Positions 1 through 48,222 are shown, counted from the stretch's first letter. The stretch is DNA of 48,222 nucleotides from Thermodesulfobacteriota bacterium (GCA_030017685.1 JASEHH010000014.1:1-48222), one strand, 5' to 3'. Program-made: numbers and translations. Notes: a model not told the origin generated them from the sequence alone.

Positions 1-113
1 CGATAATTAAAATTTGTCTCTGTGGAGGCATATTTAATCCGGTTTTTAATCTCCAATTTGCCAATCTTGATCGGACTGAAAATATGTGGATACTTTTTAA
101 TTCCTGGATACAT
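1..113 (-). CDS. NADH:flavin oxidoreductase (OYE family), N-terminal part, cut by window edge
   Basis: Only the first 37 codons lie in the window. They read MYPGIKKYPHIFSPIKIGKL and continue with a NRIKYASTETN-type segment. This is the usual opening of the FMN-binding TIM barrel in old-yellow-enzyme reductases (2,4-dienoyl-CoA reductase and enoate reductase group), where F-S-P-I-K-I-G-x-L-x-x-K-N-R-I precedes the first flavin contacts. The ATG at 113 has a strong AAGGAGG ribosome site 7-8 bases upstream. The gene follows two small ORFs after a gap of about 220 bases and has its own promoter, with a palindrome over the -10 box. Substrate unknown. The family call is firm from the N-terminus; the length and any Fe-S/FAD domains cannot be judged. 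Confidence 0.85.
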   Translation of the reverse strand, partial: MYPGIKKYPHIFSPIKIGKLEIKNRIKYASTETNFNY

Positions 114-241
114 AATCTTCCTCCTTCGATAAGGTTAAACCTTTTGGGACAGAGAAAACTTCTATCATCGCCTCCTTCCTTTGTCAAGAAATAATTCACA
201 AATCCCTTTTAATCAGGACCAATCAATAAAAAGTTAGTACT

Positions 242-261
242 TTCATGGGAATCCCCATGAA
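242..261 (-). terminator. Hairpin followed by a T-rich run (attenuator or terminator)
   Basis: A perfect 8-bp inverted repeat, TTCATGGG / CCCATGAA, encloses a 4-base loop. On the minus strand it is followed within 10 bases by CTTTTT. It lies between the promoter near 290-318 and the OYE start codon at 113, so it would sit in the 5' leader of that mRNA. It could end transcripts from the upstream small genes or attenuate the OYE transcript. Only the structure is visible; the role is inferred. Confidence 0.4.
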
Positions 262-282
262 GAATCCAATGAAGGGCATAAA

Positions 283-297
283 TGTATACTGTATACA
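283..297. promoter_or_regulatory. Perfect 15-bp palindrome, probable repressor operator
   Basis: TGTATAC-T-GTATACA is a perfect 7+1+7 inverted repeat and overlaps the -10 box of the promoter at 290-318. Short TGTATACA-type palindromes are typical operators of GntR/FadR-class regulators, which often control catabolic genes. No GntR gene lies in the window, so the binding protein is a guess. Confidence 0.5.
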
Positions 298-318
298 AAT
301 AAAAGGCGTCCTTGTCAA
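290..318 (-). promoter_or_regulatory. Sigma-70-type promoter of the OYE gene at 113
   Basis: On the minus strand TTGACA (318-313) is separated by exactly 17 bases from TATACA (295-290). This is a near-consensus -35/-10 pair about 170 bases upstream of the OYE start codon. The -10 hexamer lies inside the palindrome at 283-297, an arrangement expected for repression by blocking polymerase. Confidence 0.55.
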
Positions 319-335
319 GTCGAAAATGGAGAATT

Positions 336-551
336 TCACAAATATTTGTTGGCTCCACCAAATGACTTATTCTTTTGAGAATTTTTCTCTTTAGTTGGGA
401 TTTTTCCTGGAGGAATCCTCCCGTTGCTTCCCTCTCCGAGATAGCCCCTATAGTCTCTACAGAAACAGAGATGATAGTGGCGGCCGCGAAAGACCGAGCA
501 TTCTCGGCAAAGCTGGTTAGAGTAAGGGCAAAGCATTTTTAACTTAGCCAT
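336..551 (-). CDS. Small cysteine-rich protein, function unknown
   Basis: 71 aa. The first half carries seven regularly placed residues suited to metal or Fe-S binding: C8, C14, C17 and a C-x-C pair near 29-31, plus His26 and His28 in the segment RGRHYHLCFC. The second half is basic and low in complexity. The ATG at 551 has an AGGAAAAG ribosome site. It follows the Liv set 1 genes on the same strand. I have an impression of similar short C-x5-C-x2-C proteins in deltaproteobacteria but cannot name a family. Probably real because of the cysteine spacing and ribosome site; no function is assigned. Confidence 0.6.
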   Translation of the reverse strand: MAKLKMLCPYSNQLCRECSVFRGRHYHLCFCRDYRGYLGEGSNGRIPPGKIPTKEKNSQKNKSFGGANKYL

Positions 552-607
552 GGCCTTTTCCTATCCCAAAAAACCGCCAAGCGCATAGCGCATGAAAGAT
601 CGGATTT

Positions 608-709
608 TCATCGCCAAAGGACAATGAACATCCAAGGAAAGAATGCGTCCTTAAACAATGATTCCCAGGCTTCCCTCCCATCAAAGAAGTCTTTCAATGG
701 TTGCTTCAT
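608..709 (-). CDS. Possible 33-aa small protein
   Basis: The ORF starts at ATG 709 with a good GAGGAG ribosome site 6 bases upstream. It encodes 33 aa starting MKQPLKDFFDGREAWESL and ending in an aromatic/hydrophobic stretch. Its TGA overlaps the ATG (611-609) of a 16-codon ORF, whose TAG at 561-563 lies just before the 71-aa gene. The chain of touching ORFs after livF set 1 could be translationally coupled, or the remains of one frameshifted gene. I do not recognise the sequence. Confidence 0.35.
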   Translation of the reverse strand: MKQPLKDFFDGREAWESLFKDAFFPWMFIVLWR

Positions 710-747
710 GAAATCTCCTCTTCTCATGCTATGAAAGGGTTGGGTCT

Positions 748-1452
748 CTACAAACCCAAATAGGCCTTCTGGATATGATCATCCTCCAGCAGGCGAGCCC
801 CCGTGCCTTCGAGGACGATTTTTCCTGTCTCTAGTACGTAGGCGCGCTGAGCAATCTGAAGGGTGGTCTGGACATTCTGTTCTACCAACAGGATGGTGAC
901 CCCCTGACGATTGACCTGCTGAATCAATTCGAACATCTTGAGGACAAAGAGGGGTGAGAGGCCCAGCGAAGGCTCGTCAAGTATGAGCAGTCGGGGCCGG
1001 GACATGAGTCCCCGGCCAATAGCCAGCATCTGCTGCTCGCCTCCGGAGAGGGTCCCGGCAAGCTGTCCTTTCCTTTCGTGAAGTCGAGGGAAAAGGTCGT
1101 AAATCCGCTTCATCGATTCAGAGAGCTGGGGCCGGGCCCTTTTAGAATAGGCACCTACCTCGAGATTCTCCTGAACGGTCAGAAAGGGAAAGAGCCTTCT
1201 CCCTTCAGGGACCAGGGAAATTCCCTGCTCCACCCGCTCATGAGACTCCAAAGCGTCGATCCCGCTTCCCTCAAAGGAGATAGATCCCTCTTTCGGTTTG
1301 AGGAGTCCGGCCACCGTGCTCAACGTGGTCGTCTTCCCAGCACCGTTAGAACCCACCAGGGCAGTCACGGCTTTCTCCTGGACGGAGAAGCTAACTCCCC
1401 ACAGGGCCTGAATCCCGTCGTAGAAAACAGAAATGGACAAAACGTCTAACAA
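748..1452 (-). CDS. livF: Branched-chain amino acid-type ABC transporter ATPase LivF (set 1)
   Basis: 234 aa, the usual LivF length. It is one of two cytoplasmic ATPases powering a Liv-type importer. Visible motifs are Walker A GSNGAGKTT (about residues 34-42), signature LSGGEQQ (about 135), Walker B LLILDEP (about 155) and the H-loop region LLVEQN. It starts with TTG at 1452: the preceding livG stop codon TGA (1464-1462) is in the same frame, so no longer start is possible, and GAGGGG supplies the ribosome site. It is the last gene of the order SBP-livH-livM-livG-livF. In such clusters the true ligand is often an aromatic acid, amide or urea rather than an amino acid, so the substrate is open. 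Confidence 0.9.
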   Translation of the reverse strand: MLDVLSISVFYDGIQALWGVSFSVQEKAVTALVGSNGAGKTTTLSTVAGLLKPKEGSISFEGSGIDALESHERVEQGISLVPEGRRLFPFLTVQENLEVGAYSKRARPQLSESMKRIYDLFPRLHERKGQLAGTLSGGEQQMLAIGRGLMSRPRLLILDEPSLGLSPLFVLKMFELIQQVNRQGVTILLVEQNVQTTLQIAQRAYVLETGKIVLEGTGARLLEDDHIQKAYLGL

Positions 1453-1461
1453 AGCAACCCC

Positions 1462-2196
1462 TCACATATGGAGTTTTTCTCCGAGATAAGCTTCAATGAC
1501 GGTTGGATTCTTGGACACTTCCTTGGCATTCCCCTCGGCGATCTTTTCTCCGTTGTGCAGTACAATGAGGCGGTCGGAAAGACCCATCACGGCCTTCATG
1601 ACATGCTCCACCATGAAGATTGTCAATCCCATCTCGTCCCGGATTCGTCTTACCAACTTCATCGCTTCGGTCGTCTCTGTGGAAGTCAAACCCGCAAGCA
1701 CCTCATCGAGTAATAAAAGCTTGGGTTTCGTAGCCAAGGACCGAGCCACTTCGAGCCTCTTTCTGTCGGCAATGGTCAGCTCTTTAGCAGGAATTTCCTT
1801 CTTTTCATGGAGGCCTGTAAACTCCAGAACCTTCATGGCTTCCTCTTTTGCCCGGGAAACGTTTTTGCACTTCTGCACACCAAACAGGGCTCCCACCATG
1901 ACATTATCCCATACCGTCATGTTATGGAATGGCCGAACAAGTTGAAAGGTCCTAACCAACCCCTTTCTACAAATATCGTGAGTTTTCAAACCTGCAATCT
2001 CGTCCCCTTCAAATCGAATGGAACCATTCGTAGGAGGATAAAAACCGCTGATCAAATTGAACAGGGTCGTCTTTCCAGCCCCGTTCGCTCCTATCAAGCC
2101 AACAATCTCTCCTTTCTCGAGCTGGAGACTCACATTCGTGACGGCCATGAGGCCACCGAAATTCTTTGTCACTTCTTGACATTCCAAAAGGGCCAT
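1462..2196 (-). CDS. livG: Branched-chain amino acid-type ABC transporter ATPase LivG (set 1), atypical signature
   Basis: 244 aa. Walker A is GANGAGKTT (about residues 36-44). Walker B LLLLDE keeps the catalytic Glu, and the His switch lies in the segment MVEHVM. The ABC signature is not LSxGQ but LTIADRKRLE, and the residue after Walker B DE is Val instead of Pro. LivG of set 2 has the same changes, while set 3 is canonical, so this is a subfamily trait and not an error. The C-terminal IAEGNAKEV...AYLGE segment is typical of LivG. Start ATG 2196 has an AAGGAA ribosome site; livM ends 1 base upstream. It is expected to form the heterodimer with LivF set 1. Confidence 0.9.
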   Translation of the reverse strand: MALLECQEVTKNFGGLMAVTNVSLQLEKGEIVGLIGANGAGKTTLFNLISGFYPPTNGSIRFEGDEIAGLKTHDICRKGLVRTFQLVRPFHNMTVWDNVMVGALFGVQKCKNVSRAKEEAMKVLEFTGLHEKKEIPAKELTIADRKRLEVARSLATKPKLLLLDEVLAGLTSTETTEAMKLVRRIRDEMGLTIFMVEHVMKAVMGLSDRLIVLHNGEKIAEGNAKEVSKNPTVIEAYLGEKLHM

Positions 2197-2197
2197 C

Positions 2198-3148
2198 TCA
2201 TTTCCTTCTTACAAATTTGACAACCTTTCCAGCTTTCCCAAAGAGATCGAAGATTCCTAAGATCCCGGAGGGCATAATCTTCACGATAAAGACCAGGATG
2301 ACTCCTAAAATGATAAGGTAGTAGTGTGGGTATCTGGCCCAAAAGAATTCCGAAATGAGTGTCAGGATGCAGGCACCCAAAACGGGTCCGTGGAGCTTTC
2401 CTATACCTCCAAAGAAAGCCATCACAATGATCTGGAAAGAGACGATGGGGTCAAAGACGGAATACGGATCGATGTACGTTCTTCGAAGGGCCATGGTAGC
2501 ACCGATCGCTCCGGGGAAAAAGGCGCTGATCCCCAAGGCCAGCCATTTGTAGATGCTCGTGTCAATTCCAAGGGACTCGGCCGCATCTTCGTCTTCTTTA
2601 ATACTAAAGAGCCCATACCCGAATCTGGATCGCTTGATCAGGTAGGCACAGAGGATCGTCACGATCGCGATGATCAGGAGAGAAAAGTAAAGGGTCCTGA
2701 TGTTGGGAACCCCTAACAAGATTCTTCCTACCGTCCCTTTCACGTTCACTTCATAGTTAATGAAGATATACTTTGCGAATTCTGAAAGCCCTAATGTTAG
2801 GATGACGAAATATGGACCTCTGACACGGAGAACTGGAAATCCAATCGCAAAGGCAAGAGTCATGCTTGACATGGCTGAAATCAAGATGATGAGGGGGTAG
2901 GGAAGTTTCAGCCACAAAATGGCCATCACATAAGCACCGATTCCAAAGAAGGCAGAGTGGCCAAGAGAAATGTACCCCGTGAATCCTGACAGGATAATCC
3001 AACTTTGTGTTAAACCAATCCATGTCAAGATGTCGAGGAGCACAGAAACGATATAGTCGGTCGAGTAAAAAGGGATGACGCAAAGGAAGATAACTAAACC
3101 CAGCAACCCAAGGCCTGAAAGATACTTGCCTAGCTTTGATGTCGTCAT
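2198..3148 (-). CDS. livM: Branched-chain amino acid-type ABC transporter permease LivM (set 1)
   Basis: 316 aa, multi-pass inner-membrane permease. It shows the LivM hallmark G-Y-x-S-L-G-H-S-A-F-F-G-I-G-A-Y (about residues 56-72) and the cytoplasmic coupling helix I-K-E-D-E-D-A-A-E-S-L-G-I (about 182-195). The C-terminal G-G-I-G-x-L-x-G-P-V-x-G-A motif is also present. The ATG overlaps the livH stop (4-base ATGA overlap), which suggests translational coupling. It partners LivH set 1 to form the translocation pore. Family certain, substrate unknown. Confidence 0.9.
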   Translation of the reverse strand: MTTSKLGKYLSGLGLLGLVIFLCVIPFYSTDYIVSVLLDILTWIGLTQSWIILSGFTGYISLGHSAFFGIGAYVMAILWLKLPYPLIILISAMSSMTLAFAIGFPVLRVRGPYFVILTLGLSEFAKYIFINYEVNVKGTVGRILLGVPNIRTLYFSLLIIAIVTILCAYLIKRSRFGYGLFSIKEDEDAAESLGIDTSIYKWLALGISAFFPGAIGATMALRRTYIDPYSVFDPIVSFQIIVMAFFGGIGKLHGPVLGACILTLISEFFWARYPHYYLIILGVILVFIVKIMPSGILGIFDLFGKAGKVVKFVRRK

Positions 3149-4026
3149 AATCCCTTCCCGAAAATGCCTTTAGGACGGTAGAGGATGACCCCGATGAAGA
3201 CTCCGTAGCTGATAATAGATTGGAGCCCAGGTGAGGTAACGCTGATCCCGACTGTCTCGACAAACCCAAAGATAAACCCGGCAATCAGGCTTCCCAGAAC
3301 ATTGCCGAGTCCCCCCAAGATAATGACTACAAATGCAGTAATGGTATAGGGGAATCCCATGAAGGGAGACAACTCATAAATCATGCTGAGCAGGGCACCC
3401 GTCAAACCGGCTATGCCAAAAGCCATCATAAAACTTACCAGATAGAGCCGGTCGGAGTTGATCCCCACTAATTTTGCAGCGGTCCGTTCCTGGATCAACG
3501 CTCGGATCGCTTTCCCAAGCATCGTTTTCTGAAGAAAAAAGTAAGCGATGACACAGATGACCAGTGCCACGAGAAAAGCGTTCAGCCTGTTCAGCATTAC
3601 TGGAACCTTCAGGATTTGCACCACCCCTGTCAGATAGGAATATCCCCGAATGTCTGCCGTCCAAATGAGGATCACCACATTCGTAAGGATGATGGAGATG
3701 GCAAAAAAGAGAAGGAGCGCGTTGGATTGAATGCTTTCTTCAGACTTTCCTGAGCGAATCATCGGGAGGAAGATGATCTTACAAATAATCAAACCAATGA
3801 CGATGGTGACGAAACTAGAAAGGATGAGAGAGAAAAAAGGACTGACACCATACGCCGTAAAAAGCCAATAAGCGACGTAAGCCCCGATCATGATTATTTC
3901 GCCATGGGCGATATTGAGAAGTCGCATCGTTCCGTAGATGAGGTTGAGCCCCACCGCTACGAGAGCATAGATGCTTCCCATGATGAGTCCCGTAAAAACG
4001 ATTTGGAGGATACTTCCGAGGTCCAT
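3145..4026 (-). CDS. livH: Branched-chain amino acid-type ABC transporter permease LivH (set 1)
   Basis: 293 aa from ATG 4026. A GTG at 4035 in the same frame is possible, but the AGGTGA ribosome site fits the ATG with 5-6 bases of spacing and overlaps the GTG. The LivH motif G-L-N-L-I-Y-G-x-x-R-L-L-N-I-A-H-G-E (about residues 25-43) is complete, and the coupling segment IQERTAAKLVGI lies near 180-192. It is separated from its upstream solute-binding protein gene by a GC-rich hairpin that may reduce read-through, so that more binding protein than permease is made. Inner membrane. Confidence 0.9.
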   Translation of the reverse strand: MDLGSILQIVFTGLIMGSIYALVAVGLNLIYGTMRLLNIAHGEIIMIGAYVAYWLFTAYGVSPFFSLILSSFVTIVIGLIICKIIFLPMIRSGKSEESIQSNALLLFFAISIILTNVVILIWTADIRGYSYLTGVVQILKVPVMLNRLNAFLVALVICVIAYFFLQKTMLGKAIRALIQERTAAKLVGINSDRLYLVSFMMAFGIAGLTGALLSMIYELSPFMGFPYTITAFVVIILGGLGNVLGSLIAGFIFGFVETVGISVTSPGLQSIISYGVFIGVILYRPKGIFGKGL

Positions 4027-4053
4027 ACGATTCACCTAGAGAATCTCATAGCG

Positions 4054-4101
4054 CCCCTCACCCTTCCCCTCTCCCCAGCGGGAAGAGGGTGGGGTGAGGG
4101 G
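4054..4101. repeat. GC-rich inverted repeat (REP-like hairpin) between binding-protein and permease genes
   Basis: A perfect 10-bp outer stem, CCCCTCACCC / GGGTGAGGGG, surrounds a partly paired inner part of C/T-rich and G/A-rich arms. It lies 7 bases after the solute-binding protein stop codon and has no T-run, so it is not a classical terminator. CCCTCACCC...GGGTGAGGG palindromes are common dispersed extragenic repeats in proteobacteria. A transcript-stabilising or attenuating role is inferred. Confidence 0.6.
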
Positions 4102-4107
4102 GTGTGC

Positions 4108-5307
4108 TTACTTCTTCGGCCAAGGAGGCTTCGGATAAAGCGGTTTAGCTGTTGCCACTTCAGAAGGCCATATAATTTCAATCTCTCCCTTCTGCCACTG
4201 AAGGACCATGGCCGGTGTCTGAAGATTCTCTGAACCTGTAAACCTAATAGGTCCATTGATAGTTGGAAACTCCTCTTTGGCGATCACTTCCGAAAGCTTT
4301 TCCCAGTTGAGGGTTCCTGCTCGTTCCACGGCCTGTTCAATAATCTGACAAGACACATAGGCCAATGTGGAGTTCAGGTAGTCGGGTATTACCTTAAATT
4401 TCGCCACATAATTGTCAAGGAATGCTTTCGCTCCGGGCCATGGGGCTTTTGGACTCCAGTGACCAAAGGTGCTAATTCCCTCTGTTGCAGCACCCAATCT
4501 TGGCCCAAAAGCAACAGCAGCCGCCCCGATCAATTGGAAGAAAAATTTTGGATTGAAACCCACCTCTTGAATCTGGGCAGCAGTGAGAAAGGTATCCGGC
4601 GGAGTGCTCAAGGCGATGAAGGCATCTGGATTCTTACCTTTGGCCTCAGACAGCACTGTCACCATGTCTCTGATTCCCCTTGGGTAATCCTTTTGAAGGA
4701 CTATTTCAAAACCTCCCCCTTTTAAATAAGGAATGAGAAACTCCAAGTTCTCTCGAGGAAATATATCTTGGATATTCACCACAGCAACGGTTTTAACCTT
4801 GAGGGATATCAGAAGGTCAACGAGAGCTCTCATCTGCCGATCAGCCATGGTAGCCGTGACAAACCAGAAGTATTTAGATTTCAGATCTCTTAGTTTCACC
4901 GAAGCCGCCGTGTTGCCTACAATGGGCGCTTTATACTTTTCCGCAATGGGGAAAACCGCAAAATGGATGGTGGTGCTGTTGGGAGCGAAGAGGAGATCGA
5001 CCTTGTCATCCGTTATCAGTTTTTCATAGACCTTGACTGCTGTTTCCGCCTCACTCTTGTCATCGTAATAAACCAATTTCACGGGAAGCCGTCTACCAAA
5101 TTCTTTGACCAAGATCCCCCCATTTTTATTGACCAGTTCTTCCCAGAGGAGATAGGCGTCCATCTGTCCTTTGGCTGCGGGGGCAAACGGCCCGGTGAGG
5201 GCCATGGAGAAACCTATCCGAATATTATCTTTCGCAAGGGCTCCACCATTTAAACAGAATATGATAAGGAAAACCCCTATCACTAATAATAAAAATTTCT
5301 TCATCAT
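4108..5307 (-). CDS. Periplasmic ABC solute-binding protein, LivK-like (set 1)
   Basis: 399 aa. The N-terminal MMKKF plus a hydrophobic run ending near NGGALA is a Sec signal peptide. The mature part is a type I periplasmic binding protein of the Leu/Ile/Val class: I-R-I-G-F-S-M-A-L-T-G-P (about residues 30-41), W-x-x-x-V-N-x-x-G-G-I and V-Y-Y-D-D-K-S. It heads the cluster binding protein-livH-livM-livG-livF. It is closely similar along its whole length to the lone binding protein at 22500-23714 (shared DKVDL, FPRENL, GHWSPK, GPxxFTG and WQKGE segments). Start ATG 5307 has AGGAGG upstream; the next ATG is also well placed. Ligand unknown; an aromatic or other acid is as likely as an amino acid. 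Confidence 0.9.
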   Translation of the reverse strand: MMKKFLLLVIGVFLIIFCLNGGALAKDNIRIGFSMALTGPFAPAAKGQMDAYLLWEELVNKNGGILVKEFGRRLPVKLVYYDDKSEAETAVKVYEKLITDDKVDLLFAPNSTTIHFAVFPIAEKYKAPIVGNTAASVKLRDLKSKYFWFVTATMADRQMRALVDLLISLKVKTVAVVNIQDIFPRENLEFLIPYLKGGGFEIVLQKDYPRGIRDMVTVLSEAKGKNPDAFIALSTPPDTFLTAAQIQEVGFNPKFFFQLIGAAAVAFGPRLGAATEGISTFGHWSPKAPWPGAKAFLDNYVAKFKVIPDYLNSTLAYVSCQIIEQAVERAGTLNWEKLSEVIAKEEFPTINGPIRFTGSENLQTPAMVLQWQKGEIEIIWPSEVATAKPLYPKPPWPKK

Positions 5308-5481
5308 TTGGACCTCCTCTCCATGGATTTGGATTTCTCAAAATGTTTGAGTAATATCTTTCTTTTCACCTCCTTTCAATCCCTTTTTGAAGCCATCTTG
5401 TATTATTTTTCCTCTTCTCTGTAAAGCAAGCCCTAAAGACCTCTAAAGAAGTTAATAATGCCGCAGAATCAGAGCCATAAC

Positions 5482-5645
5482 TCATAATGAATATAATGAA
5501 GGCTGACCGCCAATCGTTTTATGTTTTTTGTTTTTTCCAAAACTTTTACAGATGAATTCATGACTGTTCACCTGGGCAATCGCTCTTACCAAAGCCTTCT
5601 TTTGTTCCTTTGTTCTTCCAACATGTGAACGTGGATTACTGTCAT
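5482..5645 (-). pseudogene. 4-oxalocrotonate-tautomerase-like gene, frameshifted
   Basis: A strong AAAGGAGG ribosome site precedes ATG 5645. The first codons read MTVIHVHML, then the frame breaks and continues in another frame as GRTKEQKKALVRAIAQVN, ending in a KTIGGQPS segment before TGA at 5484-5482. Together these match the small tautomerase family (typically P-V-I-H-I-H-M-L-E-G-R-T-x-E-Q-K-K-A-L). Restoring one 4-base GGAA unit, probably lost from a GGAAGGAA repeat, joins the frames to about 55 codons. The catalytic Pro that should follow Met is Thr, so the protein would be inactive even if repaired. No gene is visible in the AT-rich stretch 5308-5481 between it and the next gene. Confidence 0.65.
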
Positions 5646-5676
5646 AATTATTCCTCCTTTTGGATGAAAATTTTAA

Positions 5677-6399
5677 TCAGATTCCCAGATAAGACTTCCG
5701 GATATCTGGATCCTTAATTATATCTTCGGACCTTCCTTCTTTCACAATGCGACCGGTTTCTAAGACGTAGGCCCGATGGGAAAATTCGAGTCCCAACTGA
5801 ACATCCTGCTCAACCAATATCATACTTAGTTCCATCTCTTCATAGACCTTCTTCAGAGCAACCATAATATGGTCTACGACGAGGGGAGCGAGTCCCCAGG
5901 AAAGTTCATCGATCAGAAGGAGTTTGGGCCTTGACATCAGTCCTCGACCGATAGCACACATCTGTTGCTCTCCTCCGCTTAGGGTACCCGCAAGCTGGTC
6001 CTTTCTCTCGGCTAGCCGTGGGAAGAGTTGAAAAATGGCGTCTAACCCCTTTTCAAGACTTGCTTTGTCCTTTCTAGTGAAAGCCCCCAATCGTAAGTTC
6101 TGCTTTACAGTGAGGCCGTAAAACAGGAGGCGTCCTTCAGGAATTTGGGTAATACCCATCTGGACTCTCCTTGTAGGATTGGAAAAAGTGATATCCTCTT
6201 CCAGAAAATGAACTCTTCCTTTCATCGGCGAGATTATCCCGGAAATGACGTTGAGTAAAGTTGTCTTCCCAGCCCCGTTGCCTCCCAGGAGCCCAATGAT
6301 CTTCCTGCGGTCTACTTTTAAGAAAATGTCCCACAGAACCGGTACATCCCCGTAACCAGCATGAAGGTTCTGGATGCGCAGTAATGAACTCGTATCCAA
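5677..6399 (-). CDS. livF: Branched-chain amino acid-type ABC transporter ATPase LivF (set 2)
   Basis: 240 aa. Walker A GGNGAGKTT (about residues 38-46), signature LSGGEQQ (about 140), Walker B LLLIDELS with the catalytic Glu, and H-loop LVEQDV. Leu replaces the usual Pro after DE. The start is TTG at 6399 with a GGGGG ribosome site. It closes Liv set 2 and follows livG after 10 bases. Cytoplasmic ATPase of the importer; substrate unknown. Confidence 0.9.
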   Translation of the reverse strand: MDTSSLLRIQNLHAGYGDVPVLWDIFLKVDRRKIIGLLGGNGAGKTTLLNVISGIISPMKGRVHFLEEDITFSNPTRRVQMGITQIPEGRLLFYGLTVKQNLRLGAFTRKDKASLEKGLDAIFQLFPRLAERKDQLAGTLSGGEQQMCAIGRGLMSRPKLLLIDELSWGLAPLVVDHIMVALKKVYEEMELSMILVEQDVQLGLEFSHRAYVLETGRIVKEGRSEDIIKDPDIRKSYLGI

Positions 6400-6409
6400 T
6401 CCATTCCCC

Positions 6410-7177
6410 CTATTTGGCTCTAGAGTGTCCTTTACGCTCCGCTTCTTTGCGCACGAACCTTTCTCCCAAATAGCACTTGATCACTTCTTCGTTTTCTGCT
6501 ATCTCCTTGGGCGAACCCAAGGCTATCTTCCTGCCATAATGAAGGACCATGATCCGATGAGATATTCCCATGACTGCCTTCATGACGTGTTCGATAACCA
6601 GGATGGTGACCCCTTGACGGTTGACCTTGAAGATCATCTCCATCAAATCTTCAACTTCCCGCGTATTTAATCCTGCCATGACCTCATCTAAGAGGAGGAG
6701 TTTTGGATCCATCACTAAAGCCCGGGCAAGTTCGAGGCGCTTTCGGTCTGCAATGGTAATTTCAGGGATCATGTAATCCTTCTTGGGGCCAAGCCCCACA
6801 AAATCAAGGATCTTTTCAGTCTCTTTCATTCCCGTCCCTATATCCTTACGTTTTTTCGTCCCGAATAAACTCCCCACCAGAACATTCTCCTTTACCGTCA
6901 TCCCTTCGAAGGCACGGACAATCTGGAAGGCCCTGCCAATGCCCAGCCGGGTTATCTGGTGGGGTTTCAAGCCGTTAAGCCGTTGACCGAGGAAAAACAT
7001 CTCACCCTGCGTGATAGGAAAGATACCATTGATCAGGTTCAAAAGGGTTGTCTTTCCTGCCCCATTGGGTCCAATGAGCCCGAAGATCTCACCCTCCTGA
7101 ATTTCGAAATCTACTTTGTGCACCGCCGTAAGACCGCCGAAGTTCTTTGTCAACCCATGTCCTTCAAGAATAAGCAT
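6410..7177 (-). CDS. livG: Branched-chain amino acid-type ABC transporter ATPase LivG (set 2), atypical signature
   Basis: 255 aa. Walker A GPNGAGKTT (about residues 37-45) is normal. The signature region reads ITIADRKRLELARAL and Walker B reads LLLLDEVMAGL, so it shares the Ala-Asp-Arg signature and DEV change with LivG set 1. The H-loop is VIEHVM. The C-terminus has a basic tail (RKEAERKGHSRAK) beyond the usual CYLGE ending. Start ATG 7177 has AAGGGC upstream; livM set 2 ends 4 bases before. Cytoplasmic ATPase paired with LivF set 2. Confidence 0.9.
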   Translation of the reverse strand: MLILEGHGLTKNFGGLTAVHKVDFEIQEGEIFGLIGPNGAGKTTLLNLINGIFPITQGEMFFLGQRLNGLKPHQITRLGIGRAFQIVRAFEGMTVKENVLVGSLFGTKKRKDIGTGMKETEKILDFVGLGPKKDYMIPEITIADRKRLELARALVMDPKLLLLDEVMAGLNTREVEDLMEMIFKVNRQGVTILVIEHVMKAVMGISHRIMVLHYGRKIALGSPKEIAENEEVIKCYLGERFVRKEAERKGHSRAK

Positions 7178-7181
7178 GCCC

Positions 7182-8150
7182 TTAGACCCTATTCTCCTTC
7201 ACCCCCGCCATCAGTTTAGAAAAGCTAAGCCCTCTTCGCAACAAATCCATAAACCCCTTTGGCGTGAAGATGACTACGAGGACCAGGATGAGACCCAATA
7301 TGAGGAAGTGCAATTCCAGGAACTTCCCCCAAACGAGCTCAGAAATAAACTCAATGAAAAACGCCCCTGTAATGGGACCCAGGACAGTCCCTCTACCACC
7401 TAAGACCATCATAAGGTACATCTTGATAGAGGGCATGATCTGATAGGCTTCTCCGGGATCTATATAGCTCATCCAATAGGCGTATGTTCCCCCGGTAAGA
7501 CCAGTGAAAAAGGCGCTGATTGCCCAGGCGATTGTCTTATAGGGTGTCGGATTGATCCCCATGACAGAGGCAGCATCTTCATCAAATCTGATTGCCCGAA
7601 AAGCATAACCCAATCGACTTTTTGAAATATAGAATGTACAAAGAATGGCAAAGACCATAAGTCCAAACATGAAGTAATAGAAGAAAAAATTTGCTGCCGC
7701 TGCTCCACCCGGGAAAATGGGAAGAGTAATCCCCTGTCCTCCACCTGTAATAGGTATGTTGTTGGTGATTGCTCGCAGAAGCTCCATAAGCGCCATTGTT
7801 GCCATAATAAAGTATTGGCCTTTGAGACGTAAGATCGGGAGACCTACAATCGCGGAGAATAGACTTGCTCCCAGACCAGCTATGATTAGGGCCAAAGCAA
7901 AAGAGAAGGCGAACTTGGTCATGAGCACTGCCACGATGTAGGCACCCAGTCCAAAGAAGAGCATGTTCCCCAAAGCGAGGTACCCACAATAACCTGCGAT
8001 GATGTTGACACTTTCAGCCAAAATCCCAAACATGAACATATTTGTGAGTAAACGTATCCAATAGCCCCTCAGCAAGAACGGAGCAAGAAGAAGGAAAAGG
8101 CAAAATCCTCCCCCAATCAGAAGCCACCCTTTGCGACTCACCTTAACCAT
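7182..8150 (-). CDS. livM: Branched-chain amino acid-type ABC transporter permease LivM (set 2)
   Basis: 322 aa inner-membrane permease with many hydrophobic helices. It shows the LivM pattern I-A-G-Y-C-G-Y-L-A-L-G-N-M-L-F-F-G-L-G-A-Y (about residues 50-70), the coupling helix FRAIRFDEDAASVMGI (about 186-201), and the C-terminal G-G-R-G-T-V-x-G-P-I-T-G-A motif. The Asn-Met in place of the usual His-x in the first motif is a small deviation. The start overlaps the livH stop by 8 bases, pointing to coupled translation. Confidence 0.9.
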   Translation of the reverse strand: MVKVSRKGWLLIGGGFCLFLLLAPFLLRGYWIRLLTNMFMFGILAESVNIIAGYCGYLALGNMLFFGLGAYIVAVLMTKFAFSFALALIIAGLGASLFSAIVGLPILRLKGQYFIMATMALMELLRAITNNIPITGGGQGITLPIFPGGAAAANFFFYYFMFGLMVFAILCTFYISKSRLGYAFRAIRFDEDAASVMGINPTPYKTIAWAISAFFTGLTGGTYAYWMSYIDPGEAYQIMPSIKMYLMMVLGGRGTVLGPITGAFFIEFISELVWGKFLELHFLILGLILVLVVIFTPKGFMDLLRRGLSFSKLMAGVKENRV

Positions 8151-9006
8151 AAAAGCGCTTTCCCATGAAGCCCGTCGGCAGAAAGATCAGGATCAAGATA
8201 AAGACGAGATTCAGCACCACATTTTGAAACGCAATACCGAAAAACATCGTTGAAAATGATTCGACCATTCCCAAAACGATCCCAGCGAGGAGTGCACCGG
8301 GAATAGATCCCAAGCCCCCGAGTATCGCGACGGAAAAGAGAATGATCAAAAAATCTCCACCTGTAAACGGAGAGATAGGCTTGGCCAGAATAAAGAGGGT
8401 TCCCATTGCTCCCCCCAATGCAGAACTAATGGCGAACGTGAGGCAATATGTTTTTCCAATATCGATCCCCATGAGTTGAGCGGCCTTTGGATTGAGGGCG
8501 GTCGCCCGAATGGAATTTCCTGTCTCCGTCTTACGGAAAAATAGTTCAAGAACTATCGTGAAGAGAATCGCGATCACAAAAATCAACAGCCTAACGTACG
8601 GAATGGTCACACCTGCGACTTCAAAACTCATTCCCATATACCATGGGTTTGTCCCTCTGAAATCGGCCTTCCAGATCAAAAGGGCGATGTTGATAAGGAT
8701 CAAATTGAGCCCAAAGGTGAGAAGACTTGTGATGATCAATCCCCCTTTTGCCACCAGATTGATGAGATACTTTTGAATCATGTAACCTAAGATGAAAAGT
8801 CCGATGATGCTCAGGGGTAGGGTAAAGAAAGGGTCGAGGCCCAAGAGATGACTTGCTGCATAGGTAATATAAGCTCCGAGGATCACTTGGGTACCCTGTG
8901 CTAAGTTGATAATCTTCATGATCCCAAAGACAATGGAGAAGGAGACGCCAATACAGGCATAGAACCCTCCCTGAAGTAACCCATTCACCAATACCTGGCC
9001 CAGCAT
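8143..9006 (-). CDS. livH: Branched-chain amino acid-type ABC transporter permease LivH (set 2)
   Basis: 287 aa, inner membrane. The LivH opening LVNGLLQGGFYACIGVSFSI leads into F-G-I-M-K-I-I-N-L-A-Q-G (about residues 27-38), and the coupling segment is NPKAAQLMGI (about 180-190). In the N-I-A-H-G motif of LivH the His is Gln here (N-L-A-Q-G). It sits about 115 bases after the binding-protein gene; that gap holds no recognisable gene. Partner of LivM set 2. Confidence 0.9.
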   Translation of the reverse strand: MLGQVLVNGLLQGGFYACIGVSFSIVFGIMKIINLAQGTQVILGAYITYAASHLLGLDPFFTLPLSIIGLFILGYMIQKYLINLVAKGGLIITSLLTFGLNLILINIALLIWKADFRGTNPWYMGMSFEVAGVTIPYVRLLIFVIAILFTIVLELFFRKTETGNSIRATALNPKAAQLMGIDIGKTYCLTFAISSALGGAMGTLFILAKPISPFTGGDFLIILFSVAILGGLGSIPGALLAGIVLGMVESFSTMFFGIAFQNVVLNLVFILILIFLPTGFMGKRFYG

Positions 9007-9120
9007 GTTTGCTCTTTCTATGGTTTGAGAGAAGAATCTGTGGGGACTTTAGATGAATCCAAAGGCCCCACAGGATGAGAGCAACTTTCCATCTTATATC
9101 AATTACAAAAAATTATTTCT

Positions 9121-10347
9121 TTATCTTTCTTTCCAAGAGGGTGCAGGATAGAGTATCTTTGCACCTGGCTGTGGGGGATCAATTAAAACCTGTTTCCCAC
9201 TCTGAACCTGTATGATACCCATCCGATGGGCGATATTTTTCCCCTTCTCGTCAAACTTAAACTTTCCAAAAAAGGTCTCCACATCAATGGCCCGGAGGAC
9301 ATCTCTGATCTTTGTCTGGTCTAAACTCCCCGCCTTTTCAATAGCCAGTTGCATTAAGATACCAGACACAAAACCACAAGCACTGAAGTAATCTGCCTCC
9401 TCTCCATACTTCTTTTTCCAGAAATCGTTAAATGATGCACTGGTGAAGAAAGGCCCCTTATAAGGCATGTCTTGATGCCATGGCACTTGGGCGAGAACAT
9501 ATTCTCCATCCTTCTTCATCACGCTCAACCAGTCAGGATGTCCAGCCGTTCCAGTGGTCGTATATAACTTTGCATTCACATTCAATTCTTTGGCCTGCCG
9601 ATAAAATGAGACCGCATCTGGGAAAAATCCTCCGAAGTAAAGCAAATCAGGATCTTTCCCCTTTATGGTGGTTAATATTCCAGAGAAATCACTGGTGTTC
9701 ACAGGAAATTTTCCGTAATAGACCTCTTGGAGCCCAGATTCCAGAGACTTCTTCTTCACCCCATCTATGGCTGGAAGGGTGAAAACATGGTCCAGGACCA
9801 CCGCGGCAAAGGTTTTGGGTTTTGGGATCTGCTTTACTGCTAACTCTGCCACAGGGACCAAGTCCTGAGTGGCCATCGACAGGACAGAAAAAAGATACTT
9901 AAAACCTCTTTCATAAACAAAGTCCCCATTAGCCACGGGAGCAATGGTGACATAACCGTATTTCTCTCCTATGGCGCTGGTGGCAGCGGCAATCCCACTG
10001 GAGTAGGGGCCTAAAATTAAGTTGACCTTGTCTTCTGTAATCAACTTCTCAGTCAGTTTCGCACTGGTTGTCGCATCCGCTTTGTCATCATAATAGATCA
10101 TTTCCACCTTATGTAATTTACCTCCAACGTTGATTCCTCCTCGGCCATTCACCCATTCTGTCCAGGTTTCATAACCCTTTTTTACGAGGGAACCTTCTTT
10201 TGCCAATCTCCCTGTCATACTAACCGCAGCCCCAATCCGGACCTTCGCTTCCTGCGAATTCACAAAAGTAGGGAAGGAGATCAAAATCAAGCAGCAGCTA
10301 AAAATGATTGTCCCTCTTGTCCAAAAAAAGCTTTTCCTTTTTTTCAT
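9121..10347 (-). CDS. Periplasmic ABC solute-binding protein, LivK-like (set 2)
   Basis: 408 aa from ATG 10347. ATG 10353 is in frame but only 2 bases from the AGGAGG site, whereas 10347 has 8. The signal peptide is MKKRKSFFWTRG followed by a hydrophobic run ending near FVNSQ. The mature part shows V-R-I-G-A-A-V-S-M-T-G, a Y-x-x-W-x-x-W-V-N-x-x-G-G-I segment and I-Y-Y-D-D-K-A-D, typical of type I Liv-class binding proteins. It is clearly diverged from the binding proteins of sets 1 and 3 and from the orphan, so a different ligand is likely. It heads set 2, with a possible sigma-54 promoter about 200 bases upstream. Confidence 0.9.
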   Translation of the reverse strand: MKKRKSFFWTRGTIIFSCCLILISFPTFVNSQEAKVRIGAAVSMTGRLAKEGSLVKKGYETWTEWVNGRGGINVGGKLHKVEMIYYDDKADATTSAKLTEKLITEDKVNLILGPYSSGIAAATSAIGEKYGYVTIAPVANGDFVYERGFKYLFSVLSMATQDLVPVAELAVKQIPKPKTFAAVVLDHVFTLPAIDGVKKKSLESGLQEVYYGKFPVNTSDFSGILTTIKGKDPDLLYFGGFFPDAVSFYRQAKELNVNAKLYTTTGTAGHPDWLSVMKKDGEYVLAQVPWHQDMPYKGPFFTSASFNDFWKKKYGEEADYFSACGFVSGILMQLAIEKAGSLDQTKIRDVLRAIDVETFFGKFKFDEKGKNIAHRMGIIQVQSGKQVLIDPPQPGAKILYPAPSWKER

Positions 10348-10543
10348 TTGCATATCCTCCTTTCATTGGAATTGCCCCTCAACGGGGTCAAGATTCAAGA
10401 TCAAATTACATCATGATGATGGAGTCATAAAAAATCCCCAAACCGTCACTCCGGTCAACAGATAAAAGCAAATTTCAGGAGGTGAGTCCTTAGAGAAATT
10501 TGGCCCCGCCTCATTAAATTTCTAATAGATCGATTACCTTTAA

Positions 10544-10561
10544 TATCAATTCTTGTGCCAG
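10544..10561 (-). promoter_or_regulatory. Possible sigma-54 (-24/-12) promoter upstream of Liv set 2
   Basis: On the minus strand the segment reads CTGGCACAAGAATTGAT. TGGCAC is a perfect -24 element, and the correctly spaced -12 element is TTGAT, not TTGCT, so the usually invariant GC is GA. It lies about 200 bases upstream of the set 2 binding-protein start. A sigma-54-dependent regulator is encoded in the same locus. The imperfect -12 box keeps confidence low. Confidence 0.3.
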
Positions 10562-10602
10562 AACATCGATTACCCTGGTGGAGAGATCGAGTTATAATAA
10601 AT

Positions 10603-10824
10603 CTCAAATCTCACCCGGAGGTAATTCGATGGAAAAAGAAAAAAACTTTAAGAAAAATGGCCATTGCACAAAACTTATAAGGAAAATCTCCTGCCTCCAT
10701 TTTCCAGGAACTGGGACGCTCGAAGTATTGGTTCTTCAAGTGGCTCCAGCGCTATCAATCTGGAAATCCCGAATGGTATCGCGACCATTGTAAAGCTCCT
10801 CATACTTATCCTCATCAAACATCC
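10603..10824 (+). pseudogene. Transposase/integrase N-terminal fragment (helix-turn-helix), degenerate
   Basis: In the frame through 10630 the plus strand reads LRKMAIAQNL, then an in-frame TAA (10678-10680), then GKSPASIFQELGRSKYWFFK and WLQRYQSGNPEWYRD, ending near PHQTS. The pattern K-x-x-x-A-x-x-x-L-x-x-G-x-x-x-A-x-I-x-x-E-L-G-x-S-x-x-W-x-x-K-W-L-x-R-Y is the N-terminal DNA-binding domain of IS481-like/rve-type transposases. No DDE domain follows and I see no terminal repeats, so this is a truncated relic. It is the only plus-strand coding trace in the window. The rest of the gap 10348-10600 holds only the possible promoter. Confidence 0.55.
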
Positions 10825-10918
10825 ACTGGTGGGTCCCCGCTATATCAAGAACGATGGCCGTTTCTTTTCCCTCAATATCATGGACCTTTTCAATCATCAG
10901 GTCTTTCTCCATCTCCAA
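10736..10918 (-). CDS. Possible small protein (60 aa or shorter) after the CoA-ligase gene
   Basis: The ORF follows the PaaK-like gene after about 40 bases. It reads MEMEKDLMIEKVHDIEGKET then a hydrophobic/acidic part. ATG 10897 has a GGAG site 9 bases upstream and would give 53 aa. Composition looks protein-like (V-L-D-I-A-G-T-H-Q-W). However, the last 30 codons are antisense to the transposase relic, so the native C-terminus may have been replaced. I do not recognise the family. It may be a truncated gene or a chance ORF. Confidence 0.3.
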   Translation of the reverse strand: MEMEKDLMIEKVHDIEGKETAIVLDIAGTHQWMFDEDKYEELYNGRDTIRDFQIDSAGAT

Positions 10919-10957
10919 TGCACCAATTCGGGTTATCGATGTCCTGGCATTTGTCAG

Positions 10958-12292
10958 TTACTGTTTTTCTTCATAGGCTTTCCGGACCAGCTTGGCCTTG
11001 TATTCATACTTTGGTAGAGTATCAGGAGGAACCAGTTCCACATTCGCTTTGAAAATAAGCTTATCCCGGATAGTATCCTCCAGCAACTGTTTCAGTTGAC
11101 CTAAGTCACCAGGTTCTTTGCCATGCTCAAGTTTTATATGGATGGGAGGCTTCCAACCCTCGGGGGGGGGGACATACACCTGGATCTCTATGGCACCAGT
11201 CGTTCTTGGAGAGAAGCTAGCTATCGTATCCCTGACCGCTGCAGGATATACATTGACCCCCTGAACAATGATCATATCATCCGTCCTTCCAAAGACTCGG
11301 ATGCCGTATCCTGTTCGCCCGCACTCACAGCTTGTTTGGGTCACCTCTACGTGATCCCTTGTCCGGAAACGAACCAGAGGGATGCATTCCCGATCCAAAG
11401 AGGTATAGACCAGCTCTCCCCGAGTTCCATCTTTGATCTCTAAGGCTTTACCCGTATCGGGATCGATGATCTCTGGATGGACAATTTTCTGGGCAATAAA
11501 ATGCATTCCTTTCTTGTATCCGCATTCTGACCACATCTCTCCGCACATATCTCCATTTCCCATCATTTCGAGAAACAGGCATCCATAGATATCTTCCACC
11601 TTCTTGCGGACGGAGGGGATGGCAGCCCCGGGCTCGCCACCTGCCAAGATGACTTTTACGCCCAGGCTTTTCGGATCGATGCCACGTTTCTCGAGGGCCG
11701 AGGCAAAGGCCAATGGGAAGGAGGATGTGGAAAGGAAGGCATTGCAACCGATGTGCTGAAACGCTGCAATCAGGCGATCGGTGGCTCCCACCCCGATGGG
11801 AACGACGGTCCCAATCTCCTCGATGGAATCGGCATAGGAGGCCGCGATAAAAAAGGGAGAAACGACGAGAGGGACAACGCTATCATGCCGAAATCCACCT
11901 GTCCAGAAGGCCCGGCATGCCGCTTCTCGCCACACATTCAGATCGTTCTTGGTTAGTCCGATGAAGGTAGGCCTCCCCGTTGTGCCACTCGTGGAATAGA
12001 TTCGCTTGACCTTGCTCATCGAACAGGCGACGTGAGTTCCCAAAGGAGGAGAAGCAATCTGACTGTCACGCAGTTCAGACTTTTCCGTGAAGGGAAGCTT
12101 GCTTAGGTCTTCAAGATGCCGAACATCCTTCAACTGAACACCCGCCTCAGCAAATTTCTTCTGGTAGAAGACGGAATTATTCCACACATACTTCAACTGT
12201 TTTAGGAGAGCCTCTTCTTGAACATCGTGATACTTTTGTGGAGACAAGGTCTCCATCTCCTCATTCCAAAATTCTCCACGTTTCTTGGCCAT
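10958..12292 (-). CDS. Phenylacetate-CoA ligase family protein (PaaK-like)
   Basis: 444 aa, the normal size for PaaK-type AMP-forming aryl-CoA ligases. The P-loop YSTSGTTGRPT lies at about 99-109. The adenylate-forming core motif H-x-x-x-x-x-P-E is partly visible as IVHPEIIDPDTG (about 270-281). The hinge/C-terminal part has T-R-D and C-x-C-G-R-T-G-Y-G followed by GRTDDMIIVQGVNVYP, a PaaK hallmark. It would convert a carboxylic acid, ATP and CoA to an acyl-CoA, AMP and PPi in the cytoplasm. It follows hyuB after a terminator-like hairpin. Phenylacetate is not assured: PaaK relatives also activate indoleacetate and other arylacetates, and the Mo hydroxylase and HyuAB context favours a ring-opened heteroaromatic acid (inference). 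Confidence 0.85.
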   Translation of the reverse strand: MAKKRGEFWNEEMETLSPQKYHDVQEEALLKQLKYVWNNSVFYQKKFAEAGVQLKDVRHLEDLSKLPFTEKSELRDSQIASPPLGTHVACSMSKVKRIYSTSGTTGRPTFIGLTKNDLNVWREAACRAFWTGGFRHDSVVPLVVSPFFIAASYADSIEEIGTVVPIGVGATDRLIAAFQHIGCNAFLSTSSFPLAFASALEKRGIDPKSLGVKVILAGGEPGAAIPSVRKKVEDIYGCLFLEMMGNGDMCGEMWSECGYKKGMHFIAQKIVHPEIIDPDTGKALEIKDGTRGELVYTSLDRECIPLVRFRTRDHVEVTQTSCECGRTGYGIRVFGRTDDMIIVQGVNVYPAAVRDTIASFSPRTTGAIEIQVYVPPPEGWKPPIHIKLEHGKEPGDLGQLKQLLEDTIRDKLIFKANVELVPPDTLPKYEYKAKLVRKAYEEKQ

Positions 12293-12346
12293 ATTCGTTC
12301 TCCTTTTTTCTCAGCAAACGATTGATCATCGTCAGAAAAAATTGAT

Positions 12347-12377
12347 CCTCCTCCCCTTCGCGGCGAAGGGGAGGAGG
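12347..12377 (-). terminator. Strong hairpin with T-run between hyuB and the CoA-ligase gene
   Basis: A perfect 15-bp inverted repeat (left arm CCTCCTCCCCTTCGC, right arm its complement) with a one-base centre is followed on the minus strand by ATCAATTTTTT. It lies just after the hyuB stop. It is shaped like a rho-independent terminator, and would end or attenuate the hyu transcript before the ligase gene. The arms are also typical of dispersed extragenic palindromes. Confidence 0.6.
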
Positions 12378-12385
12378 CCAACTTA

Positions 12386-14344
12386 CTACCATCCCGGAGG
12401 CCGTGAAACAGTAATGTGCGGCTGGACCTCCTCAAACTTGGGCCACCACCCCGGTTTAATATTCTTTCCGATCGGATGGACCTCATGGGCATGGCGGCCT
12501 TCAGGAAGCGGGGTCTTTTCCATCTCTTTACGCAACTTCTCTGTGGCTTCAATGTCGATCCTGTAATCAAGAGCTTCCTCATCAATTTCATTGACCACAA
12601 CCCCATAGTACTTTCGTGCTGCCCCGATCGAGAGCCAGCCATCCATGACGTCTTTCAACACCAGCTCAGGGTCCCGCTCCCGGGGGTCTCCAACGCCTCC
12701 TCCTCCGCTCTGTGAGAACCAGATGTGGTCCCCCTTCTTCAACCGAATGCCGGTCGCGTACATCCCCACATCCTGCTCCTTATCCGTTCCCTTATTGACA
12801 ATCAGCTTTCCACCCCCTCCATTCGTACCGCCCGCAATGCCGAAGGGAGTGAAAACCTCGCGGTCGCCGTGAATCGTCATGATGCCATCGGCAAGGACGT
12901 CGAGCTCTCGCACAAGCGGAAACCCTCCTCTCATCCTGCCGTGACCACACCAGTCAGGCACCCCTTCATATCGCGTGTAAAGGATGGGGAACCATCTCTC
13001 TTCAAGCTCCTGAGGGATGGTCTTGGCATTGGCGAACCTCATGAAGATAAGATCTTTCCCATCTTTAAATACTCTTGCATTTTCTCCGCCGACGGAAAAT
13101 GTATATTGGACCGTATTCTTCCGGGTTCTGGGATTGTAGGAGCCGATGCACAGGTTGGTCAAGCTGCACGATCCTGGATAGACCCGCCAGGGCTGGGTGG
13201 ATGCAAGCATCCCTGACATCACCGCAATGGTTATGGATTCCACCTTGTCAAAGGCCCCTGAACAGTAACCGGTCGTTGCCGATGGATAGACCACATGGAC
13301 ACATGTTCCAGGTTTCGAAAGAATTTCCACATTCCGGGTGATCCCGCGGTTCAATGGGAAGAGGTGCGGAAAGCCAATCATGAAACCCAGACAGTTCGCC
13401 CCTACAAGGGTGCCGCGGGGACCTCCCCAGGAGCCCACAGGTGCTTTGTCAGAACCTCGCCAGTCGAAGGTGAGATGTCTCTTCTTCTTGGTCAACTTGC
13501 AATGGACGCGGATAGGTGGTTTTCCGGGTGCCATGACATCCTGGTCACCGTAATCATCAAATTCCCATTCTCCATCGGGAATTCCGTCCAGCTCCTTGAA
13601 GAGTATCCTCTCGGTATAGTTAAACTGCTCCTCAAAACCAAGCTTAACCGTTTTGTTGCCGTATTTCTCACAAAGATCTTGTATCCGTTTTTCAATGAGG
13701 GTGGCTCCCCCAAACTGTGCCTGCAAATCGCCCCGGCGTTCAACACCTCCCCGGATATTGTAATCGATAAACCTGAAAAGCTCTTCATCGAGTTTATTGT
13801 TCTCATAGAGCTTGATCGGAGGGATTCGGATTCCCTCTGCATAGCAGCTGGTTGCTTCGGGGTTAAACGTTCCAGGAAGAGGGCCGCCCATATCCGGCCA
13901 GTGGACGACGGTGCAGGCAAAGGCGACCAACTCTCCCTTGGAGAAGATGGGTTTAAAGAGGTGCGTATCGTTGACATGGGAGCCGACCTCATAGGGGTCG
14001 CTGAACATATACGCATCTCCTGGCTTCATCGATTTCAAGGAAACGTGCTTCAACAGATTGACGAGAGAATCCTCAAAGGAGCCATAGTGAGCGGCTGCGT
14101 CCGTATGACCATGGGCTACCAGACCTCCGTCGATGGTCAGGATGCCATTGGAGCGGTCCCTTCCCATCCCCACAACGGGATGGTACGCAAACTGTTCGAT
14201 GTTGGTGCTGGCCTCATAGCAGGCTGACACGAATGCATTCCTCAACACCTCAAAGGTGATGAGATCCATTTTGAGTTCTTTAATCTCTTTGATCCCTCTT
14301 TTTAATCCTGTTTTTTTCTTTCCAACGCTCTTCTTCGTAGCCAT
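12386..14344 (-). CDS. hyuB: Hydantoinase B/oxoprolinase family subunit HyuB
   Basis: 652 aa. HyuB-type subunits act with HyuA in ATP-dependent hydrolysis of cyclic amides (5-oxoproline, N-methylhydantoin, caprolactam, oxindole-type lactams), and related pairs are acetone or acetophenone carboxylases. Family marks are D-L-I-T-F-E-V-L-R-N-A (about 27-37), D-G-G-L-V-A-H-G-H-T-D-A-A-A-H (about 72-86), a D-P-Y-E-V-G-S-H-V-N-D motif and a G-G-G-G-V-G-D-P segment near the C-terminus. The N-terminus has about 25 extra lysine-rich residues before the domain. Start ATG 14344 has AGGAGG upstream, 9 bases after the hyuA stop, so the pair is co-translated. Substrate inferred to be a lactam formed by the Mo hydroxylase. 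Confidence 0.88.
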   Translation of the reverse strand: MATKKSVGKKKTGLKRGIKEIKELKMDLITFEVLRNAFVSACYEASTNIEQFAYHPVVGMGRDRSNGILTIDGGLVAHGHTDAAAHYGSFEDSLVNLLKHVSLKSMKPGDAYMFSDPYEVGSHVNDTHLFKPIFSKGELVAFACTVVHWPDMGGPLPGTFNPEATSCYAEGIRIPPIKLYENNKLDEELFRFIDYNIRGGVERRGDLQAQFGGATLIEKRIQDLCEKYGNKTVKLGFEEQFNYTERILFKELDGIPDGEWEFDDYGDQDVMAPGKPPIRVHCKLTKKKRHLTFDWRGSDKAPVGSWGGPRGTLVGANCLGFMIGFPHLFPLNRGITRNVEILSKPGTCVHVVYPSATTGYCSGAFDKVESITIAVMSGMLASTQPWRVYPGSCSLTNLCIGSYNPRTRKNTVQYTFSVGGENARVFKDGKDLIFMRFANAKTIPQELEERWFPILYTRYEGVPDWCGHGRMRGGFPLVRELDVLADGIMTIHGDREVFTPFGIAGGTNGGGGKLIVNKGTDKEQDVGMYATGIRLKKGDHIWFSQSGGGGVGDPRERDPELVLKDVMDGWLSIGAARKYYGVVVNEIDEEALDYRIDIEATEKLRKEMEKTPLPEGRHAHEVHPIGKNIKPGWWPKFEEVQPHITVSRPPGW

Positions 14345-14353
14345 ATCTTCCTC

Positions 14354-16411
14354 CTACCTTTCGACTTTGATGACAACGTTTCCATAATCGTCCACTTTAC
14401 AATGGGTCCTTGGGGGGATAACGGTCGTTGTATCCTGCTGTTCAACGATTGCCGGCCCCTTAAAAGTGGCGCCCGTGGGCAAAAGATTTCGTTCATAGAT
14501 ATCGGTTTTGACGAAACCCGCATCCTTAAACCATACCTTCCTCGGGTTCTTCATCGCATCCTTCAACTTCCCTTTGCGGAGGATCTTCGACAGCTCCGGT
14601 TTGGGGATGAGTCCAGTGGCGATCACCCTCAGATTGACCACTTCTGTCTCCACATAGCCCGGCGGGAGAGTATATCCAAATTTCTTCTGCATGGCATTCA
14701 GAAAGTTTTGTGTGATCACCTTTAAATTGGTAATCTTGCCCGGAGGAACATCAACCGTGAAGAAAGTGCTCTGGGTCCAGTACTTCACGTCGACCTGTCT
14801 TTGAATGATCATATTCTTCCTGCCCTTGATTCCTTCCCTTGTCAGGGTGTCGATCGCCCTCTGGACAACCTTATCCATCTCCTTATTGAGCTTATCGTAA
14901 TCGAGCTGGCTTTCAAGGGTGAAGATCGGTTGGACGAATTCATGACGGACATCGACCCGGCAGGCCCCGAAGGCCGAAGCATAACCCGGAAGGGGGGGCA
15001 CGATCACTGTGGAAACACCACATTCCCTGGCAATGTCACAGGCATACATGGCACCGCCTCCGCCATAGGGGATCATGGCAAAGTCTCGGGGGTCCCAACC
15101 GCGAGACACGGTCTGGAGCCTCAAGGCGAGCATCAGGTTTGTCATGGCAACCATATACATATTGGCGGCTGCTTCTTCAGGGCTCCATCCGTACACATCA
15201 CCAATCTTTTCTTTTAAGGCTTTAAAAGAGAGTTCATGGTAAACGGTCATCTCACCGCCCAGGAAATAGTCCGGATTGATCCGGCCGAGAACGATCTGTG
15301 TATCGGTGTTTGTGGCCTCCTCCCCGCCCGCGCCATAGCAGGCTGGGCCCGGCACAGATCCCTGGCTCTGGGGACCCACATTCAATATGCCGCCTTTATC
15401 GACCCATCCGATGCTTCCGCCCCCTGCTCCCATATAGACCGTATCGACCGAGGTGAGGCAGCAAGGCACATTCCAGAGGATCTTCCACTCGCGGGTCAGG
15501 GCAGGGGATCCCTTGTAGATCATCGACACATTGTTCGTGGTCCCGCCGGTTTCAAAGGCGATGACATTGTCGTAGCCAGCGAGGGCCCCGCAATACCCGG
15601 CAAAACCAACAGCCCCGGAAACGGGGGATGAATGGAATGTCCTGGCCGGAAGTTTGACGGCCTCATCCATACCAATCACACCGCCTGAACCAGTTGTCAC
15701 CAGAATGGGGCCTTTATAATTCCATTCTTTCTGGATCGTTGCGAGGAGACCTGCCATGTATTTCTTCAAAATGGGAGCTATGTAGGCATTCAATGTGGTG
15801 GTCGTCGTCCTTTCGAATTCGAGCATTTCAGGACGGACATCATAAGAGATGCTGACGTCGACACCCGGAAGTTCCTCCTGAAGGATCTCCCTCGTTCTTA
15901 TCTCATGTTCAGGATGCATGAATGAATCCATATAAACAACGGCAATGGATTCAATGCCTCTCTTCCCGCATTTTCTCGCGGCAGTCCTGACATCCTCTTC
16001 GTTGAGAGGGGTCAGGACCTCACCCCAAGGACTGACTCGCTCCCTGACGGTCAGGACATTTCTTCGCGGCACAATGATGTCGGGTGGATCCCAATCCAGC
16101 TCAAAGGCAGAGATTCGCTCCGCCCGTCCTCCTCCCAGAACATCCCGGAACCCGTGGGTCGTGATGACCGCCGTCTTCACTCCTTTTCTTTCGAGAACGG
16201 CGTTGGTTGAAACCGTGGCCCCATGTCTGAAAGAAAATGTCTCCTCTCCCAGCAAACCGGCGCGCTTGACTCCGTTGATGATCCCTTCGAAATATTCCGG
16301 AGGGGTCGTGGAAACTTTCCCGAGTCGCTGTTCACCTGTTTCCAGATTGATGCCAATAACATCGGTGAATGTCCCTCCCACGTCTGTACCGACAACCCAA
16401 TTTTTCTTCAT
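14354..16411 (-). CDS. hyuA: Hydantoinase A/oxoprolinase family subunit HyuA
   Basis: 685 aa, normal for HyuA. The N-terminal ASKHA-type nucleotide-binding motif V-G-T-D-V-G-G-T-F-T-D (about residues 7-17) and the second phosphate motif A-F-E-T-G-G-T-T-N-N (about 289-298) are intact. The segment GAGGGSIGWVDKGGIL is typical of the family. It uses ATP to phosphorylate and activate the amide for ring opening by HyuB. The start ATG 16411 has AAGGAGG upstream. It sits directly after the molybdopterin oxidoreductase gene (52-base gap), so the oxidoreductase, hyuA and hyuB are probably one transcript. I see no biotin or metal signature that would specifically point to an acetone-carboxylase role. 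Confidence 0.88.
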   Translation of the reverse strand: MKKNWVVGTDVGGTFTDVIGINLETGEQRLGKVSTTPPEYFEGIINGVKRAGLLGEETFSFRHGATVSTNAVLERKGVKTAVITTHGFRDVLGGGRAERISAFELDWDPPDIIVPRRNVLTVRERVSPWGEVLTPLNEEDVRTAARKCGKRGIESIAVVYMDSFMHPEHEIRTREILQEELPGVDVSISYDVRPEMLEFERTTTTTLNAYIAPILKKYMAGLLATIQKEWNYKGPILVTTGSGGVIGMDEAVKLPARTFHSSPVSGAVGFAGYCGALAGYDNVIAFETGGTTNNVSMIYKGSPALTREWKILWNVPCCLTSVDTVYMGAGGGSIGWVDKGGILNVGPQSQGSVPGPACYGAGGEEATNTDTQIVLGRINPDYFLGGEMTVYHELSFKALKEKIGDVYGWSPEEAAANMYMVAMTNLMLALRLQTVSRGWDPRDFAMIPYGGGGAMYACDIARECGVSTVIVPPLPGYASAFGACRVDVRHEFVQPIFTLESQLDYDKLNKEMDKVVQRAIDTLTREGIKGRKNMIIQRQVDVKYWTQSTFFTVDVPPGKITNLKVITQNFLNAMQKKFGYTLPPGYVETEVVNLRVIATGLIPKPELSKILRKGKLKDAMKNPRKVWFKDAGFVKTDIYERNLLPTGATFKGPAIVEQQDTTTVIPPRTHCKVDDYGNVVIKVER

Positions 16412-16463
16412 CTACTCTACCTCCTTTGTCGCCTTATTTTTCCATGAACACCGTCACCGATTG

Positions 16464-18530
16464 TTAGACTTTCTTGATTCTACAGGCCAGGGCCCTCAAT
16501 TCGGGGTAGCCCGTCACCGGGTCCTGAGCCTCTATATCTGTAAGCACGTTCTCATTCAACTCCTCTGCCCAACCGTGAAGGACATTGACCACCCCGGGCA
16601 TAATATCCTCTGTTGTTTTGACTTTGACCCTGATCTGTCCCTTTTTTGTCTCTACAAGGATCATGTCAGCATCGCCTATACCGTACTGAGAGGCTGTGTC
16701 CGGATGGATCTCTGCAACCGGATCAGGAGCAAGCTTCCTCAACTCAGGGATATGCCTCATCTGCCAGTGCGTGTACTCTTGAATTCTGGCACCGGTATTG
16801 AGAATGAGAGGAAACTTCTTGGCCAGTTCCGGCGACTTCACGGAGCTTCGCGTTGGCTCCTTGTAGATCGGGATCGGATCATATCCGGCATCCGCCAATG
16901 TTTGTGAATAGAGTTCAATCTTGCCTGATGGTGTTCTGACCTGATTCTTAGCCCTGATATCGTAACAGCGTTCCCCATACCAGATGCCCTCGGGGTGTTC
17001 CTCCAGGTCCTTGAGCGTAATCTTGCTTGCTTTCAGTAAGTGTTCCACCACCTCTTCATCACTGTTCCATGGAAAGTATTCGCCATATCCCATCCTTCTT
17101 CCAAGTTCTGAATAGAATTTCCAATCCGGCCACGATTCTCCCGGTGGCTCAATGATCTTCCTGTTGAGCATCACGAAGGGCATGCCACCCGTGAGCCCAT
17201 AGTTATAGGCAAGCCCGACCATTTCAAGGGATGAACAGGCAGGGAGCACGATGTGAGCAAGCTCCGCCGTCTGACTCATGAACAGGTCCATCACGACGAG
17301 CATCTCCAGTTTTGTGAAGGCCTTCTTGAGTTTCTCTGAATCGGGCCAAGAGGCAGCAGGATTTCCTCCGTTGATGATCATCGCTCTGATTGGATACGGT
17401 TTTCCGGACAGGATCACATCGGGAAGAGCCATCTGCTGTCCATAAGGGGCTGCCATATTCCAGAGGCGACGGAACAGGGGAAACTGATCCGCACCGATCG
17501 GCTCTTCCTCCACGGGGAGTCTTAAATCGGTGAGACGCATGAAGGGGTTGAAAGCCCACCCACCCGGCACATCATAGTTCCCCGTGATGGCGTGAAGGAT
17601 CGCCAGGGCCCTGCTGTTCTGAAAACCATTGATGTGTTGGTCCAGAGCATTGATGCCTTGGATGATTGAAGCTCCTTTGGCTTTTGCGAAGGTTCGGCTG
17701 ATCTCCCGGATGTCATCCGCGGAAACTCCGCATATTTCTGCCACCTTCTCGGGGAGATAGTCTTTCACATGCTCTTTCAGCTTGTCGAAGCCGAGCGTAT
17801 ATTTTTCCACGAATTCCTTGTTATAGATCCCTTCGTTGATGATGACGTTCATCGTCGCCAGAGCCAGGGCCGCATCCGTTCCTGGCCTGATCTGAATGAA
17901 TTTGCCTTTTTTTGCCAGGGGGATCCGTTTCGGGTCGATCACAATCAGTTTGAGGCCCCTGTCCAATGCCTTATAGATCCTTGCAGCGAGAGGAGGTTCT
18001 GAAGCATCCGGGTTATGACCCCAAAGAATGATGCATTCCGAGTTATCGGGATCCTCCAGGGGATATGTCCCAAAGGTCAACAATCGGGCCATGATGCGCG
18101 TACGGAAACAATGAGCCTCGATCGAAAAGTAGTTGGGCGAACCGAAAGCGCCCCGGAACCTCTGTGCGAACGCCGAGATCACGATGTTCTCTGCACCGAT
18201 GGAGCCGACTGAAAAGGCCGCCGAGTGAGCCCTGTCCTCATTCTTAATCTGTTGAAGTTTCTTAGCGATGGCATCAAGAGCCTCATCCCAGGAGATCCGA
18301 GTGAATTTGCCATTCTTCTTCATCATCGGGTGGAGGATCCGGTCAGGGGAATAGACATAGCTGGCGAGGCATTCGCCCCTCGGGCAAAGGACCCCTCGGC
18401 TAAAAGGATGCTCGGGCATGGGTTCTACCCTGGTGAGTTTCCCATCTTGGACACAGGCATTGATCCCACATACCTGAAAGCACAACATACATACAGTTTT
18501 ATGCATCGTTTCATTTGTTTGATTTGTCAC
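16464..18530 (-). CDS. Molybdopterin-dependent oxidoreductase (DMSO reductase superfamily), cytoplasmic
   Basis: 688 aa with a bis-MGD cofactor fold. The N-terminal [4Fe-4S] motif is C14-x2-C17-x3-C21-x27-C49. Molybdopterin signatures include SWDEALD (about 80-86), ILWGHNPD and GNYDVPGGW. Cys141 in the segment EAHCFRTR is a good candidate Mo/W ligand. There is no twin-arginine signal peptide, so it acts in the cytoplasm, and no partner electron-transfer subunit adjoins it. Acetylene hydratase also uses a Cys ligand, but the Asp it needs after the second cluster Cys is Phe here. The start is GTG 18530 with GGAG upstream. It lies between the OYE-GltD gene and hyuA. The reaction is unknown; oxidation, reduction or hydration of an aromatic intermediate is possible. 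Confidence 0.85.
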   Translation of the reverse strand: MTNQTNETMHKTVCMLCFQVCGINACVQDGKLTRVEPMPEHPFSRGVLCPRGECLASYVYSPDRILHPMMKKNGKFTRISWDEALDAIAKKLQQIKNEDRAHSAAFSVGSIGAENIVISAFAQRFRGAFGSPNYFSIEAHCFRTRIMARLLTFGTYPLEDPDNSECIILWGHNPDASEPPLAARIYKALDRGLKLIVIDPKRIPLAKKGKFIQIRPGTDAALALATMNVIINEGIYNKEFVEKYTLGFDKLKEHVKDYLPEKVAEICGVSADDIREISRTFAKAKGASIIQGINALDQHINGFQNSRALAILHAITGNYDVPGGWAFNPFMRLTDLRLPVEEEPIGADQFPLFRRLWNMAAPYGQQMALPDVILSGKPYPIRAMIINGGNPAASWPDSEKLKKAFTKLEMLVVMDLFMSQTAELAHIVLPACSSLEMVGLAYNYGLTGGMPFVMLNRKIIEPPGESWPDWKFYSELGRRMGYGEYFPWNSDEEVVEHLLKASKITLKDLEEHPEGIWYGERCYDIRAKNQVRTPSGKIELYSQTLADAGYDPIPIYKEPTRSSVKSPELAKKFPLILNTGARIQEYTHWQMRHIPELRKLAPDPVAEIHPDTASQYGIGDADMILVETKKGQIRVKVKTTEDIMPGVVNVLHGWAEELNENVLTDIEAQDPVTGYPELRALACRIKKV

Positions 18531-18562
18531 AATTCAATCTCCAAACTATCTTCTTTCCTTAC

Positions 18563-20503
18563 TTAACTGAATTTACTCATCCTTTCTTTCTTAGGAAATA
18601 ACCCACACTGAAAACACCGATCTGCTTCACGGAGCGCCTCCAGTTGAGTGAAGCCAAGATTCACCTCCTTAAACCCCTGGGTTCTCTCCCTGGGAGGCAA
18701 TGCAGACATCTCTTGCCGTTCCCGCCTGTTGAATCGATCGACATCAACCTCCTCCATGCCGATGATATGCGGGGCGATCTCTTCATCCTCTCTCTTCTCA
18801 TCGCGTAGATATTTATCAATGGGAATGGCGGCCTTCTTGCCAGCAGCTATGGCCTCTATCACCGTAGCAGGTCCACTCACAGCATCACCTCCGGCAAAAA
18901 CTCCGGGAACGTTGGTCATGAGCGAAAGTGGGTCTACCTTCATCTTATTGTCGGAAGTAACCCTGAATTTCGTGAGATCGAGAAGGGAAAGATCGGGGGT
19001 CTCTCCGATGGCTAGGATGACCGCATTCACATCCATGACAAACTCCGACCCCTTCACAGGAATAGGTCTTCTTCGGCCACTCTCGTCCGGCTCACCCAAC
19101 TCGGCCCGGAGACACTCAATCCCCGTTACTCGGCCATTCTTTCCGAGAATCTTAGATGGCGTGGCAAGATAAAAGATTTTGATCCCTTCTCTTTCAGCCG
19201 CCTCCACCTCTTCCCGATACGCCGGCATCTCGTCTCTCGACCTCCGGTAGACGATGACTACCTCATTCGAGCCGCATCGGAGGGCGGTTCGAGCGGCATC
19301 GATGGCGACGTTCCCACCGCCTATGACGGCAACCTTCTCCCCTACCGCTACCTTTTTCCCAAGGTTGACCTCTCTCAGAAAAGAAGTGCCGTGATGGCCC
19401 CCTTTCAGGTCCTCCCCTGAAACGCCGAGAGTGATACTCCGGTGGGCCCCTGTCGCTATAAAGACGGCATGATATCCCTGTTGAAACAGCCCATCGAGTG
19501 TCAGTCCATCCCTGCCTACCGGACTACTCAACCGTATTTCAACACCCCATTTCTGGATATGTTCAATCTCCGCCTGGACGATCCCCCTGGGCAAACGGTA
19601 TTCGGGAATACCCACGGTCAACATGCCGCCCGCCGCAGGAAGGGCTTCGAAGACAGTCACACCATAGCCTCGTTGCACCAGGTTAAAGCCAGCGGTTAAG
19701 CCCGCGGGGCCTGCTCCGATGACGGCCACCCTTTCCTGATGAATTATGGGGGGCGGGGAGACCACTTTTCTGCCTTGTCTTGCTGCAACGACATCAGCAA
19801 TAAAACGTTTGAGGCCGTTGATGGCAATGGACTGATCGTAATCACTACGATTGCATTTGGCTTCGCAGGGATGAGGACAGACCCTGCCAACCGTGGCAGG
19901 AAAGGGAATCTTCTCTTCAATGACACGAAGTGCTTTTTCATACTGACCCTGCGCTGCATAATCGATGTAGCTCCGGATATCTATCCCTGCCGGACAGGCT
20001 GCCTTGCACGGAGGGACGAGCAACCAGGGCGAAGGCGGGTTGAGAGCCACTTTGGGCCATTCAATGCAAGTAACGGTCTCGTACCTCTCGTCCGACTCGC
20101 TGCAATAGCCACAGGCAGCACACTTGACGATTTCATCAGCCCTGTCTGCCTTGGCTTTCAAGGGCCAGTCAGGGTCGGCCAACAAGGCCCTTGCCATCCC
20201 AATGATATCGGCCCTGCCCTGATCGAGGATTTCCTCAGCCAACTCGGGCATGCGAATCTTGCCTGCGGCCACGATAGGCACATCATATCCCGCCTCCCTG
20301 ACGGCCTTGCGAATCCCTTCTGCAAGGTAGACTTGCACACCGTCCGGATTCCACCATCGGGGGCTCATCCGGTATCCGCTGTAGCCTGTTCCAGCAAAAG
20401 GAGGCATATTGGGCAAAGGGGGTTCCGCATCTTCGAAACGCTCACCGGCCGAAACACTGATGTAATCAAGGCCGAGGGATGCAAGCCTTTTGGCCACGCG
20501 CAT
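18563..20503 (-). CDS. OYE-GltD fusion reductase, C-terminal fragment after an in-frame stop
   Basis: 646 codons continue the TIM barrel of the preceding fragment in the same frame, right after TAA-AGC. The rest of the OYE domain (GRADIIGMARALLADP) ends in a [4Fe-4S] motif at Cys128, 131, 134 and 146. Next comes a GltD/dihydropyrimidine-dehydrogenase-type Fe-S domain (C166, C170, C209, C213, C217) with ACPAGIDIRSYI. Then follow an FAD site VIGAGPAGLTAG (about 261-272), an NAD(P)H site VIGGGNVAIDAAR, a GGDAVSGPATVIEA FAD closure and a C-terminal C-x2-C. In 2,4-dienoyl-CoA reductase the OYE and FAD modules are fused without the extra GltD Fe-S domain. ATG 20503 could serve as a reinitiation codon; otherwise this is half of a pseudogene. 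Confidence 0.75.
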   Translation of the reverse strand: MRVAKRLASLGLDYISVSAGERFEDAEPPLPNMPPFAGTGYSGYRMSPRWWNPDGVQVYLAEGIRKAVREAGYDVPIVAAGKIRMPELAEEILDQGRADIIGMARALLADPDWPLKAKADRADEIVKCAACGYCSESDERYETVTCIEWPKVALNPPSPWLLVPPCKAACPAGIDIRSYIDYAAQGQYEKALRVIEEKIPFPATVGRVCPHPCEAKCNRSDYDQSIAINGLKRFIADVVAARQGRKVVSPPPIIHQERVAVIGAGPAGLTAGFNLVQRGYGVTVFEALPAAGGMLTVGIPEYRLPRGIVQAEIEHIQKWGVEIRLSSPVGRDGLTLDGLFQQGYHAVFIATGAHRSITLGVSGEDLKGGHHGTSFLREVNLGKKVAVGEKVAVIGGGNVAIDAARTALRCGSNEVVIVYRRSRDEMPAYREEVEAAEREGIKIFYLATPSKILGKNGRVTGIECLRAELGEPDESGRRRPIPVKGSEFVMDVNAVILAIGETPDLSLLDLTKFRVTSDNKMKVDPLSLMTNVPGVFAGGDAVSGPATVIEAIAAGKKAAIPIDKYLRDEKREDEEIAPHIIGMEEVDVDRFNRRERQEMSALPPRERTQGFKEVNLGFTQLEALREADRCFQCGLFPKKERMSKFS

Positions 20504-20506
20504 GCT

Positions 20507-21160
20507 TTAGAGCAATGTGTTTCCCTCTTTGGTAAACTCTTCCCCAAGGATGCGCACTCCAACGGCAAAGTCTTCTCCTACCCCCCTTCGAGTCGCGAGG
20601 ACCACCTCTGTGGGCAACTTCACCCTGCCTTCAAAATCTCCGCCAAACTCGTCTTTCCTCTTATTGACAAGCGAAAGGAAAGAAGCAAGGGTTGTAAAGT
20701 GGGCCATGTGAAGCTCGACAAAGTCGAAACCTGCGGTCCTTGCCCGCACCGCTCCACCGGCAAACTGACCGGGGATGACTGCTATCTCCTCGGGTTTCAG
20801 GTCTTCCACCTTCTGACGCCAGCCGCTCCGGGCCACTTTCAGAAAATGGATCAGCTGAAGGCCTATCTTGACATCTGGATTGACCCGGTGTATGGATTGG
20901 ACAAAATCCTGCAACTCTAAGATGAACTGGTCGTCGCTGACACGGAGGTTGAAGGAGCTCCGCGAAGGAAGAACAACAGCGGCCTCGACCACCATGGCTC
21001 CCAGCCCACCTCGAGCGAGTCTTTGATATCTCTCCTTAATCGCTTCGGTCACATGGCCATCTTCGGAGGCCAGCCTGGTCACGGCTGCCGTGGACATGAT
21101 CCGGTTAGGAAGGATGCAACCCCTAAGGCTCAATGGCGAAAAGAGTCTTTTGAATTTCAA
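20507..21160 (-). CDS. OYE-GltD fusion reductase, N-terminal fragment ending at a premature TAA
   Basis: 217 codons of an OYE-type FMN TIM barrel: KRLFSPLSLRGCILPNRI at the start, then GGLGAMVVEAAVV, IGLQLIH, GFDFVELHMAH and FGGDFEGRVKLPTEVV. It stops at TAA 20509-20507 in the middle of the barrel (...EGNTLL-stop-SMRVAKRLA). The next fragment continues the expected sequence in the same frame, so one codon (likely GAA, CAA or AAA) has become TAA. TTG 21160 is the best start, 60 bases after the thiolase stop. The ORF runs open upstream to 21379, but that part overlaps the thiolase and does not look like OYE. With the stop ignored the protein is about 865 aa. Confidence 0.65.
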   Translation of the reverse strand: MKFKRLFSPLSLRGCILPNRIMSTAAVTRLASEDGHVTEAIKERYQRLARGGLGAMVVEAAVVLPSRSSFNLRVSDDQFILELQDFVQSIHRVNPDVKIGLQLIHFLKVARSGWRQKVEDLKPEEIAVIPGQFAGGAVRARTAGFDFVELHMAHFTTLASFLSLVNKRKDEFGGDFEGRVKLPTEVVLATRRGVGEDFAVGVRILGEEFTKEGNTLL

Positions 21161-21219
21161 CTGATTTACCTGTTCCACGTAAACAGCATATTTTCCGCCT
21201 CTGCTCTGCGCTCTGCCTC

Positions 21220-22416
21220 TTATCCCGTGACTTTGACGACCAACGCGGCTCCCGTGTCTCCTGCAGCACACCCTGTAAAGAGACCATACCCGCCACCCTT
21301 CATCGCTAGCTCTTCGATCAATTCTATAATGCAGCGGCCTGCGGTTGGGCCCTGGGGATGTCCGAAGATAAGCGGACAACCGTAATTGTTGAAGCTCATC
21401 ACATCAATTTTCATCTCGTTGGCCATGTAAATATCGTTCGCTACGAAGGGGTTATGGGTCTTGATGGCTTTTATCTCTTTGACCCCAAGCCCGGCTTTCT
21501 CCAGGGCCATTCTCGCTGCCGGCACAGGAGCCATTGCCATCAGGGCCTTCCCTGCACGGGCATAGCCAAAGGAAAGCACCTGAATCTCGATCTTTGGGTC
21601 GGCACTCAGTTCTTTCGCCTTTTCACGGGTCGTCAGGATAACACCGCAATTTCCATCGGCTGGATGGGTCTGGCTACCGCTGGTGTGGACACCTCCCTCG
21701 ATGACGGCCTTGAGGCCTGCCAGCCCCTCTTTGGTGCGCGGTGTGATTCCTTCATCCTGAGCAAGAACTCCTACCTCTTTCTTGCCTTTCTTGTATTCAA
21801 TAGGAATCATATATCTTTTCTGGAAAGCCCTGTCGTTAGCCATCCCATCCATGTACTGCTCATAGCGCCTGAGAGCCACGGCGTCACACTGCTCCTTGGT
21901 GATCCCTCCGACGGTCTTGACCACTTTCTCCGCTGTCTGGATCATCGGGATGCCTCCCCAGGGGTCGAAATTGAAGTTATCCATCATCCAGTTTTCAGAG
22001 ATTAGCTGGCCGCCCATTCCCGCGGGATTGGGCCAGACGGTATGGGGACTGTTCGAGGTCTTGTCTGTTCCAAGGAAGAAGACACTCGAATAGAGACCCA
22101 CCTCAATCCCCACAGCCCCCTGATTAATACAGGTCGTCGAGGTCGAGCAGGCTTGAGCGATATGGCATGCAGCAATGTGGTCTGCTCCGATCAGGGCTGC
22201 TGACCAGGGAGCCGAATAGAACATACGATGGTGGGCAATGGTGATCCCGAGGAAAAGGTAGTCAAACATCTTCGGATCGAACTTCTTTTGAGCCAGCCAT
22301 TTTTTAGCCGTGGCTGCACCGAGTTCAACAGGGTGCTCGTTCTGAAGGGTTCCTTGCCATCGTGTAAAAGGAGAGCTGAAATACCCATTATATGGAATAA
22401 AGGTTTTCGAATACAT
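21220..22416 (-). CDS. Thiolase family protein (acetyl-CoA acetyltransferase-like)
   Basis: 398 aa from ATG 22416, which has a GAGGAG site. An upstream in-frame ATG at 22593 would run into the binding-protein gene and is rejected. Catalytic residues are in place: nucleophile Cys90 in AQACSTST, His in the segment KTHNPF (about 335), a GHPQGPTAGR motif (about 357-366) and the second Cys in TGCAAGDTG (about 385). It would cleave a 3-oxoacyl-CoA with CoA, or condense two acyl-CoAs, in the cytoplasm. It sits between the orphan binding protein and the OYE-GltD gene, fitting a late chain-shortening step after CoA activation (inference). Confidence 0.88.
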   Translation of the reverse strand: MYSKTFIPYNGYFSSPFTRWQGTLQNEHPVELGAATAKKWLAQKKFDPKMFDYLFLGITIAHHRMFYSAPWSAALIGADHIAACHIAQACSTSTTCINQGAVGIEVGLYSSVFFLGTDKTSNSPHTVWPNPAGMGGQLISENWMMDNFNFDPWGGIPMIQTAEKVVKTVGGITKEQCDAVALRRYEQYMDGMANDRAFQKRYMIPIEYKKGKKEVGVLAQDEGITPRTKEGLAGLKAVIEGGVHTSGSQTHPADGNCGVILTTREKAKELSADPKIEIQVLSFGYARAGKALMAMAPVPAARMALEKAGLGVKEIKAIKTHNPFVANDIYMANEMKIDVMSFNNYGCPLIFGHPQGPTAGRCIIELIEELAMKGGGYGLFTGCAAGDTGAALVVKVTG

Positions 22417-22499
22417 ACTCTCGTTCTCCTCTCGGTGTGTTTCTTTTCGATTTCTATTCTCTGCCCTTTCCTCTCTGCTCGAGGCCATTCTATAAAAGA

Positions 22500-23714
22500 T
22501 CAGGGCCACTTCGGTTTGGGAAAAAGAAGTTTGGCCGTGGCTACATCCGAAGGCCACACGATCTCCAACTCTCCCTTTTGCCACTGAAGCCACATGCCGG
22601 GAGTCTTCAGGTTTTCGATGCCTGTGAACTTGACAGGACCATTAATGGTGCTGAACTCCTGACTGGCAATGACATCTCTTATCTTGTTCTTGTTCAGACT
22701 TCCAGCCCTCTCAATGGCCTGCTCGATAATCTGGCACCCCATATAAGAAAGCGATGAATCGAGGTAATCCGGATTCTTGTTCCATCGGGCTTTATAGTTG
22801 TCGAAGAATGTCTTGGCTCCGGGCCAGTTCCCTTTTGGACTCCAGTGACCCATTGCGATGATTCCTTCTGTGGCAGGACCATACTTGTCATGGAACCCTA
22901 CGATGGTGGGACCGACCAGTTCCAAGAAGAGTTTCGGGTTGACACCCACCTCTTTGGCTTGTGCCGTCATCAGAAAACAGTCCGCTGGATAGGTCAGACA
23001 GATCACGGCATCTGGATTCTTTCTCTTCACCTCTGTGAGAAGAGAGGTCAGGTCCTTCACCCCTATGGGGTAGTCTTTACTCAGAACGATCTGAATCCCT
23101 GCCTCCTTCAATCCCGGTTCAAGAAATTGGAGGTTCTCCCTGGGGAAGAGATCCTGGACATAGAGAATGGCCACTGTCTTGACCTGGTCTTTGAGGGATT
23201 TAAGCAATTCCACCAACGCCTTCATCTGACGGTCTGGAATAGAGGACGTGATGAACCAGAAGTAAGTGCCCTTCAACTCTCTCAGCTTTACCGACGACGC
23301 AGTCGTCCCGACCATGGGGATCTTGTATCTTTCAGATAGAGGGGCGATGGCGAAATGGATACTTGTCCCCCACGGTGTAAAGACCAGATCCACTTTATCC
23401 TGGGTGATCAGTTTTTCGTAGATTCTCACAGCCACGTCAGGTTGACTCTTGTCATCGTAGTAGACCAGTTCTACGGGGAGTCTCTTATTGAGATCCTTGA
23501 CCAAGATCCCTCCCTTCTTGTTGACCTCTTCACTCCAGAGATTATAAGCATTTATCTGGCTTTCGGACCCAGCCGCATAGATCCCTGTTAATGACATGGA
23601 GAAGCCAATCCGAATCTTCGTTTTCGGAGGAGCTTTCTGTGAAAGGGCAAGGCCGGGAAGTGCTAAAAGGACGATTAGGAAAAGAACGATCTGGACAGAC
23701 ACCAACTTTTTCAT
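22500..23714 (-). CDS. Periplasmic ABC solute-binding protein, LivK-like (orphan, no permease beside it)
   Basis: 404 aa. The signal peptide is MKKLVSVQIVLFL and following hydrophobic residues, cut near LALSQ. The mature Liv-class type I binding fold shows I-R-I-G-F-S-M-S-L-T-G, V-N-K-K-G-G-I-L-V-K-D, VYYDDKS and a GHWSPK segment. It is closely similar to the set 1 binding protein from end to end, including the C-terminus (WPSDVATAK), so the two are recent paralogues. No livHMGF genes adjoin it. It probably hands its ligand to the set 1 permease or to set 3, and lies amid catabolic enzymes, so the ligand is likely the pathway substrate (inference). ATG 23714 has AAAGGAGG upstream. Confidence 0.9.
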   Translation of the reverse strand: MKKLVSVQIVLFLIVLLALPGLALSQKAPPKTKIRIGFSMSLTGIYAAGSESQINAYNLWSEEVNKKGGILVKDLNKRLPVELVYYDDKSQPDVAVRIYEKLITQDKVDLVFTPWGTSIHFAIAPLSERYKIPMVGTTASSVKLRELKGTYFWFITSSIPDRQMKALVELLKSLKDQVKTVAILYVQDLFPRENLQFLEPGLKEAGIQIVLSKDYPIGVKDLTSLLTEVKRKNPDAVICLTYPADCFLMTAQAKEVGVNPKLFLELVGPTIVGFHDKYGPATEGIIAMGHWSPKGNWPGAKTFFDNYKARWNKNPDYLDSSLSYMGCQIIEQAIERAGSLNKNKIRDVIASQEFSTINGPVKFTGIENLKTPGMWLQWQKGELEIVWPSDVATAKLLFPKPKWP

Positions 23715-23762
23715 AAATGCCTCCTTTCTGGTTATCCCATTCAGAGATTGATCATTCTGACT

Positions 23763-24797
23763 CTACTCAAATAATTTTGGTCCTTCATCTCTTACCAATT
23801 GCATGGTGGTGCAGCGGATCCCTCCCCCGTACTTCATCACTTCATCATAAGGGACCTCGATGACGTCCACTTTTTCGTCCCTCAAAGCCTTGACAGCGTT
23901 GGAGGCACCCTTGATCATCATGATACGTCTGGGCTCAAGGGTGATGGCATTGCAGACGAAATATTTCATCTGTTCTTCCTGCGATACCTCGATCAGCTTA
24001 TAACCCAATTCCTTCAGCCTTCGAATCATCTCATAATCACACCATGGAGGGTAGACGAGGGCGAGCCTGACATCGATCGGCGCAATATACATGTCCGCGT
24101 GAATCCACCCCACGATCTCTGGGTAATAGATATTGAGAAGCCCGGGAGAATGGTTGATGAGGATCTCCTTGTAGCCTGACCTTTTTAAGACCGGAATGAC
24201 TTGTTCCATTCCTTCCCGATTGCAGTCTGTGGAGAGCATTCCCACGATGAAATCGTCCGTCATCCTTGTGAAAGCACCGACTTCGCACACCCCGTATCCA
24301 TGAACGGTATAGAGAATGGGGCAACCGATGCTCATTAAATATTGAGCCACATATTTCGATCTTCCTCTCCAGTAAGGGGTCGCTTCACGAGGGATGATCG
24401 CCCCTCCGTTGATCACGAAACCAGCCGCCGCTGAGATCGATCTCTTGAGAGGTCCATAAGGGCCTTTCGGCTGACTCGGAAATTCCATGTAGGTAACCTT
24501 GATGCCCTCTCTCTTATAGATCTCCACCAGATGGTCATGCTGTTTTTGCATGATCTCCAGATCCGGCTTTTCCGTATGCATCAAGAAATATTCCGGGTCC
24601 TCGTCGTAAAGGGGAAGCACCTCCACCTCTGTGGGTCTCACCACAGCGACTTCCCGTAATTTGCCGATTCCCTGGGCACCCCACTTCTTTCCCCAGATTT
24701 TCTCAAGTTCATCGAGGTAGCTGACCTCCGCGTGAAACTGATACCATTGGGGAGATTTATGGGGTTCATAAGCTGGATAATCTTTAAGCTCAACCAT
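23763..24797 (-). CDS. Amidinotransferase/dimethylarginine dimethylaminohydrolase-like protein
   Basis: 344 aa of the guanidine-modifying (GME) superfamily, which includes arginine deiminase, DDAH and amidinotransferases. The catalytic Cys is Cys329 in GGGIRCTTMQL, at the C-terminus as expected. The His site is IHADMYI (about residue 222), and an acidic pocket residue lies in GVCEVGAFTRM. Members hydrolyse or transfer C-N bonds of guanidines and amidines through a covalent Cys adduct. The N-terminal 35 residues (YPAYEPHKSPQWYQFHAEV) are not part of the core fold and may be lineage-specific. It sits between the Mo-hydroxylase genes and the orphan binding protein. A guanidine-containing substrate or a ring-opened amidine is conceivable, but none is proven. 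Confidence 0.75.
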   Translation of the reverse strand: MVELKDYPAYEPHKSPQWYQFHAEVSYLDELEKIWGKKWGAQGIGKLREVAVVRPTEVEVLPLYDEDPEYFLMHTEKPDLEIMQKQHDHLVEIYKREGIKVTYMEFPSQPKGPYGPLKRSISAAAGFVINGGAIIPREATPYWRGRSKYVAQYLMSIGCPILYTVHGYGVCEVGAFTRMTDDFIVGMLSTDCNREGMEQVIPVLKRSGYKEILINHSPGLLNIYYPEIVGWIHADMYIAPIDVRLALVYPPWCDYEMIRRLKELGYKLIEVSQEEQMKYFVCNAITLEPRRIMMIKGASNAVKALRDEKVDVIEVPYDEVMKYGGGIRCTTMQLVRDEGPKLFE

Positions 24798-24901
24798 GAT
24801 GAATCCCTTTACTAAGCGACTTTTTCTTTGTTCGATTCTTCACTTGCCACGGGAAGCAAAATCTTCGCCTGATAGTGTTATCCACCGGTGAGGTAATAAC
24901 A

Positions 24902-27214
24902 CTAAAAGTTTTTCTTCCAGATGTCGGTCCAGGGAATGGTCACCTTTTTCCCTTTGATTGCATCGAGAACTTTCTCGGGTGTAATGGGGAGATCTTTGAT
25001 TCGGACCCCGATCGCATCATAGATGGCATTGGCGATGGCAGGCGCAACCCCCACCAGCCCGGGCTCTCCCAGTCCCTTTGCGCCATAGGGTCCGGTCTCA
25101 TCGTAAGCTTCTACGATGATGGGGGTAATGGGAGGGATATCCATCGCCATCGGTATCTTATAATCGGCAAAAGAGGGGTTGATCACTTTGCCTCCATCGA
25201 AGACGATTTCTTCGGTAAGGGCATAACCTAACCCTTGAACAAATCCCCCTTCGATTTGTCCCTCCACATTTTGGGGATGTATGGCATGGCCCACATCATG
25301 AGCTGAGGCGCATTGAATCATTTTGACCTTCCCTGTCTCAACATCCACTTCCACCTCGACGGCTTGGGCTGCGAAGATGTAACCCGTCATCGTTCCAAAA
25401 GGGAAGCCAGAAAAACCGCTGCGATCAAAGGGTGGAGTTTCCACCATAAAAGAACTCTTGCCGACAATCGGTCCACCCTTGACCCAACAACTGATGGCCC
25501 CTAATTGATGAAAGGTGAGTCCCTTTTCAGGATCCCACTTTACAAAGATCTTTTTGTTTTGGATCATTAGATCATCTTTGTTCTCATCAAGTTGTTTTGA
25601 AGCCAATTCAAGCAGTTGTTCCCTTGCATCGATTGTTGCCAGTCTCACCGCATTTCCTCCTGTGTAGGTCAGACGGCTTGCACTGGTTGCCCAGGTATAA
25701 GGTGCGGCATCAGTATCTCTGCTGATCAAGTTAATATCTTCAAGAGGGACACCCAATTCCTCCGCAACGATCTGGGTCAGGATGGTATCGGAACCCTGAC
25801 CAATATCCATGGTCCCAACATGAAGCGATATAGTCCCGTCTTCATTGATTCGGACAAAGGCAGATACGGTAAGAAGGCCGCTAATATGATTGACTGCGGC
25901 AATGCCCCTCCCACGACATTTGCCTTTCTTCTGCTTCCACTCTAAGGCTTCTGCAGCCTTCTTCAAACATTCCATGATCCCAACACTGTGAATGGTCTGT
26001 TTTCCCACCGAATGGTCACCCGGGACGAGGGCGTTCTTGAGCCGGAGGTCCAGGGGGTCCATGTTAAGTTCCTTGGCCGCCATATCGATCAAGGATTCCG
26101 AAGCAAAACCTGTCTGTGGATTGCCGAATCCTCGAAATGCGCCTGACTTCACCTTGTTCGTGTAGACACAATTCCCTACGATTTTCAGATTCGGGATGCG
26201 ATAAGGACCCCGAGCCATCAGAGATCCAAAACCGGTGACACCTGGGCCATCGTCCGAATAGGCTCCTGTGTCAAAGATGTTGATCATCTCTTTTGCCACG
26301 AAGGTCCCGTCCTTCTTAAGGCCCAATTTCCCCCAAATGGTCGTTGGATGTCGAGGCCGGCCGGCCGTAAACTCTTCTTCCCGAGTCAGGACAACCTTTA
26401 TGGGAAGGCCTGTCTTCTGGGCAAGAGCCACACAGATAGGTTGGACATTGGTCTCAATCTTTCCTCCAAATCCTCCTCCGACATTGGGCGCAATGACACG
26501 GATTTTACTCATTGGTATTTTGAGCGATTCGGAGACTCGAGACTGGGTGATGAAAATCCCCTGAGTGCTCGAATGAATGATGATTTTCCCCGAGGGGTCA
26601 ATCAATGCAATAGCTCCCGAGGGCTCCATGTACGATTGGTGTTGCATATGGGTTCTAAAAGTTTCTTCAACGATCAACCCCGCCTCTTTAAACCCCTGTT
26701 GGATATCTCCTTCGACAAAAGTGGTGCGGGAGCAGACATTACCCTCCTGGACCGCAGGGAAAATACAGAAGTAAGAGCTCAAATCTTCGTGGATGAGGGG
26801 GGCATCAGATTTCATGGCCTCCAGCGGATCAAAGACCGAAGGGAGTTCATCATACTCTACCTCGACCAGTTGGATCGCTTCTTCTGCTGTTTCTCGGTCG
26901 ATGGCTGCGACAGCTGCCACAGGTTCGCCAATATAGCGGACTTTTCCCCTTGCGAGAACGGGTTCGTCTTTAATGAAAGGGCCGTAAAGGCCATCTGGAA
27001 TATCTTGGGCTGTGATGATCGCCTTAACTCCTGGAAGTCTTTCAGCCTTGCTCTTATCAATATGAACGATTTCCGCATGAGGATAAATACTTCGCAGTAC
27101 TTTTCCCCATAACATATTGGGGAAGGAGAGGTCGTTAATGTACTGGGCCGTTCCAGTGGCCTTCTGGGCGCTATCCACCTTTGGGATTGATTTCCCAATA
27201 TATTGATAATCCAT
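24902..27214 (-). CDS. Xanthine dehydrogenase-family Mo hydroxylase, large (molybdopterin) subunit
   Basis: 770 aa. The large subunit binds Mo-pterin cytosine dinucleotide and hydroxylates a substrate carbon with water. Evidence is the N-terminal G-x-x-x-P-K-V-D-x-x-x-K-A-T-G-x-A-x-Y segment (residues 6-25), the NVGGGFGGK Mo-site loop, the GAFRGFG loop and the catalytic Glu in GLGEPGLVG (about 716). The active-site loop AFRGFG is of xanthine dehydrogenase/heteroaromatic hydroxylase type. It is not the AYRCSFR loop of form I CO dehydrogenase, so a CO dehydrogenase label would mislead. It is the last gene of the medium (FAD)-small (2Fe-2S)-large order, start ATG 27214 with AAGGAGG. Likely substrates are N-heteroaromatic or aryl compounds. 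Confidence 0.9.
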   Translation of the reverse strand: MDYQYIGKSIPKVDSAQKATGTAQYINDLSFPNMLWGKVLRSIYPHAEIVHIDKSKAERLPGVKAIITAQDIPDGLYGPFIKDEPVLARGKVRYIGEPVAAVAAIDRETAEEAIQLVEVEYDELPSVFDPLEAMKSDAPLIHEDLSSYFCIFPAVQEGNVCSRTTFVEGDIQQGFKEAGLIVEETFRTHMQHQSYMEPSGAIALIDPSGKIIIHSSTQGIFITQSRVSESLKIPMSKIRVIAPNVGGGFGGKIETNVQPICVALAQKTGLPIKVVLTREEEFTAGRPRHPTTIWGKLGLKKDGTFVAKEMINIFDTGAYSDDGPGVTGFGSLMARGPYRIPNLKIVGNCVYTNKVKSGAFRGFGNPQTGFASESLIDMAAKELNMDPLDLRLKNALVPGDHSVGKQTIHSVGIMECLKKAAEALEWKQKKGKCRGRGIAAVNHISGLLTVSAFVRINEDGTISLHVGTMDIGQGSDTILTQIVAEELGVPLEDINLISRDTDAAPYTWATSASRLTYTGGNAVRLATIDAREQLLELASKQLDENKDDLMIQNKKIFVKWDPEKGLTFHQLGAISCWVKGGPIVGKSSFMVETPPFDRSGFSGFPFGTMTGYIFAAQAVEVEVDVETGKVKMIQCASAHDVGHAIHPQNVEGQIEGGFVQGLGYALTEEIVFDGGKVINPSFADYKIPMAMDIPPITPIIVEAYDETGPYGAKGLGEPGLVGVAPAIANAIYDAIGVRIKDLPITPEKVLDAIKGKKVTIPWTDIWKKNF

Positions 27215-27228
27215 AGATCCTCCTTATC

Positions 27229-27690
27229 TTATAGGGCCGCTCCTTGAACTGCCTTGAAGATCTTGATATATCCTGTGCAACGGCAGAGGTTCCCGGAAAG
27301 GCCAATTCGAATTTCCTCCTCACTAGGAAAGGGGTTTCCATCGAGGAGTGCCTTAGCCGATAAGATCATACCGGGTGTGCAGAATCCACACTGAATGGCT
27401 CCATGCTCGATGAAAGCCTTTTGGATGGGATGGAGCACCCCTTTCTCGGATAGACCCTCGATCGTCGTAATTTTTCCTCCTCTGACATCGACAGCTAAGA
27501 GGAGGCATGATCTTACAGGGAGTCCATCGAGGAGAACGGTGCATACACCGCACTCACCTTCTGAACATCCCTCCTTTGTCCCGATCAAGCCAAGGTTTTC
27601 ACGGAGTACCTCCAGAAGGGTCTCTTGAGGAAACACTGAGATTGAGTAACTCTTTCCATTGACATCTAATTGGATTTCCTGTTTTACCAT
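27229..27690 (-). CDS. Xanthine dehydrogenase-family Mo hydroxylase, small [2Fe-2S] subunit
   Basis: 153 aa, the family's usual size. The N-terminal plant-type [2Fe-2S] ligands are in C-S-E-G-E-C-G-V-C-T-V-L and the following R-S-C. The C-terminal [2Fe-2S] ligands are in Q-C-G-F-C-T-P-G-M and L-C-R-C-T-G-Y. It carries electrons from the Mo site to the FAD subunit. The start ATG 27690 has GGAG upstream, and 14 bases separate its stop from the large-subunit start. The set is complete and shows no lesion. Confidence 0.92.
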   Translation of the reverse strand: MVKQEIQLDVNGKSYSISVFPQETLLEVLRENLGLIGTKEGCSEGECGVCTVLLDGLPVRSCLLLAVDVRGGKITTIEGLSEKGVLHPIQKAFIEHGAIQCGFCTPGMILSAKALLDGNPFPSEEEIRIGLSGNLCRCTGYIKIFKAVQGAAL

Positions 27691-27709
27691 TGTCTTTCTC
27701 TCCGCTTTG

Positions 27710-28576
27710 TCATCTCCCGAGAGCCTTGTCCAAAGACCCTTGTAAGGCCCTTCGGGTCAAGACATAGACCATTTCTTTCCGATATTCGGCTGAGGCATGA
27801 ACATTGGTGATGGGATTTGCCATTGCCTGGGCTTCTTTGGCTATCTTATCGATATGGGTCTCCGTGATTTTTTCACCTACTAAGATGTCTTTGGCACCCT
27901 TCACGTTGAGAGGAGTTGAAGCCACTCCTCCGAGACCCACCCCCGCATAAATACAGATGCCTTTCTCATCGAAGCCGATGACAGAGGCGACTCCAACGAT
28001 GGCAATGGAATTGGTAATTTTATCAAGCTTAATATAGGTTCCTGCTGACCTCGGGGGAAGAGGAGGGACGTCGATCCGGGTTAGAATCTCTCCCTGGCCT
28101 AAGATATTCTCATAGTAGTCAGTAAAAAATTCTTCGATAGGGACCTTCCGCTCCCTTCCTGGCGAGGTCAACATTAAGGAAGCGTTCAATGCGATTAATG
28201 CAGGAGGGAAGTCGGCAGAGGGTTCCGCATGGGCGACATTCCCGCCGATCGTCCCGAGATTCCGTATCGGTGGAGTGGCTATCTTGGAGGCAGCCTCCGC
28301 CAAAATCGGGCAATGCCTCTGAATCAGGGGAGATAAGAGGATGTCCCGATGGTGATTAAGTCCGCCGATCGTAAGGCCTTCTCGGTCGTCCCATTCAATC
28401 CTTGCAAGTCCTGGAATGGTCTTGATGTTTACGAGATGGGACGGGGTGATCAGGCCGTTCTTCAGCAGGACCACCAAAGAAACCCCGCCGCCCAAAATCT
28501 TTGCTTCTTCGTGTTCGTTTAAAAATTGACAAGCCTCACCAACGCTCTTCGGTTCAAAATATTCAAAATATCTCAT
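27710..28576 (-). CDS. Xanthine dehydrogenase-family Mo hydroxylase, FAD-binding medium subunit
   Basis: 288 aa. FAD-binding motifs are ILGGGVSLVVLLKNG (about residues 27-41) and TIGGNVAHAEPSAD (about 109-122), followed by a CO_deh_flav_C-like domain with A-G-V-G-L-G-G-V-A. It passes electrons from the small subunit to NAD+ or another acceptor. No insert resembling the extra [4Fe-4S] loop of 4-hydroxybenzoyl-CoA reductase is visible, as I see no added cysteine cluster. It directly follows coxG and precedes the small subunit by 19 bases. Confidence 0.9.
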   Translation of the reverse strand: MRYFEYFEPKSVGEACQFLNEHEEAKILGGGVSLVVLLKNGLITPSHLVNIKTIPGLARIEWDDREGLTIGGLNHHRDILLSPLIQRHCPILAEAASKIATPPIRNLGTIGGNVAHAEPSADFPPALIALNASLMLTSPGRERKVPIEEFFTDYYENILGQGEILTRIDVPPLPPRSAGTYIKLDKITNSIAIVGVASVIGFDEKGICIYAGVGLGGVASTPLNVKGAKDILVGEKITETHIDKIAKEAQAMANPITNVHASAEYRKEMVYVLTRRALQGSLDKALGR

Positions 28577-28591
28577 GGCCCACCTTCCCCG

Positions 28592-29044
28592 CTACTGTTC
28601 CATTTCAATTTTGGACTTTAGCGCCTGGGCAAACTGTTCGCCCACATCTTTGGCCTTCTTCCTCATAATCCCTTCTCCAAACTTCCCCAAAGTGCCTAAA
28701 ACAGAAACATCGGAGCGATAATAGAAATCGGTCTCCTTTTCAGAGATGACATTCAATTTGATCTCATTCTTGGATACGAGGGAACTGGCCATCTTCGAAT
28801 CTTCCCCTTTTCCGGTGGTCAGGAGACGACGGGGTGGCTCCCTTTCAACAATGGTTAGCCTCATCTTAAAGCGAGCCGAGATGGGACCCACCTTGACCTT
28901 GATCGAGGTCACATAAGTGTTCTCATCAACGACCTCCACCCCTTCACACCCTGGAACGCAACTGGCCAAGGCCTGTGCATTGAGCAGAAAGTCCCAAACC
29001 TTGCTTATCGGTGCCTTGATGGCAAAATGCTCTTCAATCAACAC
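28592..29044 (-). CDS. CoxG-like SRPBCC protein (Mo hydroxylase accessory)
   Basis: 150 aa. The sequence opens with a helix-grip pattern (IEEHFAIKAPISKVWDFL) and has C-V-P-G-C-E-G-V-E-V-V and I-K-V-K-V-G-P-I-S-A-R-F, the standard CoxG pattern. CoxG proteins accompany Mo hydroxylase genes and are linked to membrane recruitment or maturation of the enzyme. GTG 29044 and the next codon TTG are both possible starts because the GGGAGG site overlaps. It lies between ubiD and the FAD subunit. Confidence 0.85.
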   Translation of the reverse strand: MLIEEHFAIKAPISKVWDFLLNAQALASCVPGCEGVEVVDENTYVTSIKVKVGPISARFKMRLTIVEREPPRRLLTTGKGEDSKMASSLVSKNEIKLNVISEKETDFYYRSDVSVLGTLGKFGEGIMRKKAKDVGEQFAQALKSKIEMEQ

Positions 29045-29097
29045 CTCCCTTGCCCCCTTTCAACCCTTTTAACTTAAAAACGGTGCCATCCTCTTCC

Positions 29098-30504
29098 TCA
29101 CTTCCATCGGAGCTTCGCTCCCCACTTTGCTCTCGTTCTGGCTACAGTTTCCGGATCATCCACGGTCTTGGGGACCTTATCGCCCCAGAACTCATACTCC
29201 TCCGTGGGCATCGTGGCGTCGATGCCCATCCCAGTCTGCCATCCCTTCTCTCTCAATGAACTGGCGGGGTCCAGCCACTGGCCAGCCCTGCGTGGGGCGA
29301 TGGTGACGTCCCGATCTGCCTTGACCCTTGTGGAAAGGGCCCAGTGGACGCTCTCATAGTCCCAGATATCGGTATCCTCATCGACAACAATCACATGCTT
29401 GTAACGTCCATACGTGGACCCCCAGACGGCATCGATGACCTGCTGAGGATGACCCTTGAAGAGTTTCTTAATCTTCACAATCGCCTCATAGGCGACGTTG
29501 CATCGCATATCAATGATTCCTGGAACCAACTTCTTAATCGTCCGGTAGGCCTCCGCCTGGCTGCTCCTGCCATTCGTATAGAAGCTTTCCGATGGAAACC
29601 ACTGCTCACGGGTCCCCTGATAGATCGGTTTTTTCCTGTGGGTGATCAGTTTGATGACGAAGTAAGGTAGTAACCGTGCCTCCCCGTAGTGGCCTGTGTA
29701 TTCGCCAAACCACTCCGTCCCCTCGTGCTCCCTGGCACCAGGATAGAGGTATCCCTCAAAAACCCATTCAGCGGTGGCAGGAACTTCGATATCAATCGTC
29801 TTGCACTTGACCATTTCGAGCGGTGCCTGCCTGAGAGCTCCGGCCAGCTCGAACTCATCGACCCCTGGCGGCGTCCTCGTCGCCCCGACGATTTCTGTGA
29901 TCGGATCCACACCGGTGACGACCGCCATGGGCATGGGTTTCCCCATGCTTTCATATTTCATGTAATTTTGCCGGCCATGAGTATATTCAGGGGCTCCCCA
30001 GCCGAGTTGGTTTTTCCCCTGTGTCTCCATTCTGTAAATGCCGGCATTCAGTCCCCCCGTATCCGGGTCCTTCGTAATGGAGATGGACAAGGTCCCCGGA
30101 AAAGGCCGTTTATCGAGTTCGTGCCATTTCACGTTGCATATTTTATTGAGGTCAATATTCTTCTCCTCGATGATTTCTTCCTGGCAGGGTGCGTTCTTCA
30201 CCGTGACAGGCGGAATAAGTTTTTCGGTTCTTCTCATCCACTCGTCATTGAAGTCACTCCACTTCTCTATTCCCAACGACCACAAAAATCTATTATCGGT
30301 GGTGATCAAATTGGTCACCAGCGGGTAGTCTGCGCCCTTGATCTTTTCAAAGATGAGACAGGGCCCAAATTCCTGCAGAGCAATTCGGTTAATGCCGTTG
30401 ACCTCCCAGTCAGGGTCTACCTCCTCCTTGATGCGAAGGACGTCATTCTGCTTCTCAAGAAAATTCAAAAATTCCCGCATGTCATACCAATTCAATTTTC
30501 CCAT
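29098..30504 (-). CDS. UbiD family (de)carboxylase
   Basis: 468 aa, normal for UbiD. Likely prenylated-FMN contacts are in NAGIYRM (about residues 154-160). The conserved acidic segment is EWFGEYTGHYG (about 250), and the C-terminal GIDATMP segment closes the fold. UbiD enzymes add or remove CO2 on aromatic or unsaturated acids and need a prenylated FMN made by UbiX; no ubiX is in the window. The ATG at 30504 has GAGGAG upstream. The zinc-ribbon gene sits 41 bases upstream, as small partner subunits do in some aromatic decarboxylases. Substrate unknown, probably an aryl carboxylate in this setting. Confidence 0.9.
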   Translation of the reverse strand: MGKLNWYDMREFLNFLEKQNDVLRIKEEVDPDWEVNGINRIALQEFGPCLIFEKIKGADYPLVTNLITTDNRFLWSLGIEKWSDFNDEWMRRTEKLIPPVTVKNAPCQEEIIEEKNIDLNKICNVKWHELDKRPFPGTLSISITKDPDTGGLNAGIYRMETQGKNQLGWGAPEYTHGRQNYMKYESMGKPMPMAVVTGVDPITEIVGATRTPPGVDEFELAGALRQAPLEMVKCKTIDIEVPATAEWVFEGYLYPGAREHEGTEWFGEYTGHYGEARLLPYFVIKLITHRKKPIYQGTREQWFPSESFYTNGRSSQAEAYRTIKKLVPGIIDMRCNVAYEAIVKIKKLFKGHPQQVIDAVWGSTYGRYKHVIVVDEDTDIWDYESVHWALSTRVKADRDVTIAPRRAGQWLDPASSLREKGWQTGMGIDATMPTEEYEFWGDKVPKTVDDPETVARTRAKWGAKLRWK

Positions 30505-30545
30505 AAATCTTCTCCTCTTCCACAGGATTTTCTTTCTCTCCTCAT

Positions 30546-30743
30546 CTATTTTTTGTAGTCCAACGGTTGCATGACGCGGACAATCTCACCCTTCAGGGAA
30601 TTGATTGCACAGTTGGGGCAAAAGGTTGGGGGTAACTCATTTGGCTTCTTATAGATGACATAGGAACACTTGATGCACTTATAGACATGGATTAGTTCTC
30701 CCTGGTGGTCTGTCTGGCTCAGACATTTTTTCGACTTAGCCAT
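30546..30743 (-). CDS. Small zinc-ribbon protein next to ubiD
   Basis: 65 aa. Two C-x2-C pairs (YKCIKCSYV and TFCPNCA) form a rubredoxin-like zinc or iron knuckle. Charged N- and C-terminal tails surround it. Position directly before ubiD recalls the short D subunit of vanillate/4-hydroxybenzoate decarboxylases, which also carries a C-x2-C ribbon. That function is inferred from position only. It could also be an electron carrier. AGGACA lies before ATG 30743. Confidence 0.65.
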   Translation of the reverse strand: MAKSKKCLSQTDHQGELIHVYKCIKCSYVIYKKPNELPPTFCPNCAINSLKGEIVRVMQPLDYKK

Positions 30744-30878
30744 TGTCCTACCGTGTCAACATTTCCATGAGCAAAACCTGTGCCGAAACGGTCACAAGAA
30801 GATTCCTCTGTGTTTTCAAACAAATTCCCATTTGCCCGAAAGGTTTGTTCTTATCTTCCCATGCCAAGTTGGCACAAT

Positions 30879-31163
30879 TTATCCTCCTGACACAAAACGG
30901 AGAAAGACGATTTCATCTCCCCCTGAAAGACGGGTCGCCATTTTCTCAAGCCACATGATCTCTCGGCTGTTTACCAGAATAGAAATCCCGGGGGCCGGCT
31001 CAAGTCCATCTCTCTCTTCAAAACAGGTCTTGAGAGAGGGGTATCTTCCGATAAGCTGTGAGACCAGTTCACCCAACGTATTCCCCTGAAACGAGAATGT
31101 TTCATGACCGCTCCCTGTAATGCTCTCGATGCCCATGTAGAATTTTATGTTGACCGAGGTCAT
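30879..31163 (-). CDS. MoaD/ThiS-like ubiquitin-fold protein
   Basis: 94 aa from ATG 31163; a TTG start at 31193 would add 10 residues. The C-terminus is R-F-V-S-G-G, the di-glycine tail on which MoaD and ThiS carry sulfur. The I-S-I-L-V-N-S-R-E and G-D-E-I-V-F-L segments fit a beta-grasp fold. It is the first gene after the aldehyde oxidoreductase gene (about 145-base gap), suggesting it supplies sulfur for that enzyme's pterin cofactor. I recall a similar accessory gene in aromatic aldehyde oxidoreductase operons but cannot check it here. Confidence 0.8.
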   Translation of the reverse strand: MTSVNIKFYMGIESITGSGHETFSFQGNTLGELVSQLIGRYPSLKTCFEERDGLEPAPGISILVNSREIMWLEKMATRLSGGDEIVFLRFVSGG

Positions 31164-31168
31164 TTCAG

Positions 31169-31303
31169 GAATCACCAAATAGCAAGCACCCAATGGCGAA
31201 TAAGCTCCAATGAACGAAATTCCAAATGCCAGAGAAAAACGTTTCGGTCATTTGGTATCGGGGTCTGGAATCTATTTCGGATCTGTCATTTGGCATTAGG
31301 ATT
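31169..31303. repeat. Seven-base-periodic intergenic repeat, partly inverted
   Basis: On the minus strand the gap between the aldehyde oxidoreductase gene and the MoaD-like gene has 7-base units such as GCATTTG, GAATTTC, GTTCATT, GGAGCTT, ATTCGCC and ATTTGGT. The left half (AATGCCA, AATGACA) is roughly inverted to the right half, so the RNA could fold. The right edge runs close to the MoaD-like start codon. Similar arrays lie at 46461-46497 and 47986-48070. Confidence 0.5.
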
Positions 31304-31308
31304 TTGAC

Positions 31309-33231
31309 TTATGCCTTGCCAGGTTTTCTCAGCGGAGCAAGATCTTGATCAACATCCTCCAGCCCTAATTCCTTCAACTTTTGGCTCGTTGGGATGCTCG
31401 TTTCTTGATCCCATCCTCTCGCTTCGTAGTACTCATTGAGCATCTTCTCATAGATGGGGCGAAGGATTTCCCCTTTCCGTGGCCCCGCTGGCGCAGGCGT
31501 ATCGAGCATTCGCAGTGGAAGATAATCATCTTTCCTCTTTAACCCGCACCGAACGTTAAAGGCTTTTTCCACATTGTAAATTCTCTCCCCACACTGGAGC
31601 AGACGCTTCCCATCATACGGAGTCCCAGTCGCTGCGGTGAGCGCTTCAGCGATCAGATCCGGAAATTTGGAATCGGCGGCCATGAGACCTATCCATGTGA
31701 AGGCGAATTTGCAAAGGCCGAGTGAATCGAGGACTGCAGAATAGTTTTCAAACCAAGCATTCGCCTTTCCCTTGGCTTCTTCTGACTGAGGGTTCGCAGC
31801 CAACTCGGTGCCAAAAAGTTGAAGGGCTAAGTCTTTTCGACCAGATTCGTCAATGGCAGGGAAGGATTTGAGATGATCGCCACCTCGGGAAGCAGTCCCA
31901 TAGGCCAGTCCCCAGAGGAGACTACTGCGGCAGTCTCCCCAGCTGTGTCCATATCCCTTCACATCCGTGGTGAAACCTTCCGCCTCTTTCCCGAGTCTTT
32001 TTGTCAGACGATGAACACCCTCACCTAATACCTTTCCAGACCCTTCACTCCTTACTGTTTTGAAAAACATGGTTTCAATGGCATCCTGGTCTCCCCATTC
32101 CAGGGCTATCCCATCGGTTTCCTCCTTTTTCAACAGACCCCGTTGATAGGCCTCCATCGCCAGCCCAAGTGTATTTCCAAACTCCATCATGTCAATCCCA
32201 TATTGATTTGACAGATTTTGAAAGAAACAGACTGAGTTCATGTCATAATTGCCAAGGTTCGTACCAAACGCGGCGACGGCCACGAACTCAGGCTTCTCCC
32301 CTTTTTGGCCTTGATAACGTCCTTCCGTGACTTCGTGCCAGCTCGAACAATGGACTGGGCAGTTGAAGCAGGCCAAGTCTCTCACCTTCACTTTATCAAA
32401 GGCTTGCGTACTTAGCCTTGCAAAAAGATCCTCGGGGAGACCGATTTCCTGGCGGTTCTTGACGGGCAGCTTTCCATGGGCCTGATAAGAGTGCTGGATC
32501 AGCATTGTTCCATAAGCGGCAAACCGTTCGAACCCTGGGTGGCTTTTGATCGCCTTCATCATTTTTTCAACGATCTCCTCCGAGGCTTCAGGATCATTAA
32601 TCTTGACATCCTTGCTTCCGGTGACGGCAATTCCCTTCAAATTCTTAGAGGCAAAAACGGTTCCCATGCCGGTCTTTCCACAGGCCCGGTAGCGATTGAT
32701 GATCACCGTTCCGTAAAGGATGCCGTTTTCAGCGGCGGGTCCGATCAAGGCCGTCTTCAGTTCCCGGTCCCCGTGAATCTTTTTGAGCAGTTCATCGGCC
32801 TCCCACGTGCTCTTTCCCCAAAGTGGCCGTGCGTCGCGGATCTCTATCTGATCGTTGTCGATCCATAGATAGACGGGCTCTTTTGCCTTTCCCCGGATGA
32901 CCAGATGGTCATATCCGGCAAATTTCAACTCCGGCCCGAAGTCCCCTCCGGCATTGCTGTCCCCAAAAATACCGGTGACCGGAGATTTAGCGGTAATCTC
33001 AATCCTTCCCGACGACGGAACAATCGTGCCGACGAGTGGACCCACACCCAAAATCACGACTGCACTCGGATCGAGGGAGTCCATCTCCGGGGGGATGTTC
33101 TCGTATAGGAGGCGGGCGTTCACCCCGGCTCCACCAAGGTAATCCTCGTAAAGGTAATTGGGCAAGGGTTCCTTCTTGACCCTTCGTTCGGTGAGATCGA
33201 TATAGACCATGGTCCCCATGCGGCCGAACAT
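31309..33231 (-). CDS. Aldehyde:ferredoxin oxidoreductase family, tungsten type
   Basis: 640 aa. The family binds a bis-pterin tungsten centre plus one [4Fe-4S] cluster and interconverts aldehydes and acids. Cluster ligands are visible at Cys288, Cys291, Cys295 and the distal Cys507. Pterin-binding segments appear as GGAGVNAR (about 33-40), GIFGDSNAGGDFGPELKFAG (about 87-106) and ASRGGDHL (about 447-454). The ferredoxin gene lies 8 bases upstream, and the MoaD-like gene follows. Size and order fit the AorA/AorB pair of aromatic aldehyde oxidoreductases. An FAD subunit (AorC), which some of these use for NAD+ reduction, is not adjacent. Substrate likely an aromatic aldehyde or acid (inference). 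Confidence 0.9.
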   Translation of the reverse strand: MFGRMGTMVYIDLTERRVKKEPLPNYLYEDYLGGAGVNARLLYENIPPEMDSLDPSAVVILGVGPLVGTIVPSSGRIEITAKSPVTGIFGDSNAGGDFGPELKFAGYDHLVIRGKAKEPVYLWIDNDQIEIRDARPLWGKSTWEADELLKKIHGDRELKTALIGPAAENGILYGTVIINRYRACGKTGMGTVFASKNLKGIAVTGSKDVKINDPEASEEIVEKMMKAIKSHPGFERFAAYGTMLIQHSYQAHGKLPVKNRQEIGLPEDLFARLSTQAFDKVKVRDLACFNCPVHCSSWHEVTEGRYQGQKGEKPEFVAVAAFGTNLGNYDMNSVCFFQNLSNQYGIDMMEFGNTLGLAMEAYQRGLLKKEETDGIALEWGDQDAIETMFFKTVRSEGSGKVLGEGVHRLTKRLGKEAEGFTTDVKGYGHSWGDCRSSLLWGLAYGTASRGGDHLKSFPAIDESGRKDLALQLFGTELAANPQSEEAKGKANAWFENYSAVLDSLGLCKFAFTWIGLMAADSKFPDLIAEALTAATGTPYDGKRLLQCGERIYNVEKAFNVRCGLKRKDDYLPLRMLDTPAPAGPRKGEILRPIYEKMLNEYYEARGWDQETSIPTSQKLKELGLEDVDQDLAPLRKPGKA

Positions 33232-33239
33232 AAACCCTC

Positions 33240-33722
33240 CTATTTGACAGAATCAGCCATTTTCTTCGCAAATTGATATCGCTTTTCTACCTCAGTCTTT
33301 TCTACTTTTTCGTAAGAGAGAGCACCGGTTTCACAGTACTTGACGCAATACGGATCTCCTTGGCATAGGGTGCATTTGATTAATTTTTTCTCGGAGGTAA
33401 GGGTCAAAGCGCCGAACGGGCAGATATTCATGCAGAGGTTACATCCGATACATCGACGGTCATCGATGATGCGCGCCCCTGTATCCAGATCTTCCCGGAG
33501 GGCTTTAGTCGGGCAGACTTTCATGCAAGCAGCCTCGGTGCACTGTTGACAGACGGTCGGGACATTGAGCCCGAATTCTTCAAACTTGATGATACGGATC
33601 CTCGATTTGGTGGGGTTTATGAGTCTGAAGTGCTTAAAGGAACAGCGGATCTCGCAGGCCCGACACCCCGTGCATTTATTTAAATCAAACGAAAGTACTT
33701 TGTGATCCATGTTCCTGGCCAT
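33240..33722 (-). CDS. Four-cluster ferredoxin (electron-transfer subunit of the aldehyde oxidoreductase)
   Basis: 160 aa with four [4Fe-4S] motifs: C17-x2-C20-x2-C23-x3-C27, C-Q-Q-C...C-x3-C-P, C-I-G-C-N-L-C-x3-C-P and C-T-L-C...C-x3-C. This is the DmsB/HycB-like arrangement used to wire oxidoreductases. No Tat or Sec signal, so it is cytoplasmic. It lies 18 bases after livF set 3 and 8 bases before the aldehyde oxidoreductase gene. It presumably takes electrons from the tungsten subunit. Confidence 0.9.
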   Translation of the reverse strand: MARNMDHKVLSFDLNKCTGCRACEIRCSFKHFRLINPTKSRIRIIKFEEFGLNVPTVCQQCTEAACMKVCPTKALREDLDTGARIIDDRRCIGCNLCMNICPFGALTLTSEKKLIKCTLCQGDPYCVKYCETGALSYEKVEKTEVEKRYQFAKKMADSVK

Positions 33723-33740
33723 GCCTCCGCCTCCTCACCT

Positions 33741-34442
33741 TTAGAAGCCCATAAATTCGGAACTAACATTTTTCACCTCGTTCTTATTACCTTGGTAGAC
33801 AATATGCCCATTCCTAAGGACGTAGACCTTTTGGCAGATGCCCAAAGCGTGGTTGACATTCTGTTCCACCAGAAGGATGGTGGTTTGAAATTGTTCATTG
33901 ATCCTCCGAATGCTCTCAAAGACCTTATCCACATAAAGAGGAGAGAGTCCTCCGGAAGGTTCGTCAATCAGGAAGAGTTTGGGGGAAAGCATCAGTGACA
34001 TTCCGAGAGAGAGCATCTGCCGTTCTCCCCCGCTCAGCACCCCTCCCCTCAGGGTGCAACGGTTTTTCAATGCGGGAAAGAGGCTTAAAACCTTTTCAAC
34101 ATTCTCCCTCACCTTCTTGGAGTCTCGCTCCCGATGGCCGGCGACCTCCAAATTCTCCACCACGGTTAACCGTTTGAAAACCTCTCCGCCTTGGGGACAA
34201 TAGACAATCCCGTAACCGACTCTCAAGTGTGGCGGGAGATGAGTGATATCATCGCCTTCAAATTTGATTTGTCCCTTTTCTGACTCGATTAAGCCAAGGA
34301 TGGCCTTTAACAGGGTAGTCTTCCCCGCACCATTGTGACCTACCAAGGCGACCACTTCCCTGTGCGCCATGGCCATGGAGATCTGGTTCAGGACCTTTTT
34401 CTTGCCGTATGAGACTTCGACTCCGTCTAGTGTTAAGTGCAC
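33741..34442 (-). CDS. livF: Branched-chain amino acid-type ABC transporter ATPase LivF (set 3)
   Basis: 233 aa. Walker A GHNGAGKTT (about residues 34-42), signature LSGGERQM (about 138), Walker B LFLIDEPSGGL and H-loop LVEQN. The start is GTG 34442 with GGGGAGG upstream, overlapping the end of livG by 10 bases. It closes Liv set 3 and is followed after 18 bases by the ferredoxin, so transporter and catabolic genes appear to be one transcript. Substrate unknown. Confidence 0.9.
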   Translation of the reverse strand: MHLTLDGVEVSYGKKKVLNQISMAMAHREVVALVGHNGAGKTTLLKAILGLIESEKGQIKFEGDDITHLPPHLRVGYGIVYCPQGGEVFKRLTVVENLEVAGHRERDSKKVRENVEKVLSLFPALKNRCTLRGGVLSGGERQMLSLGMSLMLSPKLFLIDEPSGGLSPLYVDKVFESIRRINEQFQTTILLVEQNVNHALGICQKVYVLRNGHIVYQGNKNEVKNVSSEFMGF

Positions 34443-35245
34443 AAGACCTCCCCTTTTTTACGATTCCCAGATAGCGAAGTCCCGAGGAAGGCCTCGACCA
34501 GTTTTGGGTTTGCCTTGATGTCTTCCGGTTTTCCGTGGGCAATCCCGTGTCCTTCGACCAACAGGTGGATCTCGTCAGAGATATTCATGACGACATCCAT
34601 ATTATGCTCGACCAGGAGGATGGTCCGCCTTTGACTTTTGACCAACCGGATCATCAGATCGATAAGACGGACAATCTCCTCCCGATGTAATCCCACGGTG
34701 GGTTCATCCATGAGGAGAAGATCAGGGTTACTTGCGAGAACCCGTGCCACGCTCAGGAACCTCTGCTGGCCGTGAGATAGATCTTGGGCCAGGTCACTCC
34801 CCCGATCGGCAAGCCCTACAAACTCAAGAATCTCGATCGCTTTCTCCTTATTTTTCTTCTCCTCTTCAAAAGCTGCCTTGGTTCTAAGGAGGGCATGGTG
34901 TACCCGTTCTCCTTTTTGGCTTGGGAAGCCTATGAGAATATTCTCAAGAACAGAAAGGCGATTGAAGACGCGCGGTTCCTGAAATGTCCGGCCGATCCCG
35001 ATCCGAGCAATGGTGGTGGGGGGAAGCGCAAGGATGGACTGATTTTTGTAGTAGATCTTGCCCGAAGTGGGTTGCAGCAACCCGGTAATCAGGTTGAAAA
35101 TCGTTGTCTTACCCGCCCCATTGGGACCGATCAGGCTGGTGATCGAACATTCAGCCGCTTCCATGTAAACATTGTCGACGGCCTTAAGTCCACCAAAATA
35201 TTTCGTCAGGCCTTGAATAACTAGGACGCTCCGATTCCCACTCAT
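34433..35245 (-). CDS. livG: Branched-chain amino acid-type ABC transporter ATPase LivG (set 3)
   Basis: 270 aa. Walker A GPNGAGKTT, canonical signature LSHGQQRFLSVAR, Walker B LLLMDEPTVGL and H-loop LVEHNM. Unlike LivG of sets 1 and 2, all consensus positions are normal, so set 3 belongs to a different LivG branch. The ATG overlaps the livM stop (ATGA). The C-terminus extends past the usual AFLGT ending by about 15 residues. Cytoplasmic partner of LivF set 3. Confidence 0.9.
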   Translation of the reverse strand: MSGNRSVLVIQGLTKYFGGLKAVDNVYMEAAECSITSLIGPNGAGKTTIFNLITGLLQPTSGKIYYKNQSILALPPTTIARIGIGRTFQEPRVFNRLSVLENILIGFPSQKGERVHHALLRTKAAFEEEKKNKEKAIEILEFVGLADRGSDLAQDLSHGQQRFLSVARVLASNPDLLLMDEPTVGLHREEIVRLIDLMIRLVKSQRRTILLVEHNMDVVMNISDEIHLLVEGHGIAHGKPEDIKANPKLVEAFLGTSLSGNRKKGEVLCT

Positions 35246-36108
35246 ACCTTATATTCTCCTACGAGGCCTTGGGGACGAAAGAGCATGAAAAAGATAAGGA
35301 GAAATCCGTAAAACATTTGCTGAATGGGTGGGGCCACCTCACTCGGGATATTGAGAAACCGGAGCGCTTCAGGGAAGAGGATGAGAAGAATGGTTCCCAA
35401 GACAGAGCCCTTGAGGGACCCGCTTCCACCGATGATGACGATGGTCACGATCAAAATCGACTCCGAGAGGGAGAAACTCACCGGATGGAGGGTAGTAAAG
35501 TAGTGAGCGTGTAAGGAGCCCGCTAAGGCTGCAAACCCACTCGAGATAGCAAAGACGATGACTTTGTAGTGCACAATATTTTTTCCGAGAACCAGGGTGG
35601 CAATCTCATCCTCGCGGATCGCCTTAAGAACCCTTCCAAAAGGAGAAACCAATAGTCTATGAATGATTCCGTAAGAGGCCAAACTGATTAAACCGTAGAG
35701 GAACAGATATCCTAGATTCGAGGAGATAGATATCCCCAGGAAACTGGGGTTTGATATCCCGTAGAGGCCAAAGGGGCCTCTCGTGACCGAGACCCAGTTA
35801 TAGAGCACGCCCGAGATCATCATTTGAAACCCAAGGACGGCGAGAATGAAGTAATCTCCACCCAAACGGAGCGTCACCAGAGCTAGAACGATTCCGATCA
35901 GCATGGCCAAGAGGATGGGAATTCCGGTGGCCGCCCAAAATGAGAGCCCGAGTTTGAGACCCAGGAGAGAAGAGGCATAGGCACCGATACCAAAAAAAGC
36001 TGCCTGGGCTAAGGAGAAGAGTCCTGTAAAGCCGACGAGAATGTTGAGTGAAACAGTAAGGATAACGTAAATGCAGATCAGAATAAGAAGGTGGAAAACA
36101 TAGTCCAA
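35242..36108 (-). CDS. livM: Branched-chain amino acid-type ABC transporter permease LivM (set 3)
   Basis: 288 aa from TTG 36108. GAGGAG lies 7 bases upstream, and the start is 2 bases after the livH stop. A longer frame to 36336 overlaps livH and reads as nonsense, so it is rejected. LivM marks are G-F-T-G-L-F-S-L-A-Q-A-A-F-F-G-I-G-A-Y, the coupling segment LKAIREDEIATLVLGKN, and the end motif G-G-S-G-S-L-K-G-S. Inner-membrane partner of LivH set 3. Confidence 0.88.
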   Translation of the reverse strand: MDYVFHLLILICIYVILTVSLNILVGFTGLFSLAQAAFFGIGAYASSLLGLKLGLSFWAATGIPILLAMLIGIVLALVTLRLGGDYFILAVLGFQMMISGVLYNWVSVTRGPFGLYGISNPSFLGISISSNLGYLFLYGLISLASYGIIHRLLVSPFGRVLKAIREDEIATLVLGKNIVHYKVIVFAISSGFAALAGSLHAHYFTTLHPVSFSLSESILIVTIVIIGGSGSLKGSVLGTILLILFPEALRFLNIPSEVAPPIQQMFYGFLLIFFMLFRPQGLVGEYKV

Positions 36109-36110
36109 TG

Positions 36111-36986
36111 TTAAGCTCCTCGCGAAGCGATCATCTTCCCGAAGATCCCTTTGGGTCGGAAGACGAGGAAAAGAATGAGGAGACCGAAGGTGATTGTACC
36201 TTGCCATTGGGCTGAGATCTTGAGCACGCTCAGGTTCTGGACCAGGCCCACGAGCAGAGCCGCAACTCCAGCACCCGGGAGATAACCTACGCTCCCAATG
36301 ATGACTGCCACGGCAGCGATCAAAACGGCATCCCACCCCATGATGGGCGTAACGCCCACATCGAGACCGACAAAAATACCAGCCACTCCGGCGAGAGCAG
36401 CCCCCAAGATAGTGATGAAAAGGTAGAGGCGACGGGTCTCCAGTCCGATGATCAATGCCAACTCCGGATGATCAGAAAGCGCTCGGATCATCTTCCCCAC
36501 CCGAGTCTTTGCAAAAAGAAGGTGGAGCAACGGAAAGATGATCAGGCAACAAAGAATCACCGTCATGTGAAGCTGGGTGATCACCAACGAACCAATCTGG
36601 TAGGCCTTGAGAGGCTCTTCGGTAATCAACTTGGGGATCGCTCCAAACAAGAGGATCAGCCCATTTTCGACCACAATAAAAATTCCCAGGGAGGAAATCA
36701 GGAACGCAGCTAAGCTCACCTTTCTTTCCCTTAGAGGCCGATAACCCCGGACTTCAATAGCGATCCCGAGAAGGATAGATAGTGTAATGGCAAAAAGGAT
36801 GGCAACCGGCAAAGGAAGGTTCATCCCCTTAACAACAAAGTAGAGGGTATAACCGGATAAAGTGAAAACCGCTCCGTGAGCGAGATGGAAAATATGGGTG
36901 GAGTTGTAAATGAGAGCAAAACCTACCGCCATCAGGGCATAGATGGCGCCTGACACCACACCATTCACAATCAGTTGGAGGACCAT
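36111..36986 (-). CDS. livH: Branched-chain amino acid-type ABC transporter permease LivH (set 3)
   Basis: 291 aa. It opens with VLQLIVNGVVSGAIYALMAV and the LivH motif F-A-L-I-Y-N-S-T-H-I-F-H-L-A-H-G (about residues 23-38). The coupling segment is DHPELALIIGLE (about 172-183). Several hydrophobic helices place it in the inner membrane. It follows the set 3 binding protein after 33 bases, in the standard binding protein-H-M-G-F order. Confidence 0.9.
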   Translation of the reverse strand: MVLQLIVNGVVSGAIYALMAVGFALIYNSTHIFHLAHGAVFTLSGYTLYFVVKGMNLPLPVAILFAITLSILLGIAIEVRGYRPLRERKVSLAAFLISSLGIFIVVENGLILLFGAIPKLITEEPLKAYQIGSLVITQLHMTVILCCLIIFPLLHLLFAKTRVGKMIRALSDHPELALIIGLETRRLYLFITILGAALAGVAGIFVGLDVGVTPIMGWDAVLIAAVAVIIGSVGYLPGAGVAALLVGLVQNLSVLKISAQWQGTITFGLLILFLVFRPKGIFGKMIASRGA

Positions 36987-37019
36987 CTTTGGCTCTTGAC
37001 CTAGAAGATTTTCGTGCGC

Positions 37020-38111
37020 CTATTGGTGTTTCATGAATTTCCCGTCCTTGACCATCTTGATGATCGGAGGTTTAATCACATCCCGTTCTGGGCCGTAGGT
37101 GATCGCCCCCGTTATTCCGGGATAGTCTTTAATCTCGATCAGTGACTTTCGGATGCCTTCTGCTGTGTAGCCTCCCTTTTCGATGGCTATGGTGAGGGTA
37201 TACATGGTGTCATAGTAAAGGGCTCCCCAGATTTCACCTTCCTCGTTATACTTCGACTTGTATTTGTCCAGGAAACTCTGCTGAATATCAAGATAACCGT
37301 AAATGGCACCATTGGCGGCCGAGCCGGCTGTCTGGAGCCAGACGGGTGACTCAATGGGGTCCGCATAGAACTGGAGGTTGACCCCCGACTCAACGAGTTG
37401 TTTCATGGCAAGGCCTCCCTGTCGAGCAAAAGCGGCTATATAAATAGAATCGGGGTTAGCATTCTTTATCTTGATGATGGGGGATCGGTAATCGACCCCT
37501 TCCTCGGCAAGCATCTCCATTCCCACGACTGTTCCACCCAGTTCTTCAAAACGTTTCTTCACACCTTCGGCAATTCTCCGAGTCGACTCATTTTGGAAAA
37601 AGAGGATGCCCAGTTTTCTCTTTCCCTGCTGCTTGTAGGCAAAATCGACAACTGCCATGGCGCTCGGAACGGTGTTGATACAATTTCTAAAGCTCCATTT
37701 CGACATCTTGGCAATATCAGGATGGGTGCTGAGGGATGTGATGAAAACGGTATTCTCCTTATCCGCCACGGGGATCATCGCAAGAGCTGTTGCGGTTAAA
37801 GAACCCACGACCACTGGAACCCTATCCACGCTGATCAGCTTCTTAATCGCTGAGACGGCTGCGGTCGGAGTTCCCTTGTCATCTTCCCATATGGGAGCAA
37901 TTTTGCTTCCTTTAATGCCTCCTTTCGCATTGATCTCCTCAATCGCCAGATCAACCCCTTTCTTCATGTAAGTGCCATAGAATGCGGCTGGTCCTGTCAA
38001 ACACGATACGATGCCAATCTTAATTTCCTGGGCAGCCGAATCGTGGGGAGTGGGGAAAAGAACGAAATGGAGAAAGAAGGCACACAGAACGACTTTCATC
38101 ATCTTATCCAT
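37020..38111 (-). CDS. Periplasmic ABC solute-binding protein, LivK-like (set 3)
   Basis: 363 aa from ATG 38111. AAGGAGG lies 7-8 bases upstream; the ATG at 38153 adds only a poor N-terminus. The signal peptide is MDKMMKVVLCAFF and following hydrophobic residues, with cleavage near SAAQE. Mature Liv-class marks are I-K-I-G-I-V-S-C-L-T-G-P-A-A-F-Y-G and G-x-x-L-A-I-E-E-I-N-A-K-G-G-I. It is different in sequence from the other three binding proteins and so likely binds another ligand. As first gene of the long catabolic run it may carry the main promoter in the 327-base gap before it. Confidence 0.9.
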   Translation of the reverse strand: MDKMMKVVLCAFFLHFVLFPTPHDSAAQEIKIGIVSCLTGPAAFYGTYMKKGVDLAIEEINAKGGIKGSKIAPIWEDDKGTPTAAVSAIKKLISVDRVPVVVGSLTATALAMIPVADKENTVFITSLSTHPDIAKMSKWSFRNCINTVPSAMAVVDFAYKQQGKRKLGILFFQNESTRRIAEGVKKRFEELGGTVVGMEMLAEEGVDYRSPIIKIKNANPDSIYIAAFARQGGLAMKQLVESGVNLQFYADPIESPVWLQTAGSAANGAIYGYLDIQQSFLDKYKSKYNEEGEIWGALYYDTMYTLTIAIEKGGYTAEGIRKSLIEIKDYPGITGAITYGPERDVIKPPIIKMVKDGKFMKHQ

Positions 38112-38438
38112 AACGATCCTCCTTACGAGTGGAATAGTGTTACTAGGGAGCAATTTCTATGCCAATACAAAAACCCCCTGATTCCCAAACCATGTCCTGT
38201 TGGGGGAAGGTGAGAAAAACCCTTATTCCGTTGGAGAAGGGATGCTTTAATAATGAGCGAAATCGATTTCTTTTGTTGCCACTTCAGGAGGGATCATCCA
38301 TCGACGGTCTTTCATCACTTTACTTAATTCAACATGGAAATCAATCTTCAATAAATGAGGAATCACTCTGGTCCATTTCTTCAGGGCATGCCAATTTGAC
38401 ATGCCAAAACAGAGCAATCATGACAATCTGGCTTGGTT
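38112..38438. other. Gene-free stretch upstream of the set 3 operon
   Basis: No coding sequence is supported on either strand. The only notable structure is two copies of CATGCCAA with a 13-base period (38387-38394 and 38400-38407), which read TTGGCATG...TTGGCATG on the minus strand. The spacing, a little over one helical turn, suits a dimeric regulator. A sigma-54 promoter reading of TGGCATG...TTGG fails at the -12 GC. No other convincing promoter was found by eye. Confidence 0.35.
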
Positions 38439-39050
38439 CTAATGTTCCGGGGCTTCGGGTTTTTTCGTATAACAAACTCGTGCGATTCTCTCCTTTAGGT
38501 TCCAATATTTCCCACCGCCAGGCAGATAGACAAAGGGTCTACACTTTTCCATGTCGATCGTTTCTCTGAAGGCTGGATCTCCAGTCCCTTCAATATCTGA
38601 TAGAAGGACTTCCTCATTGACCTGGACAGCGACGACCTCGCCGACAAAGCAGTCATGAGAACCGAGATAAAGGACCTGAACGACCTTGCATTCCAAATTG
38701 ACAGGACACTCTTTAATCACGGGGGGCTTCACCCGAGCGGCCGGGAGGGGGGTCAGGTTTGCGACACTGAACTTATCTTCCTCACTGCCAGAAACATTGC
38801 CACAATAGTCTGTTGCCCAGATAAGCTCTTCGGTGGGGATGTTAATGACAAACTCCCCCGTTTCGGAGATCAATCCATAAGAATATTTTGAAGGTTGGAT
38901 GCTTATTCCCAAAAGGGGAGGTTTGGAACAGAGGATCCCTCCCCATGAGATGGTAATAATGTTAAGCTTTCCCGTCTTAGATATACAAGTGACGAGAAAG
39001 GCAGGAGCAGGGTAAAGGAGAGTCGCCGGAGCGATGATTTACTTAACCAT
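38439..39050 (-). pseudogene. Flavin reductase-like (FMN-binding split barrel) gene with a stop at codon 4
   Basis: ATG 39050 has a GAGAGG ribosome site and reads M-V-K, then TAA (39041-39039). The same frame continues with a full flavin-reductase-like protein: PATLLYPAPAFLVTC, TISWGG, GISIQPSKYSYGLI, GEFVINIP and C-x2-V near DYCGNVSG. This is the flavin reductase/FMN-binding split-barrel family of about 200 aa. No ATG, GTG or TTG lies between the stop and TTG 38912, which would remove about 45 residues of the barrel. A single base change explains the loss. Functional only if translation restarts or the stop is an assembly error. Confidence 0.6.
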
Positions 39051-39245
39051 GGAAAACCTCTCCAAATTCCGATAAGAGGCTTCCACTGAACCCTCAATTC
39101 CTCTTCGAGACCTCATAAAATATGACATGGGTATGCTCAGCAGGTGCCTTTGCAATCTCCTCCATTGCTTGAGTGAAGGCCTTGATAAGGGCTTCTTCTG
39201 TTCCGCTGTTCTTCCCTCAAGCATATGAATATGTATGACCGGCAT
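39043..39245 (-). pseudogene. 4-oxalocrotonate-tautomerase-like gene, frameshifted and with a nonsense codon
   Basis: ATG 39245 has AAGGAGG upstream and reads MPVIHIHMLEGRTAEQKK with the catalytic Pro next to Met. One G is then missing after AAGAAG. The other frame continues ALIKAFTQAMEEIAKAP and THVIFYEVSKRN, then TGA (39096-39094) where the family has Trp (K-x-N-W-G). After the stop the frame goes on GFSGSLLSE, as expected for the tail. So there are two independent lesions, a 1-base deletion and TGG to TGA. The rest is close to family consensus, so decay is recent. It is a better-preserved paralogue of the copy at 5482-5645. Confidence 0.7.
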
Positions 39246-39315
39246 GGCAATTCCTCCTTCTTCAAGTCCTCCGACTTTCAATTTGGGCGCTTGAGTTACC
39301 CCTTTCTTTCCATGT

Positions 39316-40659
39316 TCAGACTTCGATTTGGTACTTTTCTATCTTTCGATAGAGATTTCGGAGGCTGATGCCCAGGGCCTTCGCCGTACGGGTTTTGTTC
39401 CCTTTCAATTCCCTGAGGGTCCGTTCGATCAAATCTCTCTCAAGGGAGACAAGGGTCGAGGTCGATTTTTGGATTTTCACATTTTGGGCCAATATTGAGA
39501 GAGGAAAATCTTTAATAGAGAGGGTATTACCGGTTGAAAGGATCAACCCCCTTTCCAATACATTGGCCAATTCCCTTATGTTGCCGGGCCAATGATAGTT
39601 CTTCAGGCATTCGATGGCCTCGGGTGAGATCGTTTTTCCCCACCCGCCATCGATCTCCTTATTCTTTAAGAAGTAATCAACCAGCAAGGGAATATCCTCT
39701 TTCCTTTCTCTTAAAGAGGGCAAGCTAATCGTAACCACATTGAGCCGATAGAAGAGGTCTTCCCGGAAACGGCCTCGTTTGACCTCCTCCTCCAAATTTC
39801 GGTTGGTGGCAGCGATGATCCTGACATCCACTCGAATCTGTCTGTTTCCCCCCACTCGGCGAAACTCCCCGAGCTCGATCACCCTGAGCAATTTGGCCTG
39901 GATATTCGGATTCATCTCAGAGATCTCATCAATGAAGAAGGTTCCCCGGTCCGCCATTTCGAAGAGACCGTGTTTGAGGGCGGAAGCCCCCGTGAAGGCC
40001 CCTTTTTCGTGGCCAAAAAGTTCATTTTCAAGGAGGTTTTCCTGAAGGGCGGCGCAGTTGACAACGATGAAAGGTCCCTCGGACCGTTTACTCTTTTTGT
40101 GGATGGTGTTGGCAACCAGCTCCTTGCCTGTTCCACTCTCTCCCTCAATCAATACAGGGGAGGAGGTAGGGGCCACTTTATTGGTCAGGTGGATCACTTC
40201 TCGGATATTCTTACTTCTGCCGATGATTGTATCGTAAGGATTTCGATGCCTTAGCTGGTCTTTCAGGAGGAGGTTCTGTTTTTGAAGATTCGACTTCTCA
40301 TAGGCCTTCTGAACGATGAGGTCCAGTTCCGAAAGCTTACAGGGTTTCGTGAGGTAGTCGTAGGCTCCAAGTTTCATCGCCGCGATGGCGGAGTCGATCG
40401 TTCCTTGGCCCGTGATGATGATGACCTCCATATTCGAATGGATCTTTTTTAACCTCTGCAGAAGTTCAATTCCGTCCATCCCCGGCATCTTGATATCGAC
40501 CAGGGCCACGTCAAAATCTTTCTGCTCAGCAGCTGTGATCGCCGACTCGCTCGATTCGAATCCTTCGACCGAACTTCCATTCTGAGAAAGTCGCCTCTGC
40601 AAAAGTTTTCGGAAGGGCGCCTCGTCATCAACCACCATAATCCTTTTCAGACCGTTCAT
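39316..40659 (-). CDS. Sigma-54-dependent response regulator (NtrC/AtoC type)
   Basis: 447 aa. The receiver domain (residues 1-120) has the acidic pocket VVDDE (9-13) and phosphorylation Asp55 in LVDIKMPGMDG. The AAA+ domain (about 140-380) has Walker A GESGTGKE, the sigma-54 contact loop GAFTGA, Walker B FFIDE and the R-finger segment RFREDLFYRL. The C-terminal Fis-type helix-turn-helix is NKTRTAKALGISLRNLYRKI. It activates sigma-54 promoters after phosphorylation. Its ATG overlaps the kinase stop (ATGA), so the two are co-translated. Targets probably include the catabolic operon downstream; a near-match promoter lies at 10544-10561. Confidence 0.93.
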   Translation of the reverse strand: MNGLKRIMVVDDEAPFRKLLQRRLSQNGSSVEGFESSESAITAAEQKDFDVALVDIKMPGMDGIELLQRLKKIHSNMEVIIITGQGTIDSAIAAMKLGAYDYLTKPCKLSELDLIVQKAYEKSNLQKQNLLLKDQLRHRNPYDTIIGRSKNIREVIHLTNKVAPTSSPVLIEGESGTGKELVANTIHKKSKRSEGPFIVVNCAALQENLLENELFGHEKGAFTGASALKHGLFEMADRGTFFIDEISEMNPNIQAKLLRVIELGEFRRVGGNRQIRVDVRIIAATNRNLEEEVKRGRFREDLFYRLNVVTISLPSLRERKEDIPLLVDYFLKNKEIDGGWGKTISPEAIECLKNYHWPGNIRELANVLERGLILSTGNTLSIKDFPLSILAQNVKIQKSTSTLVSLERDLIERTLRELKGNKTRTAKALGISLRNLYRKIEKYQIEV

Positions 40660-43145
40660 GAGTTTCGCGCCCCTAATCGTTTTGGTAAGATGACCGAAAA
40701 CGTACTTCCCTTTCCTACTTCACTCTCCACTTCGATTCTTCCTTTCAACCTCTCCATGATCATATAACAGATGGCCAATCCAAGGCCCGTTCCCTTTCCT
40801 GGAGGTTTGGTCGTAAAGAAGGGGACGAAGATATGTTTAAGTGTTTCCGATGGGATTCCTTTTCCATTATCCGATATCTTGATGATCACCTTCCCGTTAG
40901 AGTAATGGGTTCCCACCTTGACCTGGCCGTAAGGTTCGACCACCTCCACGGCGTTTTTTAAGATGTTGAGGAAAACCTGTTGTAATTGAGAAGGATCGGT
41001 GATTACCTCAAGCGGTTTGGAGGGGAGAGGTTTTTCAATGCGAATCTTCTTGGACCTCGCCTCGAATTCAACCAGAGCGATGGCTTTGTGGATGACCTCC
41101 AGGAGGTTGGTTCGGATGGGTCTGAGAGGATCATCCCGGGCAAAGTTGAGGAGGTTCCGGGTGATCTCCTTGCAGCGATAAGTCTGTTCGATGATAATCG
41201 TTAAATATTCTGGAACCTCCTCCGGACCCCCCAAGGTCAGTTTCCCGTTCCGATTCCACTTGTCCAGCAATTCTTCCGCATACCCAGCGATGGAAGCCAG
41301 GGGATTATTGATTTCATGGGCGACACCGGAGGCCAACTCTCCCACAGCTGACATCTTGGAGGCTTGGATCAGTTGCTCTTCCATCTTCTTCCGTTCTAAG
41401 AGATCCCTCATGATAATCTGAAGCCCTGAGGTCTTTTTTTCCTCCTGGATATCGGTCAAACTGATTTCCACAGGGATCTTCACCCCTTCACAGGTGATCA
41501 TTTCGAGTTCAAAAGGTTCTTTCTTATTTCCCCGTATCACCTCTCGAAAAATCTCTTTGAAAAGCTTTCTGTCATGGGGAGCGATAAAATAATAGACCTT
41601 CTTTCCATTTAAACTCGATCGGTGTCCGAAAATTCTTTGGGCAGCTTCATTGAGGGAAATAAAGTTTCCCTCTGGGTCGGTCACAAAAATCCCATCTCGG
41701 GCCTTTTCAAAGAGGTTCTTATACTTCAGTTCAATCTTCTCTTTTTCCGAGATATCTTCGTGGAAGACAGTTACTCCGGTGACCTCTTTCCTCTCATTGA
41801 AGAGAGGAAGGATCTTAAAGTTGAGGGTCACCGTTCCCTTCGATTTCGTTTTTATCTTAAAGCCCTTCTCCTCCAGAGGGATTTTGGTCTCCATCACCTG
41901 TTTGCATTTTTCGTAGAATGAATTCTCGATCGATTCCCTCGCCACCCGCTTCATATTTTTCCCGAGCACTCTTTCGGCAGGGGTGCCGAGCATATTTTCC
42001 ATCCCCCGATTCCATGTGAGGATATTTAAGGATCGATCGAGGACCATAATCCCATTGGTGATGCTTTCAATGATGTTCTCATTAAATTCTTTTAATTCTT
42101 CAATATACTTGGAGCTCTTCGTTTTTTCGGTGGTATCCTCAATGATGCATAGAAGATTATTCTTCCCGTCATTATTTTTAAAGGGAATGCCTTTGACGGT
42201 GATGTAGAGAGAGCGCCGAGTGGATTGAAAGGAGAGAGGAAAGTTTGTCAATTCGAAAGCCTCTCCTTCCAAACCTCTTTTTAAATGGGACGCAAGGCCG
42301 GAGGAAATTACCCAAGGGAAATTAAGGAAGTCTTGTCCAATCAGGTCCTTTTTAGGAAGGCCAAAGAGTTTGGAGTGAGCCGGGTTGGTTGTCAGGAGAA
42401 GACCCTTGGGATCCAAAGTAAAGATTGCCACCGGGGCGTTTTTAATGATATTTTCGTAAAAACGGCTCGCCTTCTTAATCTCATTGGTCTTCTTTCTGAC
42501 TAACTCCCTGAGCTGTTTTTGGAGCGATATCCTTGGAATCGAGAGTTCGAACCCTCGGTCTTTTAAAATTTCTTTCTTACCGATCGTATATTCACATATA
42601 TCGTTCCCTCTTCCAATACAGGAGGTTTCAATACAATCTAAACGGCCCTCCATGCCTGTTTTCGCAAATCGATGAGTTGCTTTCATAAAAGCAAGAAAAA
42701 TTCCACGCGTATAATCACACACCGCCTTTTCTGGAGTTTGGTTATTTTCCACATAAGCCCAACCTTCAAAAGCATTCTTACATTGAATGACCGTCCAGCC
42801 CTCAGTCCAGTTCAAATCAATGACTTTAAAATCCCCAAACCCTGCATCAGAATAGATCTTAATTCCTGTTAAGAAACCAGCAGAGTTGGGTGGAAGGTTC
42901 CCTTTCCTGATCATGGGAATCAAAAAAGAATACCCTCCTCGGATGCCAGCCTGGAAGATCACAAAATTGGAGTTTTCCCCCGCCTCCCGCTCTATCACCC
43001 GCCGTATTTGATAAAAGCCCTGCTTGATATCAAAAAAGGCCATCCTTGTATCTCCCACATTCATCCATCCTCTCTCTTTATAACTGATGAGATGAAGGGA
43101 TAGGGGGAGGGCCGAAGAAGTTGTGATCGTTCTATTTTCCAGCAT
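40656..43145 (-). CDS. Soluble histidine kinase with XylR_N/V4R aromatic-sensing front end and three PAS domains
   Basis: 829 aa with no membrane segments. Domains are XylR_N (about 20-120, [18 protein letters not shown]) and V4R (about 125-190, [16 protein letters not shown]). Next come three PAS domains (about 245-355, 360-475 and 480-595), HisKA with phospho-His in VAHEINNP (about 630), and HATPase_c with N-box [17 protein letters not shown] and GTGLGLAI. In XylR/DmpR-type regulators the XylR_N-V4R module binds phenols or toluene-type compounds and is joined directly to a sigma-54 activator; here it drives a kinase. This suggests direct sensing of an aromatic substrate (inference). ATG 43145 has AAGGAG upstream. 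Confidence 0.9.
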
Positions 43146-43394
43146 CTGTTTCTCCTTTACATCTCGTAATTACAATAAAAAATACATAAATTTAAGAAAG
43201 AAATCAAGATTAGAAAAAAGCTATTGGGAAAAACCAGCAATCCTCCACTTGATCGTCAAATTTATGAGGGAAGCGTCAGGAGAAAAATTTTAATATTACG
43301 AATTTTTCAAAAAATATTTTTATTCTGAGATACCTTCTGTCGTAGAGGGGAGGGGGCGGATCAGAGATTCAGTAAAAGGAGGGGCAATAAAAGC

Positions 43395-45095
43395 TTAAGA
43401 TTTTGGGCTTCCCACTTTCAATTTCAATCTGTCAGAGGGATAGATTCGATCGTTGCCGTCAAGATTATTCCAGTTTTTGATCTCTGATATACTCACATTA
43501 TGTTTACTCGCAATACTCCAGAGAGAATCCCCTGTTTTCACCACATAGATGATCTCTTTCTTTCCTTTTTCATTCTGTGAAGCTACCAAGGGGGTATCTC
43601 CCTCCAATACTTTTATTTTAAGTTGATCTCCCGGCATGAGTTTCTTCTCCGGATGGAGTTTATTCCAGGCGCTGGGGGCGCCGATATTGACCCCCATCTC
43701 ATTGGCAATGCTCCACAATGTATCTCCCTTTTTGATGATATAGGTGATCTCCTCTGATCCGGAAAGCCTGCCTTTTTCACCGGATGGTTTCGATGCCAAC
43801 GGACCGGGTTTGATCTCCTTCTCTTTTGGGAGGGGGATGAGGAGGTTCGTACCGGCCGATAAGCGGCTTCTCTTTTCCAAACGGTTAATCTCCAGGATCG
43901 GTTCCAATTCGACCCTGTAAAGACGGGCGATTTGCTGGAGGGTCTCTCCCTTTTTCACGATATGAGTTTTGAATGAAGTCTTTCCTCCGGGGCGGAGGGA
44001 TTCAAAATTCTTCAGGAAAAGGTCTTGCTTCCCGAAAGGAATTTTAATCTCATATTCCGGAACATCAGGGGGAGTGCACCATCTCCGCAATTCGGGGTTA
44101 AGTTCTTTCAACTCCTCAACCGTGATCTCACAGGCTTTTGCAATGAGCCGGAGATCCATGGCAGGGGGAACCATGACCTTATCATATCGAAGGGGTTCCT
44201 GGTATTCGATGCCGATGAATCCGTATTTTTCAGGGTCCTTGGCGAGGAGGGCGGCGGCGATCATCTGGGGGACATAATGTTTGGTCTCCTGTTTGAGGTA
44301 TCGATATTTGGTCAATTCCCAGAAGTCCTCCGTCCTGTAACGTTTCATTCCAATGGCGATCTTGTTCTCTCCCGCATTATAACCGGCGGCGGCAAGGTAC
44401 CAGCATTCGAACATATCATAGAGGTCCTTCAGATATCCGGCAGCGGCGATCGTTGATTTCTCGGGATCCCTCCTCTCATCCACCCACCAGTTTGACTTCA
44501 AACCGTATCTTTTCCCGGTCAGGTAGATGAACTGCCAGGGCCCCATGGCCTTGCTCCTTGAATAAGCGTAAGGGTTAAATCCACTTTCGATCATTGAAAG
44601 ATAGACCAGGTCTTCGGGAAGGCCCTTTTCCTTCAAAACCTCCCTCATGAAGGGGATATATTTTTCGGACCGGGCTAGCCAGTTGGAAAAACTGTTTCTG
44701 GCCGTGGTTTGAAAATAATGAAGAAAGTGTTCCACCTTTTCATTGATGACGATGGGGATATCGAACTCTTTTTTCCTCCCGAGTGTGTTTCCAGAAAGAA
44801 TTTCGAGATTGAAATCGTCACTCGATTCATCACTGATGGGAAGATTCAAGCTCCTCATGCCCACTTGATTTTCAGGAACTGAAACAGGGGAGGGTGCAGG
44901 GGCAGGATCATCGCTTCGGAGCGGAACAGACTGATCGTGAAAGAGTTCTTCCAATTCGGACTGGGTGAAGAGGGAAAGCTCGCCCGCCTCCTTTGGCGGA
45001 ACATTAAGATGGCTTTTTGAAGAAAGGGAATGGATGCCGGGCAGACATGCGGAGGAGAGAAGCAAAATTATCCCCGCACAAAGAATCCTGTGCAT
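43395..45095 (-). CDS. mltD: MltD-like membrane-bound lytic murein transglycosylase with three LysM repeats
   Basis: 566 aa. The N-terminal signal ends in LSSAC17, a lipobox, so an outer-membrane lipoprotein is likely. The SLT domain (about 150-290) has the catalytic Glu in SMIESGFNP, followed by SKAMGPWQF and AAGYNAGENKI. Three LysM domains follow (about 380-425, 450-500 and 520-565), with GETLQQIA, GDTLWSIA and GDSLWSIA cores that bind glycan. It cleaves peptidoglycan between MurNAc and GlcNAc. ATG 45095 is preceded by AGGAGGAACG. It is separated from the kinase by an AT-rich 249-base gap and is not part of the catabolic run. Confidence 0.9.
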   Translation of the reverse strand: MHRILCAGIILLLSSACLPGIHSLSSKSHLNVPPKEAGELSLFTQSELEELFHDQSVPLRSDDPAPAPSPVSVPENQVGMRSLNLPISDESSDDFNLEILSGNTLGRKKEFDIPIVINEKVEHFLHYFQTTARNSFSNWLARSEKYIPFMREVLKEKGLPEDLVYLSMIESGFNPYAYSRSKAMGPWQFIYLTGKRYGLKSNWWVDERRDPEKSTIAAAGYLKDLYDMFECWYLAAAGYNAGENKIAIGMKRYRTEDFWELTKYRYLKQETKHYVPQMIAAALLAKDPEKYGFIGIEYQEPLRYDKVMVPPAMDLRLIAKACEITVEELKELNPELRRWCTPPDVPEYEIKIPFGKQDLFLKNFESLRPGGKTSFKTHIVKKGETLQQIARLYRVELEPILEINRLEKRSRLSAGTNLLIPLPKEKEIKPGPLASKPSGEKGRLSGSEEITYIIKKGDTLWSIANEMGVNIGAPSAWNKLHPEKKLMPGDQLKIKVLEGDTPLVASQNEKGKKEIIYVVKTGDSLWSIASKHNVSISEIKNWNNLDGNDRIYPSDRLKLKVGSPKS

Positions 45096-45166
45096 GATGA
45101 ACGTTCCTCCTGGAAGATTGAGAGGGTCAATGACAGATTAAAGAACCAAAATTTATAAAAAAATGG

Positions 45167-45194
45167 CATATATCTTTTATTCTTGTCAAGTCAA
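45167..45194 (-). promoter_or_regulatory. Possible promoter of mltD
   Basis: On the minus strand TTGACT (45194-45189) and TATATG (45172-45167) are 16 bases apart, about 70 bases upstream of the mltD start. The -35 region contains CTTGACAAG, as does the promoter near 313. Moderate match only. Confidence 0.35.
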
Positions 45195-45200
45195 AAATTT

Positions 45201-45228
45201 GAGATTTCTGAAAAAGTCTAGAAATCTC
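45201..45228 (-). terminator. Hairpin after the rhodanese gene
   Basis: A perfect 9-bp inverted repeat, GAGATTTCT / AGAAATCTC, with a 10-base loop is followed on the minus strand by AAATTTTTG. It lies about 300 bases after the rhodanese stop and just before the mltD promoter. The stem is AT-rich, so this is a weak terminator candidate. Confidence 0.35.
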
Positions 45229-45250
45229 TGATTACATCGATTAGGGACCG

Positions 45251-45324
45251 ATTGCACAGATTAGAAATGCATTGATAAATAAAGAAAAATCTGTGGAATC
45301 ATTTTTTTGAAATCTGTGTAATCA
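45251..45324. repeat. AATCTGTG-type short repeats, direct and inverted
   Basis: AATCTGTGGAATCA (45288-45301) and AATCTGTGTAATCA (45311-45324) are direct copies 23 bases apart. ATTGCACAGATT (45251-45262) is an inverted, slightly changed copy. The outer parts ATTACA and TGTAAT can also pair. Probably a dispersed intergenic repeat. Nothing codes here. Confidence 0.5.
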
Positions 45325-45525
45325 AAGAGCGAAAAGTAGTTTTTCAAAGCTCTCATTTTGGAGGGTTCTCCTGACCGAATCATTTCCCGATCCAATTTTG
45401 TAAGAGAATGTTCAAATTTGTTCCTGACTTTAACCTTCTATTTATATATTTTTATCGTCATTTCGCCGGAATCTATTGAGGGACTCCAATATCCAGCAAG
45501 TTTTGTGCCAGAGGCGGGGGTAGCC

Positions 45526-46488
45526 TTACGGGTCCGTTCCAGTTTTGACAGGCAGGTTTGGATCAGCGGACCATTCGACCCAGGATCCCCTATAGAGACG
45601 GACATTGGGATAACCGAGGACATATTTCAGGGTGAAGTAGAGATGGCTGGCTTCTCTTCCGGTCCGACAATGGACGATGACCTCTTTATCCTTCGTGATT
45701 CCCAATTCTGCGAAGAGCTTCTCCAGATCCTCTCTCTTCTTCCATACTCTGACCTCATCCCCCTCGAGGGTCATCTCCCAGAACAGATTCCTCGCTCCGG
45801 GGATGTGACCTCTGCGGATCTCTTCGCCCTCTTCGCCGCTATACTGTTTGGGAGGCCGGGCATCGACGATCACGGCCCCTTTTGTTGAGAGACGGTCCCG
45901 AACCCATTTTTTTTCCGCCAGACTTTCGGGCTTGACTTTGCCGAAAAATTTCTTGGGGGAGAGGGAAGGATAGTTTTGAATCACCGGAAGCTTCTCGATT
46001 GTCCATTTCTCCCATCCTCCAATGACGACCCCGACCTTTTTATGGCCCAGATGGTCAAAGATCCATGCAAGAAAAGTGGCATTAGGATTCGATTTCTCCG
46101 AATAGAGGATGACCCACATCGGATTGGAAACACTTAAATATTCCCCGATCAATTTCTCGAGGAAGATCCGGTCGGGCCCCTGGGCAGGAATTCCGGTTCT
46201 CGGGACCCGGAGGGTTTCGAAATGGAGATAGACGCTATTCGGAATATGACCCTTGAGATAGTCCAGAAGGGAGTCTCGCATATCGATGATGCGAACAGAA
46301 GGATGGTTCACGAGAGGAACCAATTCCGCTGTCTCGATGAGTTTTGGGAAGTTCATGTTTTTAAGAAGAGGGGTTTGGGCATCGAGGAAGGTGGGGAGAA
46401 AGAGAAGAGAAAAGGAGAAGAAGCATCCCATCAGGAGATGGAAACTTCGCTTCCCCGTATTTCCAATTTCCAATTTCTCATTTCTCAT
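45526..46488 (-). CDS. Exported rhodanese (sulfurtransferase), two tandem domains
   Basis: 320 aa from ATG 46488. Upstream codons overlap glgA and do not look like a leader. The N-terminus has KRSFHLLMGCFF then hydrophobic residues, cut near LDAQ, so it is exported. The first rhodanese domain (about 50-160) lacks the active Cys, with VILYSEKS at that place. The second (about 180-320) has Cys274 in HCRTGREA, the CxxGxR loop of thiosulfate/3-mercaptopyruvate sulfurtransferases. This inactive-plus-active arrangement is normal for the family. The first codons lie inside a 7-base repeat array, so the true start is uncertain (TTG 46473 also possible). It follows glgA. Confidence 0.8.
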   Translation of the reverse strand: MRNEKLEIGNTGKRSFHLLMGCFFSFSLLFLPTFLDAQTPLLKNMNFPKLIETAELVPLVNHPSVRIIDMRDSLLDYLKGHIPNSVYLHFETLRVPRTGIPAQGPDRIFLEKLIGEYLSVSNPMWVILYSEKSNPNATFLAWIFDHLGHKKVGVVIGGWEKWTIEKLPVIQNYPSLSPKKFFGKVKPESLAEKKWVRDRLSTKGAVIVDARPPKQYSGEEGEEIRRGHIPGARNLFWEMTLEGDEVRVWKKREDLEKLFAELGITKDKEVIVHCRTGREASHLYFTLKYVLGYPNVRLYRGSWVEWSADPNLPVKTGTDP

Positions 46489-46497
46489 TTGCAATTT
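46461..46497. repeat. Heptamer tandem array overlapping the rhodanese start
   Basis: Read on the minus strand it is five 7-base units in a row: AAATTGC, AAATGAG, AAATGAG, AAATTGG and AAATTGG. It begins at the glgA stop and runs through the first ten codons or so of the rhodanese ORF, so part of the predicted leader is repeat-encoded. Units such as AAATTGC recur at 47986-48070. Confidence 0.65.
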
Positions 46498-47974
46498 AGG
46501 ATGTCCCCCTCTTCTTCTCAAGGGCTTTCCGGTAGAGTTGAAGATAGGCCTCTGCTGATCTCTGCCAGGAGAAATCAGAGGCCATTGCATTCCGGATGAG
46601 TTTTGTCCAGCGTTCCGGTTGAGCATAGAGGCCCATGGCCGTTTTGATCTGGTTCAGGAAATCCTTCGAATCGTAGCGGGCGAATTTAAAACCGTTTCCT
46701 ATTCCTGTAGAAGGGTCAAAGTGAGTGATCGTGTCATCGAGTCCGCCGGTAGCCCGGACCACTGGAATGGTCCCGTACTTCAGGCTGTAGATCTGATTGA
46801 GGCCGCAGGGCTCGTATTTCGATGGCATGAGGAAAAGGTCGGCTCCGGCTTCAATCTTGTGAGCGAGTCGATCGTCATAGGCAATTCGGATCCCTGCTTT
46901 TTGCGGGTATTTCTGGGCGATCCGGCTGAAGAGGTCGTGGTATTTCTGCTCCCCTGTGCCCAGGAGGACAAAGCCGATGTCAAAGGTGAAGAGTTCATCG
47001 ATGATCTCTGCGAGGAGGTCAAATCCCTTCTGGTCAGCCAGTCTCGAGATCATCCCGAGGAGAGGGGCTTTTTCGAGAGAGAGTGGAAGACCGTATTCCT
47101 TCAGCAGATCTTTTTTGCATTCTTTCTTCCCTGAGAGATCGTTCAGGTCATAACGGGCAATGAGGTGGGGATCATGCGAGGGATCCCAGTCCTGGTAATC
47201 CACGCCATTCAGGATGCCGTAGAGATCCTTTCTTCTCTTTCTTAAAATCCCTTCCAGTCCATAGCCGTATTCGGGATTCTGTATCTCTTCGCTATATTTC
47301 TGGCTCACCGTGTTGATGGCATCGCCGTAGACGATTCCCGCCTTCATCAAATTGATCCTCTCCCAGAATTCGATTCCCTCCGGGTTATACATCTCCGGGG
47401 GAAGGCCGGTGAGCGAGAGCTTCTCCTTTTTGAAAAGGCCCTGATAGGCGATGTTGTGGATGGTGAAGACCGTTGCGGTGCGTCCGAAAAGGGGATCGTT
47501 ACCGTAGATCGACTTGAGATAGGCAGGAATCAATCCGGTCTGCCACTCGTGATGGTGAATGACATCCGGTGAGAATTGGATGTGCCGGGCCAAATGGAGG
47601 ACCGCTCTGGTGAAGAAAACAAAACGTTCCGCATTGTCGAAGTAATCCCCCTTGGGGGTGCTGTAGAGATATTCCCTGTCGAAAAACTCGTCCCTGCCGA
47701 TGAAATAGACCGGAATATTTTTGTCCAGGTAGCCCTGATAGACCTCTGCCCGAAGGGTTTCATCTCCGAGGGGCACCTCAATCTCTTCTCCCAGATACTG
47801 GAGCGGAAACCCGGAGCGTTTGACCATCCGGTAATAGGGCATGACCAGTATCACCTCGCATCCGAGCGGGTGAAGGAATTTGGGAAGCGCGCCTGCCACA
47901 TCCGCCAGCCCTCCTGTTTTAGCAAAGGGGACGGCTTCCGGAGTCGCAAATAGGATTCGAAGGGGTTTATTCAT
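46496..47974 (-). CDS. glgA: Glycogen synthase, ADP-glucose type
   Basis: 492 aa from ATG 47974, with a GAGG site about 8 bases upstream. A longer frame to 48007 runs through the repeat and is unlikely. GT-B fold, GT5 family: the ADP-glucose-binding KTGGLADV motif (K19) lies at the N-terminus. The C-terminal catalytic segment is PSKYEPCGLNQIYSLKYGTI with Glu, and R-x-T-G-G-L-x-D-T follows. It extends alpha-1,4-glucan from ADP-glucose in the cytoplasm. No other glg gene is in the window. Flanked by repeat arrays on both sides. Confidence 0.95.
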   Translation of the reverse strand: MNKPLRILFATPEAVPFAKTGGLADVAGALPKFLHPLGCEVILVMPYYRMVKRSGFPLQYLGEEIEVPLGDETLRAEVYQGYLDKNIPVYFIGRDEFFDREYLYSTPKGDYFDNAERFVFFTRAVLHLARHIQFSPDVIHHHEWQTGLIPAYLKSIYGNDPLFGRTATVFTIHNIAYQGLFKKEKLSLTGLPPEMYNPEGIEFWERINLMKAGIVYGDAINTVSQKYSEEIQNPEYGYGLEGILRKRRKDLYGILNGVDYQDWDPSHDPHLIARYDLNDLSGKKECKKDLLKEYGLPLSLEKAPLLGMISRLADQKGFDLLAEIIDELFTFDIGFVLLGTGEQKYHDLFSRIAQKYPQKAGIRIAYDDRLAHKIEAGADLFLMPSKYEPCGLNQIYSLKYGTIPVVRATGGLDDTITHFDPSTGIGNGFKFARYDSKDFLNQIKTAMGLYAQPERWTKLIRNAMASDFSWQRSAEAYLQLYRKALEKKRGTS

Positions 47975-47985
47975 TATTAAAACCT

Positions 47986-48070
47986 CATTGCAAATTGGTA
48001 ATTGCAAATTGCAAATTTAAAAATTTAAGAATATTTTACACTTTGCATTTTACAATTTTCATTTTTCATT
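47986..48070. repeat. Heptamer-based AT-rich repeat upstream of glgA
   Basis: On the minus strand 7-base units AAATGAA, AATTGTA, AAATGCA and AAGTGTA are followed, after an AT-rich centre, by the opposite orientation (TTTGCAA, TTTGCAA, TTACCAA, TTTGCAA). The two halves can pair to form a long imperfect hairpin between the MscS-type gene and glgA. The array runs into the last codons of the MscS gene. Confidence 0.6.
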
Positions 48071-48222
48071 GGATTTTTTTGGGGGTTCTCCCCATATCAG
48101 GACCCGGTGGGGAAAGGGGAGTTGAATCCCTTTCTCATCGAATCGGATTTTGATCCTTCTCCGCAATTCCCTTCCCACCTCCCATTGTTTCAGGGGAACG
48201 GTTTTCACCATCATCCGGATGA
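48059..48222 (-). CDS. MscS-type mechanosensitive channel, C-terminal end (partial)
   Basis: The last 53 codons of a protein entering from the right edge: VKTVPLKQWEVGRELRRRIK followed by RFDEKGIQLPFPHRVLIWGE and TGA at 48061-48059. R-E-x-x-R-R-I-K-x-x-F-D-E-x-G-I-x-x-P-F-P is the conserved C-terminal domain of the MscS family, an inner-membrane osmotic safety channel. The terminal 5-6 codons lie inside the heptamer repeat. The N-terminus and membrane segments are outside the window. Confidence 0.85.
   Translation of the reverse strand, partial: IRMMVKTVPLKQWEVGRELRRRIKIRFDEKGIQLPFPHRVLIWGEPPKKSNEK

Follow-up and report, generated by a model that had tools for sequence, protein, structure and literature searches.

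A conserved HyuAB, UbiD and molybdenum hydroxylase gene set as a candidate module for anaerobic catabolism of N-heteroaromatic carboxylic acids

Among the closest described systems is the iaa operon for anaerobic indoleacetate degradation. It has been reported, in the portions of the literature considered here, that IaaB converts indoleacetate to its CoA ester as the first step, with IaaF as an acyl-CoA dehydrogenase, IaaGH as a mutase and IaaL as a CoA transferase (PMC8360864); the ring opener is named 2-oxoindoleacetyl-CoA lactamase (PMC5214803), while 2-oxoindolacetate itself is spoken of elsewhere (PMC8453981). The original prediction for the present locus had cited this pathway with ring opening before CoA activation; the first two descriptions run counter to that order. 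The window, i.e., the whole stretch of DNA analysed (48,222 nucleotides from a Thermodesulfobacteriota bacterium), carries genes that follow a related logic with different partners; (−) after coordinates denotes the minus strand.

The conserved core and its predicted route

HyuA, HyuB, UbiD, XdhABC (often with CoxG) and an acyl-CoA ligase may form a horizontally spread module for the catabolism of N-heteroaromatic carboxylic acids, a reading given about an even chance of being right, and its bearers appear to be bacteria mostly having the anaerobic benzoyl-CoA pathway. The ATP-binding subunit HyuA (14354–16411, −; Pfam Hydantoinase_A, Hydant_A_N) and HyuB (652 aa; 12386–14344, −; Pfam Hydantoinase_B), both part of the core, form a two-gene unit with a 9-bp gap. 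The HyuA clade recurs at 69–82% identity (one fragment, 66%) in 23 further genomes spread over several phyla and is absent from all 58 relatives of the source genome, and eight of nine congeners carry at most weak HyuA paralogues; the identity across phyla and the weak congener paralogues therefore point to lateral spread under constraint. The phosphate-2 (P2) motif of HyuA is altered: the codons at 15527–15553 (−) encode ETGGTTNNV (residues 287–295), ETGGTTNN is invariant in the clade (23/23), DMGGT occurs in all 20 paralogues, and the P2 Asp is kept in the five PDB relatives listed, unlike in the clade. Only part of the Hyd motif set is present, with P1 (DxGGTxxD) retained in 22 of 23 clade sequences, the exception being truncated, GxxPGP retained in 23/23, and P2 D[VM]GGT replaced by ETGGT. 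Judged from this motif, a reaction other than lactam hydrolysis could be catalysed. HyuB is 633–671 aa long in 15 of 19 clade ORFs, the other four being cut or having uncertain starts. The CapA and CapB models gave 444 and 224 bits (cut-off 1000).

The UbiD-family prFMN (de)carboxylase (29098–30504, −; Pfam UbiD), likewise a core member, exceeds the Pfam cut-offs for its N, middle and C domains and scores 315 bits to TIGR00148 (cut-off 245). It had been regarded as an ill-fitting extra, and it proved instead to be the most consistent partner of HyuAB: 20 of the other 23 HyuA-clade genomes have an orthologue (at least 65%), which makes 21/24 with its own, the remaining three having best matches of 36–40%. 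UbiD shares a contig with HyuA in 16/24 genomes and stands directly consecutive to HyuA-HyuB in L010, L023, L024 and L026; at E 1e-100 it was found in its own genome only, among 59 relatives. A UbiX is present in L007, and an NCS1-type permease in L023 also speaks for the module. The Mo hydroxylase consists of the core catalytic subunit XdhA (24902–27214, −; Pfam MoCoBD_1, MoCoBD_2), the 2Fe-2S subunit XdhC (27229–27690, −; Pfam Fer2_2) and the FAD subunit XdhB (27710–28576, −; Pfam FAD_binding_5); a CoxG-like protein lies at 28592–29044 (−; Pfam COXG, E 6e-21). XdhA shares a contig with HyuA in 17/24 genomes and was unseen in the regions read of six, L024 included, and nine of the 23 others have a CoxG match of 34–41% in the regions read. 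The PaaK-like acyl-CoA ligase (10958–12292, −; TIGR02155 225 bits, cut-off 646; Pfam AMP-binding_C_2) has its type in 7/24 genomes (the window and six others at 43–81% identity), and a FadD-type ligase cluster, one member of which is profile-identified, occurs in ten further genomes, giving a CoA ligase of either kind in 17/24. The thiolase (21220–22593, −; TIGR01930 188 bits, cut-off 241; Pfam) has a 58% match in L004, and its true start is probably downstream of the annotated one because the family match begins only at about residue 74.

HyuAB, UbiD and XdhABC recur jointly in genomes of other phyla, beyond what chance would give, and the Mo hydroxylase, HyuAB and CoA ligase, which had been proposed to belong together, form a conserved unit. 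Absence of conserved gene order in any genome had been set beforehand as a possible refutation, and this condition did not arise. For HyuA, HyuB, UbiD and XdhA, pairwise distances are correlated (r 0.66–0.93; 0/2000 permutations; 13 genomes plus the window), a measure confounded by species descent. TIGR03200, the ring-opening hydrolase BamA of the benzoyl-CoA pathway, exceeds its cut-off in 19/24 HyuA-clade genomes against 9/274 and 65/297 background genomes (Fisher p 5e-19 and 2e-8, respectively), where the 24 were selected through HyuA, hence are no independent sample, and the background samples also contain G067, the source genome and G600. The five genomes under the cut-off score 362 bits in one case and 57–107 in four; the cut-offs of the BcrB and BcrA models are exceeded in two of the HyuA-clade genomes. 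The BamA link may merely mark aromatic-degrading anaerobes.

In the route read from these genes, UbiD, with prFMN from a UbiX, would strip the ring carboxylate; the Mo hydroxylase would insert water-derived oxygen beside the ring nitrogen, its electrons leaving perhaps via CoxG; HyuAB would phosphorylate the lactam carbonyl with ATP and then hydrolyse the C–N bond; and the ligase would form a CoA thioester, possibly at an earlier point, like IaaB. Thiolase and subsequent reactions would give an aryl-CoA such as 2-aminobenzoyl-CoA, which would feed into the benzoyl-CoA pathway. Candidate substrates are benzo-fused, i.e., an indole carboxylate via oxindole, or kynurenate or another quinoline carboxylate via a 2-quinolone. 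It is more tentatively proposed, as a possibility well short of even, that this is an undescribed cross-phylum anaerobic route for kynurenate, quinoline or indole carboxylates, with UbiD acting first, the Mo hydroxylase second, and HyuAB forming a new ETGGT subclass. If so, UbiD would clear the carbon next to the nitrogen, the Mo hydroxylase would oxidise that same carbon and HyuAB would open the ring, and this subclass could transfer phosphoryl groups by a chemistry that differs from the one known lactamases use. A set conserved in such distant bacteria may permit oxygen-free breakdown of a nitrogen-containing ring compound, and it points toward experiments able to reveal that compound.

Layout, regulation and accessory genes of the locus

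As originally predicted, every annotated gene from 10958 to 38153 lies on the minus strand, and gaps are short, 12 of the 14 measured being 8–104 bp and the other two 115 and 374 bp. The enzyme classes named earlier (PaaK-like ligase, HyuB, HyuA, thiolase, XdhABC, UbiD and AOR) were recovered by Pfam/NCBIfam, together with a LivKHMGF transporter; a DMSO-reductase-family molybdoprotein, CoxG, a ThiS-like protein and a PadI-like ferredoxin had gone unmentioned. The view of the 27-kb locus as one pathway is partly supported: conservation as a unit extends to a portion of it. The locus is probably not one transcript, because a 374-bp gap and a sigma-54-like site precede UbiD and a terminator-like hairpin (14 bp stem; 12347–12377, −; consensus match only) lies between HyuB and PaaK; terminator-like sites in the hairpin region show no excess over shuffles (21 vs. 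21.2).

Six sigma-54-like sites were observed in the window against 0.93 expected, a count reached in 0/100 shuffles. The transporter operon and the UbiD operon are each preceded by such a (−24/−12) site, at 38149–38164 (−; one mismatch to TGGCACNNNNNTTGCW), 37 bp before the LivK_d ATG, and at 30770–30785 (−; one mismatch), 265 bp before UbiD; another stands before the second LivKHMGF set (10545–10560). An NtrC-type sigma-54 activator and a PAS histidine kinase are encoded at 39316–43145 (−; Pfam), and their relatives (55% and 45%, respectively) adjoin HyuAB in L024; this NtrC/sigma-54 system probably controls the module in the window. The transporter genes comprise the substrate-binding protein LivK_d (37020–38153, −; Pfam Peripla_BP_6; ATG start at 38111, alternative TTG at 38153), the branched-chain-amino-acid-type ABC importer LivH, LivM, LivG and LivF (33741–36986, −; Pfam/NCBIfam), a second substrate-binding protein LivK_c (22500–23714, −; Pfam) and the second LivKHMGF set (5677–10353, −; Pfam). 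A 4Fe-4S ferredoxin-like electron carrier (33240–33722, −; best NCBIfam model PadI, 92 bits, cut-off 700) has a 47% match in L024, and a ThiS-family protein lies at 30879–31193 (−; Pfam ThiS, E 1.8e-9).

The AOR, nitrohydrolase-like protein, OYE–GltD pair and DMSO-reductase-family protein look accessory, and the AOR, OYE and nitrohydrolase-like genes lie outside the conserved unit. The aldehyde:ferredoxin oxidoreductase (AOR; 31309–33231, −; Pfam AFOR_N, AFOR_C) had been suggested as a possible later step of the pathway; among the 24 loci, a relative (35%) stands beside HyuAB in L024 only, and other AORs in the 24 genomes are at most 41% identical among the matches listed. It is of the true AOR type, with 386 bits to its nearest PDB entry 9mqx versus 196 to BamB, and was rejected as the class II benzoyl-CoA reductase BamB on these scores. 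The presumed OYE–GltD fusion (18563–21379, −) is broken by an in-frame TAA (20509–20507), and a relative of OYE (44%), also a predicted pathway member, adjoins HyuAB in L003 alone among the 24 loci. The DMSO-reductase-family molybdopterin protein (688 aa; 16464–18530, −; Pfam Molybdopterin) is nearest in the PDB to acetylene hydratase (304 bits), and a 37% relative stands before HyuA in L007. Formate dehydrogenase carries a His after the Sec/Cys that ligates Mo/W, and acetylene hydratase has Asp13 after the second cluster Cys; both identities were rejected, as the window protein and its L007 relative have Cys-Phe at the former position, and the Asp13 position is Phe, or His in the L007 relative. 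The gene at 23763–24797 (−) had been labelled amidinohydrolase-like and named among the additional genes; its product is a guanidino-group-modifying-family hydrolase nearest in the PDB to a 2-nitroimidazole nitrohydrolase (9azg, 139 bits; arginine deiminases about 21 bits), and the gene occurs in one of the 24 HyuA-clade genomes, its own, and in 3/297 genomes of the phylum sample, its own included. In a phmmer alignment over residues 4–342, inspected by eye with a 7-residue numbering offset allowed for, equivalents of the catalytic Cys357, His260, Glu197, Asp262 and Asn311 named for this enzyme, NnhA, in the portion of PMC11659421 considered are conserved, whereas the Cys352 equivalent is Gly.

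Alternative explanations

The alternatives are taken in descending order of probability. The first, considered unlikely, is a phenol/aniline-type route in which HyuAB would phosphorylate the aromatic compound with ATP, UbiD would carboxylate it, the ligase would form the CoA ester and XdhABC would dehydroxylate this to benzoyl-CoA in the manner of 4-hydroxybenzoyl-CoA reductase (HBCR). The changed ATP motif of HyuA and the co-occurring benzoyl-CoA pathway are consistent with it, as is the best NCBIfam model of XdhA, 4-HBCR alpha, at 642 bits with a cut-off of 995; in the PDB, XdhA is nearest to 4-HBCR (446 bits), with nicotinate dehydrogenase at 301 + 224 over two subunits. HBCR beta bears a four-Cys insertion, the site of an extra 4Fe-4S cluster. 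However, the window XdhB (288 aa) has three scattered Cys and no such insertion, and scores 118 bits to HBCR beta versus 242 to glyceraldehyde dehydrogenase beta; the spaced pattern is missing from 18 of 20 XdhB-like ORFs, the window included, and the other two (L052_16, L060_05) are separate copies. Because the module's XdhB is without the insertion, its sequence suggests that the module's Mo enzyme oxidises, and HBCR was rejected for XdhABC on this ground. UbiD also argues against this route, with 183 and 140 bits to phenylphosphate carboxylase beta and alpha, far below its score to the general model of the UbiD family. G067 and G062 each have an additional, HBCR-like XdhAB set with four spaced Cys on the HyuA contig, about 10 kb and 16 kb from HyuA, respectively, which would also suit a phenol-type route or an island of mixed aromatic genes. 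A single marine Dehalococcoidia cell has been reported to have a phenylphosphate-carboxylase-like enzyme, a putative 4-HBCR and also hydantoinase genes, left unlinked in the portion of PMC4959651 considered.

It is quite improbable that the locus is a generic catabolic island, i.e., separate aromatic-pathway genes collected by transfer with no single pathway. Gene content outside the core varies widely among loci, and the whole window holds LivKHMGF three times over, besides an AOR, a nitrohydrolase-like gene and a molybdoprotein gene of its own; the hairpin between HyuB and PaaK and the additional XdhA copies nearby in G067 and G062 also accord with an island. On the other hand, one and the same core is met in several phyla, its members diverging in a correlated way, and four loci have HyuA-HyuB-UbiD in direct succession.

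An acetophenone-type ketone carboxylase, in which HyuAB would carboxylate a methyl ketone, the ligase would form a beta-ketoacyl-CoA and thiolase would cleave it, seems a distinctly poor candidate. Thiolases do lie close to HyuAB in L003, L004 and L019 as well as in the window, the length of HyuB (652 aa) is closer to Apc-beta (684) than to CapB (581) (PMC8453981, in part), and the Aromatoleum apc genes are described as co-operonic with a benzoylacetate-CoA ligase in part of PMC5214803. However, HyuA scores 418 bits to N-methylhydantoinase versus 304 to the best Apc subunit, and UbiD and XdhABC would be left unexplained. Membership of the acetophenone/acetone carboxylases was rejected, since a Pfam scan of 39 window ORFs returned neither a gamma (four Cys) nor an alpha-prime subunit; a two-gene organisation without gamma, as HyuAB has it, is a criterion for ATP-dependent hydrolases in the same portion of PMC5214803.

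The known iaa pathway or a close form is very improbable: a hydantoinase-like ring opener and a PaaK-like ligase are present and predicted iaa operons are known in sulfate reducers (PMC8360864, in part), but the Pfam scan of 39 window ORFs found no IaaF, IaaGH or IaaL, AaHyuB of IaaCE has 564 aa (PMC8453981, in part), and the pathway descriptions, in the portions considered, make no mention of UbiD. The proposed resemblance to indoleacetate breakdown is one of logic.

Comparison with described systems

The candidate N-heteroaromatic carboxylic acid module can be set beside several known systems. PDB 6h6x, which we take to be HmfF, the furan-2,5-dicarboxylate/pyrrole-2-carboxylate UbiD, is the nearest solved relative of the UbiD clade profile (270 bits), and the E. 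coli-type UbiD stands almost equally far (261 bits). At the positions of HmfF His296 and Arg304, presumably functional residues, all 17 clade sequences compared have Ser (Ser307 and Ser315), and an HmfF-type furan/pyrrole decarboxylase was rejected on these replacements. Nicotinate dehydrogenase and 4-HBCR, of the xanthine dehydrogenase family, are the nearest solved relatives of XdhA, and the module differs from the latter in lacking the XdhB insertion and in an XdhA score under the HBCR cut-off. With CapAB, N-methylhydantoinase and 5-oxoprolinase, HyuAB shares the two-subunit ASKHA-type lactam hydrolase build and the P1 and adenosine motifs, but throughout the clade DxGGT has become ETGGT and the next Asp is Asn, and HyuB is longer. 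The iaa operon of Aromatoleum aromaticum, with its IaaCE lactamase and IaaB ligase, has in common with the window ATP-dependent hydantoinase-type opening of an N-heterocycle and a CoA ligase, and both would lead toward benzoyl-CoA-type metabolism; unlike in iaa, HyuB is longer here and UbiD is a core partner.

Gene content and probable control of the locus

All annotated genes from 10958 to 38153 lie on the minus strand, which confirms the single-strand locus of the original prediction. In the order of transcription, LivK (37020–38153), LivH, LivM, LivG and LivF are followed by a PadI-like ferredoxin, AOR (rejected as BamB on sequence matches) and a ThiS-like protein; then by UbiD, CoxG, XdhB, XdhC, XdhA, a hydrolase of the guanidino-group-modifying family, a second LivK (22500–23714) and a thiolase; and finally by an OYE domain with a GltD-like domain, a molybdopterin protein of the DMSO reductase family, HyuA, HyuB and a PaaK-like ligase. 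Two more LivKHMGF importer sets lie downstream of the ligase, while a flavin reductase-like ORF, an NtrC-type activator and a PAS histidine kinase are found upstream of the locus. The Pfam scan covered 39 of the 84 window ORFs of at least 100 aa, the remaining 45 mostly overlapping named genes; the window contains no tRNA, and no Rfam family exceeds its threshold there. Four LivK genes are present, and a 77% direct repeat of 87 nt (4408–4494 and 22794–22880) within two of them is a sign of related binding-protein copies.

Six sigma-54-type sites with at most one mismatch occur in the window, all on the coding strand, where 0.93 are expected and none of 100 shuffles reaches six. Outside genes, they stand 37 bp before the ATG of the first LivK, 265 bp before UbiD and 191 bp before another binding-protein gene, LivK_a; a perfect site (45495–45510) lies 399 bp before a LysM/transglycosylase gene (43395–45095), and the other two are inside genes. 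Eight loci taken from genomes were scanned. In locus L024, one of two perfect sites precedes HyuA by about 330 bp, and a third, mismatched site falls within NtrC; the NtrC/kinase pair (55% and 45%) adjoins HyuAB there. A single mismatched site is present in each of L004, L007 and L023, outside a gene only in L004. Since four of the eight loci (L003, L005, L019 and L046) have no such site, sigma-54 control is not general. A terminator-like hairpin with a 14-bp stem lies between HyuB and PaaK, and scans for sigma-70-like promoters gave results no better than shuffles (19 vs. 15.0; 5 vs. 9.1).

Several accessory genes could be assigned more closely. The OYE and GltD-like domains do share one reading frame, as predicted for a fusion; an intact fusion does not stand, as the frame is cut by an in-frame TAA at 20509–20507. 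In the OYE of L003 (44% over 212 residues), no stop interrupts the corresponding position. The TAA at 20507–20509 may reflect a real pseudogene, a split gene or an assembly error; selenocysteine or pyrrolysine is ruled out because the codon is TAA. The gene at 23763–24797 had been described as amidinohydrolase-like, a label that has to be replaced: its product is far closer to 2-nitroimidazole nitrohydrolase (139 bits) than to arginine deiminases (about 21 bits), and arginine deiminase was dropped. In the excerpts of PMC11659421, Cys357, Asp262, Asn311, His260 and Glu197 of 2-nitroimidazole nitrohydrolase are needed or catalytic and Cys352 is replaceable; the window protein keeps the former five, whereas Cys352 is changed to Gly. 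A search of the 297 genomes of the phylum sample found just two other relatives (39% and 32%), and the neighbours in their loci, L079 and L080, include none of the window's core genes. For the 688-aa molybdoprotein at 16464–18530, the closest match is acetylene hydratase (304 bits), an assignment rejected because the Asp13 of that enzyme is missing; formate dehydrogenase was likewise rejected, since Cys-Phe occupies the part of the ligand region where formate dehydrogenases have Sec/Cys-His. Proteins of this family with a Cys-Phe ligand region stand directly before HyuA both in the window and in the Dethiobacter locus (L007:7780–9870).

Distribution and conservation of the core

The core, consisting of HyuA, HyuB, UbiD, XdhABC (often with CoxG) and an acyl-CoA ligase, is mobile and constrained. 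A search of named bacterial and archaeal genomes with HyuA recovered 24 loci from 23 genomes, with a best-segment identity of 66–82% (69–82% without one fragment); their labels include Chloroflexi, Deltaproteobacteria, Dehalococcoidia, Rhodospirillales, Burkholderiales, other Betaproteobacteria, Dethiobacter, Thermincola and Acidobacteria, among others. The HyuA clade is rare. It is present in 1 of 274 genomes of the class of G067 (G067 itself) and in 2 of 297 genomes of the phylum sample, namely the genome carrying the window and G600, which is apparently the one that holds L024, judging by contig number, coordinates and identity. Among 58 relatives, no HyuA match exceeds 463 bits or 45% identity (1584 bits for the window protein itself), and no UbiD match is found at 1e-100. 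No close relative of HyuA or UbiD was found in the plasmid collection; all 1006 and 418 matching records, respectively, are below 60% identity, with 31–39% among the matches listed for each. One genome of the same phylum, G056, has unusually many HyuA matches (17) and first-look UbiD candidates (65).

Counting the window's own genome, UbiD orthologues (at least 65%) are present in 21 of the 24 HyuA-clade genomes, on the HyuA contig in 16 and on another contig in 5, and G059, G060 and G078 have UbiD matches of only 36–40%. XdhA (44–66%) shares a contig with HyuA in 17 of the 24 and with UbiD in G077, and none was seen within the regions read of the remaining six. HyuA, HyuB and UbiD are directly consecutive in L010, L023, L024 and L026, with XdhBCA next in L010, L023 and L026. 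PaaK-like ligases (at least 42%) occur in the window's genome and six others; a FadD-like ligase cluster, in which a profile match identified one member, occurs in 10 further genomes. Nine of the 23 other genomes carry CoxG relatives, and a UbiX-type flavoprotein in L007 has three clustered relatives elsewhere. Pairwise distances of HyuA, HyuB, UbiD and XdhA correlate (r 0.66–0.93; 13 genomes and the window), none of 2000 permutations reaching any of the six values, with shared species descent as a confounder. At 20 loci of HyuA paralogues there were no UbiD or XdhA matches, a weak control given loci of only 3.6–5.1 kb. In a Rhodospirillaceae locus, L014, the stretches 4527–5492 and 15688–17737 beside HyuAB encode a reductive-dehalogenase/QueG-like protein, a luciferase-like oxidoreductase and a 334-aa protein with no NCBIfam match at 1e-10.

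Probable catalytic roles and a proposed link to the benzoyl-CoA pathway

The UbiD clade (17 aligned sequences, 65–82%) is about equally distant from HmfF (270 bits) and E. coli-type UbiD (261 bits). The positions aligned to His296 and Arg304 of HmfF are invariant Ser, so a role as FDCA decarboxylase is not supported. As the module's XdhB lacks the four-Cys insertion, XdhABC is more likely to be an oxidative hydroxylase than a reductase of the 4-hydroxybenzoyl-CoA reductase type, and assignment of the module's enzyme to the latter is not supported. The test can detect the pattern, because 2 of 20 XdhB-like ORFs have it, both in separate XdhAB copies about 10 kb (G067) and about 16 kb (G062) from HyuA; this shows that enzymes like 4-hydroxybenzoyl-CoA reductase stand near HyuA in two genomes. 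These two XdhA/XdhB sets, at L052:16871–19775 (G067) and L060:5851–9756 (G062), are likely 4-hydroxybenzoyl-CoA reductases.

The ring-opening hydrolase TIGR03200 exceeds its cut-off in 19 of the 24 HyuA-clade genomes and in none of 14 named controls; G061 falls below it with 362 bits, and G060, G065, G076 and G079 reach only 57–107 bits. Background frequencies are 9/274 in the class of G067 and 65/297 in the phylum sample (Fisher p = 5e-19 and 2e-8, respectively), these samples also counting G067, the window's own genome and G600 and being unmatched, since the 24 genomes were selected by their HyuA and come from different phyla. Of the 16 HyuA-clade genomes grouped as Proteobacteria by record title, 14 have it, vs. 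8 of 273 in the class of G067 with G067 removed. We infer that the module feeds the benzoyl-CoA pathway. Near the TIGR03200 gene of a Rhodospirillaceae and a Burkholderiales metagenome-derived genome (L070, L071), BcrB reaches 811 bits (cut-off 487) and BcrA 701 bits (cut-off 578); these and the BamA-type genes point to an anaerobic aromatic pathway there.

Catabolism of an N-heteroaromatic acid is the best-supported reading and is preferred because it gives every core enzyme a job. The steps, not necessarily in this order, would be removal of a carboxylate, hydroxylation adjacent to the nitrogen, ATP-dependent opening of the lactam and CoA activation. Carboxylation of phenol or aniline, carboxylation of a ketone, and an island of unconnected genes are less likely.

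Comparison with known systems

In a literature search made mostly without subscription papers, no paper combined "hydantoinase" and "UbiD", and no such gene cluster was found among the matches listed (titles and abstract openings); passages of PMC4959651 mention genes of related kinds from a single cell but do not connect them. The mechanism of anaerobic indole degradation is called a black box in part of a 2018 review (PMC6221969). Little is known about the enzymes that degrade N-heteroaromatics anaerobically. The module points to specific enzymes that could be produced and assayed, and it links the trait to organisms with the benzoyl-CoA pathway (19/24).

The module consists of known enzyme families with a known type of logic, and its combination and HyuA subclass were not found described in the literature searched. 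According to a portion of PMC8360864, the known indoleacetate pathway begins with the ligase. With motif roles taken from sections of PMC8453981 and PMC5214803, the P1 motif DxGGTFTD is kept in 22 of 23 clade HyuA sequences (the remaining one is truncated) and the adenosine motif GxxPGP in 23 of 23. The phosphate-2 motif is ETGGTTNN in 23/23, compared with DMGGT in 20/20 paralogues; its first residue is D in the five PDB relatives shown out of six listed, two of the five both being acetone carboxylase. The invariant AFETGGTTNN (23/23) is a sequence mark for finding carriers. The HyuB of the window, with 652 aa, is longer than CapB (581) and AaHyuB of IaaCE (564) and nearer to Apc-beta (684), by the lengths in an excerpt of PMC8453981.
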